Assembly: GCA_944376335.1 (NCBI GenBank)
Contig: CALWCH010000018.1
Coordinates: forward strand, 1-33,991
Source: an uncultured Clostridia bacterium
GTDB lineage: Bacteria; Bacillota; Clostridia; Christensenellales; Borkfalkiaceae
DNA: 33,991 nt
Direction of reading: 5' to 3'
In this document: positions 1 to 33,991 of the stretch, in pieces
Layout of the letters: each line of letters begins with the position of its first letter
How positions within the stretch are numbered: position 1 is the first letter of the stretch
The notes under the pieces: generated by a model
What the model saw: the letters and a program-made list of their open reading frames with translations, nothing else
What the model was told of the DNA's origin: nothing
The model's database searches: none
Translations under genes and position numbers: made by a program

Positions 1-1095
1 ATGGCAGAGCACATGCTCATTTTGGGCGTCACCTATCCCGACGGCACCAAGAAGTATGTGGCGGCTGCATTCCCCTCGGCGTGCGGCAAGACCAACCTTG
101 CCATGCTCATCCCCCCCAAGCACTATAGAGACCTCGGCTACAAAGTCGAGACGGTGGGCGACGACATCGCATGGATCCGCGTGGGCGAGGACGGCAGGCT
201 GTGGGCGGTCAACCCCGAGAACGGCTTCTTCGGCGTCGCGCCCGGCACCAACGACCACTCCAATCCCAACGCGCTTGCAGCGACGAGAAAGGGCACCATC
301 TTCACCAACGTTGCCATCAACCCCGAAGACAACACGGTGTGGTGGGAAGGTCTTTCGAAGCCCGCGCCCGCGCACCTCATCGACTGGCTCGGCCACGACT
401 GGACGCCCGAGAGCGGCGTGAAGGCGGCGCACCCCAACTCCCGCTTCACGGCTCCCGCCGTCAACTGCCCCTGCATCTCCCCCGAATTCAACTCCAAGGC
501 GGGGGTTCCGCTTGACGCCATCATCTTCGGCGGCCGCAGGGCGACGACCACTCCCCTCGTCTATCAGTCCCGCGACTGGAACCACGGCGTGTTCGTCGGC
601 TCCATCATGAGCTCGGAGACGACCGCTGCCGCAACGGGTGCCGTCGGCGTGCTCCGCCACGACCCCATGGCGATGAAGCCCTTCTGCGGCTACCACATGG
701 GCGACTACTTCGCACATTGGATCGAGATGGGCAAGAAGGTCAAGAACCCGCCCAAGATCTTCAACGTCAACTGGTTCCGTCAGGACGAGAACGGTGAATT
801 CCTCTGGCCCGGCTTCGGCGACAACATGCGCGTGCTCGACTGGATCTTGAAGCGCTGCGACGACAGTATCGAGGCGCAGGAGACCGCCATCGGCTACGTT
901 CCTTACGCGAAGGACATCGACATCGAGGGCCTCGACTACTCCGTCGAGACGCTCAAAAGCATCCTCTATGTGGACAAGGCGCGCTGGAGCATGGAGGCGG
1001 ACGAGATCGCCGAGTTCTACAAGCAGTTCGGCGACAAGCTGCCTCAGGAGCTCAAGGACAACCTTGCGACCCTCAAGGCAAACTGCGAGAAGTAA
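1..1095 (+). CDS. pckG: Phosphoenolpyruvate carboxykinase (GTP), C-terminal part
   Basis: The enzyme interconverts oxaloacetate plus GTP with phosphoenolpyruvate, CO2 and GDP in the cytosol. The P-loop FPSACGKTN lies at residues 24-32, followed by the metal-binding kinase-2 stretch VGDDIAW (about 52-58), the GGRRATTTPLVYQSRDW block and the FCGYHMGDYF segment. All are hallmarks of the GTP-using family rather than the ATP-using PckA family. Only 364 residues are present against roughly 600 for the family. The window's first ATG is an internal methionine (the family has a conserved AEHMLI stretch here), so the real start lies upstream of the window. A strong terminator follows the stop, so the gene ends its transcription unit. 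Confidence 0.95.
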   Translation: MAEHMLILGVTYPDGTKKYVAAAFPSACGKTNLAMLIPPKHYRDLGYKVETVGDDIAWIRVGEDGRLWAVNPENGFFGVAPGTNDHSNPNALAATRKGTIFTNVAINPEDNTVWWEGLSKPAPAHLIDWLGHDWTPESGVKAAHPNSRFTAPAVNCPCISPEFNSKAGVPLDAIIFGGRRATTTPLVYQSRDWNHGVFVGSIMSSETTAAATGAVGVLRHDPMAMKPFCGYHMGDYFAHWIEMGKKVKNPPKIFNVNWFRQDENGEFLWPGFGDNMRVLDWILKRCDDSIEAQETAIGYVPYAKDIDIEGLDYSVETLKSILYVDKARWSMEADEIAEFYKQFGDKLPQELKDNLATLKANCEK

Positions 1096-1124
1096 CGCAT
1101 CTTAACACACGGACGTATGCAAAA

Positions 1125-1176
1125 GAGGAGCGCGCCACGCTTTCGGGCGACGGAGCGCTCCTCTCCGTCTTTTTCA
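1125..1176 (+). terminator. Rho-independent terminator of pckG
   Basis: GAGGAGCGC at 1125-1133 pairs with GCGCTCCTC at 1155-1163, followed by a T-rich run to about 1174. It sits 30 bases after the pckG stop. Confidence 0.8.
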
Positions 1177-1187
1177 GGCAACCTCAC

Positions 1188-2507
1188 ATGATCCATCGAA
1201 ATCAACAGGACGCACCCATCAACGCGCTGTTTTTGTGGACGTTCGTCATCAACATCGTCATTCCCAAGGCGGGAATCAAGTTTGCAGGCATTCCGCTCAC
1301 GATCGGAAACGTCATGATCGGGCTGCTCCTTGTCTACTCCCTGCTCATCGGTGACGTGGGGAGACGCAAGCTCACCCGCCCCTTCCTCTTCTTTGCGCTC
1401 GGCTGCTGCTTCTGGATCGCACGGTTTACGGCGGCTTATGCGGGAGGGAGCTCTCTCTCGGAGTTCATCGGCTATCTCGTTCCGCTGTGCATCTATCCCG
1501 CCGCCTACTTTCTGACGCCCCTCTATGTCACGACGCGCCCGCAGATACGGCGGCTTGCGCGCATCCTCTTCTGGTGTCTTTTGTTCCTCTTCGGCTATAC
1601 CTTGCTGCAGGCGGCGTTCGGTATCGGGGCAGTGGATATCCCGGGCATCACCGTCAACTACAGCGACTACGCCGAAAATCCTTCCGCATGGTGGCTGGAG
1701 AAGAGCAACGCCGTGGGAGATGCGAGCAAGATGGTATCTACCTATCAGAACGGAAATCTGTTCGGCGTGACCATCATCCTGCTCTTCCCCATCGCCCTCT
1801 CTTCCGAGCGGCGGCTGCCCGTCAAGGTCATCTTTTGGGCGCTCTTTATTCTCAGTGTACTGCTTGCGGGCTCGCGCACCGTCTATCTGGGGCTTATGCT
1901 GCTGGCGGCGTACTATATTGTGCGCAGCCTCGCCCACATGCGCTTCAAAGTCGGAACGCTCGCCGCCCTCGTCGCCACGATGTTAGCGGCCGTTGTCCTG
2001 CTCGCCGTCGTCGTCACAAACTTTGCCCCCGACATGTTCGACCGCGTTTTGAGCATCTTCGACCTGGAGACGCTGCTGCAGGGCGCAGGCAGAACGGGCG
2101 GAGCGATCGAGTACTTCACTTGGCTTCTGCAGCACCCCGCGGCACTGCTCTTTGGCGGCTTCGGCATGGACTACGAGGGCTTTGCCTACGAGATGACGTA
2201 CATCTGCGTCTTTCTCTTGGGCGGCATGTTCGGGTTTGCGCTCTTCATGGCGTTTCTTATAACGGCGCTTAAAGAAGCGTTAAAGGGGCTATCTCGGGGA
2301 GATGCGCTCGCCCGTGCGCTGTTTATCGGCCTCGTCGTCTACTGGATCACGGCGTTCGTCGAGGGCGGCTACTGGCTGCCGCCCATAGCGTGGAACGTGT
2401 GGGCGATCGCGGGCATTGCAAGGTGCTATTGTACAGTATTCTTAAAGGGAACGGCCCTTCCGGCTGCCGTCGGAAACATCAACTCACGGGCTTACGCATT
2501 CAACTGA
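1188..2507 (+). CDS. O-antigen ligase / polymerase-like polytopic membrane protein
   Basis: The 439-residue protein is almost entirely hydrophobic, with about ten to twelve predicted membrane segments. It carries the motif LAGSRTVYLGLMLL near residue 225, typical of the Wzy/WaaL (O-antigen ligase) family. A larger extracytoplasmic loop around residues 155-185 precedes that motif. Members join or polymerise surface polysaccharides or link glycans to carriers; the substrate cannot be read from sequence. No other glycan gene is adjacent, which makes this an orphan. The chosen ATG has no visible Shine-Dalgarno and starts only about 14 bases after the terminator T-run. No clear promoter is visible either, so the start is uncertain. 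Confidence 0.7.
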   Translation: MIHRNQQDAPINALFLWTFVINIVIPKAGIKFAGIPLTIGNVMIGLLLVYSLLIGDVGRRKLTRPFLFFALGCCFWIARFTAAYAGGSSLSEFIGYLVPLCIYPAAYFLTPLYVTTRPQIRRLARILFWCLLFLFGYTLLQAAFGIGAVDIPGITVNYSDYAENPSAWWLEKSNAVGDASKMVSTYQNGNLFGVTIILLFPIALSSERRLPVKVIFWALFILSVLLAGSRTVYLGLMLLAAYYIVRSLAHMRFKVGTLAALVATMLAAVVLLAVVVTNFAPDMFDRVLSIFDLETLLQGAGRTGGAIEYFTWLLQHPAALLFGGFGMDYEGFAYEMTYICVFLLGGMFGFALFMAFLITALKEALKGLSRGDALARALFIGLVVYWITAFVEGGYWLPPIAWNVWAIAGIARCYCTVFLKGTALPAAVGNINSRAYAFN

Positions 2508-2509
2508 AA

Positions 2510-2539
2510 GGACGGCACCTCGCGTGCCGTCCTTTTTTT
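2510..2539. terminator. Bidirectional terminator after the O-antigen-ligase-like gene
   Basis: GGACGGCAC (2510-2518), a five-base loop and GTGCCGTCC (2524-2532) are followed by seven Ts. The minus strand reads the same stem with a short T run, so it can also stop the convergent minus-strand gene. Confidence 0.9.
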
Positions 2540-2596
2540 GCCGTGTTGTTTGAGCGCTCTTTCAAGCGATGTCTTTTAAATGGTGTTTCCCCATTC

Positions 2597-3260
2597 TCAG
2601 ATGAGATCGCAAATTTCATGATAATACAAACTTTCGAAAATATCGAGAAGGAAATAGACGTCGCGTTCAAAAAGTTTCAGCCGCTTATAGGGTTCGAGCG
2701 GCGTGCTCTCGCGGAACTCCTTCGTCAGACAGCGAACAAGGTCGGAATTCTTGTACTCGTCGAAATCTTCCTCCCAGATGTAACGGTAATAGGGGCGCAG
2801 CGAGCCCGGTTCACAGACCCCGCCCTGAATATGATCTCCGCCGCCCAATCGGCGCAAGTTTGAATACAGCTCTCTGCGCTCTTCCGCGGTCATCTTCTCC
2901 AAGGGCTGCCCCGCCCATCGCAAACAGGGGAATTATCCAAAATTTGCGTATAAAATCGGAAAATTCCTGAGACGGACGGAATAAATAGATGATGCTAAGG
3001 ATCGTGCCGGCTGCCACGGTCAGATTGACGATAAACGTCAGAACAACAAAGTACTTCGGCATCGCTCTCTTTAATCCGACACAGAAGATCCGCTTCCACA
3101 GCGGATAGGAAAAATAGGGGTACTCGGCTTTCAATTCCGCCTTACTTTTCTTGACTTTTTTAGCGGCTTCTTTTATTTCATCCTGAGAAATAAAAACTTG
3201 ACATCCCCAAAGCAACAACATGCAGACCATTCCGACGACCATATTTGGTAACGACACCAT
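2597..3260 (-). pseudogene. Frameshifted gene for a small membrane protein
   Basis: Two overlapping reading frames look like one gene. The upstream part (ATG at 3258-3260) begins with a hydrophobic segment, then a basic amphipathic stretch and a second membrane segment near residues 70-95. It then runs into unrelated arginine-rich residues. The downstream part (to 2597) has no good start of its own (only TTG at 2921-2923) but reads as a well-behaved acidic cytoplasmic tail, beginning around QPLEKMTAEERRELYSN. The frames cross near 2908-2918, at a GC run with three or four identical bases in a row. One inserted or lost base there would restore a protein of about 220 residues. It may be a real frameshift mutation or an assembly error. 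An AAAGGGG ribosome site and a promoter are intact. Function unknown. Confidence 0.6.
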
Positions 3261-3334
3261 GATGCATCACCCCTTTGCAAATCAAAGCCGACCCGCTGCC
3301 CCGCTTCAAGGAAGCGCTTGCCTCGTCCGCCCTC

Positions 3335-3363
3335 ATGATACTACAAAAAAAGCGCCCTGTCAA
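3335..3363 (-). promoter_or_regulatory. Promoter of the frameshifted membrane-protein gene
   Basis: Read on the minus strand: TTGACA (3363-3358), 17-base spacer, TATCAT (3340-3335). It gives a leader of about 68 bases to the ATG at 3260. Confidence 0.7.
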
Positions 3364-3398
3364 TCTCCGAAATTCAACAAGCGGACGCTCTGCCCGCG

Positions 3399-3420
3399 AA
3401 AAGACCGCCCCGAAGGGCGG
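3399..3420 (-). terminator. Terminator of the surface-protein gene
   Basis: On the minus strand, CCGCCC, loop TTCG and GGGCGG are followed by TCTTTT. It lies 50 bases after the stop of the gene ending at 3470. Confidence 0.7.
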
Positions 3421-3469
3421 CCTTTCCTCTGTTTTGCTCTGTTTTGCGCTATTTTACGCTCACTTACTC

Positions 3470-5989
3470 TTACTTTTTCTTGCGGAGCACGAAGTAGAGC
3501 ACGACGCCGACTGCCAGCACTGCGACGACGCAGCCCGCAATGATCCAGCCCACTGCGCCGTTCCCTTCCTCGGGTTCGGGTTCGGGTTCGGGCTCGGGCT
3601 CGGGTTCGGGCTCGGGTTCGGGCTCGGGCTCGGGCTCGGGTTCGGGCTCGGGTTCGGGTTCGGGCTCGGGCTCGGGTTCGGGCTCGGGCTCGGGTTCGGG
3701 CTCGGGCTCGGGTTCGGGCTCGGGCTCGGGTTCGGGCTGCGATTCGAGCGCATAGCTTGCCGCGGTGCCCGAAACCTCGAACGCCGCCAAAAGGTACACA
3801 TTCTCGCCCTTTGTGACGACGGCAAGGCCCTCGGGAGCGACGTCGCCCTCGGTGGCGCCGTTGAAGTCACGGGTGTTCACATAGTTGACGTACTCCGCCG
3901 CTGCGGGGTCGGTGATGTCGTAGACCATGATGCCGCCGATGCGCTCGAGGGCGATGAGGGCGTACGTCCTGCCGCCCGCTTCGGCAACGGTGACCGCCTC
4001 GGGCTCGGTGCCCTTCTTGGCGGTGCGGCTCTCGAGCTCGGTGTCGTCGTTGGAGGCGTTGTAGTAGTCGGGCAAGAACTCCCAAGTGAGCGCCTCAAAG
4101 TCATTCCCGCTGTCAAAGACGAGCGTGAGGCCGTCCGCGCCCACTTCAAAGACAGAGAAGGAACGCGCGCCGTATAAGTAGTTCCCCTCGCCGATGCCCG
4201 CCTTGACGGTGTTATCCAAAACGCGCACCTTCTCTGCGGTGACGGTGCTGTCGACAGAGGTCAGCGTGCGCTTTTCCTCGTCGATAAACTCGCCCCACTC
4301 ACGGGCGTCGCCCTCGTTGGCGGTGAGAAGGTAAGTTTTTCCGTTTGCTTCATAGACGCTGATGCCGTCGGGCATGTAAACGCCGTAGGCCTCGTACGTC
4401 TTGGGAAGGTAGGTGCCGTCAGACTCGTCCAAATCGATGGCATTCTCTTCCAAAGAGTAGTCCTTGAAGCCGAGGGGCTCGACGGACGTGAACGCCGCGG
4501 CAGCGATATCGAGGACGGCGATCGCGTTGGCCTCCTGCAGGGCGACGTAGGCGGTATTGCCGCTCACGGCGATGTACTCGGGCTCCAAATCGGTCTCGGC
4601 GGGAACGATGGTGCCGTCCACCACGTTGAAGACGACGCCCGTCTCGGCAAGTTCACTTGCATCGAATGCCGCAAAATCTGCGATCTTCACGGTGCCCGTC
4701 TCGGTGTCGATGACGGTGACGGAGCCTGCGGGGTCGACGAGTTCCGCGCCGTAGCCCATGCGGGGTTCGCCCTCATCCGCCGTAAGAATATATCTGCCGT
4801 CCGCCGTATAGGTGACCATATCGGGCTGCACGCCCGTCGTGTAGACGGCGACGATCTCATTGTTCTCGTCAAGCACGGCAACGCGCCCCGCCTTGGTGTA
4901 ATCGGCATCCTGCAATGCAACCGCGATATTGCCCGACGTGGGGTCTGCAGCGACGCTCGTCATGTCGCCGTAGACGAAGGATGCGTCCTCTTCCTGCATG
5001 AGAGCGGCGATGTCGAGGCTCTCCACCTCGCCGAAGGTGCCGTCGTCCGCGACCGTGAACACGTTGAGAATGGACTCGGCGCCGTTGACGACAAATGCCT
5101 CGCCGCGCGCCTCGCTGTAGGAGACGATCTCTGCAACGCCGCCGTCCGCGTTGGCGTCGCCCAGCTTGACGCCGTCCACCTTCTCAATGGAGAGCGCCGC
5201 ATCTGCCGTGAAGCCGTCCTCTTTGACGGTGTACGTCTTCTGCGCCGAAATGGTCTCGCCCTTGCTGTTTTGTACGGGCACATCGGCGGGCATGACTTCG
5301 GAATAGTCGAGATCGTCCGCATCCGCCGCGTTGTCGTCGCTGTCGGCGTGCTCGTTGCGGCAGATGGCCTTCTTCTTGGACTGGATGTCCTCGTAGGCGC
5401 CCTCATAGGCGGGCGGGATCTGCGCATCTTCCGTATCATTGCCCTGCGCCGCGAGCGCATCCACATACCCCTCGGGGCGGTTCGTATCCGTCACCGCGCC
5501 CGCGAAGGTTTCCGTCAAAGTGACGGCGCCCGAGAAGAGCGCGACCGTCACCCCCTTGTTGTGCAGCTGCACATCCCACTCCATGTCGCCCTCGGGGATG
5601 AGATAGGCGGAGGAAGCGACCTTGTCCACCTGCCCGCAGCGGATGAGGAAGTACCCCTCTCCCTCGATGCTGCCCGAAAGGGCAAGCGTGTGCCAGGCGG
5701 TGTCGCCCCCGTCCGCGCTCGAGCGGTAGGAAAGCTGCCAGCCCTCGAGGGAGACGCTCTCCTCGGACTGGTTGTAAAGTTCGATAAAGCTGTGGCTGAC
5801 GACTTCCGCATCGTCGGAAGCGCCGAATACCTGGTTGACGACGACGTGCGGCACGCTGACGTCATACGCGCCGTCCTGCGTATAGGGCGTGCCGGGAAGG
5901 GCTGCCGCCATTGCCGAAACGGAAAGAGAGACCGCCGTGAGCGAGACGCCCATCGCTGCCGCAAGCAGCAGACTGAGTGCTTTTTTCAT
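3470..5989 (-). CDS. Exported, membrane-anchored surface protein: lamin-tail domain plus choice-of-anchor I propeller
   Basis: The 839-residue protein starts at the ATG at 5989, with AAGGAG nine bases upstream. It opens with a signal peptide ([14 protein letters not shown]..., cleavage near residue 28). Residues about 45-140 resemble a lamin-tail (LTD) beta domain ([23 protein letters not shown]). Residues about 240-740 match the choice-of-anchor I beta-propeller family, including [19 protein letters not shown] followed by DEGEPR. Next come 28 Pro-Glu pairs, then a single membrane segment and a final RKKK tail. No LPXTG motif is present, so it is probably anchored by the C-terminal helix, with the PE stretch as a rigid wall-spanning stalk. 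Relatives are often annotated as alkaline-phosphatase- or phytase-like, but no catalytic residues can be assigned. It is a single-gene unit with its own terminator. Confidence 0.85.
3571..3738 (-). repeat. 28 tandem hexamers encoding a Pro-Glu stalk
   Basis: The plus strand reads CGGG(C/T)T repeated 28 times without interruption. The minus strand encodes (Pro-Glu)n with mixed GAG and GAA codons. The six-base unit means copy-number change would alter stalk length but never the frame. Confidence 0.95.
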
Positions 5990-6021
5990 AAGCTCATACT
6001 CCTTGATGATTTGTCTCCTTG

Positions 6022-6030
6022 AGTATAACA
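6022..6030 (-). promoter_or_regulatory. Possible extended -10 promoter of the surface-protein gene
   Basis: On the minus strand TGTTATACT forms an extended -10 (TGnTATACT) about 33 bases before the start codon. No convincing -35 lies 17 bases upstream. Confidence 0.4.
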
Positions 6031-6102
6031 GCCGCTTTCCACGATTTTTCCATAAAGTTGTAAGGAGCGTGTAAAAAATGCCCGCACGCATGGGGGGAGA
6101 GG

Positions 6103-6131
6103 TTGAAAATGCCCGAAGATTCTGTTATAAT
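6103..6131 (+). promoter_or_regulatory. Promoter of the 117-residue gene
   Basis: TTGAAA (6103-6108), 17-base spacer, TATAAT (6126-6131); start codon 40 bases downstream. Confidence 0.85.
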
Positions 6132-6170
6132 ATCGTTATACAGAGAAATTTTATCTGATTGGAGCGAACG

Positions 6171-6524
6171 ATGACCGAGGACGAGAGAGTTTTACAATGC
6201 TTTGGCTTTTTAATAGAGCGCGGGTTTACCTTTGAGCGGGACTACTCGAAGGGCACGGACTCCACCTGCACGCAGATCTACCGCTTTAGGAAGGATGCTT
6301 ATAACTTTCTTGAGTACCGCGTCCTCTCGCAAAGGGAGCGCGCCCTCGTCGCCGTCGTGAAGGGGGAGAAGAAGTTCCCCTCGCTCGAAAAGCGCAATTC
6401 AGCCTTTGTGCGGGCTTGGAAATTAAAGCACCTCTTTTCCCCGACAGACGCGTGGGAATTCGCCGCCGCCCTTCTTAAAGAAGAGATACGAAGAACGGGG
6501 AATGTTTTGGGAATAGAGAAATAA
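6171..6524 (+). CDS. Hypothetical protein, 117 residues
   Basis: I do not recognise this protein. It is soluble-looking, mixed charged and aromatic, with no signal peptide or membrane segment. An RGFTFERDYSKG stretch and a basic central part suggest a small alpha/beta fold. ATG at 6171 is chosen over the in-frame TTG at 6159 because GGAG sits at 6161-6164 with ideal spacing. A strong promoter lies directly upstream, so it is a single-gene unit. The stop codon is immediately followed by dispersed structured repeat copy A, which may form its 3' untranslated region. Confidence 0.75.
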   Translation: MTEDERVLQCFGFLIERGFTFERDYSKGTDSTCTQIYRFRKDAYNFLEYRVLSQRERALVAVVKGEKKFPSLEKRNSAFVRAWKLKHLFSPTDAWEFAAALLKEEIRRTGNVLGIEK

Positions 6525-6878
6525 ATCGCGAAAATCTTTTACTTCGTAAAATCTTTCCGCGAGGGGTGAAGTCTCATCATCTCCCTGCCCCGTCGCCCGC
6601 GAACGTTTCTGTTCTCAAAGACAATAAGCGCAGGTATGCGCAAATTGAGTCCTGCTGCGCAAAAGCGTGGTTTTGCTTGCAGAGTAATTTTAGGGAACGC
6701 CTGTCTGTTGGCGCGCAGCGCAGGCAACCCTGCTTGCGCCATGATTATAACTCCCGCCCGCCCACCCAAAAAAGAGAGTTCACACCTCTCTCTTGTTTTG
6801 AAAAAGCGTGGTTTTGCTCGCGGCAGTTCATTTAAGAACGGCGGGAAGGAGAACCCTGCTCGCGCAAGTAAAATTAAA
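6525..6878 (+). repeat. Dispersed structured element, copy A
   Basis: Copy A begins right after the stop codon at 6524. Hairpin H1 is CGCGAAAATCTTTTAC (6527-6542) with GTAAAATCTTTCCGCG (6546-6561). Hairpin H2 is GCGCA-GGTA-TGCGC (6628-6641), directly followed by AAATTGAGTCC. Then come tandem H3-type units: GCAAAA...TTTTGC from about 6658, a GCAGG/CCTGC-type unit near 6716, and further partial units near 6805 and 6845. The spurious reading frames that cross it share the same translations as the other copies, which shows DNA-level rather than protein-level homology. A terminator follows at 6880. Confidence 0.85.
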
Positions 6879-6906
6879 ACGTCCGTCTATCAAACGGACG
6901 GTTTTA
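6876..6906 (+). terminator. Terminator at the end of element copy A
   Basis: CGTCCGT (6880-6886), seven-base loop, ACGGACG (6894-6900), then GTTTTA. AAAAC precedes the stem, so it could work on both strands. Confidence 0.75.
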
Positions 6907-6938
6907 TGATTGTTATAAAAAGATTTTCGCGAAATAAA

Positions 6939-6967
6939 TTGACGTGTTTATCAAACTATGATATAAT
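6939..6967 (+). promoter_or_regulatory. Promoter of the small-peptide (candidate toxin) mRNA
   Basis: TTGACG (6939-6944), 17-base spacer, TATAAT (6962-6967). The predicted transcript starts near 6974-6977, at GCAACAGAG. Confidence 0.85.
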
Positions 6968-7049
6968 GCGAATTAGGCAACAGAGAAGCCGTAGGCGGTT
7001 AGCCCCTTGGGGAAAATTATGAGTAATTTTCTTGAAAGGGGGTGGTCAT

Positions 7050-7154
7050 ATGGATTTATTCATCCTTTACCTTCTTCAGCTTTTAGTAGAAGAAGGCTTT
7101 GTCATCTCTTTCAGAGTTACAAAGGATAAGATTTATCTGATCATAAAAAAATAA
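7050..7154 (+). CDS. 34-residue hydrophobic peptide, candidate type I toxin
   Basis: The peptide has a hydrophobic N-terminal half (MDLFILYLLQLLV), a short acidic turn (EEG) and a basic tail ending in IIKK. Its size and character match small membrane toxins of type I toxin-antitoxin systems, although I cannot place it in a named family. A very strong ribosome site (AAAGGGGG, 7035-7042) lies eight bases before ATG 7050. Its own promoter, a structured leader with CCCCTT (7003-7008) able to pair with AAGGGG of the ribosome site, and a shared bidirectional terminator frame the gene. A convergent antisense transcript overlaps its 3' end. An alternative frame from ATG 7019 lacks a ribosome site. 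Toxicity is inferred, not seen. Confidence 0.7.
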   Translation: MDLFILYLLQLLVEEGFVISFRVTKDKIYLIIKK

Positions 7155-7195
7155 CCGCCCAACAAGTTGGCAGCTTTTAGCGGCGGTTATTTTTA
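7146..7195. terminator. Shared bidirectional terminator of the toxin mRNA and antisense RNA
   Basis: ATAACCGCC (7151-7159) pairs with GGCGGTTAT (7182-7190), and T runs flank the stem on both strands. The toxin stop codon lies inside the left arm. The leader has GGCGGTT (6994-7000), a second possible partner for AACCGCC (7153-7159). Confidence 0.85.
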
Positions 7196-7238
7196 ACTGA
7201 AGCTCGGGGCTGACCGCTGAACGGCATCCCTCTGTTGC
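7146..7238 (-). ncRNA. Antisense RNA converging on the toxin mRNA (candidate antitoxin)
   Basis: A strong minus-strand promoter starts an RNA of about 93 bases near 7238 that ends in the shared terminator. It is complementary to the 3' end of the peptide mRNA. Its first bases (GCAACAGAGGG, then a GCCG...CGGT hairpin and CAGCCCC) closely resemble the first bases of the toxin mRNA (GCAACAGAGAAGCCG...CGGTTAGCCCC). The two RNAs therefore share homologous 5' ends. The layout resembles the fst/par and txpA/ratA type I loci. The RNA itself is a prediction. Confidence 0.65.
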
Positions 7239-7244
7239 TCCTTT

Positions 7245-7273
7245 AGTTTATCACCTTTTTTTCGATTTGTCAA
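7245..7273 (-). promoter_or_regulatory. Promoter of the antisense RNA
   Basis: On the minus strand: TTGACA (7273-7268), 17-base spacer, TAAACT (7250-7245). Confidence 0.8.
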
Positions 7274-7307
7274 CCGTGTTCACGCAAAAATATTTGTATC
7301 TATTCAA

Positions 7308-7331
7308 AACGCTCATCAAACAGATGGGCGC
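7308..7331. other. Hairpin in the gap before the flotillin terminator
   Basis: CGCTCATC pairs with GATGGGCG across a five-base loop, with one wobble pair. It resembles the terminators at 6880 and 22931 but has only a weak T run. I see no gene in 7274-7383. Confidence 0.35.
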
Positions 7332-7375
7332 TTCTTCATTTCACTTACTCGGTGCAAAGAGGCGCAATGTAATAC

Positions 7376-7410
7376 AAAGCAAAGCGGCGCGGCCAAATCG
7401 GGCGCGCCGC
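7376..7410 (-). terminator. Terminator of the flotillin gene
   Basis: GCGGCGCG (7384-7391) pairs with CGCGCCGC (7403-7410). On the minus strand a T-rich stretch follows. It lies 17 bases after the flotillin stop. Confidence 0.65.
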
Positions 7411-7426
7411 AGCAAGTTTTTAAGAT

Positions 7427-8923
7427 TTACTTTTTGTCGTCCTTCTCCCGTTCGATGACGATCTCCATCGTGTCGTCCGAGCCGTCTGTGCCGTCCGTAT
7501 CGTCTTCAAAGCCTTCAAAGCCTTCAAAATCGTCGAGGTCGTCGAAGTCGTCCTCTTCCTCGTCCTTCGTCCGCTTGGGTTTGACGAGGTCGGGCATCTC
7601 CAGCCCCGCCATGCGGTAGAGGTCTTCAAGGGGCGGCAAGCTCTTCAAAAGTCCGCTCAAAAAGCCCGCCGTGGCGTTCTTGCCGTCCTTGCCCTCGCCG
7701 TTATCCCACACGGTGACCTTGTCGATCTTAACGCCCGCAATGGCCTTCACCTGCTCGGCAACGAGCGCTTCCAATTTGTCGGCAATGAGAAGGCGCACCG
7801 CCTCGTCCGACGAGCCCGCACTCTTGACGAGCGCGTCCATACCTTCGGCCTGCTTGGTGAGCTTTTCCATGATGCCGCGCGCCTCGGCGCTCATCTTGGC
7901 ATAAATTGCATCCGCCTCGCCCTGCGCCTTGCGCCTGATCTGCTCGGCAACGGCCTCGGCCTCAATTTCGAGTTTTCTCTTTTCGATATCGGCGGCGACG
8001 ATGACGTCGGCTTCCTGCGTGGCCTTCTCGCGGGAGGCACGCGAAACTTCCGCCTTCTCCTGTGCCGCATAGCTCTCTTCGAGGGCCTGCGCTTCCTTGA
8101 CCTTCTCGGCAGTCACGGCAAGGCGGCTCGCCTCGGCTTCCTTCTCGCGGAGCAAAGCGCGGGAGAGCGCGATATCTGCCTTTGCCTTGTTTTCGCCGTC
8201 GATGGCGGCACTCTCTGCCTCGGCAACGCGGATGCGCTGCTCCATCTTGGCGTTGGCTTCACCGATACTGCCCTTCTTATCCTCTTCGGCGACGGAGATC
8301 TTCGCGTCGTTGATGGCCTTTGCGGCGGCTTCCTTGCCGAGGGCGATGATGTAGCCCGATTCATCGGTGATGTCCGTCACGTTGACGTTGATGAGGCGGA
8401 GCCCCACCTTTTTGAGTTCCCCTTCGACGTTGCGGGAGATGGCCTCCAAAAACTTATCTCTGTCTGCATTGATCTCCTCGATGTTCATCGTCGCGATGAC
8501 GAGACGCAGCTGACCGAAGATGATATCTCTCGCCAAATCGGAAATTTGCTGCAGATTGAGCATTCTCAGGCGCTCTGCGGCGTTCTGCATGATGCCGGGA
8601 TCGGTGGAGACGCCCACGGTGAAGATGCTGGGAACGTCGATGCGGATGTTCTGCTTGGAGAGCGCGCTCTTTAAGTCCACAGAGATCGCAAGCGGCGTTA
8701 AGTCCATGAAGGTGTACTTCTGGAAGAAGGGCATGACGAAACTCGCGCCGCCGTGCACGCACTTGGCGGAACGGTAGGTGCCGTCGGGATTGGGGCTGAT
8801 CTTACCATAGATGATGAGGATCTTGTCGGGCGGGCACGTCTTGTACCGCACGGCGATCGTCAGCAAAATGAGGAACGCAATCAGCACCACAACGACAATG
8901 ACTGCAATGATAGCTGGACCCAT
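7427..8923 (-). CDS. floT: Flotillin-like membrane scaffold protein
   Basis: The 498-residue protein has one N-terminal membrane hairpin or helix (IIAVIVVVVLIAFLILL, residues 5-24), then a SPFH/PHB domain (about 30-200). A long alanine- and glutamate-rich coiled coil follows (about 200-370, many EAE and KAEA repeats). It ends in a very acidic tail (EEEDDFDDLDDFEGFEGFE) and a short basic end. Flotillins oligomerise at the inner face of the membrane and organise membrane microdomains. The preceding YuaF/NfeD-like gene on the same strand is its usual partner. The start is supported by AAGGAGAGAA just upstream. Structured repeat copy B separates it from that partner and is flanked by a duplicated copy of this gene's start region. 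Confidence 0.9.
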   Translation of the reverse strand: MGPAIIAVIVVVVLIAFLILLTIAVRYKTCPPDKILIIYGKISPNPDGTYRSAKCVHGGASFVMPFFQKYTFMDLTPLAISVDLKSALSKQNIRIDVPSIFTVGVSTDPGIMQNAAERLRMLNLQQISDLARDIIFGQLRLVIATMNIEEINADRDKFLEAISRNVEGELKKVGLRLINVNVTDITDESGYIIALGKEAAAKAINDAKISVAEEDKKGSIGEANAKMEQRIRVAEAESAAIDGENKAKADIALSRALLREKEAEASRLAVTAEKVKEAQALEESYAAQEKAEVSRASREKATQEADVIVAADIEKRKLEIEAEAVAEQIRRKAQGEADAIYAKMSAEARGIMEKLTKQAEGMDALVKSAGSSDEAVRLLIADKLEALVAEQVKAIAGVKIDKVTVWDNGEGKDGKNATAGFLSGLLKSLPPLEDLYRMAGLEMPDLVKPKRTKDEEEDDFDDLDDFEGFEGFEDDTDGTDGSDDTMEIVIEREKDDKK

Positions 8924-9247
8924 AAAAATTCTCTCCTTATATAAATTAAATTATTTTAGAACACAAAGAAACTTGTAAACCCATTTCTAAAATTACTGCC
9001 GCAAGCAAAACCACGCTTTTGCGGAGCGGCACCCAATTTGTCCTATGCTTAGGACTTTTGGGAGAAAGAGTGAATTTGCGCGAACTAAATTGAAAGCCCT
9101 TAAAACTCGCGCAAAGAGAGAAAACGAGCCGTCAAGACGCGCAGCGGCGAGCGGCGGTGTTTTCTCTTAAACTCGCGGAGAGATTTTTGCCTTTGCAAAA
9201 AGATCTTCGCGAAATCTCTTGCTGGACCCATAAAAATTCTCTCCTTA
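8913..9247. repeat. 27-bp direct repeats flanking element copy B
   Basis: Positions 8913-8939 and 9221-9247 are identical over 27 bases. The block covers the first four codons, the ATG and the AAGGAGAGAA ribosome site of the flotillin gene (minus strand). Everything between is element copy B. The outer copy creates a decoy start that would read about 40 codons into the element. Confidence 0.9.
8940..9220 (-). repeat. Dispersed structured element, copy B
   Basis: Copy B lies between the YuaF-like and flotillin genes, in their orientation. H1 is at 9174-9211 (GCAAAAAGATCTTCGCG with CGCGGAGAGATTTTTGC). H2 is GTCCTA-tetraloop-TAGGAC (9040-9055), next to CAAATT as in all copies. A single H3 unit (GCAAAA/TTTTGC) lies around 9005-9022. 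Between H1 and H2 it has nested stems (GAGAGAAAAC with GTTTTCTCT; TTTGCGCGA with TCGCGCAAA), shared only with copy E. Confidence 0.85.
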
Positions 9248-9289
9248 AAAATAATTTTATATCAGGTCAAGCGCACGGAGCGCGTTTTT

Positions 9290-9856
9290 TTACTTGCGTT
9301 TGACAACAGCAAAATCTTCGCGGTAACTTTCAATAGTCACTTCCACGTCGACGGGAATTTTTTCCGTTTCGTCGGTGACGGCGTCGATCTCCATATATCT
9401 CCCCTGCGCGGTGAGGGTGATCTTGCCCCTTCCGCTCCTTGCGGGGGGAATGGAGACGTACACCGTGGCGGTGAGCCCCTCCATCTTCGCCTTGACGACG
9501 TTGCCCGAGCACTGCAGTTTTGCAACGCCGCGCATCGCAAAGCCGACGGCGACAAGGGCAGCCGCACCCGTCACGACGGCGATCAAGATGGGCGCCCATA
9601 TGTTATCGGGCAGGAAGCTCGCCGCGGCAAAACCGCACCAGCCGCCGAGGGCAAAGAACGCCGTGATGCCCTTTACGGTGAAAAACGAGAGGCCGCCGTC
9701 CGTGTCCATATCACCGTCAAAGTCGGTGAAGTCACTGTCGCCCCCGCCGAAGGAGACGATGAGCAGGATGATCTGCACGACGAGCGCGACGGACGCGATG
9801 ACCGCGATCCAGAAAAAGACGTGTTCGATGGGGGTGAGCGTGGAAAGCCAGTTCAT
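9290..9856 (-). CDS. YuaF/NfeD-like membrane protein, flotillin partner
   Basis: The 188-residue protein has an N-terminal helix (about 12-36), an acidic loop rich in Asp and Gly (GGGDSDFTDFDGDMDTDGG) and a pair of helices (about 58-110). The C-terminal half (about 118-188) is a beta-rich domain fitting the NfeD/YuaF OB-fold (GLTATVYVSIPPARSGRGKI). Such proteins sit next to flotillin genes and associate with them in the membrane; the exact function is not settled. It follows the SLOG gene by ten bases in a four-gene leftward operon from rsmG. Confidence 0.8.
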   Translation of the reverse strand: MNWLSTLTPIEHVFFWIAVIASVALVVQIILLIVSFGGGDSDFTDFDGDMDTDGGLSFFTVKGITAFFALGGWCGFAAASFLPDNIWAPILIAVVTGAAALVAVGFAMRGVAKLQCSGNVVKAKMEGLTATVYVSIPPARSGRGKITLTAQGRYMEIDAVTDETEKIPVDVEVTIESYREDFAVVKRK

Positions 9857-9866
9857 TTTTTTCTCC

Positions 9867-10322
9867 TTAAATAAAGCGCACGGGTACGCCCTTCTGCTTG
9901 GCGTACGAGACGGTATAGGCGGTGCCGCCCTCTTCCTTTTCGAGGTGAGCGAGCACCAGATCGGCGCAGTCCACCATGTAGCGGTCGCGCGTGAAGTAGC
10001 CCCACTCGCTGAAGCCGGGCAGCATCACCGTCATCTTGTCGCAGGCGGCAAGAAGGTCTTGGTACTGCTCCCTGAAGGCCCTGGGAACGCTCTTATCGTG
10101 CCCTGCAAAGGGGATGCACGCCTCGATATAGAGGGGATAGCGGCACTTCAGGGCGACGAGATACTTCAGAGCGGTGAGGTCGAACCCCTGCGCCATGCCG
10201 CACAGAAAGCCCGTATAGCCCTCGCAGATGAGGCTCTCAAGCTCATACTGAAGGGCATCTTCATCGAGATGTTCACACACTCTGTGCCCCGTGAGGGCAA
10301 CCATCTTCTGACGTTCGCTCAT
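9867..10322 (-). CDS. YpsA/DUF1273-like SLOG-fold protein
   Basis: The 151-residue protein matches the SLOG superfamily members related to B. subtilis YpsA: TGHR at residues 11-14, GMAQGFDLTALKYLV near 42-56, an ADLVLAHL strand and a GTAYTVSYAKQKG end. SLOG domains bind nucleotides or related ligands. YpsA is linked to cell-division and stress phenotypes, but the chemical role is not established. Its ATG overlaps the rsmG stop as ATGA (10319-10322), so translation is probably coupled. Confidence 0.8.
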   Translation of the reverse strand: MSERQKMVALTGHRVCEHLDEDALQYELESLICEGYTGFLCGMAQGFDLTALKYLVALKCRYPLYIEACIPFAGHDKSVPRAFREQYQDLLAACDKMTVMLPGFSEWGYFTRDRYMVDCADLVLAHLEKEEGGTAYTVSYAKQKGVPVRFI

Positions 10323-11008
10323 AACGGCATACTCCTTTCCTTTCCCCTGCCTCGGGGATATTTTGCGGGCGTCGGCCTGCCCTTATTTACGGCGACGATG
10401 GTGCGCTCCCCCATCCCTTCGGGGAGGGAATAGGGATAGCACTTCCCCTCTCCCCCGCCCAGCAGGGAGAACGCGCGTTTCGCCTCTTCGAGTTCTTCCT
10501 CGATATTGCCGCTCTTATAAGCGAGGAACACGCCGCCCTCTTTCAAAAAGGGCAGACAGTACTCCGCAAGCGTGTTGAGGCGGGCGACGGCGCGGGCGAC
10601 GCAGACGTCGAACCGCTCCCGCCATTCCCCCCTTGCCGCATCCTCGGCGCGCATATGCAAAATTTCGGCGGGAAGGGAAAACTTTTCCTTGGCAGCCGTT
10701 AAAAAATCACACTTCTTTTTCGTGCTCTCCACGAGGGTAAACTTCAAATCTTTCCGCACCAGCATGAGGGGAATGGACGGAAATCCCGCCCCGGAGCCCA
10801 CTTCGAGAACGTCTGCACCCTCGGGAAAGAGGCTCTCCCCCGCCACGCTGTCGAAAAAGTGTTTGAAATATACCTCTCTTTCCTCGGTGATGGCGGTGAG
10901 GTTGTACTTCTCGTTATAACTTTGAAGGAACGTGCAGAAATTTTTTAGCACTTCTTTATTAGCATTTAGAAGGCTTTGCACGTTCTCCAAATTCAGCTGC
11001 TTCTCCAT
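10319..11008 (-). CDS. rsmG: 16S rRNA (guanine-N7) methyltransferase RsmG
   Basis: RsmG methylates N7 of a guanine in the 530 loop of 16S rRNA using S-adenosylmethionine. The SAM-binding motif VLEVGSGAGFPSIPL is near residues 67-81, preceded by YNEKYNLTAITEEREVYFKHFFDS, the family signature. Length (229) is normal. It is a classic origin-linked gene and here lies directly left of oriC, heading away. The predicted -10 hexamer ends only six bases before the ATG, so the mRNA would be leaderless, or the true start is a little further in. It is the first gene of a four-gene operon. Confidence 0.93.
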   Translation of the reverse strand: MEKQLNLENVQSLLNANKEVLKNFCTFLQSYNEKYNLTAITEEREVYFKHFFDSVAGESLFPEGADVLEVGSGAGFPSIPLMLVRKDLKFTLVESTKKKCDFLTAAKEKFSLPAEILHMRAEDAARGEWRERFDVCVARAVARLNTLAEYCLPFLKEGGVFLAYKSGNIEEELEEAKRAFSLLGGGEGKCYPYSLPEGMGERTIVAVNKGRPTPAKYPRGRGKERSMPL

Positions 11009-11014
11009 ACCCCC

Positions 11015-11043
11015 ATTATAGCATACTTTTTTGGTTTTTTCAA
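11015..11043 (-). promoter_or_regulatory. rsmG promoter
   Basis: On the minus strand: TTGAAA (11043-11038), 17-base spacer, TATAAT (11020-11015), directly abutting the rsmG start. Confidence 0.85.
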
Positions 11044-11080
11044 GGCTTCATGCCAAATCGGCGGCAATTTGTCTATAAGT

Positions 11081-11430
11081 GGAAAATATGGGATAACTTT
11101 ATCCACAATGTGGAAATCTGTGTGGATAAGTACCTCCTCTTCGACAAATTGCGCCCTTCTTCGTCACTTTCCGCCCCTCTTTTTCTCCTGAGGCCGAACA
11201 TCAATTCCACAATCAAAGAAGTTATCCACAGTTATCCACAATGACTGTCCACAGGCTATCCACAAAATTGCACCTTGCTCAAAGACTGCTTTTTGCGCCC
11301 GAAACGCTTGAAAAATGCGCCGTTTTGCGCTATAATGGCATAAAGACAACTTCCGCCGAACGTTATCCACAATTCAACAGCCACTATTACTACTATTATT
11401 ATAATATTTCTCTTATTATATATCCATCAA
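11081..11430. other. Chromosomal replication origin (oriC)
   Basis: Perfect DnaA boxes (TTATCCACA) occur at 11099-11107, 11222-11230, 11232-11240 and 11363-11371, with an inverted one at 11121-11129. Weaker boxes lie at 11245-11253 and 11256-11264. Eleven bases after the last perfect box, the strand complementary to 11384-11401 reads (3' to 5') GAT AAT GAT GAT AAT AAT. These are six consecutive DnaA-trio units, and they lead into an AT-rich stretch (11400-11424) suited to unwinding. Genes diverge from here: rsmG leftward, dnaN rightward. Confidence 0.95.
11308..11336 (+). promoter_or_regulatory. dnaN promoter inside oriC
   Basis: TTGAAA (11308-11313), 17-base spacer, TATAAT (11331-11336). 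The transcript would run through the last DnaA box and the trio array before reaching dnaN, which suggests control by DnaA binding. Confidence 0.8.
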
Positions 11431-11462
11431 GGGAGACGGGGCGGAATAAGGGAGGAAAGTGT

Positions 11463-12560
11463 ATGAAATTTGTTTGCAGCGGGCTCACCCTTTCGGAAGC
11501 CGTCAATAAGACGAGCAAGGCATGCGCCGTGCGCACCACCACCCCCATTTTGGAGTGCATCCGCATTGCAGCGTCGAGCGAGGACGTCACCCTTCTTGCC
11601 TCGGACGGCGAGCTCACCATCCGGAAGTCCTTCAAAGCGGAGGTCTTTGAGGAGGGGGAAATCTGTGTGCCCGGCAAGCTCTTTGCCGACTTCGTGGGAA
11701 AGCTCACCGATTTAGAGCTCACCTTAAAGACGAGCGAGAGGGGCCTTGAGATCGGCTACAGCGATTCGGGCAGCGCCATCCAAACGATGCCCGCCGACGA
11801 ATTCCCCAAAATAAACTTTGCCGTGGGCGAAAACAGTTTTGTGATGAAGAGCGGGGACTTAAAGCGCATCATTGCGGAGACCACCTTCTGCTGCGCGCAG
11901 GACGATTCCCGCCCCATCTTGAAGGGCTGCCTCTTTGACTTTCAGGACAGGCTCGAAGTCACCGCGCTCGACGGCTACCGCCTTGCCCTTGCGACGGCGG
12001 ACGTCCTTGCAAAGACGGGCGAAAAGAAGCTCATCTGCCCCGCGCGGACGCTTGCGGAAATTTCGCGCATGCTCGAAGAGGACGAAAGCGAAGTCACCCT
12101 CTATTCGGAGGGGGGCATGCTCATGATCTCCTCGGGCGACATGACCGTCGTCTCCCGCCTCTATACGGGCGACTTCATCAAAAAGGAGAGCGTCATCCCC
12201 ACGTCCTTTACGACCAAGCTCACCGTCGATAAAGCCTCCCTTTTGGCGAGCGTGGAGCGCGCCGCCATCCTCATCAGGGGGGATAAGAACAACCTTGTAA
12301 CACTGGACATTTCGGCGGGCACGGTGCGCATCTATTCCAATTCCGAGAGCGGCAACGTCTCCGAAAGCCTGCTTGCCGAGACGGAGGGGAAGGACCTCAC
12401 CGTCTCGATGAACGCCAAGTTCTTTTCGGACGCGCTCAGGGCTCTGAAAGAGGACCGCGTCACCGCCTCCTTCAACGGGCCCGTCTCCCCGTTCATCGTG
12501 GAGAACGCCTCGAATAAGGACAGCCTCTATTTGATCCTGCCCGTGAGAAATGCGCAATAA
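11463..12560 (+). CDS. dnaN: DNA polymerase III beta sliding clamp
   Basis: The clamp is a ring-shaped dimer that tethers the replicative polymerase to DNA. The 365-residue product has the usual length and three-fold repeated domains. Visible family stretches include VRTTTPILECIRI near the N-terminus, ASDGELTIRKSF, ALDGYRLALA near the middle and the C-terminal end SLYLILPVRN. The start ATG 11463 is set by GGAGGAAAG just upstream. dnaN normally follows dnaA, but here it follows oriC directly, with rsmG on the other side. Confidence 0.97.
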   Translation: MKFVCSGLTLSEAVNKTSKACAVRTTTPILECIRIAASSEDVTLLASDGELTIRKSFKAEVFEEGEICVPGKLFADFVGKLTDLELTLKTSERGLEIGYSDSGSAIQTMPADEFPKINFAVGENSFVMKSGDLKRIIAETTFCCAQDDSRPILKGCLFDFQDRLEVTALDGYRLALATADVLAKTGEKKLICPARTLAEISRMLEEDESEVTLYSEGGMLMISSGDMTVVSRLYTGDFIKKESVIPTSFTTKLTVDKASLLASVERAAILIRGDKNNLVTLDISAGTVRIYSNSESGNVSESLLAETEGKDLTVSMNAKFFSDALRALKEDRVTASFNGPVSPFIVENASNKDSLYLILPVRNAQ

Positions 12561-12575
12561 AGCCGTCATTTTCGC

Positions 12576-12604
12576 TTGACGAACGCGCCGAAAAACCGTA
12601 TAAT
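12576..12604 (+). promoter_or_regulatory. rpmH operon promoter
   Basis: TTGACG (12576-12581), 17-base spacer, TATAAT (12599-12604). Confidence 0.85.
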
Positions 12605-12648
12605 CAAACGGAAACCTCAAAAATAATCGCAAAATAGGAGAAATTACC

Positions 12649-12783
12649 ATGAAAAGGACGTATCAGCCCAAGAAGAGACAGAAGAGCAAGGTGCACGGCT
12701 TCCGCAAGAGAATGTCGACGACCTCGGGAAGAAAGGTGCTCAAGAGAAGAAGAAACAAGGGCAGAAAGCACATTTCCGCTTAA
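12649..12783 (+). CDS. rpmH: Ribosomal protein L34
   Basis: The 44-residue, very basic protein begins [19 protein letters not shown] and ends GRKHISA, the standard L34 sequence, and is part of the large ribosomal subunit. AGGAG lies seven to eight bases upstream of the ATG. It starts the conserved rpmH-rnpA-yidD-yidC-khpB cluster and has its own strong promoter. Confidence 0.97.
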
Positions 12784-12795
12784 AACACCGCGGAT

Positions 12796-13176
12796 ATGCA
12801 ATATCTGCGCCTCAAAAAGAAAAAGGATTTTCTAAAAGTCCTCAAAGCGGGAAAGCGCGCGCATTGCCGCTCTCTGACCGTCATATATTTCCCTTCCGAC
12901 GCCGTGAAGATGGCAGTCTGCGTGGGGAAGAAATACGGCAAGAGCGTGAAACGGAACAAGATCAAGCGATTGCTTCGCGAAGCGTTCCGCTCGGTGAAAG
13001 GCAGCGTTTTGCCCGCTTGTTCTTTTTTACTCATTCCCAAAGAGGCGGAGGAATATTCCTATGCAGTATTCAGGCGGGATATCCTCTGCATCCTCAGCAA
13101 GGAGAAACTGCTTGAAGATCAGGGCGATGCAGCTCATAAGGGGAAATGCCCGCTATCTCAGACGCAGGGTATTTAA
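12796..13176 (+). CDS. rnpA: Ribonuclease P protein component
   Basis: RnpA is the protein subunit that helps RNase P RNA cleave the 5' leader from precursor tRNAs. The signature KRNKIKRLLREAFR is near residues 52-65, and the N-terminus MQYLRLKKKKDFLKVLKAGKR is typical. The start is 12 bases after the rpmH stop, with only a weak ribosome site. The last 16 or so residues extend past the conserved core and overlap the start of yidD by 50 bases. Confidence 0.95.
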   Translation: MQYLRLKKKKDFLKVLKAGKRAHCRSLTVIYFPSDAVKMAVCVGKKYGKSVKRNKIKRLLREAFRSVKGSVLPACSFLLIPKEAEEYSYAVFRRDILCILSKEKLLEDQGDAAHKGKCPLSQTQGI

Positions 13177-13414
13177 GCCATATATAAAGGCCTTCTGCAT
13201 GTTCCTCATCGGGCTCTATCAAAAATACCTCTCCCGCCATACCTGCCTTTTTACGCCCACCTGCTCGGAATATACCAAGCGCTGCATCAACAATCTGGGC
13301 GTTATCCCCGGTATCCTTCTCGGCATATGGCGCATCCTTCGGTGCAACCCCTTCTCGAAGGGGGGATACGACCCCGCACCGGAGCAATACTTCAAACTCC
13401 GCTGGCTGCTCTGA
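13127..13414 (+). CDS. yidD: Membrane protein insertion efficiency factor YidD
   Basis: The 95-residue protein has the full YidD core: GLYQKYLSRHTCLFTPTCSE, a conserved CI...G.....R spacing and RCNPFSKGGYDPAP. It is a small membrane-associated protein thought to help YidC insert proteins. The frame is open further upstream, but ATG 13127 fits the family length, so the gene starts inside rnpA. Its stop is 24 bases before yidC. Confidence 0.92.
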   Translation: MQLIRGNARYLRRRVFKPYIKAFCMFLIGLYQKYLSRHTCLFTPTCSEYTKRCINNLGVIPGILLGIWRILRCNPFSKGGYDPAPEQYFKLRWLL

Positions 13415-13438
13415 AGCGGAAATTAGGGAGAAACTTAC

Positions 13439-14875
13439 ATGGACCTCTTATCCGTTGCCCTCCCTCTTTTAGAGGAAGGCTTCTATATCAACCTCAATTG
13501 GCTGGGCCAGGTGGTGCGCTGGATCATCGAGGGCGTCGGCATCGTCGGCGCCGGCGTCGTTGTGTTCACGCTCGTCTTAAAGCTCATCACCACCCCCTTC
13601 GACGTCTACCAGCGCGTCAAGATGAGAAAGCAGTCCCTCATCATGCGCGACATGAAGGACGACCTTGAAAAACTCCAGAAGCAGTACGCCAACGACAAGC
13701 AGACGTACAGCATAAAGATGATGGAGCTGCAGAAGAAGAACGGCTACAGTATGTTCGGCGCCTGCCTGCCCATGATCATCTCCTTCGTCATCCTCATCGT
13801 GGCGATTTCTGCCTTCCAGTCCTTCTCGCAGTACGCCAACCTCAACATGTATGAACAGATGGCGCACACCTACAACGCCGCCATCCTCGAATATGCTCCC
13901 GAGGGCACCGATTACCGCCTCTCCTCGAAGGACGAGAACACCCCCATCGTCACATGGACGTGGGACTACAACGAGCCGCACGAAGACAACGGCGTCGTAT
14001 ACACCATCTTCAAGGGCACGGACGGCATCAACCGCATGCGCGTCACCTCGCCCGAAAAGAGCGATTTCATCTACTACGAATACAACCTCGACGTCGACAC
14101 CGTCGAGAGAAGCTATTTTATCGATACCGACCTTCTCTATACCAACCAGCAGGACCCCGCGATCAAAGCGGCCCTCGACGAGCTTTTGAGTGCGGAGGGC
14201 GCGACGCTCGAGAGCGTCAGCCTTGCCTATGTGCAGGACTTCGGCGCGCGGGCGGCGGCGGAGTGGTTCCGCACCGAGAACGACCCCTCCTTCCTTTGGA
14301 TCAAGAACGTGTGGTACCCCGACGTCTCGTACGCCCACCCCATTCAGAGCTACAGCGACTTTACGAGCAGTTTTTCAAACCGCATCATCCGCGCGGACGG
14401 CACGGAGGCGGGCATCGGCGATATCTTCAGTGAGGCGGACTACAACTCCATGACGCTGCACCTTGGGGAGGAGAAGGAGCAGCCCAACGGGTACTTCATC
14501 CTCATCATCATCACGATCGGGCTCATGGTGCTGCAGCAGTTCATCATGATGAAGAGCCAGAAGGAGGCCAACCAGTACCAGACGGTGGACGGCCAGGGCG
14601 CCAAGACGCAGAAGATCATGATGGTCATGATGCCCCTCATCTACGCCATCACGGGCCTCATGTGGACGGCGGCATTCTCCATCTATATCGCCATGAGCTC
14701 CATCATCGGCATTTTGACGACGCTCATCTCCAACTTCTTCATTGACCGCTCCTTCCGCAAGAAGGAAGAGAAGGAACTCATCGAAAAGTATCAGAGAAAG
14801 GTGCCCACCGCCGTCAAAGAGGCGAAGGAAAGAAAGCAGGACAATTCTAAAAAAGACAAGACAAGCAAAAAATAA
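13439..14875 (+). CDS. yidC: Membrane insertase YidC/OxaI family, with a large inserted domain
   Basis: YidC inserts and folds membrane proteins, alone or with Sec. At 478 residues it is far longer than the 250-290 usual in Gram-positive bacteria. The membrane core is recognisable: TM1 at about 30-52, the cytoplasmic coiled hairpin at about 55-100, TM2 at about 105-132, FLWIKNVWYPDVS near 286-298, and the last helices at about 353-372 and 393-437. Between TM2 and FLWIK lie about 150 extra residues of soluble, Asp/Thr/Tyr-rich sequence that would face outside, with more extra sequence before the fourth helix. In TM1 the aligned groove arginine is a lysine (TLVLKLITTPF, K48). The C-terminal tail is strongly basic, as expected for ribosome contact. 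No lipobox is visible. Confidence 0.93.
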   Translation: MDLLSVALPLLEEGFYINLNWLGQVVRWIIEGVGIVGAGVVVFTLVLKLITTPFDVYQRVKMRKQSLIMRDMKDDLEKLQKQYANDKQTYSIKMMELQKKNGYSMFGACLPMIISFVILIVAISAFQSFSQYANLNMYEQMAHTYNAAILEYAPEGTDYRLSSKDENTPIVTWTWDYNEPHEDNGVVYTIFKGTDGINRMRVTSPEKSDFIYYEYNLDVDTVERSYFIDTDLLYTNQQDPAIKAALDELLSAEGATLESVSLAYVQDFGARAAAEWFRTENDPSFLWIKNVWYPDVSYAHPIQSYSDFTSSFSNRIIRADGTEAGIGDIFSEADYNSMTLHLGEEKEQPNGYFILIIITIGLMVLQQFIMMKSQKEANQYQTVDGQGAKTQKIMMVMMPLIYAITGLMWTAAFSIYIAMSSIIGILTTLISNFFIDRSFRKKEEKELIEKYQRKVPTAVKEAKERKQDNSKKDKTSKK

Positions 14876-14895
14876 ATCTCTATAAGGGGAAAAAA

Positions 14896-15852
14896 ATGGA
14901 AGAGAAATCGTATACCTACGAGGGAAAGACGGCGGAAGAGGCCGTCGAGGCGGGGCTCAAAGAGCTGGGCCTTGCGCGCGAGGACGTCGAAGTGGAGGTC
15001 CTCAATCCCGGCAAGAAGAAGCTGTTCGGCTTTGTACCCGCCGAAGTCAGGCTCACCCCCAAGAAGAAGCTCACGGACGGGGAGCGCGCCGTGGAGTTCC
15101 TCGACGGGCTGTTCGACCGCCTGGAGCAGGACGTCGTCGTCACCCTCGCGGAGGAGGGCGAGCGCATCGTCATCAACCTTGACGGGGCTACGAAGGGCCT
15201 CATCGGGCGCAGGGGCGAGGTCATCGACGCCGTGCAGGTTTTAGCGGGCGCCGTTGCCAACACGGGCAGGAAGAACTACATGCGCGTCGTCGTCGACTGC
15301 GGCAACTACCGCGAGGAGCGCGAGGAGACCTTGAAGCGCCTTGCCAACAAGCTGGCAGCAAAGGCCGTGCGCCTCGGAAAGCGGGTGCGCCTCGAGCCCA
15401 TGAACCCCTATGAACGCAGGATCATCCATGCGGCGCTCGTCGACTCCACCGAAGTCACCACGAAGAGCGAGGGCAAGGAGCCCGCTCGCTTCGTCGTCAT
15501 CATCCCCAACAACATGAGAAGCTTCGACAGAAAGCCAAGGGGCGACAGAGGCGAGAGAAAGGGCGGCTATAAGGGCAGAAACGACCGCAATGACCGCAAG
15601 GGCGGCTACAACAAGCCCCGCTACGGCGAGAAGCGGGAATATCCCAAGCGGGAGCTCCCCGGCGAGGCGACGCCCGAAAGCTCGGGCACGTCCTTCAAGC
15701 GGGAGGGAAGTTCGCTCCCCGGCTACCGCAAGGGCGGCTTCAACGGCTTCTTCGGCACTTACTTGGGCAACGTCCGCGACGAGGCAGAGCCCGAACAGCC
15801 CGCCGTGCAGGACGATACCAAGGGCGGCACGTCCTTCAAACCCGAGGAATAA
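14896..15852 (+). CDS. khpB: RNA-binding protein KhpB (Jag)
   Basis: KhpB binds RNA, works with KhpA, and affects cell elongation and division. The 318 residues contain a Jag_N domain (1-50: YEGKTAEEAVEAGLKELGL ... GKKKLFGF), a KH domain (about 75-140, with GLIGRRGEVIDAVQ) and an R3H domain (about 142-205, with MNPYERRIIHAAL). A 110-residue tail rich in Arg, Gly, Lys and Asp (KGGYKGRNDRNDRKGGY) is probably disordered and adds a nonspecific RNA-binding surface. It is 20 bases after yidC, in the same unit, and is followed by a terminator. Confidence 0.93.
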   Translation: MEEKSYTYEGKTAEEAVEAGLKELGLAREDVEVEVLNPGKKKLFGFVPAEVRLTPKKKLTDGERAVEFLDGLFDRLEQDVVVTLAEEGERIVINLDGATKGLIGRRGEVIDAVQVLAGAVANTGRKNYMRVVVDCGNYREEREETLKRLANKLAAKAVRLGKRVRLEPMNPYERRIIHAALVDSTEVTTKSEGKEPARFVVIIPNNMRSFDRKPRGDRGERKGGYKGRNDRNDRKGGYNKPRYGEKREYPKRELPGEATPESSGTSFKREGSSLPGYRKGGFNGFFGTYLGNVRDEAEPEQPAVQDDTKGGTSFKPEE

Positions 15853-15860
15853 GAAATCGA

Positions 15861-15891
15861 CGCACTTTTCTTTGCGGGAAAGTGCGTTTTC
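15861..15891 (+). terminator. Terminator of the rpmH-khpB operon
   Basis: CGCACTTTTC (15861-15870), loop TTTGC, then GGGAAAGTGCG and TTTT. The only upstream alternative start of the next gene (GTG 15882) lies in this stem, which argues against it. Confidence 0.8.
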
Positions 15892-15899
15892 CTTTGCAT

Positions 15900-16511
15900 A
15901 TGCAAATTCAAAAGCTGAGAGCCCGCGACCAAAAAAAGGCCATCGCCTTTGCCATCGAGGGCATGCACTTCAACAAGTTTACAAAGAATGAGTTTCTTCT
16001 CCGCCTCTACGGCCGCTATTTTCGGTATCTTGCCTATACGGACGCGACGGACGTGCTCGCCGCCTATGAGGGGGAAACGCTTCTGGGTGTTCTCACCGTC
16101 CATATGTATGGCGAAAAGCGCCCCCACCGCACGGCTTTAAGGCGGCTCTTTATCAAATTTGCGGAGTGGGTGCAGAAACTTGCCTTCGGGAAGGGCGCAG
16201 AGCCCTACTCCCGCGTCAATCATGAGATGTACAGCGCGTACGCCATAAAATACACGGCGGACGGGGAAATCGGCTTTTTGGCCGACGACCCCAAACTTTT
16301 AAAAAGAGGCGTCGGCAGCTTTCTTCTTCGGGCGCTCGAGGAGAGATATCCCGATAAAGAGCTCTACCTCTTTACCGACGAGAGCTGCAGCTATCTCTTT
16401 TATGACCGCCGCGGCTTCGAGCGCTTTTCGGAGAGAGACATCGTGCTTCATCTCAAAGAGGACATCCCCTTAAAATGTTTTTTGTACCGCAAACGTACGC
16501 CCAAGGCATAG
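15900..16511 (+). CDS. GNAT-family N-acetyltransferase
   Basis: The 203-residue protein has the GNAT order of elements: LRARDQKKAIAFAIEGM at the N-terminus, a strand LAAYEGETLLGVLTVHMYG (about 55-73), a signature strand plus acetyl-CoA loop (IGFLADDPKLLKRGVGSFLLRALEER, about 118-143) and LYLFTDESCSYLFYDRRGFERF near 150-171. Members transfer an acetyl group from acetyl-CoA; the substrate is unknown. ATG 15900 is chosen because GTG 15882 falls inside the terminator stem; no clear ribosome site is visible for either. Confidence 0.85.
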   Translation: MQIQKLRARDQKKAIAFAIEGMHFNKFTKNEFLLRLYGRYFRYLAYTDATDVLAAYEGETLLGVLTVHMYGEKRPHRTALRRLFIKFAEWVQKLAFGKGAEPYSRVNHEMYSAYAIKYTADGEIGFLADDPKLLKRGVGSFLLRALEERYPDKELYLFTDESCSYLFYDRRGFERFSERDIVLHLKEDIPLKCFLYRKRTPKA

Positions 16512-16575
16512 CAAAGAGTATTTTGCGAAGAGTTTTGTGCGGGCGAAAGCGCGCGTTCCTCATAAAAACATGCAA

Positions 16576-16608
16576 AAAAAGAGCCGACACCGTGTCAGCT
16601 CTTTTTTG
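16576..16608. terminator. Bidirectional terminator between convergent genes
   Basis: GAGCCGACAC and GTGTCAGCTC form an imperfect stem (16581-16601), flanked by seven As on the left and six Ts on the right. It serves the GNAT gene and the convergent small gene. Confidence 0.85.
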
Positions 16609-16618
16609 TTCGGAAAAC

Positions 16619-16849
16619 TCAGTTGTTCTCGATCCAGGCGAGTGCCTTGGACTTTGCGTACGACGTGATTGCCTCCGCCTTGTAGGGGCTCTCCTCACCG
16701 CCGTTGACGTAGAGGAAGTAGTCGCCCTCGGGGGTCTGATACATCGTCATCTCGTAACCTGCGGGATCGCCGTATTCCCCGTAGCAGACCTTCTTTACGA
16801 CAGTTGCGGTATCGGTATCGAACGTCTTGGTCTTCGTCTTCTTGATCAT
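16619..16849 (-). CDS. Small conserved-looking hypothetical protein, 76 residues
   Basis: I do not recognise the family. The protein is small and cytosolic-looking, with a basic start (MIKKTKTKTF), a central GEYGDPAGYEMTMYQTPEGDYFLYVNGG beta-rich part and a helical end (KSKALAWIENN). The frame is open upstream, but ATG 16849 has AAGGAG at good spacing and a strong promoter, so the short form is taken. It runs against the direction of replication, alone on its transcript. Confidence 0.75.
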   Translation of the reverse strand: MIKKTKTKTFDTDTATVVKKVCYGEYGDPAGYEMTMYQTPEGDYFLYVNGGEESPYKAEAITSYAKSKALAWIENN

Positions 16850-16886
16850 GACACTTAATCTCCTTACAATGTAGGTTGTTATTTTT

Positions 16887-16915
16887 ATTTTACACACATT
16901 CGATTGTTTCGTCAA
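16887..16915 (-). promoter_or_regulatory. Promoter of the 76-residue gene
   Basis: On the minus strand: TTGACG (16915-16910), 17-base spacer, TAAAAT (16892-16887). Confidence 0.8.
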
Positions 16916-16959
16916 CAAAATGACCGAAAAATTCTCATAAATTGTCGAATGAACGAAAG

Positions 16960-16987
16960 AAAAGTGCTTTTGAACACTTTTTTCAAG
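16960..16987. terminator. Hairpin terminator downstream of yyaC
   Basis: AAAAGTG (16960-16966), eight-base loop, CACTTTTTT (16975-16983). On the minus strand it is followed by TTTCTTTCG; it lies 20 bases after the yyaC stop. Confidence 0.6.
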
Positions 16988-17005
16988 AATGAGCGCCAAA
17001 AACGT

Positions 17006-17584
17006 TCACTTTGTTCGTGCAAGACTTGGTAAGGGCGTACGGGCGCGTGAGCGGCCGCCCAGGGCGAGCGAGACTGCCTCCGCGATACACCCCGCCATGC
17101 CGCCAACAAGCCCGAGACGGGCGCTCTCAAGCCCCGAAAAGCCCTTATCCCGTTCAGCGGTGATGCCGAGGATGGCGCAGTCTCCCAAAGCGCCCAGCCG
17201 CTTGTTTGCCCCCGAGCCGGGGTACAGCGGACCTTTGTTCAGCTTAATGAGCCCCACCTCGCGCTTCTCCCCGACGGCGGCATCGATGGCAAGCACGGGG
17301 GATAAGGGGTGCGTCTTTGCAAGAAAGTGCGCAAGGTGCGCTGCCTCCCGCGCCGTGACGGGAGAGGTGAGCGAGCCGTAGAGGAAGGCGGGAACATTTT
17401 CTCTTTGAAGCATGCTCCCGACGAGCGGCCCGAGGCAGTCGCCCAAGACGCGGTCGCTCCCCACGCAGACGACTACGGGGAGAACATATGTTTGAAAGAG
17501 GGGGCTCAACGCGCGCGCGAGGGCGAGCGGCGCCATGGCGTTTGAAGAATGCAGGGAGGTTTGAAGGCTGCTTTGAATGTCCAT
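17006..17584 (-). CDS. yyaC: YyaC-like spore protein (DUF1256)
   Basis: The 192-residue protein has the YyaC signature VVCVGSDRVLGDCLGPLVGS, PAFLYGSLTSPVTA, the strand VLAIDAAVG and a GDCAILGIT segment. The family is structurally related to hydrogenase-maturation proteases, is annotated as spore protease and is found in spore formers, where it is often close to parAB as here. ATG 17584 fits the family length; no strong ribosome site is visible. It is divergent from the CvpA-like gene across a short promoter region. The presence of yyaC suggests, but does not prove, spore formation. Confidence 0.85.
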   Translation of the reverse strand: MDIQSSLQTSLHSSNAMAPLALARALSPLFQTYVLPVVVCVGSDRVLGDCLGPLVGSMLQRENVPAFLYGSLTSPVTAREAAHLAHFLAKTHPLSPVLAIDAAVGEKREVGLIKLNKGPLYPGSGANKRLGALGDCAILGITAERDKGFSGLESARLGLVGGMAGCIAEAVSLALGGRSRARTPLPSLARTK

Positions 17585-17638
17585 AGTCGTTTTGTGGACG
17601 CACGGGCGCGCATTTATGCAACTTCTTAAAAGAAATCG

Positions 17639-17667
17639 TCGACAAATTCGGGCGATTGTGCTATAAT
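17639..17667 (+). promoter_or_regulatory. Promoter of the CvpA-like gene
   Basis: TCGACA (17639-17644), 17-base spacer, TATAAT (17662-17667). Confidence 0.75.
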
Positions 17668-17696
17668 GGCGGTACGAAATCAAAAAGGAGGTAATT

Positions 17697-18443
17697 ATGG
17701 CCAACTCTCTGCTCGCATCGTGGACTTGGACGGTCGACGTCATCTTTATCCTCGTTCTTTTGGGCGGCACTGCGTTCGGAGCTTATAAGGGGTTTATCTC
17801 GAGCGTGTGTAAGATGGCAGGCACGCTCTTTGCCATCATCTTTGCCGTCATCTTCTGCGTTTCCTTCTCCAACTTTCTCGAAAGCGTGTTCGGTATGACC
17901 ACGTCTATTGCCAATAGCTTAACAAATTGCTTCAAAAATGAAGCGCTTCTGACTCCCCTTCCCTATGACATTACAGGTGAGGAGGTCGGCGCAATGCTCG
18001 AGAGCCTGCAAGTCGGATGGCTGCCGCGCATCATCATCAATGGCGCATTTGCTTCGGTGGAGACCATCCCCGCTGGTACGACGCCCGCCGTCATGCTGGG
18101 GAGTACGCTCGCGAAATGGATCTCGATCGCTATCTCCTTCGTGCTGTTAGTCGTCCTTATCAAGCTTGCAACGCTGCTCCTTGACAAGGGTCTGAGCGGG
18201 ATGGTGGAAAAGCTGAAGCCCTTCCGCGTGGTCAATCAGGTCCTCGGCGGTGTGCTCGGTCTCGTTGCAGCTGCCGTTGCTCTCTTTATTGTACTTGCCC
18301 TCTGCAGCTGGCTTCCTATCGATGCCCTGCACAACTTCCTTGCAAGCTCCGCGATCGTCGGCCCCATCTATTCTTCCGATTGGTTCATCGCGGCTACGAG
18401 CTATGCGATCTCCGGACAATGGTTCGATGGCTACATCGCATAG
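17697..18443 (+). CDS. CvpA-family membrane protein
   Basis: The 248-residue protein has four predicted membrane segments (about 13-33, 38-60, 137-160, 185-207) in the CvpA arrangement. The early VDVIFILVLLGGTAFGAYKGF and the later FRVVNQVLGGVLGLVAAAVALFIV resemble the family. CvpA proteins are linked to colicin V secretion and envelope stability; their molecular role is unclear. An excellent AAGGAGGT ribosome site precedes ATG 17697. It is a single-gene unit ending at a terminator. Confidence 0.75.
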   Translation: MANSLLASWTWTVDVIFILVLLGGTAFGAYKGFISSVCKMAGTLFAIIFAVIFCVSFSNFLESVFGMTTSIANSLTNCFKNEALLTPLPYDITGEEVGAMLESLQVGWLPRIIINGAFASVETIPAGTTPAVMLGSTLAKWISIAISFVLLVVLIKLATLLLDKGLSGMVEKLKPFRVVNQVLGGVLGLVAAAVALFIVLALCSWLPIDALHNFLASSAIVGPIYSSDWFIAATSYAISGQWFDGYIA

Positions 18444-18476
18444 TTCCTATTGTGAATTTAAGATAACAAATATGGG

Positions 18477-18510
18477 AGATACCTCCGTTCGGGGGTATCT
18501 TCTTTCTTTT
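18477..18510 (+). terminator. Terminator of the CvpA-like gene
   Basis: AGATACCTCC (18477-18486), loop GTTC, GGGGGTATCT (18491-18500), then a T-rich tail. Confidence 0.85.
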
Positions 18511-18551
18511 TCTTGGTGAGCGATACGCAGAGTACTGATTTTTGCACCTGA

Positions 18552-18567
18552 TGTTCCACGTGAAACA
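18552..18567. other. parS: parS centromere site 1
   Basis: TGTTCCACGTGAAACA is a full match to a commonly used ParB-binding 16-mer. It lies 3.1 kb from parB and 7.1 kb from oriC. Confidence 0.95.
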
Positions 18568-18594
18568 GTCGTTTTTGGGCAAAAATTCTCGGGA

Positions 18595-18610
18595 GGTTTC
18601 ACATGAAACA
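18595..18610. other. parS: parS-like site 2
   Basis: GGTTTCACATGAAACA differs from TGTTTCACGTGAAACA at two positions, one of them in the central CG. Confidence 0.75.
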
Positions 18611-18666
18611 AATTTTGGTTATTTTTAAGGGTACGCATAAGAAAAAACGGGTAATTCTCAGGAAAA

Positions 18667-18682
18667 AGTTTCATGTGAAACA
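18667..18682. other. parS: parS-like site 3
   Basis: AGTTTCATGTGAAACA differs from the consensus at two positions. The three sites sit within 131 bases, in the gap before the ftsH promoter. Confidence 0.75.
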
Positions 18683-18752
18683 CGGCAAAGTGGGAAATTA
18701 AAGGCAAATGGGTGATATTTGTGTAAAATTGAAAAAACTTCCACGCAAACAC

Positions 18753-18781
18753 TTGCCAAGAGAACGACTATATGGTACAAT
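18753..18781 (+). promoter_or_regulatory. ftsH-parA-parB promoter
   Basis: TTGCCA (18753-18758), 17-base spacer, TACAAT (18776-18781), 50 bases before the ftsH start. Spreading ParB from the adjacent parS sites would cover it. Confidence 0.75.
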
Positions 18782-18830
18782 ATGAGAGCAAACTTGCCCA
18801 TACTACGGGCAATCAAATAAGGAGTTGAAC

Positions 18831-20819
18831 TTGAGTAAGACAGTCAAAGTGATCCTCGCGGTGCTTCTTGTGCTTGTCCTCGGCGTTGGGATATACTTCC
18901 TCGTGACCGCAGGCATTCGGGACAGCATGGAACGGAGTGCGAGTGAATTTACCGCGTACGTCGAAGATGACAGGGTCTCGACGACCGGGAATGCAGGTAA
19001 GATTGAGGACGACAAGCAGATCGTCAAAGTGCATGTGGACGGCTATATCGTCTACGGCTATACGTCCGTGGACGCGCGCAACTACACCTATTGGGCAAAC
19101 TATATCAACCTCTATACGCCAGAAGGTCTGCAGAATGTCCTTGAGGACTGGGTGCAGAACTACGGACTTAAGGAATACAGCTTTGCAAACCCAAACGCGG
19201 GCTCTAACTGGACGACCATCATCTATCTTGCTGTGCTTGTCATCGGCGTTGTCGCCATCTTCTTTGTGATGCGTTCGACGATGGGTGGCGGCAGCAAGGC
19301 GATGAGCTTCGGCAAGACCAAGGCGAAGGTCTCTACCAACATCAAGGTTCGCTTCTCGGACGTCGCCGGTGCGGAGGAAGAGAAGGAAGAACTTGCCGAA
19401 GTCGTTGAGTTCTTGAAGAGCCCCAAGAAGTTCTCCGATTTGGGAGCCAAGATTCCCAAGGGCGTGCTGCTCGTCGGCCCTCCCGGAACGGGTAAAACGT
19501 TGTTTGCAAAGGCGGTTGCCGGCGAAGCGGGCGTGCCCTTTTATTCGGTGAGCGGCTCCGACTTCGTCGAGATGTACGTCGGTGTGGGTGCCTCGCGTGT
19601 GAGAGACCTCTTCGACCTTGCAAAACGCAACCAGCCCTGCATCATCTTCATCGACGAGATCGATGCCGTCGGCCGTCAGCGTGGAGCTGGCCTCGGGGGC
19701 GGTCACGACGAACGGGAACAGACTCTCAACCAGATCCTCGTCCAGATGGACGGCTTCGATTCCAACGAGGGTGTCATCGTGATGGCGGCGACCAACCGTG
19801 CCGATATCCTCGACAATGCCCTTCTCCGTCCCGGTCGTTTCGACAGGCAGATCTACGTCAATCTGCCCGACGTCAAGGGCCGTGAGCAGATCTTAAAGGT
19901 CCATGCGAGAAATAAGCCGCTTGCTCCCGACGTCAACTTCCGTACCATCGCCCGCATGACGAGCGGGTTTTCGGGAGCCGATCTTGCAAACCTTCTCAAC
20001 GAGGCTGCTATCCTCGCCGCCCGTGCGGGAAAGAAGCTCATCGGCAACCTCGAACTTTATGAAGGAATTAACAAAGTCATCATGGGTCCTCAGAAGAAGA
20101 GCCGCGTGGTGACGGAGGCGGATAAGAAGTCAACTGCTTACCATGAGTCCGGCCATGCGATTCTGTCTAAACTGTGTGAGCAGAACGACAACGTGCAGGA
20201 AGTCAGCATCATTCCCCGCGGCATGGCGGCAGGCTATACCCTCACCCGCCCCGAGACGGACGACAACGACTACACCGTCAACAAGCTCAACGACTTCATC
20301 TGCATGGCGCTCGGCGGCCGTGTTGCCGAGGAGATCGTCATTCAGGATGTCTCCGCGGGGGCTTCCAACGACATCCAGAAGGTCACGCAGATGGCGCGGA
20401 AGATGGTCACGGAGTGGGGCATGAGCGAGAAATTGGGCCCCATCGCCTACCAGAGCGACAACCCCGTCTTCCTCGGCCGCGACTTCGAGCAGCACAATGT
20501 GTATTCGGAGGAGACGGCGAACATCATCGACGAGGAAGTCAAGCGCATCGTCACGACGCAGTACACCCGTGCGAAGAAGCTGCTGCTGGAGAATCGTTCA
20601 GTTCTTGATAACATGGCGCGCGTGCTCGTCGAAGCAGAGACCATCTACACGCCCGAAGTGGATATGCTGATGAAGGGCGCAAGCTGGCAGGAAGTTTTGG
20701 AGTATATGGAAAAGCACGACAAGGGCATGCCCGACGATCCCTTCGGCATGACGAAGTCTTCCGCGCCCGCCGTAAAGGCTCAGCCCGCTCAGGACGCTTC
20801 CGACGAGAGCAAAGAGTAA
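18831..20819 (+). CDS. ftsH: ATP-dependent zinc metalloprotease FtsH
   Basis: FtsH is a hexameric membrane AAA+ protease that removes misfolded and regulatory proteins. The 662 residues show TM1 (about 5-27), an extracytoplasmic domain, TM2 (about 130-147), Walker A GPPGTGKT (216-223), Walker B IIFIDEID, the second region of homology ([19 protein letters not shown]) and the zinc motif HESGH (438-442). The third zinc ligand is supplied by [12 protein letters not shown]. The start is TTG 18831: AAGGAG at 18818-18823 is correctly spaced for it and far too close for the in-frame TTG 18825. The tail is Ala/Pro rich. parA begins 16 bases downstream, so ftsH and parAB look co-transcribed. Confidence 0.96.
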
Positions 20820-20835
20820 AGGCAGGTGAGAGAAT

Positions 20836-21609
20836 ATGGGCAAGATCATCTCGTTTTCCAATCAGAAGGGCGGCGTGGGCAAGACGACGACGTGCGTCAA
20901 CATGGCGGCGTATCTTGCGACGATGGGAAAGAAGGTGCTGCTCGTGGACATCGACCCGCAGGGGAATGCTACGACCGGCCTCGGCTTTTCCAAGAGTTCT
21001 CTCAAAAAGTCCGTCTACCGCGTCCTCATCGAGGACGAGCCCGCGGGCGACAACATCCTCACGACCGAGCTCGAGGCGCTCTTTCTCCTGCCCGCGAACA
21101 TCGACCTCGCGGGTGCGGAGGTGGAGCTCGTCGGCAAGAAGAGCCGCGAGAAGATCTTAAAGAACGCGCTCGACAAGGTGCGCGGGGAGTTCGACTACAT
21201 CTTCATCGACTGCCCGCCCTCTTTGGGCCTTCTCACCATCAACGCGCTCGCCGCGGCTGACAGCGTCATCATTCCCATTCAGAGTGAGTATTACGCTTTG
21301 GAGGGGTTGTCGCAGCTCATGAACACCATTTCGCTCGTCAAGCAGCACCTCAACCGTAGTCTCAAGGTGGAGGGCGTTGCGCTGACGATGTACGACGGGC
21401 GTTCGCTCATCTCGAAGCAGATCGCCGCGGAGATCAAGAAGTATTTTACAAAAAGGCTGTATGAGATCGTCATCCCGCGCAATGTGCGCCTTGCGGAGGC
21501 CCCCAGCCACGGCAAGCCCATCGTGCTGCACGATCCCAAGTGTGCGGGGGCGCGCGCCTATGCGGCGCTCACCGAGGAATTTATCTTAAAGACGCAAAAG
21601 GGGGAATAA
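20836..21609 (+). CDS. parA: Chromosome-partitioning ATPase ParA (Soj)
   Basis: ParA binds DNA nonspecifically in its ATP form and, with ParB-parS, separates origins; in Bacillus it also tunes DnaA. The deviant Walker A KGGVGKTTT is at residues 11-19, VDIDPQGN at 38-45 and DYIFIDCPPSLG near 116-127. Length (257) is normal for the chromosomal small type, without an N-terminal regulatory helix-turn-helix. It lies between ftsH and parB with short gaps. Confidence 0.96.
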   Translation: MGKIISFSNQKGGVGKTTTCVNMAAYLATMGKKVLLVDIDPQGNATTGLGFSKSSLKKSVYRVLIEDEPAGDNILTTELEALFLLPANIDLAGAEVELVGKKSREKILKNALDKVRGEFDYIFIDCPPSLGLLTINALAAADSVIIPIQSEYYALEGLSQLMNTISLVKQHLNRSLKVEGVALTMYDGRSLISKQIAAEIKKYFTKRLYEIVIPRNVRLAEAPSHGKPIVLHDPKCAGARAYAALTEEFILKTQKGE

Positions 21610-21612
21610 GGT

Positions 21613-22503
21613 ATGGCGATCAAAGGCTTAGGAAGAGGGCTCTCCGCCCTGTTCAGCGATACGGAAGAGGCTTACGAGAACGCGCAGACGGAGACGTCCT
21701 CCGGCATCCGCGAGCTGCCGCTTTCCGACATCTACCCCAACCCCGACCAGCCGCGGAAAATTTTCGACGAAGGCGCCTTGAATGACCTTGCCAATTCCAT
21801 CCGCGAGCACGGCGTCATCAGCCCCATCGTCGTCAATATGGGCCCCGACGGGCGGTATATGATCATCGCGGGCGAACGCCGCTACCGTGCCGCCAAGATG
21901 GCAGGGCTCGATGCGATCCCCGCCGTCGTCAAGGAGTATTCGGAGCGGGAAATTCGCGAGATCAGCCTCATCGAAAACCTGCAGCGCGAGGACCTCAACC
22001 CCATCGAAGCGGCGGATGCGATGAAGCAGCTCATGGACGAGTATCATTTGACGCAGGAGGAGCTTGCAAACCGTTTGGGCAAGTCCCGCCCCGCCATCGC
22101 CAACACGCTGCGGCTTTTGACGCTCTCCGAGGAAGTCATTTCGCTTGTGCGCGAAGGCAAGCTTTCGTCGGGGCATGCGAGGACGCTCGTGCCCGTGCCC
22201 AAGGAAGCGCAGGGCAAGCTCGCCGAGGAGTGCGCGAAGAACGGGTGGTCGGTCCGCGAGATGGAGCGCGCAGTCAAGCAGTTTTTGAACCCGCCCGAGG
22301 TGCTCGCAAAGGAGAAGGAGAAGAAGAACACCCTTGCGAATGCGGAGCTTACGCACCTTGTGGAGCGGCTGAGGACATCTTTCCGCACCAAGGTTTCCCT
22401 CATCGGCACCGACAAAAAGGGCCGCATCTATATCGATTATTACTCCCGCGACGACTTGGACCGCATCTCGGAGATCTTGGATATTATTGATAGACAGGAA
22501 TAG
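21613..22503 (+). CDS. parB: Chromosome-partitioning protein ParB (Spo0J)
   Basis: ParB binds parS and spreads along DNA as a CTP-dependent clamp that loads SMC. The N-terminal domain shows NPDQPRKIFDEGALNDL and HGVISPIVV, and the CTP-binding motif GERRYRAAK is near 90-98. The helix-turn-helix (LTQEELANRLGKSRPAIANTL) is near 141-161, and the C-terminal dimerisation region ends in LDRISEILDIID. It starts four bases after the parA stop. Element copy C begins immediately after its stop. Confidence 0.96.
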   Translation: MAIKGLGRGLSALFSDTEEAYENAQTETSSGIRELPLSDIYPNPDQPRKIFDEGALNDLANSIREHGVISPIVVNMGPDGRYMIIAGERRYRAAKMAGLDAIPAVVKEYSEREIREISLIENLQREDLNPIEAADAMKQLMDEYHLTQEELANRLGKSRPAIANTLRLLTLSEEVISLVREGKLSSGHARTLVPVPKEAQGKLAEECAKNGWSVREMERAVKQFLNPPEVLAKEKEKKNTLANAELTHLVERLRTSFRTKVSLIGTDKKGRIYIDYYSRDDLDRISEILDIIDRQE

Positions 22504-22928
22504 GGGTTCACGAACTTCTTTTGCTGCGCAAAATAAGTTCCGTGAGGGGTGAGCTATCAACATCCCCTCGCTTCGTCGCCCGCGCTCTTGCTTGTTCTCA
22601 AAGACATTAAGCCGCAGGAGCGGCAAATTGGGTCCCGCAGCGCAAAAGCGTGGTTTTGCTCGCGGAAGTTATTTTGGGAGCGCCTGTCTGTTAGCGAGCT
22701 ACAGCGCAAAAGCGTGGTTTTGCTTGCGGAAGTTATTGTGGGAGCGCCTGACTGTTAGCGAACTGCGCAGGGGAACCCTGCTTGCAGAGTTCATTTGGGG
22801 AGCGCCTGTCTGTAAGGGAGCTACAGCGCAAAAGCGTGGTTTTGCTCGCGGAAGTTATTTTGGGAGCGCCTGTCTGTTAGCGAGCTACAGCGTAAAAGCG
22901 TGGTTTTGCTTGCGGAAGGTAATTTTAA
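22504..22928 (+). repeat. Dispersed structured element, copy C, with five tandem hairpin units
   Basis: H1: CACGAACTTCTTTTGC (22509-22524) with GCAAAATAAGTTCCGTG (22528-22544). H2: GCCGC-AGGA-GCGGC (22611-22624), then AAATTGGGTCC. Five H3 units start at 22642, 22706, 22767, 22828 and 22892 (period 61-64). Units 1, 2 and 4 have GCAAAA/TTTTGC stems. Unit 3 has GCAGGG/CCCTGC with loop GAA. Unit 5 has GTAAAA/TTTTGC (one wobble). Linkers repeat GGGAGCGCCTGTCTGTTAGC. No coding region is supported here. Confidence 0.9.
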
Positions 22929-22930
22929 CA

Positions 22931-22957
22931 AAACGCTCGTCGGAGGACGGGCGTTTT
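22931..22957. terminator. Terminator after element copy C
   Basis: AAACGCTCGTC (22931-22941) and GACGGGCGTTT (22946-22956) form an 11-pair stem with one wobble, then T. It is probably the end of the ftsH-parA-parB transcript. Confidence 0.8.
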
Positions 22958-22991
22958 CGCGTTTTAATTCGCTTGTTTTTTGCGATTGGTC

Positions 22992-23020
22992 TTGATTTTT
23001 GGGGGCGGGTGTGTTATACT
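22992..23020 (+). promoter_or_regulatory. Promoter of the structured leader and 64-residue gene
   Basis: TTGATT (22992-22997), 17-base spacer, TATACT (23015-23020). Transcription would start at the first base of the long hairpin (about 23027). Confidence 0.75.
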
Positions 23021-23026
23021 GACAAT

Positions 23027-23156
23027 GCAACACGAGCTTCATAACTTACATTGGGGTACGAAACGGCATTTCGTATCTCTTTTTCCCAATGTAAGGAAGT
23101 TTGTGTTGCAGCAATCGGAGATACCAATGCAGCGTGTCTTCGGTTGAAGGCACGCT
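23027..23156 (+). promoter_or_regulatory. Highly structured 5' leader, or a small RNA read through into the next gene
   Basis: GCAACAC (23027-23033) pairs with GTGTTGC (23103-23109), CTTC with GAAG, and TTACATTGGG (23046-23055) with CCCAATGTAA (23085-23094). The apex holds TACGAAA/TTTCGTA followed by TCTCTTTTT. A second stem, AGCGTGTCTTC with GAAGGCACGCT (23131-23156), follows. I do not recognise a known riboswitch or housekeeping RNA. Confidence 0.65.
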
Positions 23157-23181
23157 TTATGATTTTAAGGAGGAAAACGAA

Positions 23182-23376
23182 ATGCAAGAGAAGAAACTTT
23201 GGCAGGAAGGCGCAGTTGTGACGGCGGAGGATGTTGCCGCATCCTTAAAGCCGCTCATCGACGAGTACTTTATGGGCGAGTGTACCCAAGAGGGCGGGAG
23301 GCTCATTTACGCTCTGCCGAACGGAAAAAGGTTTGAGATCGCCGTAAGCGAAAACCGGTCTTCTTCGAAGGTTTGA
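23182..23376 (+). CDS. Hypothetical protein, 64 residues
   Basis: I do not recognise this protein. It is acidic, with a helical stretch (VVTAEDVAASLKPLIDEYF) and a beta hairpin (GRLIYALPNGKRFEIAV), and has no membrane segment. ATG 23182 has a perfect AAGGAGG at 23167-23173; the longer frame would start inside the leader hairpins. Its long structured leader suggests post-transcriptional control. It stands alone between its promoter and its terminator. Confidence 0.75.
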   Translation: MQEKKLWQEGAVVTAEDVAASLKPLIDEYFMGECTQEGGRLIYALPNGKRFEIAVSENRSSSKV

Positions 23377-23417
23377 GGCCGGGAAGGGGCCGGGGCGGCA
23401 AAATAAGACAAAATATG

Positions 23418-23448
23418 AAAGAGCACCACAATCGGGAGCTCTTTTTTT
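23418..23448 (+). terminator. Terminator of the 64-residue gene
   Basis: AAAGAGC (23418-23424) pairs with GCTCTTT (23438-23444), then further Ts. Confidence 0.85.
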
Positions 23449-23449
23449 G

Positions 23450-23815
23450 TTGATTTAGAGAAAATTTTCACAAAAGAAAAATGCTGCAAACGGACACCGA
23501 AATCAACGTGTATATTCAATCAATAAGAATAAGGATATTGTAATCAAGCAAGATTCCGAGAAAAAGCTGTCATAAAAAACTATGACAAAGTTATCAGCCG
23601 AAAATGTTATAAACTGCCATAAATGGGGGTGAATTTGAACATAAACGATAAATAATAACAGAAAATGAAATTTTATGGCCGAAAATATGAAACAAGATGA
23701 AAAATATAGGAGAGAGGTATTAAAAACGCGCATTTTGTGAATTTTGTGTTAAGTAAATTCGAAAAGAATAAAAGAAGTGAGTGCGAATCTGTGAAAAATA
23801 GTTTTAGAATATCCA
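23450..23815. other. AT-rich intergenic island upstream of the sugar operon
   Basis: There is no supportable gene here. Base composition is conspicuously richer in A and T than the flanks. A motif occurs twice 81 bases apart: TTATCAGCCGAAAATGTT (from 23591) and TTTATGGCCGAAAATATG (from 23672), sharing GCCGAAAAT. These could be regulator sites for the operon, but this is only a guess. Confidence 0.4.
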
Positions 23816-23844
23816 TTGACAAACCGAGAAAAGTGTGGTAAAGT
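23816..23844 (+). promoter_or_regulatory. Promoter of the sugar-transport operon
   Basis: TTGACA (23816-23821), 17-base spacer, TAAAGT (23839-23844). Confidence 0.8.
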
Positions 23845-23853
23845 TATGTCAGT

Positions 23854-23981
23854 GTAGAAATGACGATAGGGGGAAAGTCATGAAGCAGAGGGACATTCGT
23901 TAATTTTTCCATGTTCTCTTTTTCGGGAGAGCACGCCCTTTCGGGGGCGAACGGCAAGATTGACGAATGTCCTTTTTCTAC
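23854..23981 (+). promoter_or_regulatory. Transcription attenuator with intrinsic terminator ahead of the sugar operon
   Basis: GGACATTCGTTAAT (23891-23904) pairs with ATTGACGAATGTCC (23959-23972) in a 14-pair stem (one wobble), immediately followed by five Ts. Two small hairpins fill the loop (TTCTC...GAGA; CGCCC...GGGCG). GTAGAAA (23854-23860) could pair with TTTCTAC (23975-23981), competing with the T-tract. A seven-codon leader peptide overlaps the left arm. Confidence 0.75.
23880..23903 (+). CDS. Putative leader peptide MKQRDIR
   Basis: AGGGGG (23868-23873) sits six bases before ATG 23880, and the frame stops at TAA 23901-23903 inside the left arm of the terminator stem. A ribosome finishing this peptide would mask that arm and favour read-through into the transporter genes. 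No strong run of a single amino acid is present, so it is not a classic amino-acid attenuator. Translation is inferred. Confidence 0.5.
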   Translation: MKQRDIR

Positions 23982-24100
23982 CTGACGGACTGATTGCGGC
24001 ATTTCATGCGCCTTTTGAGCACCTGCCTCAAACGCGGAAAAGCGCTTTTGGCAAAGGCGAAGGGGCGGCACAAGATTCTATTTTTATAAGAGGTAAAAGA

Positions 24101-26563
24101 ATGAAGAAAAAACTCTTAAGAAACGCTTCACTCGTTGCCCTCTCAGCCGTCATGATGTGCGGAACGGCATTCGGCCTTGCCGGATGCGTAGGCGGAGGTA
24201 ATTCCAACACGATCTCCATCTCCATGTTCTGCGGCGTCGACGATCGAGCGATCAACGAGGCAGCCTGCAACACCTGGGCGGAAGAGTACACGCAGGAACT
24301 CATCGCAAGCGGCGATTGGGAAGAGGGGCACGCTCCCATCGAGATCAGGTTCTCGAGTGACTCCAACACCGATAACTACTTCGATGCGCTCAACAACCAG
24401 ATCTCTTCCAACAGCCAGCCCGACGTCTTCTACGTCTCGCCCAAGTATGTGAGAACGTGGGCGAGCATCGGCCGTATCCTCGACCTTTCGGACTACCTCA
24501 CCTCCGATGAGGACGTTGAGCTCGTCTCGGATATCTGGGACGACGCCCTTGCCTTCTACGGCTATACCGATGCAGAGGGCTATCAGCGCGGCGAGCGCCT
24601 CGAATTCAGCAACGGCGCATGGGTCGGCCAGCAGTCGGGTGCGGAAGTCGGCATCTACGGTCTTCCTAAGGACTTCTCCAACTTCGGCCTCTCCTACAAC
24701 GCCAACTTCTTCACCGAGCCCATCCGTGAGGCGCTCATGACCACCACGACGAACGACAGAACGGGCGTCCACGGCGCAGAGTACTACGGCAAAGACCTCA
24801 GCTACTTCGGCGAGAACGGCATCGTCACGGATGCGGAGGGCAACGATGCTCCCCTCATCAACATCGGCAAACCCACCACCTACAAGCCCTATAACTTCTA
24901 TAGGTTTGCTTCCTACAACGATGCGATCGCAGGCGGCGACCCGATGGCGTGGATGGTCCGTTACTACACGGGCGACAAGGGCTACACCGTCACCATTCCC
25001 GGCTTCCCCGGCGACTCCTTCAAGGATGCCAAGGAGTACTGGAACGGCGGCGAGAACCTCGACGTCAAGCTTACCGGGGAAAACGCGAACCCCGAGGCAG
25101 AGTATGACTCCTCGCAGGGCTATATCACCTACACCTACGCCGAGTACAGCGCACTTACCTGGGCGCTCACCTACTACTTCAACACCTATGACTGGGACGG
25201 CTCGGGCGTCGGCGGTAAAGACACGGCGACGGGCAGAAAGAACGTCTACGGCAACGACCAGTACGACGGCGTCCTCTACCTCCTTCCCTGGCTCGCGGGC
25301 AATAACGCAACCTACCTCAACCCCGAATCCACGTCCGTTATCAACGGCGGTGCGGATGCAGATCCCGCGGTGATCGGTACAGATTCCTACGCCGAATCGC
25401 AGGTCACCCTTTCGGGCGCGACCGAAAGCGTCGATATTCAGTACGGCTCCAACAGCGAGCGCTTCCTCGAGACGCTCGGTGCGTTCTATGCATACGGCTC
25501 CGACTGGAACGGCAACTCCAACAACGCGGGCGACACGACGAGCTCCAAGGCCTCCGGTTGGGAACTCTTCGTTGCAGGCCACCAGCTCTTCTACGGCATG
25601 GGTACCTGGAACGGCATCGAGACCAACAAGACCGACCGTGAGGTTCTTCAGACGAGACTCATGCCCGAGCCCGTCTCCGAAGACTATGCACTGTACTCCG
25701 AGGTCAAGAACTACGACTATGAGATGGAGACGTACGGCACCCGGAAGGACGAGTACTCGGCAGAGGAGATCTTCAACAACCAGATCGAGCGCCAGGATAA
25801 GTGGGGCGCGCGTATGGACTCCGTCGGTTACGGCGTGTCCGCCTCCGTCCTCAACGATGCAGAGTGGAAGGCAGCCGCGTGCGTCGACCTCGTCAAGTAC
25901 CTCACCATCGGTAAGGAAATGCAGGTCACGCTCACCTATTCGGGTTCGCAGCTTCCCAACTTCAAGTCCCAGTGCATCGACTTCATGCATCAGGACGGCG
26001 ACTTCGCCGAGATGATCACCCCCGACGACGAAGAGTTCACGGCGCTTTACGCGGTTGCAAAGGAGATGGCAAGCGCTGCGCCCACCGCGGGCGGCACGAT
26101 CGGCGAATGGCTCACCGCGAACCATCCCGAGATCACGAGCTACGATCCTCAGTTCGCAACGACCCCGATGAGGTCCGCCAACTCCATCGCGTTCGGCATG
26201 AAGGTGCTCTACCTCACCGGTTACACCTATGAGGACCGCGATTTGAGCCTGAGAATGCAGTTCGGCCTCAACTTCGTCCGTGACTCGGCAATGTATACCT
26301 ACAACGACGACTGGGTGGATCAGCTCGACGGTCGTACCGGTACGATCATCGTCCTGCCTTACCTCATGCAGGCGACCAACCCCGACTGGGAGACCGTCTT
26401 TCAGAACATGCTCACGTCCGACAAGGTCAAGAACGATCCCGACAACCTGCCTCTGCCTCCTACGAAGTACGCAACGCCCGGCTGGTTCGCGGTCTACCGC
26501 ACCGCACAGGCGCAGGAGACGTTGGAAGCAGCCATCCGTGAGGAGCAGCTCCTTCTCGGCTGA
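24101..26563 (+). CDS. ABC transporter substrate-binding lipoprotein, unusually large
   Basis: The 820-residue exported lipoprotein has a lipobox LAGC with Cys29 after a short basic and hydrophobic signal (MKKKLLRNASLVALSAVMMC). The body has features of type 1 (carbohydrate) solute-binding proteins: ISISMFCG, RFSSDSNTDNYFDALNNQI, DVFYVSPKYVRTW, then long aromatic-rich stretches. It is about twice the usual 400-450 residues, which suggests insertions or a large oligosaccharide ligand. The frame is open upstream to 23960, but the signal peptide and AGAGGT support ATG 24101. Two permeases follow directly; GH43 enzymes nearby point to arabino-oligosaccharides. Confidence 0.85.
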   Translation: MKKKLLRNASLVALSAVMMCGTAFGLAGCVGGGNSNTISISMFCGVDDRAINEAACNTWAEEYTQELIASGDWEEGHAPIEIRFSSDSNTDNYFDALNNQISSNSQPDVFYVSPKYVRTWASIGRILDLSDYLTSDEDVELVSDIWDDALAFYGYTDAEGYQRGERLEFSNGAWVGQQSGAEVGIYGLPKDFSNFGLSYNANFFTEPIREALMTTTTNDRTGVHGAEYYGKDLSYFGENGIVTDAEGNDAPLINIGKPTTYKPYNFYRFASYNDAIAGGDPMAWMVRYYTGDKGYTVTIPGFPGDSFKDAKEYWNGGENLDVKLTGENANPEAEYDSSQGYITYTYAEYSALTWALTYYFNTYDWDGSGVGGKDTATGRKNVYGNDQYDGVLYLLPWLAGNNATYLNPESTSVINGGADADPAVIGTDSYAESQVTLSGATESVDIQYGSNSERFLETLGAFYAYGSDWNGNSNNAGDTTSSKASGWELFVAGHQLFYGMGTWNGIETNKTDREVLQTRLMPEPVSEDYALYSEVKNYDYEMETYGTRKDEYSAEEIFNNQIERQDKWGARMDSVGYGVSASVLNDAEWKAAACVDLVKYLTIGKEMQVTLTYSGSQLPNFKSQCIDFMHQDGDFAEMITPDDEEFTALYAVAKEMASAAPTAGGTIGEWLTANHPEITSYDPQFATTPMRSANSIAFGMKVLYLTGYTYEDRDLSLRMQFGLNFVRDSAMYTYNDDWVDQLDGRTGTIIVLPYLMQATNPDWETVFQNMLTSDKVKNDPDNLPLPPTKYATPGWFAVYRTAQAQETLEAAIREEQLLLG

Positions 26564-26587
26564 TTGACGTAAGATAGTTCAAGACGC

Positions 26588-26639
26588 GGGAACACGCCTT
26601 CCGCATGGGAACAGCGTGTTCCCTTCGCCCTTCGGGGCG
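26588..26639 (+). other. Intergenic hairpins between the binding-protein and permease genes
   Basis: GGGAACACGC (26588-26597) pairs perfectly with GCGTGTTCCC (26614-26623), followed by CGCCC-TTCG-GGGCG (26626-26639). There is no T run, so these are more likely mRNA-protecting hairpins that keep binding-protein mRNA more abundant than permease mRNA. Confidence 0.65.
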
Positions 26640-26661
26640 GTATGAAAAAATAAGGAGGAAA

Positions 26662-27825
26662 ATGATGGAAAAGCATACTGCTGCGAATGCGGATGCCTTC
26701 GGCATTGACGGTGCTGCCGTTGCCGAGGATGCACTCCCGCAGAAAAAGCAAAAGAAACCCATCAACCAACAGAAGCTGCAGGACAACCTGTGGGGTTGGA
26801 TCTTCTGTCTCCCGCTCATTGTGGGAACGATTTGGTTCGTCTTCATCTGTCTCGTCGCCGCGCTCCTGCTCTCGTTTACCGACTATTCGATCTTAAGAGG
26901 TTCCATGTTCGGATATCTGGCGGAAATGGGCGATCATATCATGCACGCGAGTGACGGCACGGCAGACCCCTTCTACTGGTATAAGACGATCTTCGATTAT
27001 AACTATGATGGGATGAATACCTATATTGAGCTGGCGGCTCCCTATAAGATGAACGCGATGGGCGCTTACCTGTTCAACACGGTGTTCTACATGATCGGTA
27101 TCCCGATCGGTATGATCCTTTCGATGTTCTTCGCCGTCTGCATGACGCGCGACATCCCGGGTGCAAACGTGTTCCGCGTGATCTACTACTTCCCCTGCGT
27201 TGCAAGTACGGTCTCCATCGTCTACACGTTCAAGCTCATGTTCAGCCCTACGGGCGTTATCAACCAGCTCTTCGGGATCGACGGCACGGACGGCGGCAAT
27301 GCCTTCGTCTGGCTGCAGATCTCGGGCAACCCGCCCAACACTTGGAATATGCTCACGGAGCAGGAAGTTGATTCGGCATTCATGGCTGACCCGTTCTGGT
27401 GCCAGGGCATCATCTCCAAGCTCGTCATCATCATCATGTCGGTGTGGAAGGGCCTCGGCGGCACCATCATTCTGTACATAGCGGGCCTTTCGGGCGTCAA
27501 CGCTGCTACCAAGGAAGCCGCGCAGATCGACGGTGCAAACGGCTGGCAGATCTTCTGGAAGGTCACCATGCCCGACCTCTACCCCACCATCTTCTACAAC
27601 ATCGTCACGGCCGTCATCGGCGGCATGCAGATCTACATGGAGCCCGTGCTTCTGTTGGGTGAAAGCCCGCTCACGTCCGGTTACGTCTCGCACATCTACC
27701 GCTACGGTCTGCAGGGCGGCAACCCGACGCCTTCGCGCGGCGCTGCCTATGGTATGGTGCTCGCTGTCATGATCATCATCATGACGCTGTTCCAGTTCTA
27801 TCTGGATTCCAAGAATAAGGACTAA
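26662..27825 (+). CDS. Carbohydrate ABC transporter permease, MalF type
   Basis: The 387-residue inner-membrane subunit forms half of the import channel. A hydrophilic N-terminal stretch (about 1-40) precedes TM1 (WGWIFCLPLIVGTIWFVFIC). A loop of about 60 residues follows, then five further membrane segments. The EAA coupling loop reads EAAQIDGANGWQIFWKVTMP, the site that contacts the ATPase. AAGGAGG at 26652-26658 is better spaced for the second ATG (26665) than the first (26662), so the true start may be one codon later. No ATPase gene follows, so a shared MsmX-type ATPase encoded elsewhere is likely. Confidence 0.88.
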   Translation: MMEKHTAANADAFGIDGAAVAEDALPQKKQKKPINQQKLQDNLWGWIFCLPLIVGTIWFVFICLVAALLLSFTDYSILRGSMFGYLAEMGDHIMHASDGTADPFYWYKTIFDYNYDGMNTYIELAAPYKMNAMGAYLFNTVFYMIGIPIGMILSMFFAVCMTRDIPGANVFRVIYYFPCVASTVSIVYTFKLMFSPTGVINQLFGIDGTDGGNAFVWLQISGNPPNTWNMLTEQEVDSAFMADPFWCQGIISKLVIIIMSVWKGLGGTIILYIAGLSGVNAATKEAAQIDGANGWQIFWKVTMPDLYPTIFYNIVTAVIGGMQIYMEPVLLLGESPLTSGYVSHIYRYGLQGGNPTPSRGAAYGMVLAVMIIIMTLFQFYLDSKNKD

Positions 27826-27836
27826 GGAGGGAAGTT

Positions 27837-28871
27837 ATGAGTAACGAAGTGAACAATTCTGTCGCTCCCGAGGAAGAAAAACAGTACTCCTCCTTCCGCT
27901 ACGGCCTTGGCGCCTTCCTTGCCTTCTTCGGCATTTCGTCCGCGACGCACCGCGCCAGCAAAAAGCGCAAAAAGCTCGTCGGCGATATCGCCTGCTACAT
28001 CGTGCTCCTCTTCGGCGCCTTCCTCATGGTCTATCCCTTCTGGTGGATGGTCGCAGGTGCGTTTGCGGATACGAGCTCGATGGGTTCGAGTACCGCGATC
28101 CTGAACGAGCTCGTCTGGTGGCCCTCGCTCTCCACGTTTGACGAAGGCTATCAGTACGGCCCCTTCAACAACTATGTGGTGGTCCTCACGAATGCGTTCG
28201 ACCTCATTCAGACGGGCTTCACGTTCTGGAGGGCGCTCCTCAACAACCTCATTTACTCCATCGTGCCCGTTGTTGTCGGCGTCATCACCTCGGCATCCGC
28301 GGCGTTCTCCTTCGCCAAGATCAATTGGTACGGAAGAGACATCGTCTTCTTTATCCTGCTCGCGGCGATCATGGTCCCCGGCCCCTCCATCATGACGGCA
28401 CAGTACTCGATGTACAACGCCCTCGATTGGCAGGAAAACGGCCTCGTCCTGATCATCCCGGGTCTCTTCGGCTCCATCATGACGGCGTTCTTCATCCGCC
28501 AGTTCCTGTTCGGCCTTCCCACCTCCATCATCGAGGCTGCCAAGATCGACGGCGCAGGGTACTTCCGCATCTTCTGCGGGTTCATTCTTCCCCTTGCGAT
28601 GCCCGCCATCATGGCGCAGGGGCTCCTGTCGTTCATGGGCTGCTGGAACAACTACATGGGTTCGTTCATCATGATCCCCAACTACAGCCCCGCCATCAAC
28701 CTGCCGCACGCACTTGCATTGCTCGACGGCAGCGGCGCAGGCCCTTATGCGAGCAACTACGCAGTCGTCATCGCGGGTTCGGTGCTCTGCGTGCTGCCCG
28801 TCATGATCCTGTTCGCCTGCTTCCAGAAGACGATCATCAGCTCGCTGATGCTCACCGGTTCCAAGGAGTAA
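27837..28871 (+). CDS. Carbohydrate ABC transporter permease, MalG type
   Basis: The 344-residue inner-membrane subunit pairs with the preceding MalF-type permease. About six membrane segments follow a cytoplasmic lead of 45 residues. The EAA loop reads EAAKIDGAGYFRIFCGFILP, and the family end FQKTIISSLMLTGSKE is present. It starts 11 bases after the previous stop with AAGGAGG. A strong terminator follows, closing the three-gene transport operon. Confidence 0.88.
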   Translation: MSNEVNNSVAPEEEKQYSSFRYGLGAFLAFFGISSATHRASKKRKKLVGDIACYIVLLFGAFLMVYPFWWMVAGAFADTSSMGSSTAILNELVWWPSLSTFDEGYQYGPFNNYVVVLTNAFDLIQTGFTFWRALLNNLIYSIVPVVVGVITSASAAFSFAKINWYGRDIVFFILLAAIMVPGPSIMTAQYSMYNALDWQENGLVLIIPGLFGSIMTAFFIRQFLFGLPTSIIEAAKIDGAGYFRIFCGFILPLAMPAIMAQGLLSFMGCWNNYMGSFIMIPNYSPAINLPHALALLDGSGAGPYASNYAVVIAGSVLCVLPVMILFACFQKTIISSLMLTGSKE

Positions 28872-28917
28872 GGCACAGACAAAATACGCATTTCCCGCGT
28901 ACTATCCCCAAGAAAAG

Positions 28918-28945
28918 GGCGGAGCTTTCGGGCTCCGTCTTTTTC
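28918..28945 (+). terminator. Terminator of the transport operon
   Basis: GGCGGAGC (28918-28925) pairs with GCTCCGTC (28932-28939), with one wobble, then six bases of TTTTTC. Confidence 0.85.
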
Positions 28946-28977
28946 ATGCAATTTGTGAAAATTTTTTTCCAAACCGC

Positions 28978-29006
28978 TTGAAAAAACCGCGCGTTTGGTG
29001 TATAAT
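28978..29006 (+). promoter_or_regulatory. Promoter of the exported GH43 gene
   Basis: TTGAAA (28978-28983), 17-base spacer, TATAAT (29001-29006), 30 bases before the start. Confidence 0.85.
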
Positions 29007-29036
29007 GGGAGCACTTAAAACGCAATAGGGGGAACT

Positions 29037-30440
29037 ATGAAGCTCAAGAAGTTATTTGTCTCTGCGCTCGCCGTTGTCATGACGCTTGCAACGGTCTTTT
29101 CGCTTGCAGGCTGCAACGAGGGCGGCATTGAAGTGCCTACCGTGCCCATCGAAATGCCCGAAGAGGCCGCAACGGGCGGCGCTGCCGTGCACGACCCTTC
29201 GGTGTACTACGATATCTCGTCGGCGACCTACTACGCCTTCGGCTCGCACTATGCCGTCGCGTCCTCGGAGGACCTCATCAACTGGCAGCAGGAAGTTGCC
29301 GAGCCCAACTGGTCTGCGCTGTACGGCTCGGAATCGGTGACCGTCAACGGCGTCACCTGGCCCAAGGCGCTCGAAAGGACGGTCGATCTCGTGCGGCCGG
29401 ACAGCTCCGTCAACACGACGTGGGCGCCCGATGTCGAGAAGATCGGCGATAAATATTATATGTATTATTCGCTGACGGGTGGGTTCGGTTCCAATTCGTC
29501 CGCCATCGGCAGGGTGGAGTCCGACAACATCCTCGGCCCCTACTCCAACAACACCATCATCGTGGAGAGCGTGACGAGCAGCGATTCCCGCAAGCCCAAC
29601 GCCATCGACCCCGAACTCTTCTACGACAAGGACGGCACGCTGTGGATGGTCTACGGCTCCTTCTTCGGCGGCATCTATATTAAAGAGCTGGATTCGAACG
29701 GCCTTCCCGTCGAGGACGGCTTCGGCAAGCTCCTGTGGATGGGCGACGGCCAGGGCGTCGAGGGCCCCTTCATCTTCTATGATGAAGCGACCGACTATTA
29801 CTATCTGATGGTGAGCGACGGCTCGCTCTCGAGTGACTACTGCATGCGCGTTGCGCGCAGTGAGAACCCCGACGGTCCCTATGTGGACATCACGGGGAGC
29901 GATATGTCGCTGTACAACAACGGCGGCAACAAGCTGGCGGGCAACTACAACATCGCCAATATCGGCAACAACGTTGCCCTCGGCCACAACTCTGTCGTCG
30001 AGCGCCGCGGCGAATTCTATGTCGTCTGCCATGTGAGGAATGCCATCAACGGCGGGCATCACCTTGAAACGCGCAAGCTCTACTTCAACAAGGAGGGCTG
30101 GCCGGTGATGGGGCCCCTCCGCTATGCGGGCGAAGGGCTTGGCACCGCGACCGTCGAAGAGGCGGCGGGCGCATACGATATCGTCGTGCATACCCCGGAC
30201 GTCTCCGACACCATCGTAGGCTCGGTGGCGTGCATGCTGAATATGGACGGAACCATCTCGGGCGCGCTCTCGGGCACCTGGTCGATGGAGAGCGACTACT
30301 TTGTCACGATGGAAATAAACGGCATCAGCTACAGCGGCGTGGTGTGCGGCGGCTGGCGCACGGGCGAATTTGCGGGCGGCGTCTACTGCATCACCGCCAC
30401 CTCTTCGGACGGCAACGCCATCTGGGCCGTGGGAAGATAA
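29037..30440 (+). CDS. Exported GH43 family lipoprotein, probable arabinan endo-1,5-alpha-L-arabinanase
   Basis: The 467-residue protein has a lipoprotein signal with lipobox LAGC (Cys26). The five-bladed propeller carries the GH43 catalytic set: base Asp53 (VHDPSV), Asp191 (AIDPELF, pKa tuner) and acid Glu242 (GVEGPFI), plus TTWAPDVEK at 128-135. A C-terminal beta domain (about 370-467) resembles the extra domain of extracellular arabinanases. It probably cuts arabinan or arabinoxylan side chains at the cell surface, feeding the transporter upstream. It has its own promoter and terminator. Exact substrate specificity within GH43 is inferred. Confidence 0.85.
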   Translation: MKLKKLFVSALAVVMTLATVFSLAGCNEGGIEVPTVPIEMPEEAATGGAAVHDPSVYYDISSATYYAFGSHYAVASSEDLINWQQEVAEPNWSALYGSESVTVNGVTWPKALERTVDLVRPDSSVNTTWAPDVEKIGDKYYMYYSLTGGFGSNSSAIGRVESDNILGPYSNNTIIVESVTSSDSRKPNAIDPELFYDKDGTLWMVYGSFFGGIYIKELDSNGLPVEDGFGKLLWMGDGQGVEGPFIFYDEATDYYYLMVSDGSLSSDYCMRVARSENPDGPYVDITGSDMSLYNNGGNKLAGNYNIANIGNNVALGHNSVVERRGEFYVVCHVRNAINGGHHLETRKLYFNKEGWPVMGPLRYAGEGLGTATVEEAAGAYDIVVHTPDVSDTIVGSVACMLNMDGTISGALSGTWSMESDYFVTMEINGISYSGVVCGGWRTGEFAGGVYCITATSSDGNAIWAVGR

Positions 30441-30475
30441 ACTAAACCAATTGTTTTTGCTATTCGGATTTGCGC

Positions 30476-30502
30476 GGGCCTCTCAAATGAGAGGCCCTTT
30501 TT
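30476..30502 (+). terminator. Terminator of the exported GH43 gene
   Basis: GGGCCTCTC (30476-30484), loop AAAT, GAGAGGCCC (30489-30497), then five Ts. Confidence 0.95.
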
Positions 30503-30529
30503 GGTTGGAGAACGGGAAAACTTTCTAAG

Positions 30530-30757
30530 ATTTCGAGGCGCAAGCATGGTTGGCATGTGTAGCCCGCCAACAGACAGGTGCTCTTTAGAAATACTCTGCA
30601 AGCAAAACCACGCTTTTGCGCAGCAGGACCCAATTTGCGCATACTTGCGCTTAATGTCTTTGAGAACAGAAATGTGCGCGGGCGACGGGGTAAAGAGATG
30701 TTGGTACTCCACCCCTCGCGGAAAGATTTTTGCCTTTGCAAAAAGATTTTCGCGAAG
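30530..30757 (-). repeat. Dispersed structured element, copy D
   Basis: Copy D is oriented against both neighbouring genes. H1 is CGCGGAAAGATTTTTGC (30717-30733) with GCAAAAAGATTTTCGCG (30738-30754). H2 is GCGCA-tetraloop-TGCGC (30637-30650). One H3 unit (GCAAAA/TTTTGC) lies near 30600-30618, and a weak second unit with a CATG/CATG stem lies near 30545-30557. It is most similar to copy A across the middle region. Confidence 0.85.
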
Positions 30758-30761
30758 GTAC

Positions 30762-30790
30762 TTGAAATTAGACTTCAAATGCTTTATAAT
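30762..30790 (+). promoter_or_regulatory. Promoter of the cytoplasmic GH43 gene
   Basis: TTGAAA (30762-30767), 17-base spacer, TATAAT (30785-30790); it starts five bases after element D ends. Confidence 0.85.
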
Positions 30791-30867
30791 ATGGATATAC
30801 AATGCTTGCTGCGGAGGGAGGACCTCAAGCGGCACCGCGCCGTCCGGGCGCGGCAAAGGAGGTAGTT

Positions 30868-32358
30868 ATGGCATTGAGATATCCGAAAAACCCGCACTTC
30901 AACAAGCTGAAGATGCGCACGCCCGACTATGAGACCTGGCAGGAGGGCTGCGCGCACGATCCCTCCATTCTCGAATGGGAGGGCACCTACTACGCCTATT
31001 CCACGGACACCTTCGGCGCACCCAACGGCTATCAGGTGCGCACAAGCTCCGATCTTCTCCATTGGGAGTATGTCGGCTCCTGCTTCAAGATGGAGGGCAC
31101 CGCGCCCCGCTATAAGCAGGGCAAGGGCGAGCTGCAGCCCGCCTACGATTGGTGCGTCACCGCGCAGAGCGAAGTGGGCTACGGCATCTGCACGAGAAAG
31201 GACGGCTCCATGTCCTTCTGGGCGCCCGACGTCGTAAGAGGCACGGACGGCAAGTTCTGGCTGTATTTCTGCCTGACGGGCTACTTCGGCGGCTCCAAGT
31301 CCTGCATCGGCCTTGCAAAGGCGGAGAGCCCTCTCGGCCCCTTCAAGTTTGATACGCTGCTGCTCGCCTCGCCCGCCGGCTGGCGCACCCCCAACTGCAT
31401 CGACCCGCAGGTGCTCTTTGCCGCCGAGGGAAAGATGTACCTCGTCTACGGCTCCTACGGCCTCGGGCTGTACCTCATCGAGCTCGACCCCGCCACGGGG
31501 CGCCGGAAGGACGGCCGCGTCTATACCGATTGGATCAAGAAGCGCTGCACCTTCGACGAATACTTCGGTACGCACCTTGCGAGCGGCTCCGTCGAGGGCG
31601 GCGTCATTCACTACCACGAGGGCGTGGATGTCCTCGAAAAGGGCAAGTGGACGAAGAAAAACTACTACTATCTGATGTGCTCCTATGGCTCGCTCTCGAG
31701 TGACTACTGCATGCGCTGCGGCAGGAGCGAAAAACCCGAGGGGCCGTACCTCGACGTCAACGGCAACCCGCTCGTCTGCTCCACCGACCTCGGCACGGGC
31801 AACAAGATGCTGGGTTCCTTCCGCTGGTCGGAGAACGCGCCCGACTTCTACTGCCCCGGGCACAACGATATGTTTGTCTCGAGCAAGGGCGTGCGCCTCG
31901 TCGCCTACCACTGCCGCACCAATTGGTTCATCGAGCAGGGCATGAGCCGCTCCAACAACTTCCACTACCTCTATCTGGGGCAGTACGACTTCAACTCGGA
32001 CGGCTGGCCCGTGATGAGCGGCAACCGCTACGCGGGCGAGGAAATTCAGGAAGTGACGGAGGAGACCCTCTTAAACATCACGGCGGGCAAGTTTGACCTC
32101 ATCCTCTTTAATCAGGGCACAAATACCGTCAAGCCCCTGCGCATCGTGCTGCGCGCGGGCGGCGTGATGGTCGGCATCGAGGGCAGCTGGCGCATGTACG
32201 GCTCGCACTACATCTCCTTCGATCTCCAAGGGGATGAGTTCCTCGGCGTCGTCATGCCTGCGTGGATCGAGGATCAGAACGCGGCGGGCCTCACCATCAC
32301 CGCGATGGGAAGATCGAGCGGGATGGGGTTGCTTTTGAACAGTACAAATAAAATTTGA
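30868..32358 (+). CDS. Cytoplasmic GH43 family glycoside hydrolase
   Basis: The 496-residue enzyme has no signal peptide. It carries the GH43 catalytic set: Asp31 (AHDPSI), FWAPDV (about 118-122), Asp179 (CIDPQV) and Glu243 (SVEGGVI). The propeller is followed by the same type of C-terminal beta domain as the exported enzyme (about 400-496). AAAGGAGGT precedes ATG 30868; the frame is open further upstream but without a better start. It shares the block GSLSSDYCMR with the exported enzyme, so the two look like paralogs. It probably finishes degradation of imported arabino-oligosaccharides. Confidence 0.87.
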   Translation: MALRYPKNPHFNKLKMRTPDYETWQEGCAHDPSILEWEGTYYAYSTDTFGAPNGYQVRTSSDLLHWEYVGSCFKMEGTAPRYKQGKGELQPAYDWCVTAQSEVGYGICTRKDGSMSFWAPDVVRGTDGKFWLYFCLTGYFGGSKSCIGLAKAESPLGPFKFDTLLLASPAGWRTPNCIDPQVLFAAEGKMYLVYGSYGLGLYLIELDPATGRRKDGRVYTDWIKKRCTFDEYFGTHLASGSVEGGVIHYHEGVDVLEKGKWTKKNYYYLMCSYGSLSSDYCMRCGRSEKPEGPYLDVNGNPLVCSTDLGTGNKMLGSFRWSENAPDFYCPGHNDMFVSSKGVRLVAYHCRTNWFIEQGMSRSNNFHYLYLGQYDFNSDGWPVMSGNRYAGEEIQEVTEETLLNITAGKFDLILFNQGTNTVKPLRIVLRAGGVMVGIEGSWRMYGSHYISFDLQGDEFLGVVMPAWIEDQNAAGLTITAMGRSSGMGLLLNSTNKI

Positions 32359-32752
32359 CTGTTTCGCGAAGATCTTTTCGCAAAGGCGAAAATCTCTCCG
32401 CGATTTTGAGAGAAAACACCGCCGCGCTGCGCTTCGCTCCGCGACCGCTCGTTTTCTCTCTTTGCGCGAGTTTTAAGGGCTTTCAATTTAGCTCGCGCAA
32501 ATTCACTCTTTCCCCCATAAGCCTTAAGCATAAGGCAAATTGGGTCTCGCAGCGGAGGGGAACCCTCCTCGCGATAAGTAATTAGAGAAGCAGCGCAGGG
32601 GAACCCTCCTCGCGATAAGCAATTTTGGAAGCGGCGGTCTGTTGGCGGGCAGTGGCGGAGGGCAACCCTCCTTGCAGCGTTATTTAAGAAGCGTCGGTTC
32701 GGGTGATGGGCTGCAGCGGAGGGGAAGCCTCTGCTTGCGGCTGCTCATTGAT
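32359..32752 (+). repeat. Dispersed structured element, copy E
   Basis: Copy E starts just after the GH43 stop. H1: CGCGAAGATCTTTTCGC (32365-32381) with GCGAAAATCTCTCCGCG (32386-32402). Middle stems are GAGAGAAAAC with GTTTTCTCTC and TTGCGCGAG with CTCGCGCAA, as in copy B. H2: GCCTTA-AGCA-TAAGGC (32521-32536), then AAATTGGGTC. H3 units have GGAGGG/CCCTCC stems (32554-32568 and 32657-32671), an intermediate GCAGGG/CCCTCC with one mismatch (32595-32609), and a degenerate unit near 32715. Confidence 0.88.
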
Positions 32753-32760
32753 AATTTAAA

Positions 32761-32796
32761 CGCGGCGCGGCGGACCATTTGGTCCGCCGCGCCGCG
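32761..32796. other. Perfect 17-pair GC-rich hairpin
   Basis: CGCGGCGCGGCGGACCA (32761-32777), loop TT, and its exact complement (32780-32796). The adjoining T run is weak, so it may be a poor bidirectional terminator. Confidence 0.8.
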
Positions 32797-32803
32797 TTGC
32801 TAT

Positions 32804-32888
32804 ATACATATATATGTATGCTCAGAGTTCAAATACGGGTTTACCGAATATACATATATATGTCAGAGTTCAAATACGGGTTTGCCGA
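32804..32888. repeat. Tandem duplication of the 3' end of the small membrane-protein gene
   Basis: Twenty-six bases at 32822-32847 recur at 32863-32888 with one difference, each preceded by the AT-rich block ATACATATATATGT. The right copy holds the stop and last codons of the minus-strand gene; the left copy is an orphan fragment. Confidence 0.85.
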
Positions 32889-33084
32889 GGGCGATAAACA
32901 CGATGTCTAAGATCCACAAAAAGGACGAGCCCAAGAAGATCCAGAGGATGCCGAGCACAATGCCCTCCGTCGTGTTCTTGCAGATGCGGTAGATGCCGTA
33001 GACGATGCCGTCGATAAAGGGCAGCGCCAGAATGATCTTTAAAACGAGCGGCAGCCTGTCGATAAAATTGCGATATTCAGCCAT
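32863..33084 (-). CDS. Small membrane protein, 73 residues
   Basis: I do not recognise the family. Two membrane segments (about 11-31 and 42-66) form a hairpin separated by RICKNTTEG; the protein ends GKPVFEL. GGAG lies upstream of ATG 33084, with a clear promoter. Its 3' end is duplicated downstream. No functional context is visible; the neighbouring minus-strand gene also encodes a small two-helix protein. Confidence 0.75.
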   Translation of the reverse strand: MAEYRNFIDRLPLVLKIILALPFIDGIVYGIYRICKNTTEGIVLGILWIFLGSSFLWILDIVFIALGKPVFEL

Positions 33085-33113
33085 AATTTCTCTCCCGATT
33101 GATTTGTTTCCCT

Positions 33114-33142
33114 ATTCTAACACGCCCGCATAAAAATTGCAA
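33114..33142 (-). promoter_or_regulatory. Promoter of the 73-residue membrane-protein gene
   Basis: On the minus strand: TTGCAA (33142-33137), 17-base spacer, TAGAAT (33119-33114). Confidence 0.7.
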
Positions 33143-33203
33143 CCCTTCTTTCCTTATATATATATATAGGAGAGGCGGGCATTGCAGATCATGGAAGGGC
33201 GGG

Positions 33204-33446
33204 TCATTCGTCCTTGTGCTTTTGGTTGATGCGCTCGTTCTCCTCGTCGCTCTTCATAAAGTCGGGCTTTTCATCGGGCGGAGCGGGCTTTTCCAGCTTG
33301 AAGAGGAACATCAATCCCGCAAACACGGCGGCGCCGCCCAGGCAGGCGAACATCCATACAAAGTCAAAGAGCATCCCGATGACAACCGCCGCGGCAAGAC
33401 ACAGCGCCGCGAGAACACAACATACTATAGCAAGTTTTGCTTTCAT
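33204..33446 (-). CDS. Small membrane protein, 80 residues
   Basis: I do not recognise the family. Two adjacent membrane segments (about 4-25 and 28-49) form a hairpin, then a charged cytosolic tail (KPDFMKSDEENERINQKHKDE). AAGGAG lies seven bases before ATG 33446. A weak promoter (TTGTGT, 17 bases, TACAAT) lies upstream on the minus strand. Confidence 0.75.
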   Translation of the reverse strand: MKAKLAIVCCVLAALCLAAAVVIGMLFDFVWMFACLGGAAVFAGLMFLFKLEKPAPPDEKPDFMKSDEENERINQKHKDE

Positions 33447-33582
33447 GCAAATACTCCTTCAATCAATTACATCTCCATTGTAACACATCGCGCACAAAAA
33501 CACAACATCTTGTGGGTGAAAAACGTATGGGAAATTTTCCGAAAAAAAGCGCGAAAAAAAGCAAAAAAACGCGAAAAAACAG

Positions 33583-33986
33583 TTGACTTCCTTCTTTAAG
33601 TGTGGTAAAGTATGCAAGCTGTCTCCGATGAGGGGATGCGCAACAGACTCGGATAACTGCTTCGGAAAACTTTCCGAAGAAAATCCGAAAAAAGTTGCGA
33701 AAAACGCTTGACAATCTCATTCAGATATGATATGATACGCAAGCTGCCTCGATGAGAGGCGCGCGGCAAAAAGGGTTCAAACGAAAAGCAAAAATTTTCC
33801 GAAAAAATCCAAAAAAAAACCGCGAAAAAATGCTTGACAAACAAATCTGAATATGATATGATGTCAAAGCTGTCTCGAAGAAAGGCGAACGCAAGAATGT
33901 CTTTCGGAAATCGGAAAAAATTCCGAAAAAAATCCGAAAAAAGTTGCGAAAAACGCTTGACAAGGGAATGCAAGCTATGATATAAT
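33583..33986 (+). promoter_or_regulatory. Four tandem strong promoters, probably of an rRNA operon beyond the window
   Basis: The -35/-10 pairs are 33583-33588/33606-33611 (TTGACT, TAAAGT), 33708-33713/33731-33736 (TTGACA, TATGAT), 33834-33839/33857-33862 (TTGACA, TATGAT) and 33957-33962/33981-33986 (TTGACA, TATAAT; 18-base spacer). The units repeat every 123-126 bases. Each is preceded by A-tracts (CCGAAAAAA, GCGAAAAA) like UP elements, and the first three are followed by an AGCTG(T/C)CTC start region. The only internal stem is CTTCGGAAA with TTTCCGAAG (33660-33679). No gene is visible in 33447-33991. Confidence 0.8.
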
Positions 33987-33991
33987 AGCTG

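What the first reader, a model, noticed from the sequence alone, without database searches (positions are those of the whole stretch)
6525..32752. Five-copy family of structured intergenic elements with compensatory base changes
Elements at 6525, 8940, 22504, 30530 and 32359 share one architecture but not one sequence. H2, always directly before AAATTGGGT (AAATTGAGT in A), is GCGCA/TGCGC in A and D, GCCGC/GCGGC in C, GCCTTA/TAAGGC in E and GTCCTA/TAGGAC in B. Every H2 is capped by a tetraloop fitting RGNA (GGTA, AGTA, AGGA, AGCA, AGCA). H1 tips also covary (TTTTAC/GTAAAA, TTTTGC/GCAAAA, TTTTCGC/GCGAAAA), and its base changes from CGCG/CGCG to CACG/CGTG in C. Stem turnover with conserved loops and junctions argues for selection on a folded RNA or single-stranded DNA. 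I know of no described family of this form.
Basis: partly seen in the sequence, partly recalled or inferred. Interest (0 to 1): 0.9.

Follow-up and report, generated by a model that had tools for sequence, protein, structure and literature searches.

The report
Genus-wide hairpin repeats with swapping stems
The five look-alike structures belong to a family of a few dozen small hairpin-rich DNA repeats scattered between the genes of this gut bacterium and its close relatives, where the base-paired stems keep changing sequence while nearly always staying paired.

Summary
The five elements belong to a family with 43 full-length H2-H3 cores in this 1.75-Mb genome. It occurs in 34 of 37 searched genomes of its genus and in 0 of 24 from other families of the order; named relatives include Candidatus Gallimonas. 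Covariation is very strong: across 136 distinct copies 98.4% of cells pair, with 455 double changes.

Two things change the reading. First, G-U is almost absent (0 of 300 and 22 of 1984 cells) against 13.5% in RNase P RNA of the same genus, so the pairing is not kept the way an ordinary functional RNA keeps it. Second, at 14 sites where a sister species also carries an element, H2 differs at 12 and the body type at 6.

One copy (B) is flanked by an exact 27-bp duplication of host sequence and its site is empty in the sister species, so elements have moved. H1 often begins 0-9 nt after a stop codon.

Best reading: a new genus-restricted small interspersed repeat family, BOX/REP-like in kind, maintained and reshuffled at DNA level. 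The mobilising enzyme and any benefit to the host are unknown.

The parts
6527..6561 (+). Element A, hairpin H1; starts 2 nt after the stop codon of the gene 6159-6524
6628..6641 (+). Element A, H2 (GCGCA/TGCGC, loop GGTA), followed by AAATTGAGT 6642-6650
6652..6682 (+). Element A, H3 (outer CTGC/GCAG, inner GCAAAA/TTTTGC)
9174..9211 (-). Element B, H1
9040..9055 (-). Element B, H2 (GTCCTA/TAGGAC, loop AGCA), followed by AAATTGGGT 9039-9031
8998..9030 (-). Element B, H3 (outer GCCGC/GCGGC)
8913..8939 (.). Left copy of the exact 27-bp direct repeat that flanks element B; holds the ribosome-binding site and first codons of the - strand Band_7 gene
9221..9247 (.). Right copy of the 27-bp direct repeat; relative G034 has a single copy of this segment and no element
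22509..22544 (+). Element C, H1 (CACG/CGTG base), 5 nt after the parB stop codon
22611..22624 (+). Element C, H2 (GCCGC/GCGGC, loop AGGA), followed by AAATTGGGT 22625-22633
22635..22665 (+). Element C, H3 (outer CCGC/GCGG)
22666..22925 (+). Element C tail: tandem units of about 61 nt, each with an H3-like hairpin (GCAAAA/TTTTGC or GCAGGG/CCCTGC); end approximate
30717..30754 (-). Element D, H1
30637..30650 (-). Element D, H2 (GCGCA/TGCGC, loop AGTA), followed by AAATTGGGT 30636-30628
30596..30626 (-). Element D, H3 (outer CTGC/GCAG)
32365..32402 (+). Element E, H1; starts 6 nt after the stop codon of the glycosyl hydrolase family 43 gene
32403..32520 (+). Element E, body of the 'beta' type: hairpin GAGAGAAAAC/GTTTTCTCTC, hairpin TTTGCGCGAG/CTCGCGCAAA, then TTCACTCTTTCCCCCATAA
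32521..32536 (+). Element E, H2 (GCCTTA/TAAGGC, loop AGCA), followed by AAATTGGGT 32537-32545
32547..32574 (+). Element E, H3 (outer TCGC/GCGA, inner GGAGGG/CCCTCC)
32575..32752 (+). Element E tail: further H3-like hairpin units; end approximate

Best explanation
These are copies of a non-autonomous, modular, small interspersed repeat family found so far in one genus of gut Clostridia. Shown: high copy number; hairpin modules H1, body (several types), H2, H3 and repeatable H3-like tail units; insertion polymorphism between sister species; frequent placement of H1 directly behind stop codons; stems almost purely Watson-Crick paired; and different hairpins or bodies at orthologous sites. Inferred: a transposase-like enzyme in trans inserted the elements, tolerated mostly behind genes, and each resident copy is then rewritten at DNA level. 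I think exchange of hairpin modules with other copies across short conserved junctions is the most likely route, helped by template switching inside the palindromes, which restores perfect pairing. Where an element lies in a 3' untranslated region, H1 probably also acts as a REP-like mRNA hairpin.
For: Copies: 43 full cores in the genome, 34 of 37 genus members searched, 0 of 24 genomes of other families. Covariation. G-U: 0 of 300 and 22 of 1984 cells against 204 of 1513 in RNase P RNA; single G-T to double changes 22:446 against 120:110. Mobility: the 27-bp duplication at B with the site empty in G034, and a second site (C6:39504-39996) with 492 nt between the flanking matches in own genome and 8 nt in G034, own flanks sharing AGGAGGCG. 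Module exchange: of 25 own copies that could be placed against G034 (and E), 14 have an element at the same place and orientation; among these 14, H2 differs at 12 and the body type at 6; at C12:49607 the body type differs while H2 and H3 are identical. Stop-codon placement: 18 of 41 H1 pattern hits have a same-strand open frame of 110 codons or more ending within 40 nt upstream, 17 of them within 0-9 nt, against 3 of 41 on the other strand and 74 of 820 random positions.
Against: Long flanking direct repeats are not enriched: 4 of 83 H1 sites have one of 10 bp or more, against 107 of 1380 random positions, so a constant target duplication is not a family trait, and the 8 bp at the second empty site could be chance. 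No mobilising enzyme was found; reverse transcriptase and Y1 transposase are missing from several high-copy genomes, and other transposases were not searched. G-T (22) exceeds A-C (4) among the non-Watson-Crick cells, which hints that the element strand, as RNA or single-stranded DNA, is the one that folds. At D and C6:23205 the G034 stem has a one-sided G-T change, at E a lost outer pair. Exchange across junctions of about 9-17 nt is shorter than homologous recombination normally needs (recalled).
Confidence: 0.7

Rival explanations
1. A cis-acting or trans-acting structured RNA family: the elements are kept because their transcript, mostly as a 3' untranslated region from stop codon to terminator, has a job such as mRNA protection or translation control.
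For: H1 directly behind stop codons on the same strand; 14 of 25 comparable copies have a counterpart at the same place and orientation in the sister species; G-T exceeds A-C on the element strand; strong RNA fold for E.
Against: G-U nearly absent, unlike RNase P RNA of the same genus; swaps of body type at one site; copy number from 0 to 59 among species of one genus; B has no stop codon of a long same-strand frame close to its H1, and the only one near D (27 nt) is probably a spurious frame antisense to the GH43 gene; no Rfam match.
Confidence: 0.2
2. Pure template-switch evolution: each palindrome is corrected in place by copying one arm onto the other, and no exchange between copies occurs.
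For: Perfect pairing almost without G-U intermediates is what one would expect from the template-switch model of Monttinen and Loytynoja (PMC8794818, abstract and opening seen).
Against: Loops change together with stems: closing TA goes with loop AGCA in 14 of 16 copies, and all 14 AGCA loops in that count have this closing pair (99 copies parsed); body types are swapped as blocks; 27 stem types serve 100 copies.
Confidence: 0.25
3. Repeated independent insertion at hot spots (stop-codon regions) followed by loss, so that 'orthologous' elements are different insertions.
For: Stop-codon preference; tandem and nested copies.
Against: At several sites one part is clearly orthologous (H1 and alpha body nearly identical at C9:20499 and C6:441) while H2 or H3 differ. 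D has no convincing stop codon of a same-strand gene beside it, yet both species carry an element there.
Confidence: 0.15

Closest known systems
BOX elements of Streptococcus pneumoniae (Croucher et al. 2011, PMC3049150; abstract, sections 5 and 6 and searched passages seen)
   Same: Modular, variable number of middle units, strong stem-loops, limited to few related species, small and probably mobile; 36 BOX copies overlap the extreme 3' end of genes and encode the stop codon.
   Different: No sequence comparison with BOX was run. Here the stems differ between sister species at fixed sites; the paper's main text holds none of 'compensatory', 'covari' or 'gene conversion'.
REP/BIME palindromes of enterobacteria (RepRanger paper PMC12306157, searched passages seen)
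   Same: Intergenic hairpins, many copies, a subset within 15 nt of a stop codon.
   Different: REPs are short palindromes (20-40 bp, abstract start of PMC3733652 in a listing). This element is roughly 150-210 nt from H1 to the end of H3, with at least three hairpins. The association of REPs with Y1 (RAYT) transposases is recalled; Y1 is absent from several high-copy genomes here.
bcr1 repeats of the Bacillus cereus group (recalled; only a search listing seen)
   Same: Group-restricted, mobile-looking repeat with conserved secondary structure.
   Different: Not compared in sequence; target duplication and structure details recalled only.
MITEs
   Same: Short, non-autonomous, flanking duplication at one site.
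   Different: No constant target duplication; no pair of terminal inverted repeats shown.

Membership tests
BOX-like small interspersed repeat (kind, not the pneumococcal family) | Many dispersed copies in one genome, restricted to close relatives | tested here: met
   43 cores; 34 of 37 genus members searched, 0 of 24 genomes of other families
BOX-like small interspersed repeat (kind, not the pneumococcal family) | Modular build with repeatable internal units | tested here: met
   Tandem units of about 61 nt in C and E; bodies of several types between the same kinds of H1 and H2-H3
Pneumococcal BOX | Sequence similarity to boxA, boxB and boxC | not tested
   No BOX consensus was searched
REP/RAYT system | Y1 (HUH) transposase in genomes that carry the repeats | tested here: not met
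   No Y1_Tnp match in G001, G005, G006 with 44, 52 and 59 copies (completeness 92, 99, 90%); the intact own Y1_Tnp copy is flanked by hairpins of its own, by eye
MITE | Constant-length target site duplication | tested here: not met
   Repeats of 10 bp or more at 4 of 83 H1 sites against 107 of 1380 random positions; B has a clear 27 bp
Retroelement copied by a reverse transcriptase of the host | Reverse transcriptase gene present | tested here: not met
   No RVT_1 match in own genome, G001, G005, G006; assemblies 86-99% complete
Rfam RNA family | Match at the gathering score | tested here: not met
   0 matches in the window; only sub-threshold chance hits around C and E
Structured RNA under selection | G-U pairs and one-sided changes tolerated in stems | tested here: not met
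   0 of 300 and 22 of 1984 cells against 204 of 1513 in RNase P RNA

The most novel reading that the evidence does not exclude
The family is a self-rewriting hairpin system: a resident copy keeps its place and its junction sequences while its stems are replaced hairpin by hairpin from a shared repertoire through a DNA-level process (template switching or exchange over junctions of about 9-17 nt), fast enough that two sister species, 77-92% identical in most flanking matched DNA, differ in H2 at 12 of the 14 compared sites where both carry an element.
Probability: 0.35. Interest if true: 0.8.

Novelty: new variant of a known kind. Interest (0 to 1): 0.55.

Why it matters
Double compensatory changes are normally read as proof of a functional RNA fold. 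This family shows abundant compensatory change with almost no G-U intermediates, block-wise stem replacement and signs of mobility, so covariation alone would mislead an RNA search here. It is also a natural system, with up to dozens of copies per genome in dozens of related species, for measuring how palindromic stems are rewritten in bacterial DNA, a question raised for RNA genes by the template-switch model (PMC8794818).

Tried and rejected
Rfam at gathering score over the window and at E up to 1 around C and E: nothing credible. Y1 transposase (REP-like mobilisation): the intact own copy looks like an ordinary IS200-type unit with its own hairpins, by eye, and several high-copy genomes have none. 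Reverse transcriptase: absent from several high-copy genomes. Integron attC sites: considered because attC folds as single-stranded DNA and follows genes; rejected because eight of ten window proteins checked have ordinary matches (among them ParA, ParB, DnaN, YidC-type, GidB, GH43; two have none) and the H1 ends do not match recalled attC boxes; no integrase search was made. Carriage by phages or plasmids: no exact pattern match in IMG/VR, no match of C in PLSDB or of E in phage records. Target duplications as a general feature: rejected.

Weak spots of my own calls. The first gene-context table was spoiled by spurious antisense frames and is not used; one search replaces it. Its 41 H1 hits are pattern hits: at least three (C1:34758, C20:20312, C20:20328) are the same or a neighbouring hairpin read on the other strand, A is missed because its H1 start falls outside the pattern, and one of the 18 stop-codon hits (D, 27 nt, 428 codons) is probably a spurious frame. 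The body labels printed are wrong for own C10:42738 (it is beta) and for G034 at C6:9446 (it is alpha2); I read these. Three G034 H2 stems that one search printed as None (D, E, C6:23205) I read by eye. The alignment of site B was poor and is not used. MAFFT alignment A1 misregistered 5- and 6-bp H2 stems and was used only to see the copies; A2 (the 20 of 40 copies with 6-bp stems) and the model-fitted A3 (141 hits, 136 distinct, from 72 sources; L070-L079 and some overlapping loci were not given to it, and some sources overlap) were counted instead. A3 is fitted to the structure and leans towards pairing; A2 was chosen for paired H2 stems, G-T allowed. RNase P alignment A4 used 17 of the 19 same-genus loci among the 30 returned (two long ones left out), with a predicted structure. 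The contigs used for the clustering P value were chosen after seeing the counts.

Literature: searches for Gallimonas with 'repeat element' and for bacterial interspersed or structured repeats with compensatory changes returned nothing; Borkfalkiaceae with 'repetitive' returned six papers whose listings do not concern repeats. Subscription papers are not covered.
Full report
Observation. The five elements are real and as described. In element orientation the order is: H1 (a hairpin with CACG/CGTG or CGCG/CGCG at its base and a TTTT..AAAA tip); a body; H2 (5-6 bp, 4-nt loop); AAATTGGGT; H3 (outer stem of 4-5 bp, a small internal loop, an inner stem of about 5-6 bp); then a tail that may repeat H3-like units every 61 nt or so. 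The body comes in several types: 'alpha' (A, C, D), 'beta' with two further hairpins (B, E), and 'gamma' and 'alpha2' elsewhere (names are mine). A, C and E read +, B and D read -.

Extent. The genome is 1,746,731 bases in 44 contigs. The H2-H3 model R1, built from 20 copies, finds 43 full-length cores with E below 1e-5 and one partial hit. They are clustered: 22 of 43 lie on three contigs that make up 8.3% of the bases (C6, C17, C18; binomial P about 3e-13, contigs picked after the fact), and 5 of 43 lie on C1-C4, 35% of the bases (P about 6e-4). The window holds dnaN, gidB, parA, parB and a yidC-type gene, a neighbourhood usually near the replication origin (recalled). Parts of contigs C6 and C36 match the same contig of relative G034 as the window does.

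Distribution. With R1, 34 of 37 searched genomes of the genus (own included) have copies, from 1 to 59; 3 have none at E 0.001; 0 of 24 genomes, each from another family of the order, have any (stricter filters were used in that search, which lose weak matches). An exact pattern in the named genome collection hits 38 stretches, all titled MAG, among them Candidatus Gallimonas gallistercoris. No match in viral contigs (exact pattern), plasmids or phages.

Covariation. On 20 own copies with 6-bp H2: 299 of 300 cells pair, 11 of 15 pairs show changes on both sides, 64 double changes, no one-sided change. On 136 distinct copies from the genus: 98.4% of 1984 cells form a standard pair, 455 cells with a double change by the tool's count, covariation score 0.611 against 0.171 for shuffles and at most 0.145 for slid partners. 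The number of pair types does not exceed the shuffles (487 and 42 of 500 reach it), and the number of pairs with a double change is reached by 0 and 5 of 500. The copies are related, so these numbers are not independent events.

RNA or DNA. In the same genus, RNase P RNA (17 sequences, 89 predicted pairs) has G-U in 204 of 1513 cells (13.5%), and single G-T to double Watson-Crick changes of 120 to 110. The repeat family has 0 of 300 (A2) and 22 of 1984 (A3, 1.1%), and 22 to 446. Against this reading, G-T (22) outnumbers A-C (4), although 15 of the 22 G-T cells sit at two pairs and mostly in two lineages of stems. I conclude that pairing is kept, or restored, mainly at DNA level; this is inference.

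Mobility. Element B is flanked by an exact 27-bp repeat that contains the ribosome-binding site and first codons of the Band_7 gene. Relative G034, 90% identical in the matched part there, has one copy of the segment and no element; 70 nt separate the flanking matches, against 393 nt in the window. A second site, C6:39504-39996, has 492 nt in own genome and 8 nt in G034, with AGGAGGCG on both sides; 8 bp can be chance. At a third site (own C36:1732-1788, G034:C11:17987-18233) G034 carries an R1 hit that own genome lacks, and the open frame there runs into H1, which supplies the stop codon (read by eye). Direct repeats of 10 bp or more are not enriched across 83 H1 sites, so the insertion chemistry is not established.

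Turnover in place. Of the 40 parsed own copies, 25 could be placed against the fetched stretches of G034 (24, E). For 14 of them G034 carries an element at the same place and orientation: C, D, E, C10:42738, C6:441, C6:9446, C6:23205, C6:35953, C6:41600, C8:32749, C9:19410, C9:20499, C12:49607, C17:8962. For the other 11 it does not, or the correspondence is unclear: A (an H1-like remnant behind the orthologous gene, and a different, oppositely oriented element further on), B, C6:10034, C6:22863, C6:39898, C6:41274, C6:55288 (unclear), and extra copies beside a matched one at C9, C10 (two) and C17. Among the 14, H2 differs at 12. In 9 of these 12 both versions are perfectly Watson-Crick paired; at D and C6:23205 the G034 stem has a G-T pair, and at E its outer pair is lost. 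H2 is identical at C12:49607 and C8:32749. The body type differs at six sites (D, C10:42738, C6:35953, C9:19410, C17:8962, C12:49607). At C12:49607 the body is gamma in one species and alpha in the other while H2 and H3 are identical; at C9:20499 and C6:441 H1 and the alpha body are nearly identical while H2 and H3 differ. Loops move with stems: all 14 AGCA loops have a closing TA. H2 stems and H3 outer arms combine rather freely: 54 combinations of 26 stems and 11 arms in 99 copies. This pattern favours exchange of hairpin blocks between copies; template switching in palindromes, proposed for RNA genes by Monttinen and Loytynoja (PMC8794818; abstract and opening seen), may act too.

Gene context. 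Of 41 H1 pattern hits in the fetched stretches, 18 have a same-strand open frame of at least 110 codons ending within 40 nt upstream, 17 of them within 0-9 nt, against 3 on the other strand and 74 of 820 random positions. One of the 18 (D) is probably a spurious frame, and 23 of 41 have none. A is not in this count, but its H1 lies 2 nt behind a stop codon. REPs fewer than 16 nt from a stop codon can downregulate translation (passages of PMC12306157), and 36 pneumococcal BOX copies encode the stop codon of the upstream gene (passages of PMC3049150). A REP-like effect on the upstream mRNA is therefore plausible but untested.

Verdict. A new, apparently genus-restricted family of small interspersed structured repeats, similar in kind to BOX and REP, not assigned to either. 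Its unusual feature is block-wise replacement of nearly perfectly paired stems at fixed sites.

Noticed in passing
window 6960-7250; similar units in own C9 and C12 and in G034:C11: A unit with a short hydrophobic peptide frame (MDLFILYLLQLLVEEG...) and long complementary flanks (GGCGGTTA...TAACCGCC), often beside the repeats; it resembles a type I toxin-antitoxin pair by eye only.
   Followed up: no
own C6:39588-39722, C10:42882, C12:46083 and others; 15 exact hits of ACAGCACNGTGTGCTGT in the genome (0 for the reversed control): A second structured repeat family (CGAGCAAGGGCGTTCTTAAAACAGCACGGTGTGCTG...CGCCGTTTGAG) is in several places nested inside the first, in the loop of H1 or inside a body, or at the H1-body junction.
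   Followed up: partly
L120 and L121 (G001 and G079 at the site of element B): The same intergenic site carries a different hairpin-rich repeat type (CTCCCC...GGGGAGGTGGCTTGCC...GGCAAGCCGG) in two other relatives, so several repeat types have used it.
   Followed up: no
window about 23050-23354; own C1:15637-15942 and C6:35986-36570: A repeated block of about 300 bp with a 91-aa frame follows element C; the two own copies are 86% and 73% identical, and related pieces occur in other relatives.
   Followed up: no
window 32800-32885: Repeated CAGAGTTCAAATACGGGTTT joined by AT-rich TATATACATATATATGTAT-like sequence (by eye).
   Followed up: no
own contigs C6, C17, C18 against C1-C4: The family is strongly clustered, perhaps around the dnaN/parAB region.
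   Followed up: partly
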